Notes under the pieces: generated by a model
Databases searched by the model: none
What the model saw: only the letters and a program-made list of their open reading frames with translations
Told to the model about the DNA's origin: nothing
Part shown: positions 1 to 40,370 of the stretch, piece after piece
Numbering within the stretch: position 1 is the first letter of the stretch
Layout: the number at the start of each line of letters is the position of its first letter
Program-made: the position numbers and the translations under genes
Origin: a virus
Virus record (IMG/VR): IMGVR_UViG_3300042895_001827
Location: 1 to 40,370 of that record
DNA length: 40,370 bases
Strand: one strand, 5' to 3'

Positions 1-1
1 A

Positions 2-2239
2 GAATTAATTTTAAAGACTAAGAATACAATAAGTGCGTACGCTAAAAGTGATAAATTTGATGATGTTACTGAAAGTAGCAAAATTATTAGAGGGTATATA
101 GATGATGCTATAAGTTTAGGTATATCTCCTAAAGTTTATGGAAATATATTAGCAAATGCCTGGGAAGAATACAAAGTTAAAAATATACCCAATGAATATT
201 TTATTGTTGGAGGAACAGGTCTTTTTTCATCTGTTGCATTAGAATATAGAATTTTAACCACAGATAAAAACACATTAATAAAGTCTCAACGTGTAGAGGC
301 AGATAAATCTAATTTAGACGAAGCAATTAATTCTATTTCTTCTCTTTCATTTTTAGATATTTTACAAGAATCATTAAGTAAATCAACTACTACATTGATA
401 TTATCATATAGGTTACCTAATGACTTAAAATCTGAAAAAGGAGTAAATGATATATATGTAGCTTCACCTGAGATAATAAGTACTGCTAAAAATACAATAA
501 AAAGCAATATACAAATATCAGAATTAAATAATCAAGAAACAAATGTTGAAAATTTATCATTTTTAGATAAATTAACTAAAGACTATTTTACAACAATTAA
601 GGACACATCAAATGGTACTTTTGGTAATATAGGGGCTATATACATCAATTTAAATAATATTCTTCTATTATCTTTAGATAGTGGATTAGAAGCAAATGAC
701 GTTAAAGAAAAACGTGAAATCAATTTATATGATTTTATTAAAAAACTAATGAACCAAGTTCAAGGTTCAATTGGTAGTTTAAATAACTTTGAAGTACATG
801 CTGATCCTGCTGATGGTATAGGTAGAATTATAGATGTTAATTATATTGATAAAAAAACTGTAGATGAAGCATATAATGATGCGTTTACATTTTTAAGTAA
901 AGAAGCAACAGGTCCGGGAACTAAATTTAATGGTTTATTTAATAATGTTCGTTCATACAAAATAACATCTCAAATATTTAAAGAACAAAGTAGTATAGTT
1001 GCTATTAGTGCTCAAAATGGAGGTGGTATACTTGGTTTAGATAATGAAACATTAGTAGGATTTAACTATGGAATAACAAATAGAATACTACCAGACATTA
1101 TACCACCTGCATCTTCATTATCGTATAATAAAAGTGAGGATCAACTTAAATTAGTAACAACACTTTCATCTTCTTTAAGAAGCTTAAATGAATTTATGAC
1201 AGATTTAGGTTGGATACCTGGATTTGAATGGTTTTCTCAAAGAGAATTTAATTTAGATAATGCTGAAAAATATAAAAATTCTTTAAGAGATATAATTATG
1301 GTTTATAAAGCATTAACTAAATCAGACGCTTCATTTAAAGCTATTATACCTACAATAGTATCATTAGAATTAGATGGTATTGGTGGTTTAGTTATAGGCC
1401 ATATGTTCAGACTACCTCAGGAATTACTTCCAGCAGGATATAAAGGTGAAAAAATATCAGGTGCTAAAGTAGGAAGAAAATTAGGATATATTATTACTAA
1501 ATTAGGCCATAGAGTATCTAATTCAGATTGGGTTACTCAAATTGATGCTCAAACTGTTATATTAGAAGATAGTGACCAACCAACATTCGATTTACTTACT
1601 GTTTTAACAGCGTTAGGTGAAGGAGCTGAAGCAAACATATCAGTTGAAGGTGAAATTAAAATAGATGATTCTAAAGTTAAAGTTGATTTTACTGATGATG
1701 CTATTTCAAATTATTGGGCTCTAGTTGCTATAAGTGCAGCTGAAAATTTTGAGGATAATAAACAAGGGATGGCGGACGTTGCTCAATCAATATATAATAG
1801 ATTAAATGCTAATGGATTGTATGGTAGTACTATAAAAAGAATAGTATTAGAAGATAAACCTACTAGGCAATTTGCCCCAGTAGGAAAAAATGTAAATGAT
1901 TGGAAAAACATTAAATCAGAAGAGACGGCTATAATAGCTTTAAAAAATTCTAAAAAAGTAAGTCAAGAAACAGCTAAAAAGTGGATAAACAATGCTGTTG
2001 ATGCTTTAAAAGATCCAACATTAAGAATTAACGCTGCTAAGTTTGTAGGCTCAAGAACAGAATTTTTATCCGCACCCCCAACAGATAAAAAAACTAAAGC
2101 TGTAGAGGTAATAGAAAGAGCACCTAAAAATCAAAACAATGCATTTTTCTGGAACTATGCAGGTAAAAATATTTATTATAGTAAAAAGAATTTTCTTGCT
2201 ACTAATCCTCCTTTAGACATATCTAGTAAATTAGTGTAA
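2..2239 (+). CDS. Tail/baseplate hub protein with C-terminal SleB-like cell-wall hydrolase domain (5' end cut off)
   Basis: The frame is open from base 2 to the TAA at 2239, about 745 codons, so the start lies upstream of the window. The middle part has a stretch like phage hub proteins: GYIITKLGHRVSNSDW followed by a QIDAQTV strand (about 1480-1560). The C-terminal part, from about 1700, resembles SleB/Hydrolase_2 enzymes: AAENFEDNKQGMADVAQSIY, then NRL, then a conserved RQFAPV. The first Glu (AAEN) is in the place of the family's catalytic Glu. I infer a tail-tip protein that opens peptidoglycan during DNA entry. The gene is directly followed by another virion-type gene with one base between. 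The hydrolase call is moderately sure; the hub role is inference. Confidence 0.6.
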   Translation, partial: ELILKTKNTISAYAKSDKFDDVTESSKIIRGYIDDAISLGISPKVYGNILANAWEEYKVKNIPNEYFIVGGTGLFSSVALEYRILTTDKNTLIKSQRVEADKSNLDEAINSISSLSFLDILQESLSKSTTTLILSYRLPNDLKSEKGVNDIYVASPEIISTAKNTIKSNIQISELNNQETNVENLSFLDKLTKDYFTTIKDTSNGTFGNIGAIYINLNNILLLSLDSGLEANDVKEKREINLYDFIKKLMNQVQGSIGSLNNFEVHADPADGIGRIIDVNYIDKKTVDEAYNDAFTFLSKEATGPGTKFNGLFNNVRSYKITSQIFKEQSSIVAISAQNGGGILGLDNETLVGFNYGITNRILPDIIPPASSLSYNKSEDQLKLVTTLSSSLRSLNEFMTDLGWIPGFEWFSQREFNLDNAEKYKNSLRDIIMVYKALTKSDASFKAIIPTIVSLELDGIGGLVIGHMFRLPQELLPAGYKGEKISGAKVGRKLGYIITKLGHRVSNSDWVTQIDAQTVILEDSDQPTFDLLTVLTALGEGAEANISVEGEIKIDDSKVKVDFTDDAISNYWALVAISAAENFEDNKQGMADVAQSIYNRLNANGLYGSTIKRIVLEDKPTRQFAPVGKNVNDWKNIKSEETAIIALKNSKKVSQETAKKWINNAVDALKDPTLRINAAKFVGSRTEFLSAPPTDKKTKAVEVIERAPKNQNNAFFWNYAGKNIYYSKKNFLATNPPLDISSKLV

Positions 2240-2240
2240 T

Positions 2241-2753
2241 ATGAGATTTCCTAAAAGCCAAATAAAAGAAAACCAATACACCTCTGGAGGTGAATTTATA
2301 AATCCTTTTACAAATAGTATTTATTCGGGATTTTACTGGGAAGCTAATGGGAGATATTTTATAGGAAAAACAGTAGACCTTAAATCTACAGAAATTAAAA
2401 AAATAACCCTAGGAGTATCAAAAATATTAAATGTATTTAATAGCTTACCTTCATCAGTTTATGGTGTATTAAGTAATAATTCAATTACATTTTTAGCTAA
2501 TAGTACAAGCACACCTGCTGGTATTCCTTCTAACTCTAATAAAGGAACAATTAGATATTTTGTTAAACAAACAAACTCTACCCCAGTATTAATTAGAGAA
2601 GTAAATCAAGATACATTTAAGCAAATTAAAAGCAATCCCATATATCAGACTATAGCTATAAAGCGAGAAACGATATATGCGGGAACAAATGAATTAGATA
2701 CAGCAGAAGCTATATTTCCTGGAATTAAAGGATTCTTGTCAAAAGAAATATAA
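2241..2753 (+). CDS. Small probable virion protein, function unknown
   Basis: 170 residues, ATG start one base after the stop of the hub/hydrolase gene, so the two are translationally close and probably co-transcribed. The N-terminal part carries TSGGEFINPFTNSIYSGFYW followed by RYFIGKT, a pattern I associate with small structural proteins of aquatic and Bacteroidota phages (a Gly-Gly-Glu-Phe strand, then a short Tyr/Phe-rich strand pair). No catalytic motif, membrane segment or signal peptide is visible. It could be a tail or neck component; position is the main argument. After its stop the DNA changes from virion genes to replication genes, with a promoter at 2748-2778 that starts inside its last codons. 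Confidence 0.5.
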   Translation: MRFPKSQIKENQYTSGGEFINPFTNSIYSGFYWEANGRYFIGKTVDLKSTEIKKITLGVSKILNVFNSLPSSVYGVLSNNSITFLANSTSTPAGIPSNSNKGTIRYFVKQTNSTPVLIREVNQDTFKQIKSNPIYQTIAIKRETIYAGTNELDTAEAIFPGIKGFLSKEI

Positions 2754-2778
2754 AGTCAAAATAAAGATTGTATATTTA
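2748..2778 (+). promoter_or_regulatory. Phage promoter P1 (polA-like gene)
   Basis: The upstream 14-mer ATATAAAGTCAAAA (2748-2761) is followed by 9 bases and the -7-like octamer TATATTTA (2771-2778). The CAAAA half and the spacing match the other sites in this window, but the TTTG/TTGG at the left end is missing. The octamer ends 22 bases before the ATG at 2801, so this transcript would have a short leader. The site overlaps the end of the preceding gene. Confidence 0.65.
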
Positions 2779-2800
2779 AAAAAATAAAGGTTATAAAAAT

Positions 2801-4096
2801 ATGTTTTACGTCATCGAACGAGAAAACCAATTAGAAAAATTAGGCCCATTTGGGGATTGTTTCATTGATTTTATACCACAAAACAATAATTTTCATCCTA
2901 AACTAACATCATTAAGCTTAATATACATTAGGCCGCTAAATGACCATAAAGGATATGTTTTGTGTTTAAATCATAGTGAATCATTTCCATTAGACCAACA
3001 ATTAGTATTTAATTGGCTCAACAACAACACACAAAAGTTATTTGTGCCTCAAAAGAAAGAGGCAATGTATCATTTTCCACACCATAGCAAACTATATGAT
3101 GTTAATTTTTTGCGCGAAATAAGCGAAGATAAGCTATCAAACAACAACTGCGTTACCTGGTATTATCAAAGATATCCTAGTGTATCTAACCTTAATGCGC
3201 TGATTCCTATTAGCAAGCATTATGAAAATGAGGAAAATTTATTTGAATTAGTACAACCAATTATTAATTCATACAATGCATCAGATAACGTGTATAAGTT
3301 CAACAATGAGCAAACAACACAAGTGTTCTGGGAATTAGAGCAAAACGGTATTAAATTAGATAAAAAATACTTTGCTGAATTCTATAACAACACCAAATAC
3401 CCAGAATTTAATGTCTTTAAAGGTAAAATATATACTCAATACAATTTATATACTACCACAGGACGACCATCAAATAAATTCAATAACATTAATTTTTCAG
3501 CATTAAATAAAACAAATGGCGAACGTGCAACATTCAAACCATCAAATGATTTATTTATTGAATTCGATTTTCAAGGTTACCACCCACGACTAATTAGTGA
3601 AAAAATAGGATTTACATTTCCTAAAGATAAAAACACATACGAATATTTAAGTGAATTGTTAGATGTGACAGCAGATGAAGCTAAGGAACTAACGTTTAAA
3701 CAATTATATGGAGGTGTTTGGAAAGAATACATAGATAAACCTTTCTTTAGGGAAGTAGCAATGCTTACTGATGATTTATGGGACACATACCAATATGGTG
3801 GATTTGTAAAAACTACAAATAAAGTATTCCGTACTGAATCAACAATGACATCATCTAAATTGCTAAGTTATATAATCCAAAGTCGTGAAACATCACGTAA
3901 TATTGAGCTATTAGTGCCTATATTAGAATATCTTAAAGATAAAAAAACAAAATTAGTATTGTACACATATGATGCGTTTCTAATTGATTTCGCACGTGAA
4001 GATGGTAGAGAAATGCTAATCAAAATACAACAACTACTACAATACCCAGTAAACATTAAAAAAGGTAAAGACTACCACGAATTAGAAAAAATATAA
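2801..4096 (+). CDS. Short DNA polymerase I (family A)-like protein
   Basis: 431 residues. The C-terminal half carries the family A polymerase signatures in order: TGRPSN (about 220-225, like TGRLSS), motif A EFDFQGYHPRLI (254-265, Asp256 in place of the DYSQIELR Asp), motif B EAKELTFKQLYGG (293-305, Lys295), a conserved Gln near 360, and motif C LYTYDAFLID (387-396, Asp391, where most family members have HDE). Both metal-binding Asp residues remain, so catalysis is possible. The first 170 residues show no clear exonuclease or flap-nuclease motifs, and the protein is far shorter than Pol I (over 900) or T7 polymerase (about 700). It comes before the gp32-uvsX-rnh-helicase block, whereas the replicative family B enzyme is at 22907. 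A repair, priming or gap-filling role is inference. Confidence 0.75.
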   Translation: MFYVIERENQLEKLGPFGDCFIDFIPQNNNFHPKLTSLSLIYIRPLNDHKGYVLCLNHSESFPLDQQLVFNWLNNNTQKLFVPQKKEAMYHFPHHSKLYDVNFLREISEDKLSNNNCVTWYYQRYPSVSNLNALIPISKHYENEENLFELVQPIINSYNASDNVYKFNNEQTTQVFWELEQNGIKLDKKYFAEFYNNTKYPEFNVFKGKIYTQYNLYTTTGRPSNKFNNINFSALNKTNGERATFKPSNDLFIEFDFQGYHPRLISEKIGFTFPKDKNTYEYLSELLDVTADEAKELTFKQLYGGVWKEYIDKPFFREVAMLTDDLWDTYQYGGFVKTTNKVFRTESTMTSSKLLSYIIQSRETSRNIELLVPILEYLKDKKTKLVLYTYDAFLIDFAREDGREMLIKIQQLLQYPVNIKKGKDYHELEKI

Positions 4097-4098
4097 TC

Positions 4099-4563
4099 AT
4101 GAATCAGAAAATATCGTTTATCAACACCCCCAGTATATTTATAGATAATGGAATGCCATTATTAACCGAAAATATGGGTCAGAAATTATTTTGCACTTTT
4201 ACACCACAGGCAGAACTAGACAGCACATTAGAGAATATAAATAGACGATATAGTATATTATACAATAAGATATTCGTATTGGAATCACCACAGAGTGATG
4301 AGCTAATATGTACTTATAACATAGATATGAATAACGCTACTAGCGCTCCGATGCAGCATACCATTCTATTACATCGTAAAAAAGAATCAAATACGTTATA
4401 TACAATTAATGCGCTAAACACATTAATTAAATCATTAAATAACGGTATGTTAGATAATAAATTCATTATAGAATGGAATAATTATCGTAATAGCATATTA
4501 TTAACCAACGGTCCAGATATTCGCAAACTGGATACTGTAATTTTTAAAATAGTAAATTTCTAA
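4099..4563 (+). CDS. Hypothetical protein
   Basis: 154 residues, ATG two bases after the stop of the polA-like gene, so very probably in the same transcript. I do not recognise the family. It looks like a soluble alpha/beta protein: short hydrophobic strands (KLFCTFT, KIFVLES, LICTYNID, HTILLHR) alternate with polar helices (TINALNTLIKSLNNG). There is no signal peptide, membrane segment, Cys cluster or nucleotide-binding loop. Its position between a polymerase-like gene and gp32 suggests a replication or repair accessory role, but nothing in the sequence proves this. Confidence 0.6.
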   Translation: MNQKISFINTPSIFIDNGMPLLTENMGQKLFCTFTPQAELDSTLENINRRYSILYNKIFVLESPQSDELICTYNIDMNNATSAPMQHTILLHRKKESNTLYTINALNTLIKSLNNGMLDNKFIIEWNNYRNSILLTNGPDIRKLDTVIFKIVNF

Positions 4564-4580
4564 ATACTATTTCTTTAAGT

Positions 4581-4611
4581 TTGGCTTGTCAAAGCAAAAA
4601 TCATACATTTA
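4581..4611 (+). promoter_or_regulatory. Phage promoter P2 (gp32 and following genes)
   Basis: TTGGCTTGTCAAAG (4581-4594), 9 bases, then TACATTTA (4604-4611). It fits the common geometry of the window: TTGG at the -33 position, CAAA at positions 10-13 of the block, and TAnnTTTA at -7. The octamer ends 27 bases before the gp32 ATG. It lies in the only gap of this block (4564-4638), as expected for strong gp32 expression. Confidence 0.75.
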
Positions 4612-4638
4612 AGAATTAAACAAATAAAGTTATATATT

Positions 4639-5481
4639 ATGGATTTATCACTAATCAAACAAAAGTTAGCGGATTCACAAACAAAGGGCAAACCCCGTGA
4701 GAAGACCGACTATTCCAAAATCTTTTGGAAACCAAAACCAGGTAAGTACCAAGTGCGTATTTTACCTTCAAAATTCGACAAAGCTAATCCGTTTCGTGAG
4801 ATTTATCTTCACTATGGGTTCTCTAAAGGTCCAATCTTAGCATTGACTAATTGGGGCGAAAAAGATCCTATTGTAGAGTTCACTAAACAATTACGCAAAT
4901 CATCTGATAAAGAAGATTGGCAATTAGCTAAAAAGATTGAACCAAAAATCCGTTATTTCGCTCCTGTAATCGTACGTGGAGAAGAAGATAAAGGTGCCCG
5001 TTTATGGGAATTTGGTAAATTAACGTATGAGCAATTATTAGGTATTGCTGCAGACGAAGACTATGGTGATTACACAGACATTTCAGAAGGTCGTGATTTC
5101 ACAATTGATGCTGTTGAAGATACAGTAGCAAATAGAAAAGTAGTTAAATGTAATCTTCGTGTTAAACCTAAAACAACACCTATTTCAGAAGATGGTGCAT
5201 TAGTAGAAAAATTATTAGAAGAACAACCTGATATTTTAGCTATTAACAAACACTATGCATTTGAAGATTTACAAGAAGTGTTAAATAAATGGTTGAATCC
5301 AGAAGAAACAGCTGAAGAATCAGAAACACCTGTAGCATCAGCAACAGATGAAGAAGAAGAAACAGCAGGTGATTTACCTTGGGAAAAAGGCGCAACAGCA
5401 CCAACACCAGCGTATTCATTAGAGACAGATGCGGCTAAGAAAAGCCACGCGGATAAATTTGATAGCTTATTTGACGAATAA
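4639..5481 (+). CDS. 32: gp32-like single-stranded DNA-binding protein
   Basis: 280 residues (T4 gp32 has 301). It covers ssDNA during replication and recombination and recruits the helicase and recombinase machinery. The core matches gp32: FWKPKPGKYQVRILPS near residues 30-45, then FREIYLHYGF, and a second block LWEFGKLTYEQLLGI. From about residue 222 the tail is rich in Glu/Asp and ends KFDSLFDE, the acidic C-terminus that gp32 uses for protein contacts. The His/Cys zinc site of T4 gp32 is absent: the corresponding region reads GPILALTNWGEKD, and the whole protein has one Cys. It heads the gp32-uvsX-rnh block and has its own promoter at 4581. The start is the only ATG that gives the full N-terminus. 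Confidence 0.9.
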   Translation: MDLSLIKQKLADSQTKGKPREKTDYSKIFWKPKPGKYQVRILPSKFDKANPFREIYLHYGFSKGPILALTNWGEKDPIVEFTKQLRKSSDKEDWQLAKKIEPKIRYFAPVIVRGEEDKGARLWEFGKLTYEQLLGIAADEDYGDYTDISEGRDFTIDAVEDTVANRKVVKCNLRVKPKTTPISEDGALVEKLLEEQPDILAINKHYAFEDLQEVLNKWLNPEETAEESETPVASATDEEEETAGDLPWEKGATAPTPAYSLETDAAKKSHADKFDSLFDE

Positions 5482-5483
5482 TC

Positions 5484-6581
5484 ATGGGAAAGAAACAGGA
5501 AACCTTAACGTCTGTAATATCAGACAGCTTAAAGAAAACATTTGATATAAATGCTTTCAAAAAATCTAAATTTTTAGATCAGTCTGTAAAATTTAAAAAA
5601 CAGAGATGGATTCCGTTTTCTCCTGCTGTTCAAAATGCCCTATCATTACAAGGTGTACCTATGGGACATATCACTATTTCTAGAGGTGGTTCTGATACAG
5701 GTAAAACTACGTTAATGATAGAGGCAGCTATTGAAGCTCAAAAGATGGGTATTTTACCTGTGTTTATCATTACTGAAATGAAATGGGATTTCCAACATGC
5801 TAGAAAAATGGGATTCCAACTTGAAGAAACAGTAGATGAAGAAACAGGTGAAATAATGGATTATAAAGGGTTTTTCATTTATGTAGATAGAAGTTCTTTA
5901 AATACAATTGAAGACGTAGCAGCATTTATTGCTGATCTATTAAGTGAACAAGCTAAAGGTAAATTACCTTATGATCTATTATTCTTATGGGATTCAGTTG
6001 GTTCAATTCCATGTAATATGAGCGTTGAACAAGGTAAAAACAACCCAATGTGGAATGCAGGAGCTATGGCAACTCAGTTTGGTAATTTTATCAATCAGAA
6101 ATTTCCAATGTCTCGAAAAGAAAATTATCCGTACACTAATACATTATTCGTTATTAATAAAACCGGAGTACAACCACCAGAAAGTCCTATGAGTCAACCT
6201 AGGATGACTAATAAAGGTGGTAATACAATGTATTGGGATGCCTCGTTAGTTATTACATTTGGTAATGTTACTAATAGTGGTACTTCAAAACTTAAAGCCG
6301 TTAAGAATAAGAAAAATGTTGAATTTGCTAAACGTACAAAGATAGCAATAGATAAGATTCATATTGATGAAGGTGTAGCAACACGCTCAACAGTAATTGT
6401 AACACCTCATGGATTCATTGATGATACTGATACTGCAATTAACAATTACAAGAAGAAAAATTCTGATAATTGGTTCTCTGAAGATGCAGGAGTAGGTGAA
6501 ATTAAAATTATAGAAGATGCAAGCGAATGGGAAGAAAGTAGAAACATATCTCCTATAATTGAAATAGACAATGAAGAATAA
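5484..6581 (+). CDS. uvsX: UvsX/RecA-like recombinase
   Basis: 365 residues (T4 UvsX has about 390). It forms filaments on ssDNA and drives strand exchange for recombination-dependent replication. The Walker A loop is ISRGGSDTGKTTLMIE (about 65-80, Lys74); the Walker B strand is LPYDLLFLWDSVGSIP (around 165-180); and a polar loop with QFGNFINQKFPMS followed by TLFVINKTG matches the RecA core. The ATG is two bases after the gp32 stop and the next gene starts inside its last codons, so the three are co-expressed from the 4581 promoter. No inserted domains or broken motifs were seen. Confidence 0.9.
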   Translation: MGKKQETLTSVISDSLKKTFDINAFKKSKFLDQSVKFKKQRWIPFSPAVQNALSLQGVPMGHITISRGGSDTGKTTLMIEAAIEAQKMGILPVFIITEMKWDFQHARKMGFQLEETVDEETGEIMDYKGFFIYVDRSSLNTIEDVAAFIADLLSEQAKGKLPYDLLFLWDSVGSIPCNMSVEQGKNNPMWNAGAMATQFGNFINQKFPMSRKENYPYTNTLFVINKTGVQPPESPMSQPRMTNKGGNTMYWDASLVITFGNVTNSGTSKLKAVKNKKNVEFAKRTKIAIDKIHIDEGVATRSTVIVTPHGFIDDTDTAINNYKKKNSDNWFSEDAGVGEIKIIEDASEWEESRNISPIIEIDNEE

Positions 6582-7593
6582 ATACTCAGACATATTATCT
6601 AGTATAAATAACACACCCCGTAATGCTCAAGATTCAATTTTAATAATTGATGGTTTAAATACATTCTTGAGAAGTTTTACAATGATTAACCACATTAATC
6701 CAGATGGAGCCCACATTGGTGGGCTCACTGGGTTTCTTAAATCATTAGGGTATGCTATACGTACAATAGATCCTACTAAAGTGGTCATCGTATTTGATGG
6801 TATTGGTGGTTCAAATAATAAGCGAAACTTATATCCTGACTATAAAGCAAATAGAAATAAAAGTCGAATGACTAATTATAATATATTTAGCAATAAGGAA
6901 GAAGAAGCAGAATCCATCAATAACCAAATGGGTAGATTAATCCAATATCTACAATGTTTACCTATCTCAATAATCTGTATAGATGGAATTGAGGCAGATG
7001 ATGTTATGGGATATCTAGCAGTTAAATTTGAAAAATTTCCAGTAACTAAACAAGTAACATTAATGTCGTCTGATAAAGACTTCTTACAGTTACTTAGCCC
7101 TAAAACCCAAGTATATTCACCTACAAAGAAAAAAATATATCAACCAAAAGATATATTAGAAGAATTTGGGGTTAGCCATTATAACTTTATTAACTATAAA
7201 ATGTTAATGGGAGATGCTTCGGATAATTTACCTGGTATATTAGGGTTAGGACCTAAAAAATTAATCAAATTATTTCCTAATCTGCTAGAAGATAGAAAAA
7301 TAGAATTAAATGAAATATTATCTTATTCTGCTGAAAAAGTAAATGAGCATGAATTATATGCTTCGGTTATAGAAAGAAGTCATCAATTGAATATTAATAG
7401 ACAATTAATGGATTTACAAACTATACCTCTATCAGAAGGAAATCAAGATGAGATTAAAGCTAGTTTTAACAATTCTTATAGTTTAAATAAGCATGTATTT
7501 ATGCAGATGTATTTAGCTGACAAATTAGGTGAATCAATTCCAAACACAACAAATTGGATTAATCAAATTTTTGGAGGGCTAGACAGCTTTTAG
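6571..7593 (+). CDS. rnh: 5'-3' exonuclease / T4 RNase H-like flap nuclease
   Basis: 340 residues. It removes RNA primers and flaps from lagging-strand fragments. The acidic metal-binding positions of the family are visible: LIIDGLNTF, VVIVFDGIGG, IDGIEADDVMGYL, MSSDKDFLQL and the helix-hairpin region MLMGDASDNLPGILGLG. It is somewhat longer than T4 RNase H (305). Its ATG at 6571 overlaps the last 11 bases of uvsX, which implies coupled translation. The helicase gene follows under a separate promoter that begins in the last codons of this gene (7571). Confidence 0.88.
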   Translation: MKNKYSDILSSINNTPRNAQDSILIIDGLNTFLRSFTMINHINPDGAHIGGLTGFLKSLGYAIRTIDPTKVVIVFDGIGGSNNKRNLYPDYKANRNKSRMTNYNIFSNKEEEAESINNQMGRLIQYLQCLPISIICIDGIEADDVMGYLAVKFEKFPVTKQVTLMSSDKDFLQLLSPKTQVYSPTKKKIYQPKDILEEFGVSHYNFINYKMLMGDASDNLPGILGLGPKKLIKLFPNLLEDRKIELNEILSYSAEKVNEHELYASVIERSHQLNINRQLMDLQTIPLSEGNQDEIKASFNNSYSLNKHVFMQMYLADKLGESIPNTTNWINQIFGGLDSF

Positions 7594-7601
7594 TATTTTT
7601 A
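7571..7601 (+). promoter_or_regulatory. Phage promoter P3 (helicase)
   Basis: TTGGAGGGCTAGAC (7571-7584), 9 bases, then TATTTTTA (7594-7601). The TTGG and the octamer have the standard spacing, but the CAAAA half is not present. The octamer ends 15 bases before the ATG at 7617. The site overlaps the 3' end of the RNase H gene. Confidence 0.55.
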
Positions 7602-7616
7602 AAACAAATAGGTTAT

Positions 7617-8999
7617 ATGACAACATTAAATAAGCTCCAGAGTTACGGAACAGTATTTCAGATCAAGGTATTAGGAGCGTTACTAACTCAACGTGAATTT
7701 TTATTAAATATTGCTGACTCATTAGACAGTGAATATTTTGAAAGTCCATCTCATAAGTGGATAGTTGAATATATATCAAAGTATTTTCAAACATATCACA
7801 CTTATCCAACAGCAGAAACACTATCCATTGAAATTAAAAAAATGGATAATGAGATATTACGCATTTCATTAGTAGATGCAGTACGTGAGGCATATAAATC
7901 AGCTGATTCTAGTGATTTAGAGTGGGTTGAAACAGAATTCGCTAGTTTCTGTCAAAATCAACAAATGAAAAAAGCAATTATGACATCAGTTGATTTGCTT
8001 AATTTAGGAGATTATGATGGTATTAGACAACTAATTAACCATGCATTAAAAGCGGCTGAAGATAAAAATATAGGCCACATATATGAAGCTGATGTTGAGT
8101 CACGTTATCGTAAGGATGATCGTAATGCAGTACCGTTTCCCTGGAAAGTATTTAATGATCTAACACAAGGCGGTTATGGTAAAGGCGATTTAGTATTAGT
8201 ATTCGGTAATCCGGGCGGAGGTAAATCATGGGGCGTTATTGCTATGGGTGCTTACGCGGCAGCACTGGGATATAATGTATTGCATTATACATTAGAATTA
8301 TCCGAAGGTTATGTAGGTAAACGATACGATGCTGTACTATCAGGAATACCGGTAGATCAACTAGATAAGCACCGTAAAGACGTCGAACAAGCCGTTAATC
8401 AACTCAAAGGAAAGATAGTCATTAAAGAGTACGCTCCTAAAAGAGCGTCGTTGGATACAATTGAATCTCACATTCAACAATTAGAACATCAAAACGAATT
8501 TAAACCGGATTTAATTATTATTGACTATTTAGATTTACTACGTACTAAGAGTAGAAAAGAGCGTAAAGAAGAAATCGACGACGTATATACTGAAGTTAAA
8601 GGCTTAGCCAAACAATTAGGCATACCAGTTGTTTCGCCTTCACAAGCGAATAGAACAGGAGCTGATAAAGGTATATTACAAGCTGAAAACGCAGCTGGTT
8701 CATATGACAAAATCATGATTGGTGATATAATTATATCCTTAGCTCGTGGTAGAAAAGATAAAGTAAACGGAACAGGTAATTGGCATTTTATTAAGAATCG
8801 TTATGGAGCAGATGGATTAACATTCGGTTCTAAAATAGATACATCAAATGGGTATATTGATATATACGATACACCAATGGATGATGACGATACCTCTGAA
8901 GTAAAAGGTGCAAATAAGCAAGTAAACCAATATTCCAATGTTGGTGAAGAAGACAAGTACCTTCTCCGAAGTAAATTCTTATCTTACCAGCAAGAATAA
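7617..8999 (+). CDS. 41: Replicative DNA helicase (DnaB/gp41 family)
   Basis: 460 residues, the usual size for T4 gp41 and DnaB. It unwinds the fork 5' to 3' as a hexamer. The N-terminal 150 residues are helical (primase and loader contact region). The RecA-type motor has Walker A VFGNPGGGKSWG (196-207), a following LHYTLELSEGYVGKRYDA block (motif H1a type), Walker B DLIIIDYLDLLR, and the QANRTG segment of motif H3 (PSQANRTGADKG). The start ATG follows a promoter at 7571-7601. No separate primase gene was recognised in the window. Confidence 0.9.
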   Translation: MTTLNKLQSYGTVFQIKVLGALLTQREFLLNIADSLDSEYFESPSHKWIVEYISKYFQTYHTYPTAETLSIEIKKMDNEILRISLVDAVREAYKSADSSDLEWVETEFASFCQNQQMKKAIMTSVDLLNLGDYDGIRQLINHALKAAEDKNIGHIYEADVESRYRKDDRNAVPFPWKVFNDLTQGGYGKGDLVLVFGNPGGGKSWGVIAMGAYAAALGYNVLHYTLELSEGYVGKRYDAVLSGIPVDQLDKHRKDVEQAVNQLKGKIVIKEYAPKRASLDTIESHIQQLEHQNEFKPDLIIIDYLDLLRTKSRKERKEEIDDVYTEVKGLAKQLGIPVVSPSQANRTGADKGILQAENAAGSYDKIMIGDIIISLARGRKDKVNGTGNWHFIKNRYGADGLTFGSKIDTSNGYIDIYDTPMDDDDTSEVKGANKQVNQYSNVGEEDKYLLRSKFLSYQQE

Positions 9000-9027
9000 T
9001 ATTTATTAACACGCAAAAAAAAATCAT

Positions 9028-9288
9028 ATGTTAGTTATAAAAAGATATACAGCTTCATGGTGTGGACCATGTCAAATGCTATCGCCAATAATGGCAGAAT
9101 TACAAAACGAAAACAGTAATGTTAGCTTCATTACTGTAGACGTAGATCAAAATGCAGAAGAAGCCAAAATATCAAATGTGCGTGGAGTACCAACGGTTAT
9201 GTTCCTAAAAAATGGACAAGAAGTACATCGTTTTTCAGGTGTACAACCAAAACAGGTTATCGCCAATTTGATCAAACAATATTCCTAA
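9028..9288 (+). CDS. Thioredoxin
   Basis: 86 residues, a compact thioredoxin fold. The active site is SWCGPCQML (Cys12, Cys15) and the cis-Pro loop is RGVPTVMFLKNG. It carries electrons from a host reductase to disulphides. The ribonucleotide reductase that begins 21 bases downstream has a C-terminal Cys pair that needs exactly such a donor, so the two are likely partners. It may also serve other phage proteins. The 28-base gap before it holds a run of nine A and no promoter of the phage family. Confidence 0.92.
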   Translation: MLVIKRYTASWCGPCQMLSPIMAELQNENSNVSFITVDVDQNAEEAKISNVRGVPTVMFLKNGQEVHRFSGVQPKQVIANLIKQYS

Positions 9289-9309
9289 AAATTAAAAACT
9301 ATTATTAAA

Positions 9310-11163
9310 ATGAACGTAGAACAAAGCATTTTGTCGGATATTACTACCTACCTTAAGTACGCGAAGTATAATCCAGAAAAACAAAGAAGAGAAGTATGGG
9401 GTGAATTAGTTGACAGAAATAAGTCAATGCATTTAAAGAAATTCCCTCAATTAAGTGAAGAAATAGAATGGGCCTATAAATTTGTTTATGACAAAAAAGT
9501 ATTACCTTCTATGCGTTCAATGCAATTCGCTGGAAAGCCAATTGAAATTAACAACACAAGAGTATTTAACTGCTCTTATTTACCAATCGATGATTTAGCA
9601 TCATTTTCTGAAATTATGTTCTTATTACTTTCAGGATGTGGAGTAGGCTATTCAGTACAACAACATCATATTGAGAAATTACCTGAAGTTAGAAAACCAT
9701 TAAAATCTAAAAGATATTTAGTTGGTGATTCAATTGAAGGATGGGCTGACGCAGTTAAAGTATTAATGAAAGCCTACCTAAGAGGAGGACCAGCGCCATT
9801 ATTTGACTTTAGAGATATTCGTCCTAAAGGTGCATCATTGATTACTGTAGGTGGTAAAGCACCAGGTCCAGAGCCATTAAAAATTGCTTTAATCCACGTA
9901 CAATCAATATTAGATAGAAAAACAGATGGAGAGAAATTAACATCAGTAGAATGTCACGATATTATTTGCCATTTAGCAGACGCTGTATTATCAGGCGGTA
10001 TTAGAAGAGCAGCATTAATCGCTTTATTTAATTTAGATGATGAAAATATGTTGACTTGTAAGTTTGGTAACTGGTGGGAAGAAAATCCTCAACGCGGTAG
10101 AGCAAACAATACAGCAGTATTAATTAATTCTAAAATTGAAAAAGATGTATTTTTAGGATTATGGAAGAAAATTGAATTAAGTAACAGTGGAGAACCAGGA
10201 TTTATTTTCTCAAACGATAAAGACGCTGGTACTAACCCATGTGCTGAAATTAACTTAAAGCCAAATCAATTCTGTAATTTATGTGAAGTAAATGCTTCAA
10301 CAATTGAATCACAAGAAGATTTAAATGAAAGAGTTAAAGCAGCAGCGTTCATTGGAACATTACAAGCATCATATACTGATTTCCATTATTTAAGAGATGT
10401 TTGGAAAAAAACAACAGAAAAAGAAGCATTATTAGGTATCGGAATGACAGGTATCGCTTCAGGAACTGTATTTAAATATAGTTTAAAAGAAGCAGCTAAA
10501 ATAGCTGTTGAAGAAAATGCTAGAGTAGCAGATGTAATCAAAATCAATAAAGCAGCTCGTATCACTACAGTTAAACCATCAGGTACTACATCATTAGTAT
10601 TAGGAACTTCAAGTGGTATCCACGCATGGCACGATGATTTCTATTTAAGAAGAATTCGCTTAGGTAAAAACGAAGCATTATATACTTACTTAGCAATTAA
10701 TCACCCAGAATTATTAGAAGATGATTTCTTCAAACCACATATTCAAGCGATTGTAACTATTCCTCAACGTGCACCAGAAGGCGCTATTACTCGTACTAAA
10801 GAAACAGCATTCGAATTATTAGAGCGTATTAAGAAATTCAATAAAGAATGGATTAAACCAGGACATAAGAAAGGATCTAACATGCATAACGTTTCAGCTA
10901 CAGTAAATATCAAACAAGATGAGTGGGAACCAGTAGGAGAGTGGTTATGGGAAAATAAACAGTATTTCACTGCATTATCATTCTTGCCTGAAGATTTAGG
11001 TACATATACTCAAGCACCATTCGAATCAATTGATGAGGCTACATTTAATGATAGAGTTCAACATTTACACTTATTAGATTTATCTAAAGTAGTAGAAATG
11101 GATGACATGACAGCATTAATGGATCAAGCAGCTTGTGCAGGTGGGGCATGCGAAGTAGTTTAG
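9310..11163 (+). CDS. nrdJ: Adenosylcobalamin-dependent (class II) ribonucleotide reductase
   Basis: 617 residues. It turns ribonucleotides into deoxyribonucleotides with a B12-generated thiyl radical, independent of oxygen. The key cysteines are all visible: Cys88 (RVFNCSY) and Cys322 (NQFCNLC) as the redox pair, Cys311 (NPCAEINL) as radical site, 11 residues before Cys322 as in the Lactobacillus enzyme, and Cys609/Cys614 in the tail ACAGGACEVV. The segment KPSGTTSLVLGTSSGIHAWH is typical of monomeric class II enzymes. It is shorter than the 739-residue Lactobacillus protein. No nrdB-type small subunit is nearby, as expected for class II. Thioredoxin is directly upstream. A terminator-like hairpin follows 32 bases after the stop. 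Confidence 0.9.
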   Translation: MNVEQSILSDITTYLKYAKYNPEKQRREVWGELVDRNKSMHLKKFPQLSEEIEWAYKFVYDKKVLPSMRSMQFAGKPIEINNTRVFNCSYLPIDDLASFSEIMFLLLSGCGVGYSVQQHHIEKLPEVRKPLKSKRYLVGDSIEGWADAVKVLMKAYLRGGPAPLFDFRDIRPKGASLITVGGKAPGPEPLKIALIHVQSILDRKTDGEKLTSVECHDIICHLADAVLSGGIRRAALIALFNLDDENMLTCKFGNWWEENPQRGRANNTAVLINSKIEKDVFLGLWKKIELSNSGEPGFIFSNDKDAGTNPCAEINLKPNQFCNLCEVNASTIESQEDLNERVKAAAFIGTLQASYTDFHYLRDVWKKTTEKEALLGIGMTGIASGTVFKYSLKEAAKIAVEENARVADVIKINKAARITTVKPSGTTSLVLGTSSGIHAWHDDFYLRRIRLGKNEALYTYLAINHPELLEDDFFKPHIQAIVTIPQRAPEGAITRTKETAFELLERIKKFNKEWIKPGHKKGSNMHNVSATVNIKQDEWEPVGEWLWENKQYFTALSFLPEDLGTYTQAPFESIDEATFNDRVQHLHLLDLSKVVEMDDMTALMDQAACAGGACEVV

Positions 11164-11501
11164 TAGAAAATATACATTACTATAAAGAAGGAGATAGGGT
11201 GGTTTTTACCACCCTTTTTCACATTCAACGTGGTCAATGTTGTGGGAATGGGTGTAGGAACTGTCCTTATATCCCAAAACACTTAAAAGGAAATTTGGAA
11301 CTTAAAACAGAATTTATTAAATTTAAACATATGAATTTAGAAGAGTTAAATAAGATGAAAAAAGAGGCTGAAGAGCTAAGTAATATGAAAGACCAAATGT
11401 CTGCCGTTGAACTACAAGCTAAAGCCTTAGAACTAACCAATAGATTAGAAGAAATATTGGGTTCTATAATTAAGGTTCCTAAAGAAGAAGATAATGAGTA
11501 A
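11148..11501 (+). CDS. DUF5522-type small Cys-rich protein with C-terminal helical extension
   Basis: The frame is open upstream to a TTG at 11133, but ATG 11148 gives a protein that begins a few residues before the conserved part, so I prefer it (117 residues); either start overlaps the end of nrdJ. The N-terminal half, VVFTTLFHIQRGQCCGNGCR then NCPY, matches the DUF5522 family of small Bacteroidota proteins (CCGxGCRxCPY), whose function I do not know; the Cys set suggests metal binding. From about 11331 a charged helical region (MNLEELNKMKKEAEEL) follows, with an in-frame ATG at 11332, so this part may be a fusion or be made separately. The first codons contain a terminator-like hairpin (11196-11219). 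Confidence 0.7.
   Translation: MRSSLVENIHYYKEGDRVVFTTLFHIQRGQCCGNGCRNCPYIPKHLKGNLELKTEFIKFKHMNLEELNKMKKEAEELSNMKDQMSAVELQAKALELTNRLEEILGSIIKVPKEEDNE
11196..11219 (+). terminator. Intrinsic terminator-like hairpin after nrdJ, inside the DUF5522 frame
   Basis: The stem AGGGTGGT (11196-11203) pairs perfectly with ACCACCCT (11208-11215) around a TTTT loop and is followed by more T. It is 32 bases after the nrdJ stop, a typical terminator position, but it also encodes the RVVFTTLF residues of the DUF5522-type protein. It may end or attenuate transcription before that gene. Confidence 0.65.
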
Positions 11502-12027
11502 AAAACGTTTATACGTTAGTTCTGAAGATGCTTGGATGTATATTCAAGCACCAAAAAACATGGGACATACTGCCACTCACTATACTAGAGTACCAAGCAT
11601 TGATCCTAAATACCCAAGTGGAGACGGATGGGAAGATGTAATTTATCTTCATGAACCAATACTAGACCCTTCAGGTGCTATCCGTAAACCAGAATGGATA
11701 TATGTTTTAGTTAATGTATCTATGCATGGTATGGTTAAAGTAGGAATGACTACTAATACAGTAGAAGAACGTGCTAAAGAAATCAATGCTGCTACTGGCG
11801 TTCCTACACCTTGGATACCAGTATTTAAATTTAAATGTTATGGCTCTCGTTATTTAGAGAAAGAAGTTCATGATCATTTACATCAATATAGAGTAGCAAA
11901 CAATAGAGAAATGTTCAGTACAGATGCTATGACAGCTCAAAAAGTAATAGAAAAACTAGGCGTTAACTATGCTAATGCATTGTATGTAGCTACTGAATTA
12001 AAACAAGATTTGGAAAATCAAAATTAA
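11494..12027 (+). CDS. T5orf172/GIY-YIG-like domain protein
   Basis: 177 residues; the ATG overlaps the stop of the DUF5522-type gene by 8 bases. The central part WIYVLVNVSMHGMVKVGMTT, then VEERAKEIN, and later YLEKEVHDHLHQYRV with NREMF, fits the T5orf172/MUG113 branch of the GIY-YIG superfamily (YVL, VKVGxT, an Arg and a late Glu). Members are often phage proteins next to DNA-processing genes; some are nucleases, but activity for this branch is not established here. The N-terminal 65 residues (MYIQAPKNMGHTATHY) are outside the domain and not recognised. The queD promoter starts inside its final codons. Confidence 0.7.
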   Translation: MSKKRLYVSSEDAWMYIQAPKNMGHTATHYTRVPSIDPKYPSGDGWEDVIYLHEPILDPSGAIRKPEWIYVLVNVSMHGMVKVGMTTNTVEERAKEINAATGVPTPWIPVFKFKCYGSRYLEKEVHDHLHQYRVANNREMFSTDAMTAQKVIEKLGVNYANALYVATELKQDLENQN

Positions 12028-12040
12028 TATTTTATATTTA
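12010..12040 (+). promoter_or_regulatory. Phage promoter P4 (queD, DNA-modification genes)
   Basis: TTGGAAAATCAAAA (12010-12023), 9 bases, TATATTTA (12033-12040): a full match to the window consensus. The octamer ends 7 bases before the queD ATG at 12048, so the transcript leader would be only a few bases. The site overlaps the end of the T5orf172 gene. Confidence 0.8.
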
Positions 12041-12047
12041 AAACAAT

Positions 12048-12527
12048 ATGGCAAGATACATCTCAACAAAAACATTCGACAACTATTCAGTTGCGATTAG
12101 ACAATGGAAAGCACAGCATTCACACTGTCAATTATTACATGGTTATGGAATCTACTTCAAAGTATGGTTCGCATCTAACCAACCAGATCTAGACAAGCAA
12201 TTAGATGAAATGAATTGGATTGTTGACTTTGGAGGATTTAAAACTAAACCAGTAGGAAACGGATTAAAAGATTGGATGGACCATATGTGGGATCATACAG
12301 TGTTAATTGAAAAAGACGATCCATATGCTGATATATTTGTACAAATGGAACAAATGGGATTAGCTAAAGTTCATTTAATGGATAAAATGGGCTGTGAGTC
12401 ATTAGCTAAATTAGTATCAGATAAATTTAACGAAGTATTATCTAATACAGATGGTGCTAGATGTAAAGTAATTAAAGTAGAGTGTTTCGAACACGGTAAA
12501 AATTCATCAATATTTGAAGCAGAATAA
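12048..12527 (+). CDS. queD: 6-carboxy-5,6,7,8-tetrahydropterin synthase (QueD-like)
   Basis: 159 residues. QueD turns dihydroneopterin triphosphate into 6-carboxytetrahydropterin in preQ0 synthesis. Visible elements are HSHCQLLHGY (Cys27 as catalytic Cys, His31 as zinc ligand), WIVDFGGFK (beta-strand Asp), MWDHTVLIEKDDP (the Asp-His pair) and CFEHGKNS (late Glu). The common HGH motif reads HGY here (Tyr33), so one zinc ligand must be replaced; the RQWKAxxSHC lead-in suggests a QueD branch different from the E. coli type. FolE (17246), QueE and QueC complete the pathway in the same region. It is first in the block under the 12010 promoter. Confidence 0.85.
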   Translation: MARYISTKTFDNYSVAIRQWKAQHSHCQLLHGYGIYFKVWFASNQPDLDKQLDEMNWIVDFGGFKTKPVGNGLKDWMDHMWDHTVLIEKDDPYADIFVQMEQMGLAKVHLMDKMGCESLAKLVSDKFNEVLSNTDGARCKVIKVECFEHGKNSSIFEAE

Positions 12528-12528
12528 T

Positions 12529-13326
12529 ATGAAAATTAGTCATGAAGTTCCTTTATCATTATTAAAATCAAGTAGATTATTTAATGATTACGATTATTGT
12601 TTACCTCACTTATTAGATAAACATGAAGAATACAAAGAATATTTTTTAGAAGGACAAACATTGCCTCAAAAGCGTTTTGTTATCATGGATAATGGTTTGT
12701 TTGAAGGTGTAACTCACACTGAAAAAGATTTAATTGAAAAAATTAATCTAATTAAACCAGATATCTTTATTGTTCCTGATGAATGGAATGACACAGCACT
12801 TACCCACAGAAATGCTAAGTATTGGATGAATGTAATTAAAGAACAACTACCTAAAGAAACTGAATTGATGGTAGTAATGCAAGGGCATACTTTAGGTGAT
12901 TTTATGAATCTATACAACCAATGTGCTGCTTTAGGATATACACACTTTGCATTTAATCATTCATCTATATATTATCAACATGATGGATACCATCCAAATC
13001 TATTAGTAAATCAAATGATGAATAGAATTTATATAATTTCAAGACTATATAAAGAAAAAATCATTAAAGATAGCCATTATGTCCACTTATTAGGAGCATC
13101 ATTACCACAAGAATTCATGTATTATAGAGAACCAGAATTTGCATTTATTAAATCTGTAGATACATCATCTCCAATTATAAATGGTATTTTAGAGATACCA
13201 TATGAAGATTATGGTTTATTAACTAAACCTAAAAACAAAATTGAAGAATTTATGGAAGGTGATTGGTCAAAGCAAATTGGACATTTAACTCACAATATTC
13301 ACAAATTTAAAAAATTTATAAAATAA
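12529..13326 (+). CDS. dpdA: DpdA-like DNA 7-deazaguanine transglycosylase (TGT family)
   Basis: 265 residues from ATG 12529; an in-frame TTG at 12514 overlaps queD and is less likely. It resembles tRNA-guanine transglycosylases in motif order: IMDNGLFEG (Asp54, the DSGGFQ place), VPDEWND, MVVMQGHTLGDF (the VQGG place), HLLGASLPQEF (the LMGVG place) and IKSVDTSSPI (Asp211, the nucleophile place). It is shorter than the roughly 370-residue bacterial Tgt and lacks its zinc Cys cluster. Such short TGT relatives beside preQ0 genes in phages are the DpdA enzymes that exchange guanine in DNA for preQ0 or a derivative. Substrate is inferred from the neighbours queD, queC and queE. It sits one base after queD. 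Confidence 0.78.
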   Translation: MKISHEVPLSLLKSSRLFNDYDYCLPHLLDKHEEYKEYFLEGQTLPQKRFVIMDNGLFEGVTHTEKDLIEKINLIKPDIFIVPDEWNDTALTHRNAKYWMNVIKEQLPKETELMVVMQGHTLGDFMNLYNQCAALGYTHFAFNHSSIYYQHDGYHPNLLVNQMMNRIYIISRLYKEKIIKDSHYVHLLGASLPQEFMYYREPEFAFIKSVDTSSPIINGILEIPYEDYGLLTKPKNKIEEFMEGDWSKQIGHLTHNIHKFKKFIK

Positions 13327-13339
13327 ATTAAACAACAAC

Positions 13340-13732
13340 ATGGCACAAACACTCACATCATGTACTACAACATTGGGACATTCAGGTACAACAACAGGAA
13401 CAGCGTACTTTCAACCAAGTACAGGAACAATATCATCAGGTACATATATTAGTGGTGGTGATATTTCTAGTTTTACAGTACCAAATTTAACAACATCAAA
13501 TTTAACAATTTCATCAATTAACCAAAACGCAATTATGCAAAACAAAGTAGCAGTGTTCAAAGTAACACGTAATGACAAAAACGAAATTACATCAACTGAA
13601 TTCATTAAAGAAATGTGGATTCAAACTAAAAACAATCAATCAGTAGAATTTGAAGTAGCTAGAGATAAAGACTTAGCTAAGTATAAAGCTGAAGATTTAT
13701 CTATTAGAACAATCTATACAGTAACATTCTAA
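13340..13732 (+). CDS. Hypothetical protein, Thr/Ser/Gly-rich N-terminus
   Basis: 130 residues; ATG 13 bases after the dpdA-like gene. The first 60 residues are rich in Thr, Ser and Gly (TLGHSGTTTGTAYFQPSTGT), as in beta-rich virion proteins. The second half, VAVFKVTRNDKNEITSTEF and then EFEVARDKDLAKY, looks like a small alpha/beta domain. I do not recognise a family. It could be a small structural or decoration protein, but it stands within the DNA-modification genes rather than among virion genes. There is no signal peptide or membrane segment. Confidence 0.55.
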   Translation: MAQTLTSCTTTLGHSGTTTGTAYFQPSTGTISSGTYISGGDISSFTVPNLTTSNLTISSINQNAIMQNKVAVFKVTRNDKNEITSTEFIKEMWIQTKNNQSVEFEVARDKDLAKYKAEDLSIRTIYTVTF

Positions 13733-13733
13733 A

Positions 13734-14396
13734 ATGAAAAAAATCGTATTCTGTTTACCTGGAAGAGAGTTTAGTGGTAGATTTCTATCATGTTGGACTG
13801 AGTTAGTATACGCTTGCTTATCGCAAGGTATTCAACCTATAATGTCTCAACAATACTCACCCTTACTATATTACGTTCGTAATATGTGCTTAGGAGGAGA
13901 TAACTTAGCAGGTATCAAACAGGTACCATTCCAAGGTAAACTAGATTATGATTATATAATGTGGATTGATTCAGACATTGTATTCACACCCGATCAATTC
14001 TTTAAGTTAATAGACAACGATAAAGATATTTCATCAGGTTTGTATATGATGGCTGACAATACCCATTATGCTACAGTTGAAAATTGGGATGATGAGTTCT
14101 TTCAAAAGAATGGACATATGCAATTCGTAAACAGAGAGATACTATCTAAGAAGAAAGATTTATTTAAAGCTGACTATACAGGATTTGGATGGATACTAAT
14201 GAAGAAAGGCGTATTTGAATCTTTAGAATATCCTTGGTTTCAACCAATGTGGACTGAATATGAAACAGATGGAAAGATTATTAGAGATTTCTCAATGGAA
14301 GACGTAGCCTTCTGTAGAATGATTAAAGAAAAAGGCTTTGATGTCTGGATTGATCCTACAATAGTGGTAGGGCACGAAAAAATGGTTATATTATAA
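13734..14396 (+). CDS. Glycosyltransferase, GT-A fold
   Basis: 220 residues, ATG one base after the preceding stop. It shows the nucleotide-sugar binding strand with a DxD motif, IMWIDSDIVFTPDQ (about 78-91), a middle FGWILMKKGVFE segment and the acceptor-side EDVAFCRMIKEKGFDVWIDP with HEK near the end, which is common in phage-encoded GT2-like transferases. The enzyme should move a sugar from a nucleotide donor, cytoplasmic since no membrane segment is seen. The acceptor is unknown: the position between dpdA and queC permits DNA-base glycosylation, but virion glycosylation is just as possible. Confidence 0.78.
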   Translation: MKKIVFCLPGREFSGRFLSCWTELVYACLSQGIQPIMSQQYSPLLYYVRNMCLGGDNLAGIKQVPFQGKLDYDYIMWIDSDIVFTPDQFFKLIDNDKDISSGLYMMADNTHYATVENWDDEFFQKNGHMQFVNREILSKKKDLFKADYTGFGWILMKKGVFESLEYPWFQPMWTEYETDGKIIRDFSMEDVAFCRMIKEKGFDVWIDPTIVVGHEKMVIL

Positions 14397-14405
14397 AAAA
14401 AACAA

Positions 14406-14588
14406 ATGGCAAAATTACAAAAAATTGAAACTACTCATTACATTTATGAGTACGAATTAAGTGAAGATGAATTAGCACTATATATTAGTGATCCTGATAC
14501 ATTTTGGGAAGATTTTAGCGATGAATGGAATGATCCATATATGGATGTAGATTCAACTCAACCAGAAATTAACTTTTTAGAAGAATAA
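14406..14588 (+). CDS. Small acidic protein
   Basis: 60 residues, ATG at 14406, between a glycosyltransferase and queC with 9 and 5 base gaps. More than a quarter of residues are Asp or Glu, concentrated in YELSEDELALYISDPDTFWE and the following DFSDEWNDP. Tight packing and no competing frame support it as a real gene. It is unrecognised; a strongly acidic small phage protein can mimic DNA or bind a basic partner, but that is speculation from composition only. Confidence 0.6.
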   Translation: MAKLQKIETTHYIYEYELSEDELALYISDPDTFWEDFSDEWNDPYMDVDSTQPEINFLEE

Positions 14589-14593
14589 ATAAA

Positions 14594-15412
14594 ATGAAAA
14601 AACAAGCAGTATTATCACTAAGCGGAGGAATGGATAGCTCTAGCTTACTGCTTCATCTACTCGCCAATGGCTATGAAGTAACATCATTATCCTTTGACTA
14701 TGGTCAAAAACACAATGTCGAATTAGAACGAGCTAAAGATTTAGTTAGCTATTTAAATTCACAATGTACAGAAAATAACTGTTATGGTGGATGTGAAGTT
14801 AAACATCAAGTAATTACTTTAGATGGTTTATCTCAATTATTAAATTCATCATTAGTATCTGGTGGTTCAGAAGTACCTGAAGGTCATTATGCTGAAGAAA
14901 ATATGAAAGCAACTGTAGTGCCTAATCGTAATAAAATATTTAGTTCAATTATTCAAGCAGTTGCATTATCAGTTGCTGAACAAAAGAATACTGAATGTGT
15001 AATTGCTATGGGTATACACGCAGGTGACCATGCTATATATCCTGACTGTAGACAAGAGTTTCGTGATATCGATTATGAAGCGTTTAAAGCTGGTAATTGG
15101 GGTGCTGAGAAAGTAACATATTATACTCCGTATTTAGAAGGTGATAAATACACTATATTAGAGGATGGCGCTAAGTGTTGCAAAATACTAGGCCTTGATT
15201 TTAACGCAGTATATAGCCGAACTAATACGTCTTATAAGCCATACCCGTCAGGCAACTCAGATTATAAATCAGCATCATCAGTTGAACGTGTTGAAGCATT
15301 TATTAAATTAGGTCGCCCAGATCCAGTTCAATATGAAGACGAGACAGGTCTAGTGACATGGGAACACGTAGTAAATGAAGTAACTAAAGTATTAGAAAGT
15401 CATGAAAAATAG
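14594..15412 (+). CDS. queC: 7-cyano-7-deazaguanine (preQ0) synthase QueC, zinc-site variant
   Basis: 272 residues. QueC converts 7-carboxy-7-deazaguanine to preQ0 with ATP and ammonia. The PP-loop SLSGGMDSSS (8-17), the SFDYGQKH strand, VPNRNKIF and AMGIHAGDHAIYPDCR agree with QueC. The C-terminal zinc site is gone: where the family has four Cys, this protein has Ser213, Asp223, Ser226 and Ser229 (TSYK ... SDYKSASSVERVEAF), while the flanking VERxEAF is kept. There is a Cys-rich insert near residues 58-67 (CTENNCYGGC). Activity is likely, given a complete pathway, but not certain. Its stop overlaps the start of the next small gene. Confidence 0.85.
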   Translation: MKKQAVLSLSGGMDSSSLLLHLLANGYEVTSLSFDYGQKHNVELERAKDLVSYLNSQCTENNCYGGCEVKHQVITLDGLSQLLNSSLVSGGSEVPEGHYAEENMKATVVPNRNKIFSSIIQAVALSVAEQKNTECVIAMGIHAGDHAIYPDCRQEFRDIDYEAFKAGNWGAEKVTYYTPYLEGDKYTILEDGAKCCKILGLDFNAVYSRTNTSYKPYPSGNSDYKSASSVERVEAFIKLGRPDPVQYEDETGLVTWEHVVNEVTKVLESHEK

Positions 15413-15620
15413 AAAACAACATAAAATGAATGTGGGAAAAGAATCACATAAGGAAATTGACTTTAATAAACTTCCTGATCCTAAATTACACCAACGTGTT
15501 AGTTTCTTTAAATCAGGAATTAGAATAGCAGGTTATATTACTTTACCTTTTAACTTAGCTATAGGAGCTATTATACTTGTATTAAGTGAGTTAATTGGTA
15601 TTATAGAAGAGTTAGTATAA
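15402..15620 (+). CDS. Small single-pass membrane protein
   Basis: 72 residues, starting inside the last codons of queC. The N-terminal half is basic and polar (MKNRKQHKMNVGKESHKE); the C-terminal half contains one hydrophobic stretch, about residues 43-66 (IAGYITLPFNLAIGAIILVL), followed by a short acidic end. I predict one membrane segment with the basic end in the cytoplasm. The family is unknown. Candidates are superinfection exclusion or a holin-like role, but one segment alone does not decide. A promoter for the next gene begins shortly after its stop. Confidence 0.6.
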   Translation: MKNRKQHKMNVGKESHKEIDFNKLPDPKLHQRVSFFKSGIRIAGYITLPFNLAIGAIILVLSELIGIIEELV

Positions 15621-15625
15621 TAAAT

Positions 15626-15656
15626 TTGGAAAGGCAAAAATAGTTTATTAAATTCA
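15626..15656 (+). promoter_or_regulatory. Phage promoter P5 (helix-turn-helix gene)
   Basis: TTGGAAAGGCAAAA (15626-15639), 9 bases, TAAATTCA (15649-15656). Both the TTGG and CAAAA elements are present and the spacing is exact. The octamer ends 24 bases before the ATG at 15681. Together with the terminator at 15898 it makes the helix-turn-helix gene a single-gene unit. Confidence 0.7.
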
Positions 15657-15680
15657 AACAACAAATAAAATAAAAAAGTT

Positions 15681-15887
15681 ATGAAATTAAATCGCACAGC
15701 AAAACAAGCATTCTACAGTGCTAGAAGAAGAGATGGTGATTCTGCTAGATTAGCAGAGATGAGTGGATACTCAACCTCTCACGTTACTAACGTTTTAAAT
15801 GGTCACCGTAATGTTACGGATACCTTAGCAAACGCAATGTATAACATTTCTAGACGTAGATTGAAAAACAGCCAAGTAGCTGCTTAA
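15681..15887 (+). CDS. Small helix-turn-helix DNA-binding protein
   Basis: 68 residues, very basic. RLAEMSGYSTSHVTNVLNGH (about 24-43) fits a Cro/XRE-type helix-turn-helix: helix, SGYS turn, recognition helix with SHVTNVLNG, and then the supporting helix VTDTLANAMYNI. The Arg-rich ends (SARRRDGD, ISRRRLKNS) could add DNA backbone contacts. It has its own promoter (15626) and terminator (15898), unlike the operonic neighbours, which fits a regulator or an abundant DNA-binding protein. The targets are unknown; possible ones are the phage promoters described here or host genes. Confidence 0.75.
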   Translation: MKLNRTAKQAFYSARRRDGDSARLAEMSGYSTSHVTNVLNGHRNVTDTLANAMYNISRRRLKNSQVAA

Positions 15888-15897
15888 GCAAAAACCC

Positions 15898-15932
15898 AAT
15901 ACCCTCTATTTTACATAGGGGGTATTTTCTAT
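15898..15932 (+). terminator. Intrinsic terminator after the helix-turn-helix gene
   Basis: AATACCCTCTAT (15898-15909) pairs with ATAGGGGGTATT (15915-15926) with one G-T pair around a TTTAC loop; T-rich DNA follows. It stands 11 bases after the stop at 15887 and before queE, so queE needs its own promoter or read-through; no phage-type promoter was seen between 15927 and 15953. Confidence 0.8.
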
Positions 15933-15953
15933 TTAAACAACAAACAATAAAAT

Positions 15954-16724
15954 ATGGAGCGCATATCTGATTACAATAAAAAAATTCAAGTAATTGAAAT
16001 TTATCCTTGTGTACAAAGCGAAGGCAGTAGACAAGGAAGACCTACAGTAGCTATTAGAACAACAGGCTGTACTCACAGATGTTGGTTTGGTGAAGGTGGA
16101 TGGTGTGATTCTTGGTACACAAGTATTCATCCTGAAAAAGGTAAATTTACATTTAATGACATCGTTAAAATGTATGATGAAAATCCTCACATTAAAGAAA
16201 TGATGTTAACAGGTGGTGCACCTACAATGCATCCAGTATTAGTAAACGAATTAACACATTTTGCAAATGAAAGAGGTATTCTCATCACTATGGAAACTGA
16301 AGGTAGTCACTTTGTTGAGACTGATTTTCCTATCGGTCTCTTATCTATTAGTCCTAAGTTTAGCAATAGCGTTCCTAGGGTTGGGATTCTTACTCCACTT
16401 GGGAAAGAAGTGGATCAAAAGTTTGTGGACCAACATAACAAATACCGTCTTAACATTCCTGAAATTAAAAAAATGATCGAATTTCATTCTGATTATCATT
16501 TAAAACCAGTATGGGATGGTACAGAAGAAAACTTAGCTGAAATTGAAGCATTTAGAGTTGAATTAGGTATCCCTAAAAACAAAACATGGATTATGCCCGC
16601 TGGTGATACAGCAGAAGAATTAACTAGAATGTATCCAATTTCAATTGAAATGTGTACTAGAGAAGGTTATAACTGGACTGGTAGAGATCATATTATAGCT
16701 TACGGACAAAAGAGAGGAGTGTAG
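15954..16724 (+). CDS. queE: 7-carboxy-7-deazaguanine synthase QueE (radical SAM), unusual cluster spacing
   Basis: 256 residues. QueE rearranges 6-carboxytetrahydropterin to 7-carboxy-7-deazaguanine. The N-terminal EIYPCVQSEGSRQGRPTVAI is the family's substrate loop, followed by RTTGCTHRCWFGEGGWCDSW. The cluster cysteines are Cys39, Cys43 and Cys51: the first spacing is CX3C as usual, but the second is CX7C instead of CX2C because of a GEGGW insert. MMLTGGAPTMHP is the SAM-binding GGE-like motif, and METEGS and SISPKFSN match later QueE blocks. It lies after a terminator, opening the queE-hpt-folE-dut block with a gap of 2 bases to hpt. Confidence 0.88.
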   Translation: MERISDYNKKIQVIEIYPCVQSEGSRQGRPTVAIRTTGCTHRCWFGEGGWCDSWYTSIHPEKGKFTFNDIVKMYDENPHIKEMMLTGGAPTMHPVLVNELTHFANERGILITMETEGSHFVETDFPIGLLSISPKFSNSVPRVGILTPLGKEVDQKFVDQHNKYRLNIPEIKKMIEFHSDYHLKPVWDGTEENLAEIEAFRVELGIPKNKTWIMPAGDTAEELTRMYPISIEMCTREGYNWTGRDHIIAYGQKRGV

Positions 16725-16726
16725 TT

Positions 16727-17236
16727 ATGAGAATACTATTTGGAACATCAGCATTAGATACTGCTGTAAAAAAAATAGCCAAACATATTACAGAACAAAA
16801 ACACCCATCACCACCAGTAATGATCTGTGTTTTAAATGGAGCATTTATGTTCTTTACTGATTTAGTTAAGGAAATAAAAATGGATTGTGAAATCGATTTT
16901 ATTAGAGTTAAATCATATGAGGGTAGAGAACAGTATGATATTAAAATACTTAAAGATATTGAATCAAATATTGATGGTAAAAATATCTACATTATAGATG
17001 ATATTCTAGATTCAGGCAATACAATGAAGGCGCTTATTAAGCATTTATCTCATAGACACAAACCACGTTCAATCACACCTATTGTATTGTTTAAACGCTA
17101 TGATAATGAATGGCCTGTAGCGCATGGTATTGAATTAAAAGATGAAACATGGATCCATGGTTATGGATTAGACAATGAAAAAGGTTTAGGAAGAAATCTT
17201 CCTTATATACTTGGAGATTTAACAGAAGTTGAGTAA
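16727..17236 (+). CDS. hpt: Hypoxanthine/guanine phosphoribosyltransferase-like
   Basis: 169 residues, the usual HPRT length. It joins a purine base to PRPP. Visible are the VLNGAFMFFTDL loop, DFIRVKSYEG (the flexible active-site loop region), and the PRPP signature NIYIIDDILDSGNTM (about 85-99), then a late ETWIHGYGLDNE strand that closes on the base. The ATG is 2 bases after queE and the gene comes just before folE. It may feed GTP, the substrate of FolE, by salvage of guanine freed when host DNA breaks down or when DpdA exchanges bases; this is inference. Another 6-oxopurine or a deazaguanine as substrate cannot be excluded. Confidence 0.85.
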   Translation: MRILFGTSALDTAVKKIAKHITEQKHPSPPVMICVLNGAFMFFTDLVKEIKMDCEIDFIRVKSYEGREQYDIKILKDIESNIDGKNIYIIDDILDSGNTMKALIKHLSHRHKPRSITPIVLFKRYDNEWPVAHGIELKDETWIHGYGLDNEKGLGRNLPYILGDLTEVE

Positions 17237-17241
17237 ATTTA
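17211..17241 (+). promoter_or_regulatory. Phage promoter P10 (folE), leaderless type
   Basis: TTGGAGATTTAACA (17211-17224), 9 bases, TAAATTTA (17234-17241), then 4 bases and the folE ATG at 17246. TTGG and the octamer have the exact common spacing; CAAAA is absent, as in P3. The site lies in the end of hpt. By the usual start-point distance the transcript would begin about at the ATG. Confidence 0.6.
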
Positions 17242-17245
17242 AATT

Positions 17246-17968
17246 ATGGAAAATAAAAGACGTAAAACAGCTGATATTGAAAAATTAGAGACAGCACAAG
17301 CAGGTTTTGCAAATGGTATTTCATTGCAATTAAAAGACCTAATTAATAAAGGACAACATCGTTCTTTAAATGACAAAGAAAAGAAAAAAATTATTACTAA
17401 CGCTGAAAAAGCATATGGTAAATTTTTAACTGCATTAGGTGTAGATTGGGAAAATGACCCAAACAGTATGGAAACACCTCGTCGTGTATCTAAGGCATAT
17501 GTAAATGACTTATGGAGAGGTAGATATGAAATACCAACTGAAATTACAGCATTCCCTAGTGATGGATACAATGGTATTGTTTTAGAACGAGACATTCCAG
17601 TAACAAGTATGTGTTCTCATCATCACCAAGCTATCTTAGGTAATGTTCATATTGCTTATATTCCTGGAGTTGATGGTAAAGTAATTGGTTTAAGTAAATT
17701 AAATCGTATTGTAGAACACTTTGGACGTAGAGGTGCAATTCAAGAACAATTAACAGTAGCTATTCACAATGCAATTAATGAAATTTGTGAAGGTAATATT
17801 GGAGTGATGGTTGTAGTTCATGCAGGTCACCAATGTGTATCTTGCAGAGGCGTTAAACATCAAGGCGCTAGTATGGTTACTAGTGAAGTATCAGGTGTGT
17901 TTGCTGACCACACAAGAACAGCTAAAATTGAAGTATTAGAAATGTTAAAATTAAAAATATGTTGCTAA
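17246..17968 (+). CDS. folE: GTP cyclohydrolase I
   Basis: 240 residues. FolE opens the guanine ring of GTP to make dihydroneopterin triphosphate, the first step to preQ0. The zinc and catalytic residues are visible: TSMCSHHHQAILGNVHIAY (Cys-His pair), HFGRRGAIQEQLT and HQCVSCRGVKHQGASMVT (second zinc Cys and catalytic His). The N-terminal 60 residues are basic and polar. A phage copy bypasses host control of the folate enzyme. It is followed by the dUTPase-family gene with a 10-base overlap. A promoter at 17211-17241 can drive it apart from queE. Confidence 0.93.
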   Translation: MENKRRKTADIEKLETAQAGFANGISLQLKDLINKGQHRSLNDKEKKKIITNAEKAYGKFLTALGVDWENDPNSMETPRRVSKAYVNDLWRGRYEIPTEITAFPSDGYNGIVLERDIPVTSMCSHHHQAILGNVHIAYIPGVDGKVIGLSKLNRIVEHFGRRGAIQEQLTVAIHNAINEICEGNIGVMVVVHAGHQCVSCRGVKHQGASMVTSEVSGVFADHTRTAKIEVLEMLKLKICC

Positions 17969-18456
17969 CAGGACATCAAGTATTCCAGTATATGGAAATG
18001 AATGGTACGAATTACCATAAAGTAAATCAAGTAGGTATTGATTTATCAGTTAAAAAAATCGAAAAAATAATTGGTGGAGTTATGGTGTTTCAAGAAAAAA
18101 CCGTAGTTAACCCTGAATTATTTACTAATGTTGAACTTACAAACATTGAAGGTAGAAAAATGTGGCGCTTAGAAAGTGGTACTTATGCACTAACATTTAA
18201 TGAAGGTGTTAAGATTCCAGCTAACGCTACTGGTTTTATTACATCGCGTTCTTCAATCTATAGAGGCGGTGCAAAAATTAATTCCCCAATTTGGGACCCA
18301 GGATTTGAAACTAGAGAAATGGGTACTACAATGTTTTTAAACGCAGAAACTATATTCATCGAAGAAAATGCTCGCGTTTGTCAATTTTACATGATTACCA
18401 ATCCAATTCCACAAGAATTGTACAACGGTCAATTCCAAGGTAAGACAAATTACTAG
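17959..18456 (+). CDS. dUTPase / dCTP deaminase superfamily protein
   Basis: 165 residues, starting within the end of folE. The family's blocks are present: NQVGIDLSVKKI (motif 1), GFITSRSSIYRGG (motif 2), SPIWDPGF then MGTTMFLN (motif 3 region), ENARVCQFYM (motif 4) and the glycine-rich end YNGQFQGKTNY (motif 5). dUTPases keep uracil out of DNA and make dUMP; dCTP deaminases make dUTP. The deaminase Glu that follows DPGWxG is not evident: motif 3 has a small insert (ETRE) and then TTMFLN, so I favour dUTPase-like chemistry but cannot settle it. A strong terminator follows, ending the block. Confidence 0.75.
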   Translation: MLLTGHQVFQYMEMNGTNYHKVNQVGIDLSVKKIEKIIGGVMVFQEKTVVNPELFTNVELTNIEGRKMWRLESGTYALTFNEGVKIPANATGFITSRSSIYRGGAKINSPIWDPGFETREMGTTMFLNAETIFIEENARVCQFYMITNPIPQELYNGQFQGKTNY

Positions 18457-18477
18457 TTTTTATTGTTTTAGTTTATA

Positions 18478-18506
18478 GGGTTCGGGATTCTTCCCGAGCC
18501 CTTTTT
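18478..18506 (+). terminator. Intrinsic terminator after the folE-dut block
   Basis: GGGTTCGGG (18478-18486) pairs with CCCGAGCCC (18493-18501), with one T-G pair, extended by an A-T pair; a TTTTT run follows (18502-18506). It is the strongest hairpin in the window and separates nucleotide genes from the tail-fibre genes. Confidence 0.88.
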
Positions 18507-18511
18507 GCTAT

Positions 18512-18531
18512 TTTACATATTTATATGTAAA
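18512..18531. repeat. Perfect inverted repeat before the tail-fibre genes
   Basis: TTTACATAT (18512-18520), TT, ATATGTAAA (18523-18531). Two perfect 9-base arms lie between the terminator and the ATG at 18542. No T-run follows, so it does not look like a terminator; it could be an operator or a late-promoter element. It contains TATTTATA, also found before groES and before the gene at 32506. Confidence 0.55.
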
Positions 18532-18541
18532 TAATCAATAT

Positions 18542-19420
18542 ATGGGTATAATTACACGTCAAGTTGGTCCAAACGCCAAAGGCTCTTCGCTAACATATGC
18601 GGAGATGGATGATAACTTAATTTATTTAGATGGAAAAGTAACTGGTTCTAGCGGATACATGGCTGTATTTAGTGGCTCCAATGCTGTTAGTACAAGTCTT
18701 ATATATCAAAGCGGAAATAGCATAATGATAAGCCCTGGAGCAAACCCAAATGCTTTTGTTATATATAATAATGAAAGTGATGCTACACCTTTTAGAGTAA
18801 GTACAGATAGTGATTATGTGTATATTGGTGCTGATACTGAATTAATAGGATCATTAACTGTATCATCAAACGTAAGTAGCTCAACAGCTAATATTACAAC
18901 ATTAACTACAAATACATTAACAGCAGCTACCGCTTCTGTATTAAATACATTAACAGCAGCCACCGCTTCTGTATTAAATACATTAACAGCAGCTACAGCA
19001 TCTGTATCAAATAATTTAACAGTTACAGGTAGTATTATAAATACAGGTATAGTTAGCTGTAGTATAGCAATAAGTGGTGATACAGGTGCTAGATCATTTA
19101 CAGTTAGTTTAACTAAAAATAATGGAACTGCATTAACTAATCAAAGACAAGTAGTTCATTGGTGGACAAGTGGAACCCAATATGGTGCTGCTAGTGTAAT
19201 AGCAAACAATACATATACAGTAGTTTCAGGTAGTAATATTGTATCTATTAATTCTGGATCAATAAATCATGCTGTAACAGACACAAATGGTAGATTTGCA
19301 ATAAGATTAACCAATGATAATTCAGCTCCACTAGATAACCCTGTTTATTTTCATGTTGAAGTCCAAGGAGCAGTATGTGTAGTTAATAGTACAGTTGACT
19401 CAAATCCTAACCCCTCATAA
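18542..19420 (+). CDS. Tail-fibre or fibre-associated protein
   Basis: 292 residues, Ser/Thr/Ala/Gly-rich. The N-terminus RQVGPNAKGSSLTYAEMDDN then LIYLDG is closely similar to the start of the large fibre at 19659 (KGSPLTFAEGDDNLVYLEG), so both probably attach to the virion by the same module. The middle holds three 11-residue repeats NTLTAATASVL (18911-19009), a likely trimeric shaft. The last 120 residues (SIAISGDTGARSFTVSLTKN and on) form a beta-rich globular tip. No enzymatic motif is seen. It is the first gene after the strong terminator, so it needs a new promoter; a weak candidate (TTG at 18505, TAAATAAT at 18528) is not convincing. Confidence 0.7.
   Translation: MGIITRQVGPNAKGSSLTYAEMDDNLIYLDGKVTGSSGYMAVFSGSNAVSTSLIYQSGNSIMISPGANPNAFVIYNNESDATPFRVSTDSDYVYIGADTELIGSLTVSSNVSSSTANITTLTTNTLTAATASVLNTLTAATASVLNTLTAATASVSNNLTVTGSIINTGIVSCSIAISGDTGARSFTVSLTKNNGTALTNQRQVVHWWTSGTQYGAASVIANNTYTVVSGSNIVSINSGSINHAVTDTNGRFAIRLTNDNSAPLDNPVYFHVEVQGAVCVVNSTVDSNPNPS
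18911..19009 (+). repeat. 33-base repeat, three copies
   Basis: Three adjacent copies of a 33-base unit starting AATACATTAACAGCAGC (18911, 18944, 18977). The first two differ by one base; the third has four changes. In frame, the unit encodes 11 residues of the fibre shaft. Confidence 0.9.
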
Positions 19421-19425
19421 TCAAA

Positions 19426-19650
19426 ATGAAACGCTCTAGCTACGGCAGTAAAGCACCAGCGTCTGCATTAAAACAATACATACGCCCAGCTAACTGGACA
19501 GTAAATGGTGTTAATTTTGTTGAAGAAGGAAAATTCACAGGTACGTTTGCAACAGGAACTACTGGGCAAGCAGCATCGTACTATGAAGTAGTAAATGGTT
19601 TAGGGTATTATGATGTAGAAAACAATTCAACCTACTACGGTAACGAATAA
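19426..19650 (+). CDS. Small protein between the fibre genes
   Basis: 74 residues, ATG 5 bases after the first fibre gene and 8 bases before the large fibre. The start is basic (MKRSSYGSKAPASALKQY); the rest is rich in Gly, Thr, Tyr and Asn (GTFATGTTGQAASYYEVVNG) and resembles a beta-rich virion protein. I do not recognise a family. Position suggests a fibre-linked structural protein or fibre assembly helper. Confidence 0.55.
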   Translation: MKRSSYGSKAPASALKQYIRPANWTVNGVNFVEEGKFTGTFATGTTGQAASYYEVVNGLGYYDVENNSTYYGNE

Positions 19651-19658
19651 TTATAAAA

Positions 19659-22600
19659 ATGGCATTAGTAAAAAGATTAGTAAAAGGTTCACCATTAACA
19701 TTCGCAGAAGGGGATGATAACTTAGTTTATTTAGAGGGATTAGCATTAAATGCTGCTACTACAGGCTCAAATTTATTCTATGGTAACCAAATAATTTCAG
19801 GATCAGGAATAAATACTATATTACAAATACATGGAGCCAATGCTGAACCTTGGGCTTTTGGAATATATAATGATACTTATAATCCTACTCAATCAGTATT
19901 AGCGGGTTGGGTAGATATTACTGGTGAAGCAAATATAGGAACAGAGGTTAATAAACCACTTCAAATCTATACAAATGCCAATTACGCAAACCCTACCTTA
20001 ATAATATCAAGCTCAGGTGTTACCATTACTAATAAATTAACTGTAAACAGTGGTATTACAGGTTCATTACAAGGAACATCATCATACGCTATAAATGCTT
20101 TAAGTGCTTCATATGCTACAACAGCATCATACGCAAACAATTTTACAGTAGCTGGCACTTTAACTGCTCAAACACTTATAGTACAAACTATAACATCCAG
20201 TATAATTTACACTTCTGGGTCTAACCAGTTAGGTGATGCTATAAACGACACTCAATTATTAATAGGTACTACTAGGATAACAGGTAGTTTACAAGTAACT
20301 GGTAGCAGTAGTCTATCAGGATCATTAAATGTATCTAATGGTATTACTGGGTCATTATTTGGAACATCATCGTATGCTTCAAATGCTTTAACAGCATCAT
20401 TTGCCTTAAACGCAGTATCAATATCTACAGGATCATTTGCAACTACAGGTTCAAATAATTTTATAGGAAACCAAACTATAACAGGATCATTAAGAGTAAG
20501 TGGTAGTATTACCGGTTCATTACTAGGAACAGCGTCACTAGCTACAACAGCATCATATATAAGAAATGCCGTATCTGCTTCATACTGGAGTGGAAGTATT
20601 ACAAATGCTATTTCAGCATCATACGCCGCAACAGCATCTTTAGCTACAACAGCATCCTACATAAGAACAGCAGCTTCTGCTTCATATGTAAATCAATTAG
20701 TACAAAAAGTATCTATTAGTGGATCACTACAAAATGGTAATTCTACATTAGCATCAGGAGTATCATCACACGCTGAGGGATCAGACACAACAGCATCGGG
20801 TGATTATTCACATGCTGAGGGTAATTATACTCTAACAATTGGGTTATGGTCACACGTTGAAGGATTTTATACTACAGCATCGGGTGATTACTCTCATGCT
20901 GAAGGATTTGGGGCATTAGCTTCAGGATCATATTCACATGCTGAAGGAAATTACACAATATCATCAGGATCATATTCACACGCTGAAGGAAATACTACTA
21001 CAGCATTAGGAGACTATTCACACGCTGAAGGTTACAGTACAGAAGCAATAGGAAACCATTCTCACGCTGAAGGAAACAACAATACAACTTTAGGAGTATC
21101 ATCACACGCTGAAGGATCAAACACTGTAACATCAGGATCATATTCACATGCTGAGGGTAATTATACTCTAACAACTGGACGATGGTCACATGCTGAGGGT
21201 AGCTATGCTACAGCATTAGGAGATTGGTCACATGCTGAAGGATTTGGGGCATTAGCTTCTGGGTCAAATTCACATGCTGAAGGAAATTATACTATAGCCT
21301 CAGGATCAAACTCACACGCTGAAGGAGACAATACAATAGCATTAGGAGATTCATCTCACGCTGAAGGATACAGTACTAGAGCAACAGGAAATTATTCTCA
21401 CGCTGAAGGAAACAATAATACAGCTTTAGGAGACTATTCACACGCTGAAGGATCAAGCACTACAGCTTTAGGAGATTATTCACACGCTGAAGGATCAAGC
21501 ACTACAGCTTCTGGGTCACATTCACACGCTGAAGGATTAGGCACTAGAGCATCAGGGTCATATTCACATGCTGAAGGGCAGAGTACTAGAGCAGTAGGAA
21601 ATGCATCACACGCTGAAGGATCAAGTGCAATAGCATCAGGAAGTCATTCACATGCTGAAGGACAAGGTGCTATATCTTTAGGACAATATTCACACGCTGA
21701 AGGAACTACTACTAGAGCAGTAGGAAATGCATCACACGCTGAAGGAAATTCTACTATGGCTTTAGGGTCAAATTCACATGCTGAAGGTTATTTTACTACA
21801 GCGTCACTAAATTATTCTCATGCTGAAGGAATTCAATCTGTATCATCAGGATCATATTCACATGCTGAAGGAGAAAGTACTATAACTTTAGGAAATGCAT
21901 CACACGCTGAAGGAGCTTTTACTACAGCATCCGGAGATTACTCTCATGCTGAAGGATTAAGCTCAACAGCATCCGGTTCAAATTCACATGCTGAGGGTGA
22001 ATTTACTCTAGCATCAGGAAGTACATCACACTCTGAAGGTTATTATACAACAGCATCAGGTGATTATTCACATGCTGAAGGAGCTAATGCTATAGCATCT
22101 GGATTATATTCACATGCTGAAGGAAACAATACTAGAGCAACAGGATCACATTCACATGCTGAGGGATCAAATACTAGGGCATCAGGAATAGGATCACATG
22201 CTGAAGGAGCAAACACAATAGCATCAGGAGATTATTCTCATGCTAGTGGTCAATTTACTATAGCATCTGGATCATACCAAACAGTATTAGGTAGATACAA
22301 TTTAGTAAATACTGCATCTTTATTTATTATAGGTAAAGGAACCAGTTCAGGAGCTAGATCAAATATAATGGATGTTACATCTACTACTGTAAGTATTACA
22401 GGATCACTAAATGTGAATGGTAGCATTACAGGTTCACTATTAGGAACAGCATCATTGGCTACAACAGCTTCATATTCTTTAAGATCAAAAGTAAATTATG
22501 CACAAGCCGGAGGTGGTGCTCTTATTACTTTAGGTGCTAGTGCATCCCCACAATCAATTATAAGTGCTTCAATAACTACTACAGGTAATCCTGTTAGAGT

Positions 22601-22859
22601 TGCAGCATATGGTGATGCTGAAAATACAGGTGCTGGTTATTGGGCACAATTACAACTTTATAGAGATGCAACAGCAATAGGTGCCACAGTACATACTGAA
22701 GGTAGTGCTACCAGTGAAAATTCACCATTTGCTTTCTCTTATATAGATGCACCAGCAGCAGGAACATATACTTATTATTTAACAGCAAACCAAATCTCTG
22801 GAGGGAATATTAAATTTGGAGAAAGCACAGCACCAATAATAAATGTTCAAGAATTATAA
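19659..22859 (+). CDS. Long tail fibre with SHAEG (YadA head-like) repeats
   Basis: 1066 residues. Order: an attachment module KGSPLTFAEGDDNLVYLEG (about 8-26) shared with the 18542 protein; a linker region to about residue 364 with modules such as ITGSLLGTASLATTASY; 36 consecutive 14-residue repeats (residues 365-868) of the form SHAEGxxTxASGxx; the GSLLGTASLATTASY module again; and a beta-rich tip (KVNYAQAGGGALITLG to the end). SxAxG repeats of this length form the left-handed trimeric beta-roll of YadA-type adhesin heads, so I infer a trimeric fibre whose roll and tip bind the host surface. One repeat has SHVEG, one SHSEG, and the last SHASG. Confidence 0.85.
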   Translation: MALVKRLVKGSPLTFAEGDDNLVYLEGLALNAATTGSNLFYGNQIISGSGINTILQIHGANAEPWAFGIYNDTYNPTQSVLAGWVDITGEANIGTEVNKPLQIYTNANYANPTLIISSSGVTITNKLTVNSGITGSLQGTSSYAINALSASYATTASYANNFTVAGTLTAQTLIVQTITSSIIYTSGSNQLGDAINDTQLLIGTTRITGSLQVTGSSSLSGSLNVSNGITGSLFGTSSYASNALTASFALNAVSISTGSFATTGSNNFIGNQTITGSLRVSGSITGSLLGTASLATTASYIRNAVSASYWSGSITNAISASYAATASLATTASYIRTAASASYVNQLVQKVSISGSLQNGNSTLASGVSSHAEGSDTTASGDYSHAEGNYTLTIGLWSHVEGFYTTASGDYSHAEGFGALASGSYSHAEGNYTISSGSYSHAEGNTTTALGDYSHAEGYSTEAIGNHSHAEGNNNTTLGVSSHAEGSNTVTSGSYSHAEGNYTLTTGRWSHAEGSYATALGDWSHAEGFGALASGSNSHAEGNYTIASGSNSHAEGDNTIALGDSSHAEGYSTRATGNYSHAEGNNNTALGDYSHAEGSSTTALGDYSHAEGSSTTASGSHSHAEGLGTRASGSYSHAEGQSTRAVGNASHAEGSSAIASGSHSHAEGQGAISLGQYSHAEGTTTRAVGNASHAEGNSTMALGSNSHAEGYFTTASLNYSHAEGIQSVSSGSYSHAEGESTITLGNASHAEGAFTTASGDYSHAEGLSSTASGSNSHAEGEFTLASGSTSHSEGYYTTASGDYSHAEGANAIASGLYSHAEGNNTRATGSHSHAEGSNTRASGIGSHAEGANTIASGDYSHASGQFTIASGSYQTVLGRYNLVNTASLFIIGKGTSSGARSNIMDVTSTTVSITGSLNVNGSITGSLLGTASLATTASYSLRSKVNYAQAGGGALITLGASASPQSIISASITTTGNPVRVAAYGDAENTGAGYWAQLQLYRDATAIGATVHTEGSATSENSPFAFSYIDAPAAGTYTYYLTANQISGGNIKFGESTAPIINVQEL
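20751..22262 (+). repeat. Tandem array: 36 units of 42 bases encoding SHAEG repeats
   Basis: The array is exactly 36 x 42 = 1512 bases, with no indel between units, and the next unit-like segment (22263) degenerates. Each unit carries TCACAYGCTGARGGA-type core bases. Units 17 and 18 (21423-21506) are nearly identical, as expected for recent unequal exchange or replication slippage. Confidence 0.93.
20793..21464 (+). repeat. Higher-order repeat: two blocks of eight 42-base units
   Basis: Units 2-9 (20793-21128) line up with units 10-17 (21129-21464) one by one: NYTL, then the W-containing unit, FGAL, NYTI, a variable unit, YST(E/R), NNNT and a final S(N/S)T unit recur in the same order. This indicates a 336-base tandem duplication followed by divergence. 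Confidence 0.8.
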
Positions 22860-22871
22860 AATAAATTCTAT

Positions 22872-22902
22872 TAGGAAAGTCAAAATTATTTTATTATCTT
22901 TA
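22872..22902 (+). promoter_or_regulatory. Phage promoter P6 (DNA polymerase), leaderless type
   Basis: TAGGAAAGTCAAAA (22872-22885), 9 bases, TATCTTTA (22895-22902), 4 bases, ATG at 22907. The CAAAA block and spacing are exact; the left end is TAGG rather than TTGG. There is no room for a leader between the octamer and the start codon. Confidence 0.78.
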
Positions 22903-22906
22903 GGCT

Positions 22907-25489
22907 ATGTATCAATCAGCCTATTACGACAGAACAGATTATTCTTATTATATTAGAGATGATAAAACAGGATGGCATAATTTCAAATATACCCCTGAAT
23001 TATATCAAATCGCTCCAGATGGTGTACTAGAAACACTAGACGGTAAACGTGCTACTCCAATTAAAAAATATAATTGGAAGGATATTTCATTATATGAACA
23101 AGACGTTGATAAATTAACTCGAGTATTAATCGATTTATATAAAGACGATGATAATGGACCAACACATCAAAATGTAGTTTATTTCGATATTGAGTGTGAA
23201 ATTGGTGGAGCATTAACTACAGAATACATCAAATCAGCACCGATGAAAATGACATCGGTTTCAGCTTACGATCAAACAACACAAAAATATTATTGTTATA
23301 TATTAGATGAAAAACAACAACTAGATCCTATCGACAGTGATAATAAAGTAGTTGTTCCATTTAAAACAGAAGCAGAAATGCTAGCCAAATTCCTAGATCT
23401 ATGGGAAGAATTAGATCCTACTATCATTACAGGATGGAATAGTGGATTTTTTGACGTACCTTACATGTACTATAGAATGTGTAATGTATTAGGCAAAACT
23501 GAAGCATCTCGTTTATCCCCTCTACGCAAATTAAATTTCACTGAATGGGATATATCACAGCCTATTGAATTAGGTGGTATTAATCATTTAGATTATATGT
23601 TATTATTTAAAAAATATATAACTAAACAAGAACCATCATATAAATTAGGTGATGTTGGAGAAAAATATGTAAAATTAGGTAAAGTTGAGTATGAAGGTAA
23701 CCTAGATAAATTATTTAGAGACGATATAAACACATTCATTCAATATAACCTAAGGGATGTTGAGATTATTATTGAATTGGAGAAAAAGCTTAAATTCATT
23801 GATTTAACGGTAGCTATCTGTCATTTATGTCATGTACCCTACGAACAAATATACTTATCAACAGTATTAAATGATGGAGCTATATTAACATATTTAAAAC
23901 GTCAAGGTATAGTATCACCTAATAAACCAACTACAATAAATCCATTATTAAAAGACAGTAATAATGATGAATATGCTGGTGGTTATTTAAAAGATCCAAT
24001 TCCTGGATTATATGAGTGGGTTATTGACTTAGACTTTACATCACTATATCCTTCTATTATTCGTTCACTTAATATAGGAATTGAAACATTAATAGGTAGA
24101 ATTGTTAATTCAGACAAATATGACAATCAATGGACATATGCTGAGTTAGTTAATATGGATCCTAATGATTTAATTACTATTGAAAAATTAAGACCCGATT
24201 TCACATTAGCTAGAAATCAAGTACCTGTAAGGAAAGTAATCAATATGATTGAATCTAATATTTGGGTTACTGCGGCTTCAGGAGCTATATTTCAAACAGA
24301 CAAATCATCTGTAGTATGTGAAGTATTAACAGATTGGTTTAATAAACGTAAGCATTATAAAAAATTAATGTCTCAATCATACAAATCAGGAGATAAGAAT
24401 TTAGGTGATCATTACCATCGATTACAACATGCTTATAAAATTAAATTAAATGACGTTTATGGTTGCTATGCTATTAACGGATGGAGATATACTGATGGAC
24501 ATAAAATCATTTCATCTGCTATCACATTAACAGGACAACGAGTAACTCAAGAATCCATTAAGTTTGTAAACAAATGGATGAATGATAAATTAAATACTAA
24601 AAATAAAGACTATGTAGTTACTTCAGATACTGACTCATTATTTATCCAGGTTAAGGATCTACTAATAAGTAAAGGTATTGATTTAAATAATAAAGAGGAA
24701 TGCGTTAGAGTAACACTCGAATTAGCAACTGAAATTCAAAAAGCATCTAATGAATATATAGGTAAATTTGCTATGACTGCGTTTAATATTCCTAATAATA
24801 GAGAACATTATTTTGAGTTAAAACAAGAGGTAGTTATTGAAAGGGGATATTTTGCTGGTAAACGTCGATATGCTATGGCTATCGTAAATAAAGAAGGTGT
24901 ACCTGTAGAAGAAATGGTAATGATGGGATTGGATCTAATGAAATCAAATATGCCACCACTATATAAAAAGTTTGGACAAAATCTATTAGTTGAAATAATG
25001 GCTGGTAAACCTAAACAAGAAATAGATAAGAGTATTATTGACTTTAAATCATCATTAAACCAATTACCTTGGGCTGATATTGCTAAACCTACAGGAGTAA
25101 AACAAATTAGTGCTTATGTTGCTAAACGTCCATCGCCTGGTGAGATATTTAGTGAATTAAAATTAAAATGCCCAATCAATACTAGAGCCGCTGTGTATTA
25201 TAACGATATCCTTAGATTTAAACGTTTAGATAAAAAATATTCATGTTTTACTGAAGGTGATAAGATGAAGTATGTATCTTTAAAACCTAATCCATTTGAA
25301 ATTAACGTAATAGGATTTAATGGTAACGACCCTGAATTTATTACTAGTTTTATAGACAAATATGTTGATAGAGAAGATGCGTTTAACTCTGTATTATTAA
25401 ATAAATTAAAAGGTGTTTATGAAGATATTGGGTGGGGCAATGATTTCCCTGTATTAGATGCAAAAATATCTAGATTCTTTAAATTTTAA
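22907..25489 (+). CDS. 43: Replicative DNA polymerase, family B (gp43-like)
   Basis: 860 residues (T4 gp43 has 898). Proofreading exonuclease motifs are VVYFDIECEIGG (Exo I, Asp94 and Glu96), GWNSGFFDVPYMYYR (Exo II) and YNLRDVEII (Exo III). The polymerase motifs are DLDFTSLYPSII (motif A, Asp376), KIKLNDVYGCY (motif B) and VVTSDTDSLFI (motif C, Asp574 and Asp576). All catalytic residues are intact. It copies the phage genome with the clamp and clamp loader that follow. It is preceded by its own promoter with the octamer 4 bases before ATG. The second, family A-like polymerase at 2801 lies far upstream. Confidence 0.95.
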   Translation: MYQSAYYDRTDYSYYIRDDKTGWHNFKYTPELYQIAPDGVLETLDGKRATPIKKYNWKDISLYEQDVDKLTRVLIDLYKDDDNGPTHQNVVYFDIECEIGGALTTEYIKSAPMKMTSVSAYDQTTQKYYCYILDEKQQLDPIDSDNKVVVPFKTEAEMLAKFLDLWEELDPTIITGWNSGFFDVPYMYYRMCNVLGKTEASRLSPLRKLNFTEWDISQPIELGGINHLDYMLLFKKYITKQEPSYKLGDVGEKYVKLGKVEYEGNLDKLFRDDINTFIQYNLRDVEIIIELEKKLKFIDLTVAICHLCHVPYEQIYLSTVLNDGAILTYLKRQGIVSPNKPTTINPLLKDSNNDEYAGGYLKDPIPGLYEWVIDLDFTSLYPSIIRSLNIGIETLIGRIVNSDKYDNQWTYAELVNMDPNDLITIEKLRPDFTLARNQVPVRKVINMIESNIWVTAASGAIFQTDKSSVVCEVLTDWFNKRKHYKKLMSQSYKSGDKNLGDHYHRLQHAYKIKLNDVYGCYAINGWRYTDGHKIISSAITLTGQRVTQESIKFVNKWMNDKLNTKNKDYVVTSDTDSLFIQVKDLLISKGIDLNNKEECVRVTLELATEIQKASNEYIGKFAMTAFNIPNNREHYFELKQEVVIERGYFAGKRRYAMAIVNKEGVPVEEMVMMGLDLMKSNMPPLYKKFGQNLLVEIMAGKPKQEIDKSIIDFKSSLNQLPWADIAKPTGVKQISAYVAKRPSPGEIFSELKLKCPINTRAAVYYNDILRFKRLDKKYSCFTEGDKMKYVSLKPNPFEINVIGFNGNDPEFITSFIDKYVDREDAFNSVLLNKLKGVYEDIGWGNDFPVLDAKISRFFKF

Positions 25490-25490
25490 C

Positions 25491-25521
25491 TTTGAAAAGC
25501 AAAACAAATTAATTATATTTA
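25491..25521 (+). promoter_or_regulatory. Phage promoter P7 (sliding clamp), leaderless type
   Basis: TTTGAAAAGCAAAA (25491-25504), 9 bases, TATATTTA (25514-25521), 4 bases, ATG at 25526. It is one of the two fullest matches in the window, with the small dyad TTTG-N5-CAAA in the upstream block. Confidence 0.85.
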
Positions 25522-25525
25522 GCAC

Positions 25526-26251
25526 ATGAAAAAATTATACTTATCTGACGTTATAGAAAAATACTATTTAGGTGGTGTTGTTGAACGTGTAAAAATTAGT
25601 GTAACTGATAAAACATTACATTCTAAATTTATAGCAGTTAATAAAAATTTAATTGGGGAACTATCAGCTCCTAATATTGAATTAGAAGATTGTGAATTTG
25701 GAGTATATGATACATCACAACTACTAAAATTACTTAATATTACAGACCAGTTTATTACATTAAACGTAGAAAAACAAGGTAAAGTATCTAATAAATTACT
25801 AATTGCAGACACAGAGTATAATTTAGAATATGCTTTAGCGGATACTATGTTAACTCCTATTATTCCTTCATTTGATGAACCAGAATATGAAATGGTAGCT
25901 ACTCTTGACAAAGAATTTATTGACAAATTTATTAAAGCTAAAAAAGCATTAAATACTGAAGTGTTTGTAGTTGAACCTAGCTACGATGCTTTACACAATG
26001 ATGTTATCTTGTTTACTTTAGGTGGTGTTGAAGGATATACTAATAAAATTAGTTTTCATATTGTAGCTTCTAAAACAAAAACATTAGGTACGCAAAGTAA
26101 ATTCCCTATTAATGAATTTAATGAAATACTATTAGCTAATAAAGACATTACTTCCAGTACATTGTATATAAGTCAACAAGGTGTATTAAAGATTGAATTC
26201 GAGAATGAAGAAAAAGTAAAAGTATCTTACGTTCTTATCGGAAAGGAATAA
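25526..26251 (+). CDS. 45: Sliding clamp (gp45-like)
   Basis: 241 residues (T4 gp45 has 228). It forms a ring around DNA that holds the polymerase, and in T4-like phages it also activates late transcription. The fold is indicated by two repeated halves with alternating beta strands: SQLLKLLNITDQFITLNVEK in the first half and INEFNEILLANKDITSSTLY with LYISQQGVLKIEF in the second. There are no enzymatic motifs. The assignment rests on this pattern plus location between the polymerase and the clamp-loader genes. It has its own promoter with the octamer 4 bases before the ATG. Confidence 0.8.
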   Translation: MKKLYLSDVIEKYYLGGVVERVKISVTDKTLHSKFIAVNKNLIGELSAPNIELEDCEFGVYDTSQLLKLLNITDQFITLNVEKQGKVSNKLLIADTEYNLEYALADTMLTPIIPSFDEPEYEMVATLDKEFIDKFIKAKKALNTEVFVVEPSYDALHNDVILFTLGGVEGYTNKISFHIVASKTKTLGTQSKFPINEFNEILLANKDITSSTLYISQQGVLKIEFENEEKVKVSYVLIGKE

Positions 26252-26290
26252 AAATTATATATTTATATACAACACAAATTAATTAACGTT

Positions 26291-26581
26291 ATGAAAATAA
26301 AACCATTGCACAACCACGTTGTGATCAAACAACAAGACGAAACAGAAACCATGTACGGGAACATTATTGTCCCAGATGCTGGTAAAGAAAAACCATTAAT
26401 GGGCGAAGTAGTAGCAGTAGGACCTGGTATTGTCAACATGAATGGAGCTTTAATCCCAAACACATTAGAAGTAGGCCAAAAAGTATCATTTCCTTCATTT
26501 GGTGGACAAAAACTAAGTATAGGTGGAGAAGATTATCTTATCTACAAAGAACAAGATATATTTGCTATTTTAGAGGATTAA
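26291..26581 (+). CDS. groES: GroES-like co-chaperonin
   Basis: 96 residues, the length of bacterial GroES. It starts KIKPLHNHVVIKQQDETETM, with the mobile-loop region at about residues 16-32 (ETMYGNIIVPDAGKEKP), and contains GEVVAVGPG and the dome and C-terminal strands GEDYLIYKEQDIFAILED. It caps GroEL and closes the folding chamber. T4 instead has gp31, a GroES substitute that works with host GroEL. Here a GroEL follows 37 bases later. Upstream, TATATTTATATAC (26258) stands without a clear -33 element, so its promoter is uncertain. Confidence 0.93.
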   Translation: MKIKPLHNHVVIKQQDETETMYGNIIVPDAGKEKPLMGEVVAVGPGIVNMNGALIPNTLEVGQKVSFPSFGGQKLSIGGEDYLIYKEQDIFAILED

Positions 26582-26618
26582 TAATTAACATAGTATACTA
26601 AATAATAAAACAAAATAA

Positions 26619-28241
26619 ATGAGTAAGATAATCGTTTTCGACAGAGAAGCAAAAGAAAAATTAAAAGCTGGTATTGATAAAGTCAATAAAGCAGTTTCAA
26701 CAACAATGGGGCCTTTTGGTCGTAATGTTTTAATTGAAAAAGAATACGGACAAGTTCAATCAACTAAAGATGGTGTTTCAGTAGCTAAAACTATTACATT
26801 AGAAGACCCGATTGAAAACATGGCCGCTACAGTAATTAAACAAGCCGCTACTAAAACAGTAGACGCTGCTGGTGATGGAACAACAACATCAACTGTATTA
26901 GCTCATTCAATTGCTATTCAAGCATTAGAAGCAACAGCATACGCCTCTACAAACGCAACACAAGTTAAACGTGGAATTGAGCAAGCTGTTAAAGAAGTAG
27001 TTGATGAATTAAAAACAATGTCAACTGACATTACTGATGAGAAACAAATTAAACAAATTGCTACATTATCAGCAAATGGTGATGAAGAAATTGGTAATTT
27101 AGTTGCTACAGCATTAGATAAAGTAGGTAGAGATGGAGTTGTAACTGTAGAAGAATCACGTTCAGGTGAAACATCACTTGAAGTAGTAGAAGGTTTACAA
27201 TTCGACAGAGGATATAAATCACCATATTTTGTTACAGATAACAACACTATGTCTTCAGTATTAACTGAACCATTATTGTTATTAGTAGATGGTAGAATAA
27301 GTCAAGTAAAAGATTTATTACCTATCTTAGAATCTGTATCTCAACAACAAAAATCATTATTAGTTATTGCTGAAGATTTTGGGGATGAAGTATTATCTAC
27401 ATTAGTAGTAAATAAAATGAGAGGTATTTTAAAAGTAGCTGCTGTTAAAGCACCTGATTTTGGAGACCGTAGAACATTAATCTTAGAAGATATTGCTGCT
27501 TTAACTGGTGGTACTGTAGTTTCATCTACTAAAGGTATGAAGTTAGACAAATTCAATAAAGATTGGTTTGGACAAGCACGTACTGCAACTGTAGGTAAAG
27601 ACACAACTACTGTAGTTGATGGTAAAGGAGATACTGAAATTATTGAGGCTCGTATTTTAGAATTAAAAGCACAAATTGATAAGTCATCATCTCCATACGA
27701 AATTGAAAAATTACAAGAACGTTTAGCCAAAATGGTAGGCGGCGTTGCAATCATTAACGTAGGTGGTGGTACAGAAATCGAAATGAAAGAGAAAAAAGAT
27801 CGTTTAGACGATGCTTTACAAGCTACAAAAGCTGCTCTTGAAGAAGGTATTCTACCAGGTGCTGGTGTAGCATTATTACATGCTAGAAATGCTATTTCAA
27901 AACGTGAAAATACTGATTTTGGTACAGGTAAAAAGATTGTATTTGAAGCTTGTAGTAAACCATTTGAACAAATCTTAATTAACGCTGGTGAAAAACCAAG
28001 CCAATGGGAAATGAGCATCTATGTAGATTCAAACGTTAGATCAGCAGTTCCTAATATTGAAGCAAATCAATTAGTTGATGCATTCGAATCTGGTATTATT
28101 GATCCAACTAAAGTAGTACGTTCAGCATTACAAAATGCAGCTGCAGCCGCAGTAACATTATTAATGACAGAATGTGTTATTCATGAAAAACCATCTGATA
28201 AAAAAGATGATTCAAATCCATTAGCTGGATTAGGAATGTAA
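26619..28241 (+). CDS. groEL: GroEL-like chaperonin
   Basis: 540 residues, full length. ATP-binding and hydrolysis elements are present: TTMGPFGRNVLIEK, STKDGVSVAK (Asp51), AGDGTTTSTVLA (85 onward), and the late EEGILPGAGVALLHAR. The apical domain is complete. The end is NPLAGLGM, without the GGM repeats of E. coli GroEL. With the phage's GroES it should fold virion or replication proteins, possibly replacing host GroEL. Nothing suggests a broken gene. A glycosyltransferase gene starts one base after its stop. Confidence 0.95.
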   Translation: MSKIIVFDREAKEKLKAGIDKVNKAVSTTMGPFGRNVLIEKEYGQVQSTKDGVSVAKTITLEDPIENMAATVIKQAATKTVDAAGDGTTTSTVLAHSIAIQALEATAYASTNATQVKRGIEQAVKEVVDELKTMSTDITDEKQIKQIATLSANGDEEIGNLVATALDKVGRDGVVTVEESRSGETSLEVVEGLQFDRGYKSPYFVTDNNTMSSVLTEPLLLLVDGRISQVKDLLPILESVSQQQKSLLVIAEDFGDEVLSTLVVNKMRGILKVAAVKAPDFGDRRTLILEDIAALTGGTVVSSTKGMKLDKFNKDWFGQARTATVGKDTTTVVDGKGDTEIIEARILELKAQIDKSSSPYEIEKLQERLAKMVGGVAIINVGGGTEIEMKEKKDRLDDALQATKAALEEGILPGAGVALLHARNAISKRENTDFGTGKKIVFEACSKPFEQILINAGEKPSQWEMSIYVDSNVRSAVPNIEANQLVDAFESGIIDPTKVVRSALQNAAAAAVTLLMTECVIHEKPSDKKDDSNPLAGLGM

Positions 28242-28242
28242 G

Positions 28243-28857
28243 ATGATTGAAAATGTACATTACATTTGGATAGGGAATAACAATATACCTAATAAGTATT
28301 TACTTAACTTTAAAAAGTGTGTTGATTTAAATAGACAGTTTTCATTCACTATATGGAAAAATGAAGATTGTTTACAATTAATAAGAGAATACGATTTAGA
28401 AGATATATTTACTTCCCTATCCTTTATATGTAGGTGTAATTTATTAAAATATCTTATACTCCATAAATTTGGAGGAATATACACTGATTTTGATATTACA
28501 TGGAAACAACCATTTGCTAAAATAATAAATGATTTTAATTTTCCTGCTGTAGATTTAATCTTAACATCTACAAATGAGAATACATTAATGGATGATCCAT
28601 TTATAGTAAGTAAACCCAACATATTAGGAAATTGTATTGCATATTGCAAAAGAAGAACCAAATTAAAATATGATGGTGAAATATACGAACGAACAAAACA
28701 ATTAGTTACACATAAATTAGAACCATTTGGCCCTTTTGGATTAACAGAATGGTTAGAGTTTGATAAAGTTAACTATAGTCATTTCCCTCAGGCAATATTA
28801 TTAGATAATAAAGGTTTTTTTGGAGTCCACGAACAAAGAAGCATTTGGAAGTTTTGA
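28243..28857 (+). CDS. Glycosyltransferase, GT32-like (DxD sugar transferase)
   Basis: 204 residues, ATG one base after the groEL stop. It starts ENVHYIWIGNNNIPNKYLLN, the typical first strand of the OCH1/GT32 family (IHYIWFGxxxxP), with FTIWKNEDC next, then LLKYLILHKFGGIYTDFDIT carrying the DxD (Asp-Phe-Asp) that binds metal and nucleotide sugar. It is cytoplasmic, with no membrane segment. The acceptor is unknown. It is isolated from the main glycan cluster, between chaperonin and clamp-loader genes, so it may have entered separately. Confidence 0.8.
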   Translation: MIENVHYIWIGNNNIPNKYLLNFKKCVDLNRQFSFTIWKNEDCLQLIREYDLEDIFTSLSFICRCNLLKYLILHKFGGIYTDFDITWKQPFAKIINDFNFPAVDLILTSTNENTLMDDPFIVSKPNILGNCIAYCKRRTKLKYDGEIYERTKQLVTHKLEPFGPFGLTEWLEFDKVNYSHFPQAILLDNKGFFGVHEQRSIWKF

Positions 28858-28883
28858 AAGGCAAAATAAAAGTTATATATTCA
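28853..28883 (+). promoter_or_regulatory. Phage promoter P8 (clamp loader), leaderless type
   Basis: TTTGAAAGGCAAAA (28853-28866), 9 bases, TATATTCA (28876-28883), 4 bases, ATG at 28888. The block starts in the last codons of the glycosyltransferase gene. Both upstream elements match the consensus. Confidence 0.83.
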
Positions 28884-28887
28884 CAAT

Positions 28888-29802
28888 ATGAGCAAAAAAC
28901 ACACTCTTTGGATTGAAAAATTTAGATCTGAGAATCTAGAACAATATATTGGTAACGAGGATATTAAAAATCGTATTGCTGAATGTATTAAAACTAATGA
29001 TATACCCCATTTTATATTTGCTGGTACAGCAGGCACAGGTAAAACTACATTAGCTAAATTAATAGTTAAAAATATTAAATGTGACTATTTATATTTAAAT
29101 GCCAGCGATGAAAATGGTATTGATATGATTAGAGAAAAAGTAAAGGGCTTCGCATCATCAGCATCATTTAATCCTATTAAAGTTGTTATATTAGACGAGG
29201 CTGATTTCTTAACTCAACCAGCACAAGCAGCATTACGTAATATTATTGAAGAATATTCATTAAATACTCGTTTTGTATTAACTTGTAATTATATTGAACG
29301 TTTAATTGAACCTTTACAATCACGTTGTGAAATTAATAAATTAACACCTCCCTCTAAAAGTGAAGTAGCTAAACACGTTTGCACTAATATTTTAGAAGCT
29401 GAAGGTGTTAGTTATGATTTAAAAGATGTAGCTCAAGTAATTAAACAATATTATCCTGATATTCGTTCTGTTATTAAGAATTTACAAGCAGGAACTAGAG
29501 ATAATAAATTCACATTAGCGGCAGTAGACATATTCTGGTGTACTAAGATTTTAGATGTACTTAAAGCACCAACTAAAAATAGTTGGATAGATATGAGACA
29601 AATTATTGCTGATGCTCAAGTAGATGATTATCAACCATTAATTGAATATCTATTTGAACATATCAGTACTTATGGAGCAGGTAACGAAGCATCAATCACA
29701 GTAGAATTAGATGAAACTCAATGGCGTTCTCGTTCAGTACCAGATAAAGAAATTAACATTGCCTCATTATTAGGTAAAATATTAAACATAATTAAAAAAT
29801 GA
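28888..29802 (+). CDS. 44: Clamp loader ATPase subunit (gp44-like)
   Basis: 304 residues (T4 gp44 has 319). It opens and loads the sliding clamp. AAA+ motifs are Walker A FAGTAGTGKTTLAK (45-58), Walker B VVILDEADFL (99-108), sensor 1 FVLTCNYIERL, and the arginine finger LQSRCE (Arg146). The N-terminal TLWIEKFRSENLEQYIG is the RFC-box start. It lies directly behind promoter P8, heading a run that reaches gp62 (30860) with three extra genes inserted. The next gene overlaps its stop by 4 bases (ATGA). Confidence 0.93.
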   Translation: MSKKHTLWIEKFRSENLEQYIGNEDIKNRIAECIKTNDIPHFIFAGTAGTGKTTLAKLIVKNIKCDYLYLNASDENGIDMIREKVKGFASSASFNPIKVVILDEADFLTQPAQAALRNIIEEYSLNTRFVLTCNYIERLIEPLQSRCEINKLTPPSKSEVAKHVCTNILEAEGVSYDLKDVAQVIKQYYPDIRSVIKNLQAGTRDNKFTLAAVDIFWCTKILDVLKAPTKNSWIDMRQIIADAQVDDYQPLIEYLFEHISTYGAGNEASITVELDETQWRSRSVPDKEINIASLLGKILNIIKK

Positions 29803-30380
29803 AAAAATTATTAATCTTATTATTACTAATCACTCCTGTAACTTTATTAGCACAGTTGAGAGATTCTGTTTATATTAAAACAAGTATTTACGAAACAGTA
29901 TATTCTGAAGTATTAGAGCAACCAAAATGGGTTAGATACACAGTATTGTGTCCTGATGGTAAAGCATCAAGAAAAGGAATGGATTTCTATACTGAAAGTT
30001 CAGTTATTACATCAAGTAATCCTGACTATGTAAATAATGAATGGGATAAGGGCCATATGGCCCCCGCAGCTGATTTTAATTGTACTACAGAAATGTTAAA
30101 ACAAACATTCTCATTTGTTAATTGTGCATTACAAAATGAATCATTAAATAGAGGTGCTTGGCGTTTATTAGAGGCATATGAACGAGAATTAGCTAAAACT
30201 AATCAAGTATCAGTATATATTAAATTAGATTTTGGTAAAAATGTATTACCAACAGGCGCTAACGTACCAACAGGATTCTATAAAGAAATAAAAACACCTA
30301 AAGATAAATTATGTTTCTATTTTAAAAACGAAAAACCAGCAAGTACAGATTTTAACAAATATAAATGTAATTGTAAATAA
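29799..30380 (+). CDS. Exported DNA/RNA non-specific endonuclease (NUC1 family)
   Basis: 193 residues. The first 19 residues MKKLLILLLLITPVTLLAQ form a clear signal peptide, with the LLAQ end common in Bacteroidota. The catalytic block is EWDKGHMAPAADF (His86, where most members have DRGH), and the metal-binding segment is LNRGAWRLLE (Asn117). Six Cys, five of them after the signal peptide, would suit a periplasmic or secreted enzyme. It overlaps the gp44 stop by 4 bases. Degrading DNA outside the cytoplasm (for example DNA from competing phages, or released host DNA for nutrients) is inference; the signal peptide argues against a role in cytoplasmic host-DNA breakdown before lysis. Confidence 0.85.
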   Translation: MKKLLILLLLITPVTLLAQLRDSVYIKTSIYETVYSEVLEQPKWVRYTVLCPDGKASRKGMDFYTESSVITSSNPDYVNNEWDKGHMAPAADFNCTTEMLKQTFSFVNCALQNESLNRGAWRLLEAYERELAKTNQVSVYIKLDFGKNVLPTGANVPTGFYKEIKTPKDKLCFYFKNEKPASTDFNKYKCNCK

Positions 30381-30384
30381 GAAT

Positions 30385-30612
30385 ATGGAACAACAATTAA
30401 ATATAAGTTTAGACAAAACTACAGCTGTAGTTTGTGAAAAATGTGATAGTTCATCATTTGTAGAAGGAACATTACTTCGTAAAGCATCTAGATTTCTAAC
30501 AGGAACACAACAAGATGCATTGATACCAATTCCGGTATTTGTATGTAGTAAATGTGGGCACGTAAACGAAGAGTTTTTACCTATGCAACTTAAAACTAAA
30601 CAAGAAGACTAA
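30385..30612 (+). CDS. Small zinc-ribbon protein
   Basis: 75 residues. Two CxxC pairs, VVCEKCDS (Cys17, Cys20) and FVCSKCGHVNEEF, are separated by a stretch of about 33 residues (LLRKASRFLTGTQQDALIPI), a zinc-ribbon pattern. The gene has a one-base overlap with the next gene (TAATG). It sits between clamp-loader genes, so a transcription or replication accessory role is plausible, but the family is not identified. Confidence 0.75.
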   Translation: MEQQLNISLDKTTAVVCEKCDSSSFVEGTLLRKASRFLTGTQQDALIPIPVFVCSKCGHVNEEFLPMQLKTKQED

Positions 30613-30860
30613 TGTTTGATTTATTCGGAATAAAAAAATTAAAAATGACAAACCAAGAACTAGAACAGAGCAATGCTCAGTTAAATCAACGTTTATCTAC
30701 GCTTAACGACGAAAATAAAAGTTTAATCGTTAGATTACGTATGGCTGAAGGCCAAATTAAGGCAATGTCTTCTAATATATCTTCATTAGAAGAACAATTA
30801 AAAAGAACCAATTCAGAAACACAAAAAGATAAATACTCAGACGAATCAAGATACTACTAA
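30612..30860 (+). CDS. Small coiled-coil protein
   Basis: 82 residues. Residues 10-70 form a continuous heptad-type coiled coil (NQELEQSNAQLNQRLSTLND, then ENKSLIVRLRMAEGQIKAM). Residues 1-9 (MFDLFGIKK) are a short hydrophobic lead that could dock to a partner. The ATG overlaps the preceding stop and its own stop overlaps the gp62 start. The family is not identified. It may be an oligomerising adaptor for the neighbouring clamp loader or zinc-ribbon protein. Confidence 0.72.
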   Translation: MFDLFGIKKLKMTNQELEQSNAQLNQRLSTLNDENKSLIVRLRMAEGQIKAMSSNISSLEEQLKRTNSETQKDKYSDESRYY

Positions 30861-31234
30861 TGAATATATTTGATCATTTAAAAAATATTACCACTCAGAA
30901 GGGAGAATTTCTAGGTGAAGAAGGTTGGAATAACTGGATGATCAACAGATATTTAAGTATGAGTCAAGATTACTGTGAGGTAGTAAATATAGTACAGAAG
31001 AATACTTGGCAAATTAAACCTGAACATCTATATAATCTATATAAAGATATTATACCTAAGCAATATGTTTTTTTAAAATATATAAAGGCTAAAAATAAAG
31101 TAGATTATAAAAAAGAAGAAATTGATGCTGTACAAAAGTATTTTGAAGTAAGTGGGCGTGAAGCAAAAGAATATATTAGAATGCTTCCTAAAGATGAATT
31201 AACAAACATAATGTCTCAAGTAAATGGAAAATAA
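30860..31234 (+). CDS. 62: Clamp loader small subunit (gp62-like)
   Basis: 124 residues, shorter than T4 gp62 (187). The region WNNWMINRYLSMSQDYCEVV is the gp62 signature (a conserved NRxLS with an acidic residue behind), in an N-terminal segment starting IFDHLKNITTQKG. It joins four gp44 subunits in the clamp loader. The start overlaps the coiled-coil gene stop, and the next gene starts in its end. Assignment is by motif and by neighbourhood with gp44 three genes upstream. Confidence 0.75.
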   Translation: MNIFDHLKNITTQKGEFLGEEGWNNWMINRYLSMSQDYCEVVNIVQKNTWQIKPEHLYNLYKDIIPKQYVFLKYIKAKNKVDYKKEEIDAVQKYFEVSGREAKEYIRMLPKDELTNIMSQVNGK

Positions 31235-31493
31235 CGAATTAAAAGATCAAATTACACTAGCAGTTATTGATGATTTAGTTTCTCGTAGTCAACGAGGAAT
31301 TAACAAGTATAACACTACATTAGATCAAAACAATAAGGATGATTATATGAATCATCTATATGAAGAATTACTTGATGCTGCTCAGTATATTAAAAAAGAA
31401 ATGTCTTTTGTACCTATGATTAAAGAACTAATTAAAAACACTCCAAACGATATGGAATTAGGAAAAATCATAAGACAAAAATTCAATGGCTAA
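31224..31493 (+). CDS. Small MazG-like/EELLDAA helical protein
   Basis: 89 residues, overlapping gp62 by 11 bases and the next gene by 8. The helix pair around RGINKYNTTLDQNNKDDYMN and HLYEELLDAAQYIKKEM matches the small phage proteins with the E(E/L)LLDA signature, found in MazG-like nucleoside triphosphate pyrophosphohydrolases and related phage families. The Glu-Glu and Asp of EELLDA could bind metal. Whether this small protein acts on nucleotides is uncertain. Confidence 0.6.
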   Translation: MENNELKDQITLAVIDDLVSRSQRGINKYNTTLDQNNKDDYMNHLYEELLDAAQYIKKEMSFVPMIKELIKNTPNDMELGKIIRQKFNG

Positions 31494-32448
31494 AAAAATA
31501 CAACCTAGTATGGATTTCAATGGAAATCCTATTAGAACATCAGCTAAGCTTATCTTAAATAAGTTTACACCAAAGGAAATAGATTATTCTTACCAGAAAA
31601 ATGTTTCCTTTTCTCAATTTCAGTTATATTCACAATGTCCTCATAGGTGGTACACACAATATGTTGAAAGAAAAATATCAACACCACCTAACATTAATAT
31701 GACGTTTGGAACAGCTATACATCATGCATTCCAACATTATTTAACTGTAGGATATAACCAATCGTTCGCTGCTGCTGATAAAGAAGATATACTTGGTATA
31801 TTTCAAACCAAATTTGTGGATGAATATCAAACACAATATACTAAAAATGGATCACATTTTTCAACAGCGGCCGAAATGCGAGAATTTTATGAGGATGGTG
31901 CTGCTATTTTAAATTGGTTTAAGAAAAGGCGTAGAGTATATTTTACCAACAAAAAACATAAATTAGTGGGTATTGAAATGCCCATCCAGAAAGAAATCAG
32001 CAAAAACGTATTATTTCAGGGATTTATCGATTTAATTATCTATGACGAGCTCATGGATAAAATAATAATATACGATATTAAAACATCAACTAAAGGTTGG
32101 AACGATTGGAATAAAAAAGACGAAACAAAAATATCGCAGGTACTGCTATATAAACAATTTTTCTCTGAGTTGTATGGCTTCCCCGTAGACAATATTGACG
32201 TTGAGTTTCTCATTTTAAAACGCAAGATAACGCCAAATGAATTTATTGAGTTTCCTAAACGCATACAAGAATTTAAACCCGCAAGTGGTAAAAACAAATT
32301 AAAAACAAGTCGCGATAATTTAAATGAATTTGTTAAGAATTGTTTTGATAATGACGGTAAATATATCATGAAGGAACATAACAAAAACATAACTAAACTA
32401 TGTGATTGGTGTCCATTAAACAATACTTCTCTTTGTGTTAAGGGCTAA
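31486..32448 (+). CDS. RecB/Cas4-like PD-(D/E)XK nuclease
   Basis: 320 residues. Motifs: SFSQFQLYSQCPHRWY (Cys51), GTAIHHAF (motif I), FQGFIDLII (Asp of the PD motif), IIYDIKTSTKGW (D-x-K) and QVLLYK (QxxxY). The C-terminal CDWCPLNNTSLC (Cys306, Cys309, Cys317), together with Cys51, gives the four cysteines of an Fe-S cluster as in Cas4 and AddB. It probably acts on DNA ends in phage recombination, or in host-DNA degradation. No Cas1/Cas2 or CRISPR array is near, so it is not an adaptation gene here. It ends the clamp-loader run. Confidence 0.85.
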   Translation: MAKKIQPSMDFNGNPIRTSAKLILNKFTPKEIDYSYQKNVSFSQFQLYSQCPHRWYTQYVERKISTPPNINMTFGTAIHHAFQHYLTVGYNQSFAAADKEDILGIFQTKFVDEYQTQYTKNGSHFSTAAEMREFYEDGAAILNWFKKRRRVYFTNKKHKLVGIEMPIQKEISKNVLFQGFIDLIIYDELMDKIIIYDIKTSTKGWNDWNKKDETKISQVLLYKQFFSELYGFPVDNIDVEFLILKRKITPNEFIEFPKRIQEFKPASGKNKLKTSRDNLNEFVKNCFDNDGKYIMKEHNKNITKLCDWCPLNNTSLCVKG

Positions 32449-32505
32449 TGGCTTTGTAGATTTATATATATTTATATACAATAAGTAATATATTAAAACA
32501 AAATT

Positions 32506-32709
32506 ATGGCAAAAAAAGACAACATGGTTCTAACCAGCGTTAAATTACCTGGTGAACTATTTGAAGAATTTAAAGTAGAATGCGTAAGAACAAAATTTAG
32601 TATTCAAAAATTAACAGAAAGATCAATGTATTTGTACATGACTCATTCCGAATTTAAAAAAGAAATTCATAATGTATTAGATACATACTTTACAGGTAGC
32701 AACAATTAA
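32506..32709 (+). CDS. Small ribbon-helix-helix-like protein
   Basis: 67 residues. MVLTSVKLPGELFEEFKVEC reads as a beta strand followed by a helix, and FSIQKLTERSMYLYMTH as the second helix, like CopG/Arc-type ribbon-helix-helix proteins. The basic and hydrophobic spacing fits; no other domain is seen. It precedes the long glycan cluster by 12 bases and could regulate it or another phage block. A TATATTTATATAC element stands at 32467, upstream, without a TTTG at the normal distance. Confidence 0.6.
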   Translation: MAKKDNMVLTSVKLPGELFEEFKVECVRTKFSIQKLTERSMYLYMTHSEFKKEIHNVLDTYFTGSNN

Positions 32710-32721
32710 TTAAACAAATAA

Positions 32722-34179
32722 ATGAAAACAGGTTATATTAAAAAAGATCAACGTAAGAAGATCTTATTGTTATGTGATGATATCCGAATGCATTCAGGTA
32801 TCTCAACAATGGCACGTGAAATAGTATTAGGTACTGCTCACAAATACAATTGGGTCAATATTGGTGGAGCAATTAACCATCCAGATCAAGGTAAACGCTT
32901 TGATTTAACTGCTGATGTTAATAAAGAAGTAGGCATTGATGATTCTAGTGTTACGATATATCCTATGAGTGGATATGGAGATCAAGTTTCTGTTACCCAA
33001 ATTATGGAAATAGAAAAACCAGACGCTATAATGATGTTTACTGACCCAAGATATTGGGTTTGGTTATTTAACATGGAACATGAAATCCGTACTAAAATAC
33101 CAATGGTATATTTGAACATCTGGGATGACTTACCTTATCCAATGTATAATAAATCATTCTATGAATCATGCGATACATTATTAGCTATCAGTAAACAAAC
33201 TGAAAATATTAATAAGGTAGTATTAGGTGATTTAGCTAATGATAAGGTTATTAAATATGTTCCTCATGGAATTAATGAGAAATATTTTTTCCCTATTACC
33301 CAAGACAAACCAGAATATCTATCATTACAAGAACTAAAAAAACAAGTATATGGCGATAAAGAGTATGATTTTACTCTATTATATAACGCTAGAAATATCC
33401 GTCGTAAATCAGTTCCTGATTTGATGTTAGCATGGAAAATGTTTGTCGATGAATTACCTGAAGATAAGGCTAGTAAAACAGCATTTGTTTTACATACCCA
33501 ACCTATTGATGAAAATGGTACTGATTTGTTCGCTGTTAAAGATATGTTATTTGGAAATGAGAAAAAATATAACATTATATTCTCATCTGCTAAATTAGCA
33601 ACACCTCAGTTAAACCTATTATATAATACAGCGGATGCTGTAGCATTAGTTAGTTCTAATGAAGGATGGGGATTATCATTAACTGAAGCTATGATGTGTG
33701 GTAAGCCTATTATCGCTACAGTAACAGGAGGAATGCAAGATCAAATGCGTTTTGAAGATGAAAATGGAGAATGGATTAAATTTACTGAAGAATTTGGTTC
33801 AAACCATAAAGGTAAATATAAAAAACATGGTAAATGGGCATATCCTGTATTCCCAAGCAATACTTCACTCATCGGATCAGTTCCAACACCATACATTTAT
33901 GATGATAGAGCACAACCAGAAGATATCGCTAAAGCAATTAATGATGTTTACAACACAAAACTAGAATCCCCAGAAACATATGCTGAACAAAGTAAAGCAG
34001 CTCATGAATGGGTAACTTCAGAAGAATCTATGATGTCTGCAAAACATATGGCTGATAATTTCATAGAAGGAATGGAAGAAACATTTGAAAAATGGATCCC
34101 AAGAAAACCATTTGAATTAATTAAAGTAAAACAATTACCACAACCAAAACATTACGTAAAACATTCAATCGCAAAATAG
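32722..34179 (+). CDS. Glycosyltransferase, GT4 family (GT-B fold)
   Basis: 485 residues. The N-terminal part has the acceptor loop HSGISTMAREIVLGTAHKYN. The C-terminal part has the donor site of GT4 enzymes, ALVSSNEGWGLSLTEAMMCG followed by KPIIATVTGG, with the EX7E Glu pair (E in SNEGWG and LTEAM). It transfers sugar from a nucleotide donor, in the cytoplasm. It begins the cluster 32722-40370, where genes overlap or are spaced by only a few bases, and is paired with a second GT4 two bases later. Confidence 0.85.
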   Translation: MKTGYIKKDQRKKILLLCDDIRMHSGISTMAREIVLGTAHKYNWVNIGGAINHPDQGKRFDLTADVNKEVGIDDSSVTIYPMSGYGDQVSVTQIMEIEKPDAIMMFTDPRYWVWLFNMEHEIRTKIPMVYLNIWDDLPYPMYNKSFYESCDTLLAISKQTENINKVVLGDLANDKVIKYVPHGINEKYFFPITQDKPEYLSLQELKKQVYGDKEYDFTLLYNARNIRRKSVPDLMLAWKMFVDELPEDKASKTAFVLHTQPIDENGTDLFAVKDMLFGNEKKYNIIFSSAKLATPQLNLLYNTADAVALVSSNEGWGLSLTEAMMCGKPIIATVTGGMQDQMRFEDENGEWIKFTEEFGSNHKGKYKKHGKWAYPVFPSNTSLIGSVPTPYIYDDRAQPEDIAKAINDVYNTKLESPETYAEQSKAAHEWVTSEESMMSAKHMADNFIEGMEETFEKWIPRKPFELIKVKQLPQPKHYVKHSIAK

Positions 34180-34181
34180 TT

Positions 34182-35477
34182 ATGAAACCATTATTCGTTA
34201 TAAGTTGCCCAATAGATACATTTAGTGGGTATGGTGCTCGTAGTAGAGATATTGTAAAAGCACTAATCAAATCAGATAAATACAATGTAAAAATCCTTCC
34301 TCAAAGATGGGGTTCAACATCATTTGGCTTTTTAAAAGCAGATAATCCTGAACATAAACAAATCATGGATTGTATGTTATCATCTCCTCAATTACCTAAA
34401 CAACCAGATGTTTGGATGCAAATTACAGTACCAAATGAATTCCAACCAGTAGGAAAATTTAATATTGGTGTTACAGCAGGTATTGAAACTACTATTTGTG
34501 CTCCGCAATGGCTTGAAGGTATGAATAGAATGGATTTGAACTTAGTATCATCTAACCATGCTAAAAAAGTATTTCAGGAATCAGTATTTGAAGCACGTTC
34601 ACCACAAGGTCAAGTAGAAAAAATAATTAAATTGGAAAAACCAGTAGATGTATTATTTGAAGGTGTTGATGTTAATGTTTATAAATTAATTGAACCAAGT
34701 AAAAGTGAATTAAAAAGTACATTAGACGCTATTCCAGAACCATTTAATTTTCTATTTGTAGGGCATTGGCTGCCCGGTGAATTAGGTCAAGATAGAAAAG
34801 ATGTAGGTATGTTAATTAAAACATTCCTAGAAACATTTAAAGACTTCAAAGCAACACCTGGATTGATTTTAAAAACACAAAGTGCTACTTCATCTATCAT
34901 GGATAAAAATGAAATCTTAGATAAAATTAGAGAAATACAAAAATCAGTAGGTGGTGTTGGTTTACCTAATATTTACTTATTACATGGTATTTTTGATGAT
35001 GAAGAAATAAATCAATTATATAATCACCCTAAAGTAAAAGCTCACGTTTCATTTACTAAAGGTGAAGGATTTGGTCGTCCATTGTTAGAGGCATCAATTA
35101 GCCAAAAACCAGTAATTGCTTCTAATTGGAGTGGTCATATTGATTTCTTAAAAGCAGACATGTCAATACTAATCCCAGGACAAATAACACAACTTCACCC
35201 ATCAGCTGTAGTACAAGATATGTTACTTGCTGAATCAGGATGGTTTACAGTTGATTATAAAAAAGCATCTGATACTTTAAAAGATGTTTATAAGAATTAT
35301 AAAAACTATGTTGACGGGGCAAAGAGACAGTCGTATCGTTCAAGAACAGAATTTACATTAGATAAAATGGGTGAATTATTAATTTCACTAGTTGATCCTC
35401 ATGTACCTAAACAAGTTGAATTGAAATTACCTCAATTATCAAAAATCGAATTACCAAAATTAAAAAAAGTTGAATAA
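34182..35477 (+). CDS. Glycosyltransferase, GT4 family
   Basis: 431 residues, ATG two bases after the previous gene. It starts SCPIDTFSGYGARSRDIVKA, the glycine-rich acceptor loop of GT-B enzymes, and has the donor site HVSFTKGEGFGRPLLEASIS then QKPVIASNWSGHIDFL with the EX7E Glu pair. The C-terminal tail is lysine- and leucine-rich (VELKLPQLSKIELPKLKK), perhaps a contact region. Its stop overlaps the next start by one base (TAATG). Donor and acceptor are not predictable. Confidence 0.85.
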   Translation: MKPLFVISCPIDTFSGYGARSRDIVKALIKSDKYNVKILPQRWGSTSFGFLKADNPEHKQIMDCMLSSPQLPKQPDVWMQITVPNEFQPVGKFNIGVTAGIETTICAPQWLEGMNRMDLNLVSSNHAKKVFQESVFEARSPQGQVEKIIKLEKPVDVLFEGVDVNVYKLIEPSKSELKSTLDAIPEPFNFLFVGHWLPGELGQDRKDVGMLIKTFLETFKDFKATPGLILKTQSATSSIMDKNEILDKIREIQKSVGGVGLPNIYLLHGIFDDEEINQLYNHPKVKAHVSFTKGEGFGRPLLEASISQKPVIASNWSGHIDFLKADMSILIPGQITQLHPSAVVQDMLLAESGWFTVDYKKASDTLKDVYKNYKNYVDGAKRQSYRSRTEFTLDKMGELLISLVDPHVPKQVELKLPQLSKIELPKLKKVE

Positions 35478-35908
35478 TGAAAGAGCAATTAATAGACTGT
35501 CCTAGATGTGGATCAAATGCATGTTCTGAAATGTCGGATGGTAAAATTACTATTTGGCAATGTATGGGGTGTGGATTTACTTCTAACTCATACCTAACAG
35601 AAGAATATTCAGTAAAATATAAAGAAGTATTACCTGAATTATACAAAGCATTAGAATTTATTGATGATAAAAAATTCCATTGGTACCCAACATCAGTAGT
35701 AATGGAAGATAAATCAATGATATTTGCTGAAGGTACATCAATAGAGGATTGGAAATGGGCTGTAGTTAAATCAAAAGAAGTAGCTGAAGCTGATAGAGAA
35801 AAATTTAAAGGTGCTACTCATGTTGCAGATATGACAACTAAAAAAGAATTTAATGAGAGAGATTTCATTGAAGCTTTAGATTATATTGGGTACTTTGAAA
35901 AGAAATAA
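35477..35908 (+). CDS. Zinc-ribbon protein of the glycan cluster
   Basis: 143 residues. The first 35 residues carry two pairs, DCPRCGSNACSEM and WQCMGCGFTSNS, a zinc ribbon. The rest is a charged alpha/beta region (KEVLPELYKALEFIDDKKFH and later WKWAVVKSKEVAEADREKFK) that I do not recognise. The phage small-zinc-ribbon type is often annotated only as hypothetical. It overlaps the GT4 stop by one base and is followed 2 bases later by a GT2 gene, so it belongs to the cluster, perhaps as a regulator or complex partner. Confidence 0.65.
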   Translation: MKEQLIDCPRCGSNACSEMSDGKITIWQCMGCGFTSNSYLTEEYSVKYKEVLPELYKALEFIDDKKFHWYPTSVVMEDKSMIFAEGTSIEDWKWAVVKSKEVAEADREKFKGATHVADMTTKKEFNERDFIEALDYIGYFEKK

Positions 35909-35910
35909 AC

Positions 35911-36534
35911 ATGAAAATCAGTTATGCAATAACAGTCAAGGACGAGCTAAGCGAAATTCAACGCTTAGTGAGTCTTTTATTGAACAATAAACGTTCTCAA
36001 GATGAAATAGTTATTTTATTAGATGAGACAAACGGCTCTAAACAAGTAGAAGAATACCTCAGAACACATTCAGCGAATAGTGAATTTTTATGGATTGCAA
36101 AACCATTCTATAATCACTTTGCTGATTGGAAAAACACATTAGCTAGCCTATGTGATGGTGATTTTATATTCCAAATTGATGCTGATGAATATCCAAATGA
36201 ACAGCTTATAGCTTTATTACCTGAATTACTAGAATCAAACCCCGATGTAGATCTATATTGGGTTCCTAGAATTAATACTGTAGAAGGCATTACTCCAGAA
36301 CATATTAAACAATGGAGATGGAATGTAGATGAAAAAGGATGGGTTAATTTTCCTGATTATCAGTCTCGACTATACAGAAAAACTCAAAGCATAACTTGGG
36401 TTAATAAAGTTCATGAACAAATCAATGGTGCTCAAGTATTCACACACCTACCAGCAGAAGAGGAATTTTGCTTATACCACCCAAAAACAATCGAAAGACA
36501 AGAAAAACAAAATAATTACTATAATACATTATGA
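35911..36534 (+). CDS. Glycosyltransferase, GT2 family
   Basis: 207 residues. It has a GT2 N-terminus ISYAITVKDELSEIQRLVSL, the strand EIVILLDETNGS, the DxD DGDFIFQIDADEYPNEQLIA, and the RLYRKTQSITWVNKVHEQIN strand with the conserved (K)VHE. This is the pattern of small GT2 enzymes that act on glycan chains. It is soluble, with no membrane segment. The stop overlaps the next start (ATGA). Confidence 0.88.
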   Translation: MKISYAITVKDELSEIQRLVSLLLNNKRSQDEIVILLDETNGSKQVEEYLRTHSANSEFLWIAKPFYNHFADWKNTLASLCDGDFIFQIDADEYPNEQLIALLPELLESNPDVDLYWVPRINTVEGITPEHIKQWRWNVDEKGWVNFPDYQSRLYRKTQSITWVNKVHEQINGAQVFTHLPAEEEFCLYHPKTIERQEKQNNYYNTL

Positions 36535-36935
36535 GTGATAGAAAATACCTACCAACATTAAGTGAATTAATTGACAGATTAAGTATCACACAATTAAAAG
36601 AAGTGTTCATTACAGAACACAAAGCAGAATATGCTGATGAAATAGCTAACATCGTTCATGATATCCAGTTACATTTAAATGAGAGCCAAGAACCAATTAC
36701 CGCTGATACAATCAGGGCAATTGTAGTGTTATCACAAATGAATTTACACATTTGGCACAATGAATCAAACGTTAGAAGTGGCAAATCGGGTCCAAATGCA
36801 TTAGCATTAACTCATGGATTAAATGGTATTCGCAATACCGCTAAAAATCAAATCCAAGAAATAATGGGTGGTAGAAAAGACTACAAAATTGATTGTTTAG
36901 CAGCCGATTTTAAAGATTGGGAAATTAGTTGGTAA
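36531..36935 (+). CDS. Hypothetical protein of the glycan cluster
   Basis: 134 residues, starting in the last codons of the GT2 gene. It is all-helical by its pattern. The start YLPTLSELIDRLSITQLKEV and the segment NVRSGKSGPNALALTHGLNG look conserved, as in a defined family, but I cannot name it. The overlap with the GT2 gene and the 1-base spacing to the methyltransferase show it is part of the cluster. It may be a small partner or sugar-binding protein; this is not supported by a motif. Confidence 0.6.
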   Translation: MSDRKYLPTLSELIDRLSITQLKEVFITEHKAEYADEIANIVHDIQLHLNESQEPITADTIRAIVVLSQMNLHIWHNESNVRSGKSGPNALALTHGLNGIRNTAKNQIQEIMGGRKDYKIDCLAADFKDWEISW

Positions 36936-36936
36936 T

Positions 36937-37857
36937 ATGAAAAAGATAACAATTGAGAGTATTGAGGAAGTAGTTGGATTTTCAGTTAGTGATAGCTGTA
37001 AAATGTTAATTAATGAATTTGATTTAACATATAGAGAATTAACCCAACAAGAACGTGATGAGGTAATACTTAATACTATCGGCGTTTTAAACGATGATAT
37101 AGAATATGCAGGAAAACATAAACTAGAAAAATGGGAAAAAGGCTGGTATGAAAATTTAGAATTACTTAAACAAGAAAAAAACACAAGTAGTTTAATTCCT
37201 AAGTATTTTGGAAAGTATGACATTGCTAGATGGAAAGGAGATTATGTTAAGTGTGAAACTGAATATTTTGATTATAAGTTACATGCTATATTAGTTGATG
37301 CTATTCTTCATCATTATGTAGGAACCAAATATGATAATTTATTTGAATTTGGTTGTGGTCCTGCTTATCACTTATTGCGTTTTGGTAATTTTAATAAAGA
37401 TATCAATTTAGTAGGACTTGATTGGACAGTAGCATCTCAAAACATTATCAAAGAAATTAAAGCAGCAGGTATCAACGATAAAATTACTGGTTACAATTTT
37501 AATTATTTTGAACCAGATTATAATGTTGATATCCCAGATAACTCAGCTATATTTACTTGTGCTTCATTAGAACAAATAGGAGAAAATTATAAAGAGTTTG
37601 TAGATTATTTAATCGAAAAACAACCTGATTTATGTATCCATTTTGAACCTTCATCTGAATTATTAGATGAAAATGCTTTGATAGATAAACTTTCTATATT
37701 ATATTTCAACAAAAGAAAATATTTAAAAGGATATTTAACTTATTTAAGGCAATTAGAACAAGAAAATAAAATTGAGATATTACACGCTCAAAGGCTATAT
37801 GGTGGTTCTTACTTTATTGAAGGCTACCCAGTAATTATTTGGAAAGTAAAAAAGTAA
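36937..37857 (+). CDS. SAM-dependent methyltransferase (class I)
   Basis: 306 residues. The SAM-binding core begins LFEFGCGPAYHLLRF (about 140-155, the GxG motif with Cys), then NLVGLDWTVAS (acidic residue for the ribose) and SAIFTCASLEQIG (motif IV region). The N-terminal 120 residues are helical and may hold the substrate. In a glycan cluster O-methylation of a sugar is likely, as caps or branch marks, but a protein or small molecule is also possible. It begins 1 base after the previous gene and ends 4 bases before the dioxygenase. Confidence 0.75.
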   Translation: MKKITIESIEEVVGFSVSDSCKMLINEFDLTYRELTQQERDEVILNTIGVLNDDIEYAGKHKLEKWEKGWYENLELLKQEKNTSSLIPKYFGKYDIARWKGDYVKCETEYFDYKLHAILVDAILHHYVGTKYDNLFEFGCGPAYHLLRFGNFNKDINLVGLDWTVASQNIIKEIKAAGINDKITGYNFNYFEPDYNVDIPDNSAIFTCASLEQIGENYKEFVDYLIEKQPDLCIHFEPSSELLDENALIDKLSILYFNKRKYLKGYLTYLRQLEQENKIEILHAQRLYGGSYFIEGYPVIIWKVKK

Positions 37858-37861
37858 CATT

Positions 37862-38743
37862 ATGAATAATTTAATTGAACTAAGAAAAAAAGTATATGAG
37901 AATTTTCCTAAAGAAAATTTAAACTCATCATCAACGGATATTGTTTTATTTTATGATATTAATAACGATGATTATAATGCTTTAACTCAAGCAACACAGA
38001 ATTTCTTATGTAAGTCTTTATCGTTAGTATATGATAGAGAATTTACGTGGACTGATACGTTTTTAGAGGATAATGATAAATTAATTATGGATTTACCTAA
38101 CAAAACCCCTAACGGTATTGTTAATCCAAAAAGTGAAACATCAGCTGAATTTGTAGAAATCCAAAAAGCAGTAAATAACATATTTAATAATTTAGGGGTT
38201 TATAGTCATATTAGTAAATTAGCTATACCTAATATTAGATATAAAAGTAACAGTGAACCTGAAAGTGCTAAAGATCGTCCATACTATACTAGTAAAATAC
38301 ACTCAGATGCTTGGGTAGGACATAAAGGTGATTCTATATTTTTAATTGGTATCCTTGGTGATATTGATAATAATACAGTAGAGTTTAATGAACCAATAGG
38401 AGTACATGATAATTATCTTCATAAAGCCGATAATTTTGATGAAGGTAATACTAGATATGAATCATTAAAGTATTTAGGTACATTAACAAAACAAAAATTA
38501 GGAGTTATGGATCACGCTTGTGCCCATAGAACAATAGTAAAAGAAGGAAGTGGACCTAGAATTTCATTAGATATTGCTGTTTTAGTTAACAGTGAATACT
38601 CACATTCTAATGATAAAGGATTTGATGAAAATGCATACGCTTATTACGATGCTAATATTATTAATTCAGTAGGTGTAGATAAACAATATCAAGTTAACGA
38701 ATCTATATTCAATTCAAACACAACTAAAGTTAATATAGTATAA
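37862..38743 (+). CDS. 2-oxoglutarate/Fe(II) dioxygenase-like protein
   Basis: 293 residues. The facial triad is suggested by SKIHSDAWVGHKGDS (HxD: His-Ser-Asp) and, about 75 residues later, DHACAHRTIVKEG (distal His), with the 2OG-binding Arg in GPRISLDIAV. The strand FLIGILGDIDNNTVEFNEPI between them fits the double-stranded beta-helix. The enzyme should hydroxylate or oxidise an organic substrate. In this cluster I infer a sugar or glycan, but an amino acid or base cannot be excluded. It has a one-base overlap with the next gene (TAATG). Confidence 0.7.
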   Translation: MNNLIELRKKVYENFPKENLNSSSTDIVLFYDINNDDYNALTQATQNFLCKSLSLVYDREFTWTDTFLEDNDKLIMDLPNKTPNGIVNPKSETSAEFVEIQKAVNNIFNNLGVYSHISKLAIPNIRYKSNSEPESAKDRPYYTSKIHSDAWVGHKGDSIFLIGILGDIDNNTVEFNEPIGVHDNYLHKADNFDEGNTRYESLKYLGTLTKQKLGVMDHACAHRTIVKEGSGPRISLDIAVLVNSEYSHSNDKGFDENAYAYYDANIINSVGVDKQYQVNESIFNSNTTKVNIV

Positions 38744-39618
38744 TGTTTAAATTTCACTCTAGGTTTGATCCAATATTTCATTTTTTACAAGAACAATATA
38801 AAGATAAACCTTTTACAATATGGCATGAAACATTTCCTACTAGTATTGAGCAATTACAAGAAAATCCTTATAATTTTTTAATATTAGCAGAACCAAATGA
38901 ATTTTTTGGTTTACATGATGCTGCTATCCATTATAAAGATAATTTTACTTGTATTTTAACTTGGAATGATTTAGTATTAAATAATTGTCATAATGCTGTT
39001 AGATTTACATTTAATGGAAGAGTATTAGATGATAATTTTATAGAGCAAATTAAAGATAAAGAAAAAACATTTGAAGTATCTTTTTTATGTGGTGATAAAA
39101 CATTAGTAGAAGGTCATCAACTTAGACATAAAGTATATACTGTAGGTGACAATATTACTATACCTAAAAAATGGTTTAAAGTATTAGATGATTATGACCA
39201 TGAAAATGGAGTTCGTCCTGGATATGGTACCTATGGTAAAGATTTATCTTTTATACCTGAAGGAGTAGATATTGTTGGATATGGTAAACGAGTATTATAT
39301 GAATCAATGTTTAATTTAGTAATTGAAAACGTTAAACATAACAATTGGTATAATAAAATAGGCGATACATTCCTAACCAAATCTATCCCAGTATATTGGG
39401 GTTGTCCTAATTTAAGTGAATTTGGGTATGATGAAAGAGGTATTATTAGATTCACTAATGAACAAGATTTACCTTATATCCTTAACTCATTAACACCAGA
39501 AGTGTATGAGCAAATGAAACCATACGTTGATTACAACTATGAAGTAGCTAAATTAGATCACGTTGAAACTAGAGCAACCCAATTTTTTGATAGTTTTATT
39601 CAATTAAATAACATATGA
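38743..39618 (+). CDS. Glycosyltransferase, GT10 (fucosyltransferase)-like
   Basis: 291 residues. The C-terminal segment MFNLVIENVKHNNWYNKIGD followed by TFLTKSIPVYWGCPNLSEF matches the alpha-1,3-fucosyltransferase motif (FxLxxENxxxxxYxTEKixDxxxxxxxPIYxG), with the Glu and Lys that hold GDP-fucose. The N-terminal half (TIWHETFPTS, FLILAEPNEFF) would carry the acceptor side. It is shorter than many family members (about 300-400), but the key region is complete. It overlaps the preceding gene and is overlapped by the epimerase-like gene. Confidence 0.8.
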   Translation: MFKFHSRFDPIFHFLQEQYKDKPFTIWHETFPTSIEQLQENPYNFLILAEPNEFFGLHDAAIHYKDNFTCILTWNDLVLNNCHNAVRFTFNGRVLDDNFIEQIKDKEKTFEVSFLCGDKTLVEGHQLRHKVYTVGDNITIPKKWFKVLDDYDHENGVRPGYGTYGKDLSFIPEGVDIVGYGKRVLYESMFNLVIENVKHNNWYNKIGDTFLTKSIPVYWGCPNLSEFGYDERGIIRFTNEQDLPYILNSLTPEVYEQMKPYVDYNYEVAKLDHVETRATQFFDSFIQLNNI

Positions 39619-40097
39619 TATTCCCTGAAGTAAAAATATTCCAACCAGATGTGTACACTGATTTTAGAGGTGATTTATGGACACTATGGAATAAAGATAA
39701 ATTTGAACCTCAATTAGATTTCAATCACGATAAAGTATCTACATCAAGAAAACACGTATTAAGAGGAATTCACGGTGATAGTAAATCATGGAAATTAATT
39801 ACTTGTTTATACGGTGAAATGTATTTTGTAGTAGTAGATAATAGACCTGAGTCTCTAAATTATTTAAAATGGGACTCATTGATTCTAGATGATAGAACAA
39901 GAAAATCAGTATTAGTACCTCCTCAATTTGGGAATGCATTTTTAGTACTTAGTGAAAATTCAGTATTCCATTATAAATGGGCATACCCAGGAGGATATCC
40001 AGATGTTGAAGATCAATTCACATTAAAATGGAATGATAGTAGATTAAATATTGATTGGCCTATTAGTAATCCACTATTACAGAAAAGAGATAAATAA
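39615..40097 (+). CDS. dTDP-4-dehydrorhamnose 3,5-epimerase-like cupin (RmlC family)
   Basis: 160 residues. It has the RmlC pattern: DVYTDFRGDLWTLW, then DKVSTSRKHVLRGIHGD (the RGIH with active-site His), CLYGEMYFVVVDNRPESLNY (the Asp of the dyad and beta strands), VLVPPQFGNAFLVLSE, and the end LTLKWND-like FTLKWNDSRLNIDWP. Such enzymes epimerise a 4-keto nucleotide sugar, giving deoxy-L-sugars for the nearby transferases. It is shorter than typical RmlC (about 180), and could be a related sugar isomerase. It overlaps the GT10 stop by 4 bases. Confidence 0.85.
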   Translation: MIFPEVKIFQPDVYTDFRGDLWTLWNKDKFEPQLDFNHDKVSTSRKHVLRGIHGDSKSWKLITCLYGEMYFVVVDNRPESLNYLKWDSLILDDRTRKSVLVPPQFGNAFLVLSENSVFHYKWAYPGGYPDVEDQFTLKWNDSRLNIDWPISNPLLQKRDK

Positions 40098-40099
40098 AC

Positions 40100-40130
40100 T
40101 TTGAAAATCAAAATAAATTACTTATATTTA
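40100..40130 (+). promoter_or_regulatory. Phage promoter P9 (PfpI-like gene), leaderless type
   Basis: TTTGAAAATCAAAA (40100-40113), 9 bases, TATATTTA (40123-40130), 5 bases, ATG at 40136. It is the best overall match with P7. It follows the epimerase-like gene by 2 bases, so it starts a new transcript after the glycan cluster. Confidence 0.85.
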
Positions 40131-40135
40131 AAAAT

Positions 40136-40370
40136 ATGAAAAAAGCACTTATTATTACTTGGGAAAAATTCCAAGATCATGAATTAATTTACCCTTATTA
40201 CAGCTTAAAGGAAAACCAATACAGTGTAACTTTAATGGCTAATAAAGTAGGTAAAATTTGGGGTAGTTTAGGTACACACATGCCATGTGATGTTGAAACT
40301 TCAATTTTTGAAGACTCAACAGTAAGACAACAATATTTAAACGAATATGATGTTTTATTAATTCCAGGTG
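40136..40370 (+). CDS. DJ-1/PfpI family protein (3' end cut off)
   Basis: 78 codons from ATG 40136 to the window end, open throughout; the rest is outside. It begins KKALIITWEKFQDHELIYPY, and the segments VTLMANKVGKIWGSLGTHMP and NEYDVLLIPG match the first half of class I glutamine amidotransferase-like PfpI/DJ-1 proteins (FEDxE-like EKFQDHE, then the DxLLIPGG strand). The nucleophile Cys would come after the window end, so activity cannot be judged. Family members are proteases, glyoxalases or stress proteins. It has its own leaderless-type promoter. Confidence 0.8.
   Translation, partial: MKKALIITWEKFQDHELIYPYYSLKENQYSVTLMANKVGKIWGSLGTHMPCDVETSIFEDSTVRQQYLNEYDVLLIPG

Follow-up and report, generated by a model that had tools for sequence, protein, structure and literature searches.

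What is known of transcription control in T4-like phages comes mainly from phages of E. coli and cyanobacteria. The DNA analysed here, a window of 40,370 nucleotides, is part of a T4-like phage that is only distantly related to T4, and it raises the question of what role is played by ten sites of one layout in front of its genes. PHROG matches to SSB, UvsX, DnaB, DNA polymerase B (PolB), the sliding clamp and the clamp loaders reveal a T4-type replisome, and the gene order is much like that of immuto, a cultured relative with a Flavobacterium host. We infer that flavobacteria are probably the host group of this phage; a search for genomes encoding the phage polymerase returned none.

According to the preliminary description, the ten sites consist of a 14-base block, which opens with TTTG or TTGG and usually carries CAAA(A/G) at positions 10-14, followed by nine bases and the octamer TAnnTTnA. 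All ten octamers were found at the starts given and match TAnnTTnA, and CAAA(A/G) is present at eight of the ten sites (exceptions: octamers 7594 and 17234). The opening TTTG/TTGG was retained for eight sites and had to be given up for 2771 (ATAT) and 22895 (TAGG). All sites lie on the plus strand; ranks and bit scores given here refer to the relatives-only matrix described below, and distances are those from the octamer end to the ATG. Among the replisome genes, the SSB gene (gp32-like, 4639) is preceded by the site at 4581..4611 (octamer 4604; 27 nt; rank 1, 25.8 bits), the DnaB gene (gp41-like, 7617) by 7571..7601 (octamer 7594; 15 nt; rank 9, 14.7 bits), the PolB gene (gp43-like, 22907) by 22872..22902 (octamer 22895; 4 nt; rank 4, 22.6 bits), the sliding clamp gene (gp45-like, 25526) by 25491..25521 (octamer 25514; 4 nt; rank 7, 19.9 bits) and the clamp loader gene (gp44-like, 28888) by 28853..28883 (octamer 28876; 4 nt; rank 2, 24.2 bits). 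Further sites are located before folE (17246) at 17211..17241 (octamer 17234; 4 nt; rank 10, 14.1 bits), before a small HTH-like gene (15681) at 15626..15656 (octamer 15649; 24 nt; rank 3, 23.6 bits), before gene 2801 (431 aa, no family match) at 2748..2778 (octamer 2771, with CAAAA; 22 nt; rank 8, 19.0 bits) and before gene 40136, which is cut by the window end, at 40100..40130 (octamer 40123; 5 nt; rank 6, 20.6 bits). The site before queD (12048) spans 12010..12040 (octamer 12033; 7 nt; rank 5, 22.2 bits); its CAAA[AG]-N9-TAnnTTnA match partly overlaps the end of the preceding gene.

The pattern CAAA[AG]-N9-TAnnTTnA occurs eight times on the plus strand of the window, each time before a gene, and is absent from the minus strand. 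The looser pattern TTTG/TTGG-N19-TAnnTTnA yields ten matches on the plus strand, two of which are intragenic (11318 and 24586), and three on the minus strand, all intragenic. The full layout is thus a feature of one strand and of the DNA before genes, rather than being equally common within genes or on the other strand. When a matrix was built from the ten window sites and scored leave-one-out, six sites reached 23-30 bits, followed by 2771 (14.4), 17234 (10.3), 4604 (7.3) and 7594 (-2.9); the intragenic position 11318 has 18.3 bits under the ten-site matrix. Because of their low leave-one-out scores, the latter four sites are not secure from the window alone. The position-matrix search proposed in the preliminary description was also evaluated with a relatives-only matrix, which is based on 256 sites from six relatives, leaves the window out and involves no selection for the box described below. 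It ranks the ten sites 1-10 of the plus strand (25.8 down to 14.1 bits); ranks 11-20 are all intragenic with 13.4 bits or lower, and the top score of the minus strand is 11.1 bits. Twenty second-order Markov sequences contained a mean of 0.25 and a maximum of 1 site at ≥14 bits. Since the training sites include orthologues of the window sites, this test is held-out, but not ancestry-independent. Site 7594 is further backed by the DnaB orthologues, four of the five listed of which (in the related records G001, G004, G014 and G016; not in immuto) carry TTTGG..TAAATTTA at the same place. The initial observation of a promoter-like site family is confirmed, and the pre-gene, one-strand layout together with the relatives-only ranking supports a phage promoter family with fixed geometry.

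Which genes are served by these sites, here referred to as class A, becomes apparent from the relatives. Of the 32 pre-replicative orthologues for which a promoter was called, 31 carry class A, whereas a second motif, TATTTATA (class B), is present at all 26 structural orthologues with a call, two of which carry both classes; 124 of 182 orthologues are without a call (64/96 pre-replicative and 60/86 structural), and the HTH gene and gene 2801 are counted among the 18 pre-replicative query genes. Since class A is located at pre-replicative and class B at structural genes, the ten sites are assigned to early/middle promoters. None of the six relatives has a class B call before its genes for major capsid, sheath or tube; in immuto, class B precedes the genes for TerL, portal, tail sheath, tube, hub and tape measure. 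In the window, class B motifs are located on the plus strand at 18517..18525 (ATATTTATA; before gene 18542, 292 aa, no PHROG match), at 26259..26267 (before groES, 26291) and at 32468..32476 (before gene 32506), the last being kept in place in many relatives including immuto. That structural genes have a short -10-like motif of their own is reminiscent of the late promoters of T4 and cyanophages; however, the phage motif is TATTTATA, usually ATATTTATA, and not the T4 late promoter consensus TATAAATA. Upstream of genes, TATTTATA reaches 3.9-5.7 per kb in six records (3-31 hits), and TATAAATA 0-1.4 per kb (0-7 hits), which in five of the six records slightly exceeds its frequency in coding DNA. 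Layout, conservation, pre-replicative placement, the clade-specific box and the separate late-gene motif are all visible in the sequences; class A is almost certainly a promoter family of the pre-replicative genes.

The preliminary description had noticed an extra part in the spacer, in addition to a frame resembling Bacteroidota promoters. Such an element indeed exists; the proposed TTTG-N5-CAAA dyad, however, gives way to a mainly asymmetric box, GKCAAAR. In an octamer-anchored profile of G001, the strongest upstream base is a G at position -16 from the octamer (0.99 bit), followed by K-C-A-A-A-R, and the position mirroring this G is unconserved. The dyad was rejected as the conserved unit, as the strongest spacer base violates its symmetry. 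Profiles of four relatives likewise return TTGG and GKCAAAR, whereas those of coding octamers are flat, and G.CA[AG] at -16 is found at 115/488 intergenic versus 36/2865 coding octamers. In the window, five of the ten sites have the full GKCA[AG] form. TTTG/TTGG, whose profile peak in relatives lies at -23..-20 from the octamer, is far from universal (7/34 sites in G003 to 25/47 in G001 among the five largest box-clade sets). Comparison of sequences across clades indicates that the box is clade-specific: GK-CA[AG][AG] at -16 is carried by 119/281 sites in seven relatives of the same clade versus 2/212 in eight other records. Other clades have no box or a different one elsewhere in the spacer, namely TGACC at -18 (17/31 in G013, 7/33 in G018 and G019 together, 0/439 in the rest) or TTTC[CT] at -9 (28/38 in G012 versus 7/465 in the rest).

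Could the sites simply be standard promoters read by the primary sigma factor of the host, with the box reflecting a preference of the host polymerase or of a host regulator and with clades differing by host? The Bacteroidota housekeeping promoters read by sigma ABfr (-33 TTTG, -7 TAnnTTTG) share the TAnnTT core and, at most window sites, TTTG/TTGG with the phage sites. Moreover, the consensus TAHHTTTG of F. johnsoniae (PMC6847099) is similar in its frame and, like the ten window sites, has no G at octamer positions 3-4, and the same box is also present at promoters of numerous small genes in the presumed early region. However, G at -5 is nearly invariant in F. johnsoniae (PMC6847099), whereas all ten window octamers have an A instead, as do the sites of related phages, one of which is known to infect Flavobacterium. 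The comparison with Bacteroidota promoters in the preliminary description is borne out for the frame and for TTTG/TTGG (8/10), but not for the octamer. Five large records show no clear enrichment of TAnnTTTG before genes (0.00-1.06 per kb upstream versus 0.49-0.83 in coding DNA; three upstream matches, 3.9 per kb, in the short window), and TAnnTTTA reaches 7.5-13 per kb upstream of genes. A count over 60 genomes from one flavobacterial family gave 217 occurrences of box plus octamer versus 421 of the reversed control. A one-genome-per-species collection of 84,980 species contains the strict layout in only two stretches. The true host lineage may lie outside the genomes covered. These were rejected as host evidence, as their gene content lies outside the phage family (no match; one protein at 35-38%), and one of them, L103, served solely to pick the family for the 60-genome count. 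Among viral contigs, all seven stretches with the strict layout carry genes related to this phage family, those of two stretches (L106 and L108) only distantly. This host-preference reading is regarded as unlikely, though it keeps some weight.

In contrast, the explanation we favour is that the ten sites are pre-replicative (early/middle) promoters of a T4-like Bacteroidota phage which carry a lineage-specific box; taken as a whole, this account is probable. Numbered from the RNA start, the core TAHnTTTA would occupy -12..-5, often with TTGG/TTTG at about -35, and the box GKCAAAR would lie at -28..-22 inside the spacer. The RNA would start 4-5 nt past the octamer, a distance adopted from that between the -7 element and the RNA start in F. 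johnsoniae (PMC6847099). At boxed sites, the distance from octamer end to ATG is exactly 4 nt in 42/115 cases and 3 or 5 nt in three. A 4-nt spacing combined with such a start predicts leaderless mRNAs, which we consider likely at these sites: for PolB, clamp, clamp loader and FolE, the RNA would begin at or within one base of the A of the ATG. The phage sites thereby differ from housekeeping promoters in having A for G-5, an added spacer box and often probably no leader; in F. johnsoniae, 87% of the predicted transcripts have leaders of more than 10 nt and the -33 motif is weak (PMC6847099). Leaderless replisome mRNAs would be of interest in a phylum without Shine-Dalgarno sequences.

The DNA around the box can also be read at the RNA level, as a hairpin at which the upstream transcript is terminated or processed immediately ahead of the following start codon, with no promoter involved. 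Hairpins are present at 19 of 88 non-redundant boxed sites versus 1.4 expected from base shuffles, 16 of the 19 have a loop that overlaps the box, and the stems vary among relatives. The remaining 69 boxed sites lack a hairpin, however, a T-rich stretch follows only 6 of the 19, and spacing and sequence of the octamer are fixed irrespective of the hairpin, making a purely RNA-level role highly improbable. Under the promoter model, a hairpin around the box may additionally terminate upstream RNA in some lineages. PeSL cassettes of T4-type phages reportedly combine a promoter and a stem-loop in short intergenic regions; they are likened here by description rather than sequence and differ in that the phage hairpin lies inside the promoter spacer, with its loop on the box.

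A phage-made or phage-modified factor might read the box and steer host RNA polymerase to phage genes, a mode akin in its working to the T4 middle mode; this is an analogy, and homology is not claimed. Like T4 middle promoters, where a MotA box plus -10 is used through sigma appropriation by AsiA and MotA, the phage sites serve replication genes and carry an additional box in front of a -10 element resembling that of the host. The T4 MotA box is WWWTGCTTtA, 12 +/- 1 bp from the -10 element (PMC2988021); the phage box GKCAAAR, 9 bp from the octamer, is not a MotA box. The phage sites further differ in often keeping a -33 element and in having the same box at presumed early genes. No MotA was detected with Pfam PF09114 in 20 records, the profile being equally silent in all controls, and neither MotA nor AsiA was among the best 25 of 27, 21 of 21 and 25 of 41 Pfam families for 132 G001 proteins of 75-260 aa. 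The clade specificity of the box and its lack of over-representation in the 60 flavobacterial-family genomes speak for a phage-lineage-specific reader, which is plausible, at about even chances. A factor made during infection would come too late for presumed early genes, unless it is packaged or these genes are delayed.

The 68-aa HTH protein encoded at 15681..15887 (plus strand), which has a sub-threshold HTH_3 match, was considered as the reader. It is found in 15 of 22 records, including all six box genomes examined, and is missing from G011, G012, G015, G017, G018, G019 and immuto, several of which are fragments. It is not favoured, since G013 has the protein yet carries TGACC, and its recognition helix (helix 3) is of two types among genomes with the same box. 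Of the 244 genes of G001, 80 occur in all six box genomes compared; five of the 80, including the HTH gene, have no counterpart in G011, G012, G015 and immuto, and a reader may be among the other four. It is tempting to speculate, and somewhat short of an even bet, that the clades use a lineage-private promoter code, in which each clade changed sequence and position of the box and kept octamer and late promoter, with its own fast-changing MotA-like factor and leaderless replisome mRNAs. Because clades differ in this element, finding what reads it is a tractable comparative problem.

The late genes might depend on a phage protein with a probable sigma domain-2 fold, conserved in G001, G004, G014, G016 and immuto, which is a candidate late sigma factor comparable to gp55 of T4 and cyanophages. 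In a gp55-profile search, the best score (E 0.009) belongs to a minus-strand ORF of G001 that was taken as chance; the second (E 0.088), immuto protein 78174, led to this family. Pfam Sigma70_r2 matches two of four members at E 0.002-0.003, below the cut-off, hhalign gave 64% and 15%, a gp55 profile does not find the protein convincingly, and PDB sequence searches returned no sigma factor. Foldseek found nothing at E 0.001 or better; its first row is a 14-3-3 protein (E 1.0), and sigma factors are among the rows at E 1.9-4.9. The VIA comparison gave sigma domain-2 matches with Z 5.9-7.9 and rmsd 2.5-4.6; its top row (Z 8.6), an integrative model with rmsd 21, was not counted. A gp55-like protein of this kind could in principle read both classes, given that TATATTTA and ATATTTATA share the core ATATTTA, which is among the most over-represented 7-mers upstream of genes. 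Yet class A octamers vary at positions 3-4 and have upstream elements whereas class B is rigid, the two gene sets are separate, and the sigma factor would have to be made or packaged before acting on early genes; a shared sigma factor is very unlikely. We consider new the asymmetric box and its clade specificity, the 4-nt octamer-ATG spacing, the hairpins at the box, A in place of G-5 and the candidate late sigma factor. The resulting map of early/middle and late promoters can be tested and applies to a widespread group of probable Bacteroidota phages: among the matches listed, relatives of the sigma-like protein are found at 587 of 600 pattern-matched viral-contig stretches, and thus at least at 587.

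The ten sites proposed as promoters in the preliminary description, here called class A, share an octamer TAnnTTnA and often carry a spacer box GKCAAAR. They were all recovered from the window sequence at the positions claimed (octamer starts, also used as site names: 2771, 4604, 7594, 12033, 15649, 17234, 22895, 25514, 28876 and 40123). With a leave-one-out matrix built from the window only, six sites were strong, 2771 was fair and 17234, 4604 and 7594 were weak. The decisive matrix was derived from 256 octamer-anchored sites of six related phage records (G001, G003, G004, G007, G014 and G016), leaving out the window and without selection for the box. When the whole window was searched with it, the ten sites occupied ranks 1 to 10 among all plus-strand positions, every one of ranks 11 to 20 lay within a gene, and the minus-strand maximum was 11.1 bits; the null expectation at 14 bits is 0.25 sites.

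All 49 genes predicted by a simple gene call in this 40,370-base IMG/VR virus record lie on the plus strand. PHROG matches identify a T4-type replication set (SSB, UvsX, exonuclease, DnaB, ribonucleotide reductase, PolB, sliding clamp and clamp loaders) as well as QueC, QueD, QueE, FolE and GroEL. The cultured Flavobacterium phage immuto, which infects Flavobacterium sp. LMO8, has a gene order much like, though slightly different from, that of the window (SSB, recombinase, exonuclease, DnaB and Nrd, then Que genes, FolE, GroES/EL and glycosyltransferases); its polymerase, however, belongs to family A. Since a phage with similar gene order infects Flavobacterium, we infer that the window phage, too, grows on a flavobacterium or on a close relative of one. 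The genes for QueD, QueC, QueE and FolE are located at 12048-17968, and the immuto annotation adds DpdA and QueF, which suggests a 7-deazaguanine modification of the phage DNA. The window polymerase matched 61 viral loci with identities from 100% to 43%, some of them on contigs of 160-172 kb. In locus L107 (2732-6030), the polymerase gene is interrupted by a gap containing a relative of the G001 gene at 93692, and in loci L041 and L046 the match stops at residue 562; a mobile intron or intein is possibly involved in these cases.

The conserved elements of class A emerge from profiles anchored on the octamer TAnnTTTA alone. At intergenic sites of G001 (59), G004 (41), G014 (48) and G016 (43), these profiles contain TTGG at -23 to -20 and G-K-C-A-A-A-R at -16 to -10 relative to the octamer start, most clearly in G001 and weakly in G016, whereas nothing comparable was found at coding octamers. 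Across the window, four genomes and 56 loci, from which five loci were excluded as duplicates, G.CA[AG] stands at -16 in 115 of 488 intergenic octamers versus 36 of 2865 coding ones. In the window, a complete G[GT]CA[AG] begins at this position in five of the ten sites, and another three combine CAAA with A at -16. The layout had been likened to Bacteroidota housekeeping promoters; the host consensus TAnnTTTG, however, was not clearly enriched before genes in five large records, and the short window has three upstream hits. Promoters of F. johnsoniae have a -7 element TAHHTTTG, which spans -12 to -5 and has a nearly invariant G-5, and a weak -33 motif (PMC6847099).

Box counts at fixed positions before genes revealed that the spacer box is specific to a clade. 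G[GT]CA[AG][AG] at -16 is present at 119 of 281 sites in G001, G003, G004, G007, G010, G014 and G016, compared with 2 of 212 in the eight remaining records. Strong spacer boxes of their own characterize two other clades, those of G013 and G012. TGACC at -18 occurs in G013 (17/31; L221-L226), where it lies 13 bp upstream of the octamer, in G018 (2/17) and in G019 (5/16), and in none of the remaining 439 sites, window included; TTTC[CT] at -9, close to the octamer, marks G012 (28/38; L207-L213) and only 7 of 465 sites elsewhere. A weaker signal, CC at -15, is seen in G017 (15/48), and none of the three boxes was found at these positions in G015, G011 and immuto; immuto and part of G015 instead have TTC(G) adjoining the octamer. 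TTTG or TTGG near -23 varies greatly among records. The strict layout was detected in seven viral-contig stretches, all with family-related genes, two of them only distantly related, and in two stretches of a species-genome collection, neither from this phage family. A count in 60 genomes from the family to which a flavobacterial MAG belongs gave fewer occurrences of box plus octamer than of the reversed control (217 versus 421). These sequence comparisons speak for a phage-side cause rather than a general host element, although the true host may lie outside the 60 genomes.

The nearest working model for how the box might be read is the middle mode of T4, in which the MotA box is centred at -30, 12 ± 1 bp from the -10 element (PMC2988021), but the sequence and place of the box differ. 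No MotA was found in the phage records by a Pfam profile that was silent in controls too, nor among the Pfam families listed for 132 G001 proteins of 75-260 aa. By presence, the best candidate reader was the small HTH protein encoded behind site 15649; it was rejected, since changes in its recognition helix do not go along with changes in the box. Listings and abstract openings of the open-access literature contained no description of these promoters.

A second, late-type motif, class B (TATTTATA, usually ATATTTATA), is located in the window at 18517-18525, 26259-26267 and 32468-32476 and is also found in 15 related records. All 16 records profiled have an excess of it before genes (2.2-11.2 per kb versus 0.03-0.16 in genes); in a separate count over six records, its density is 3.9-5.7 per kb before genes versus 0.03-0.11 in coding DNA. 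In six relatives, 18 pre-replicative genes, the HTH gene and the unknown gene 2801 among them, were followed through their orthologues, with 31 class A calls, one class B call and 64 without call. Of 19 immuto structural genes used as queries, 16 gave hits, with 24 class B calls, two of both classes, none of class A alone and 60 without call; in none of the six relatives was either class called before the major capsid, sheath or tube genes. The sole pre-replicative class B call, before SSB of G001, is also class A-compatible, combining TTTGG, CCAAAA and TATATTTATA. In immuto, class B stands upstream of the genes for TerL, portal, tail sheath, tube, hub, tape measure and a tail spike and of others, whereas the major capsid gene lacks it. 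In G001, many small genes in what is presumed to be the host-takeover region have class A sites as well; class A therefore appears to be used for both early and middle genes.

A conserved phage protein (G001 125653-126354, L069:5653-6354; immuto 78174, L100:28174-28872) is a candidate late sigma factor. Two of four members scanned gave a sub-threshold match to Pfam Sigma70_r2, and the hhalign probability against a gp55 profile was 64% with five sequences and 15% with forty. In the predicted structure (mean pLDDT 77, pTM 0.53), residues ~14-117 match domain 2 of many sigma factors with Z 5.9-7.9; the other matches were three integrative models (Z 6.3-8.6, rmsd ~20), a synthase (6.2) and then values of at most 4.4, and Foldseek alone placed a 14-3-3 protein first (E 1.0). 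Because Z below 8, or below ~13 for helical models, can reflect a common arrangement, the probable sigma domain-2 fold of this model is suggestive, not final. Among the matches listed, 587 of 600 viral-contig stretches encode a relative. The G016 copy has an insertion within the sigma-like part.

The distance from octamer end to ATG is exactly 4 nt in 42 of the 115 boxed sites and 3 or 5 nt in just three, with a second, broad group at 12-30 nt; the 373 unboxed octamers include 49 at 4 nt, 20 at 5 and 17 at 6. Among octamer-bearing upstream regions, the spacing is exactly 4 nt for PolB in 20 of 29, clamp in 14 of 26 and clamp loader in 14 of 16 (3-5 nt: 23, 14 and 15, respectively). Regions lacking an octamer (PolB 10/39, clamp 19/45, clamp loader 17/33) often do so because the gene closely follows another. 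In the window, the gap is 4 nt before FolE, PolB, clamp and clamp loader, and otherwise 5, 7, 15, 22, 24 or 27 nt. RNA of F. johnsoniae starts 4 or 5 nt past the -7 element (PMC6847099); applied to the 4-nt sites, this spacing would place the RNA start at, or at most one base from, the A of ATG, and we infer by analogy that leaderless mRNA would be made there. In other bacteria, TA-like signals ~10-12 bp upstream of the start codon are regarded as an indication of leaderless genes (PMC3160421).

Hairpins with stems of at least 5 bp are present in 19 of 88 non-redundant boxed sites (1.4 expected from base shuffles); their stem sequences vary, the loop lies over the box (-16 to -11) in 16, and a T-rich stretch follows in only six. 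Unboxed octamer sites, class B included, have hairpins in 36 of 299 (2.8 expected), 22 of them followed by a T-rich stretch. We read these hairpins as putative terminators that have been fitted into the spacer of the promoter while the box stays at the position that the promoter would need, a reading that is weaker for those lacking the T-rich stretch. By eye, intergenic inverted repeats followed by T-rich DNA at 15888-15953 and 18457-18541 of the window resemble intrinsic terminators. In G001, a nearly identical hairpin promoter lies at three distant places, near 100298, 110530 and 157763, as if promoter cassettes had spread within this genome. Two copies have GGATC-GTCAA-GATCC and one has GGGTC-GTCAA-GACCC, and in all three a T-rich stretch and TATCTTTA come next; the third stem is altered by a matched pair change.
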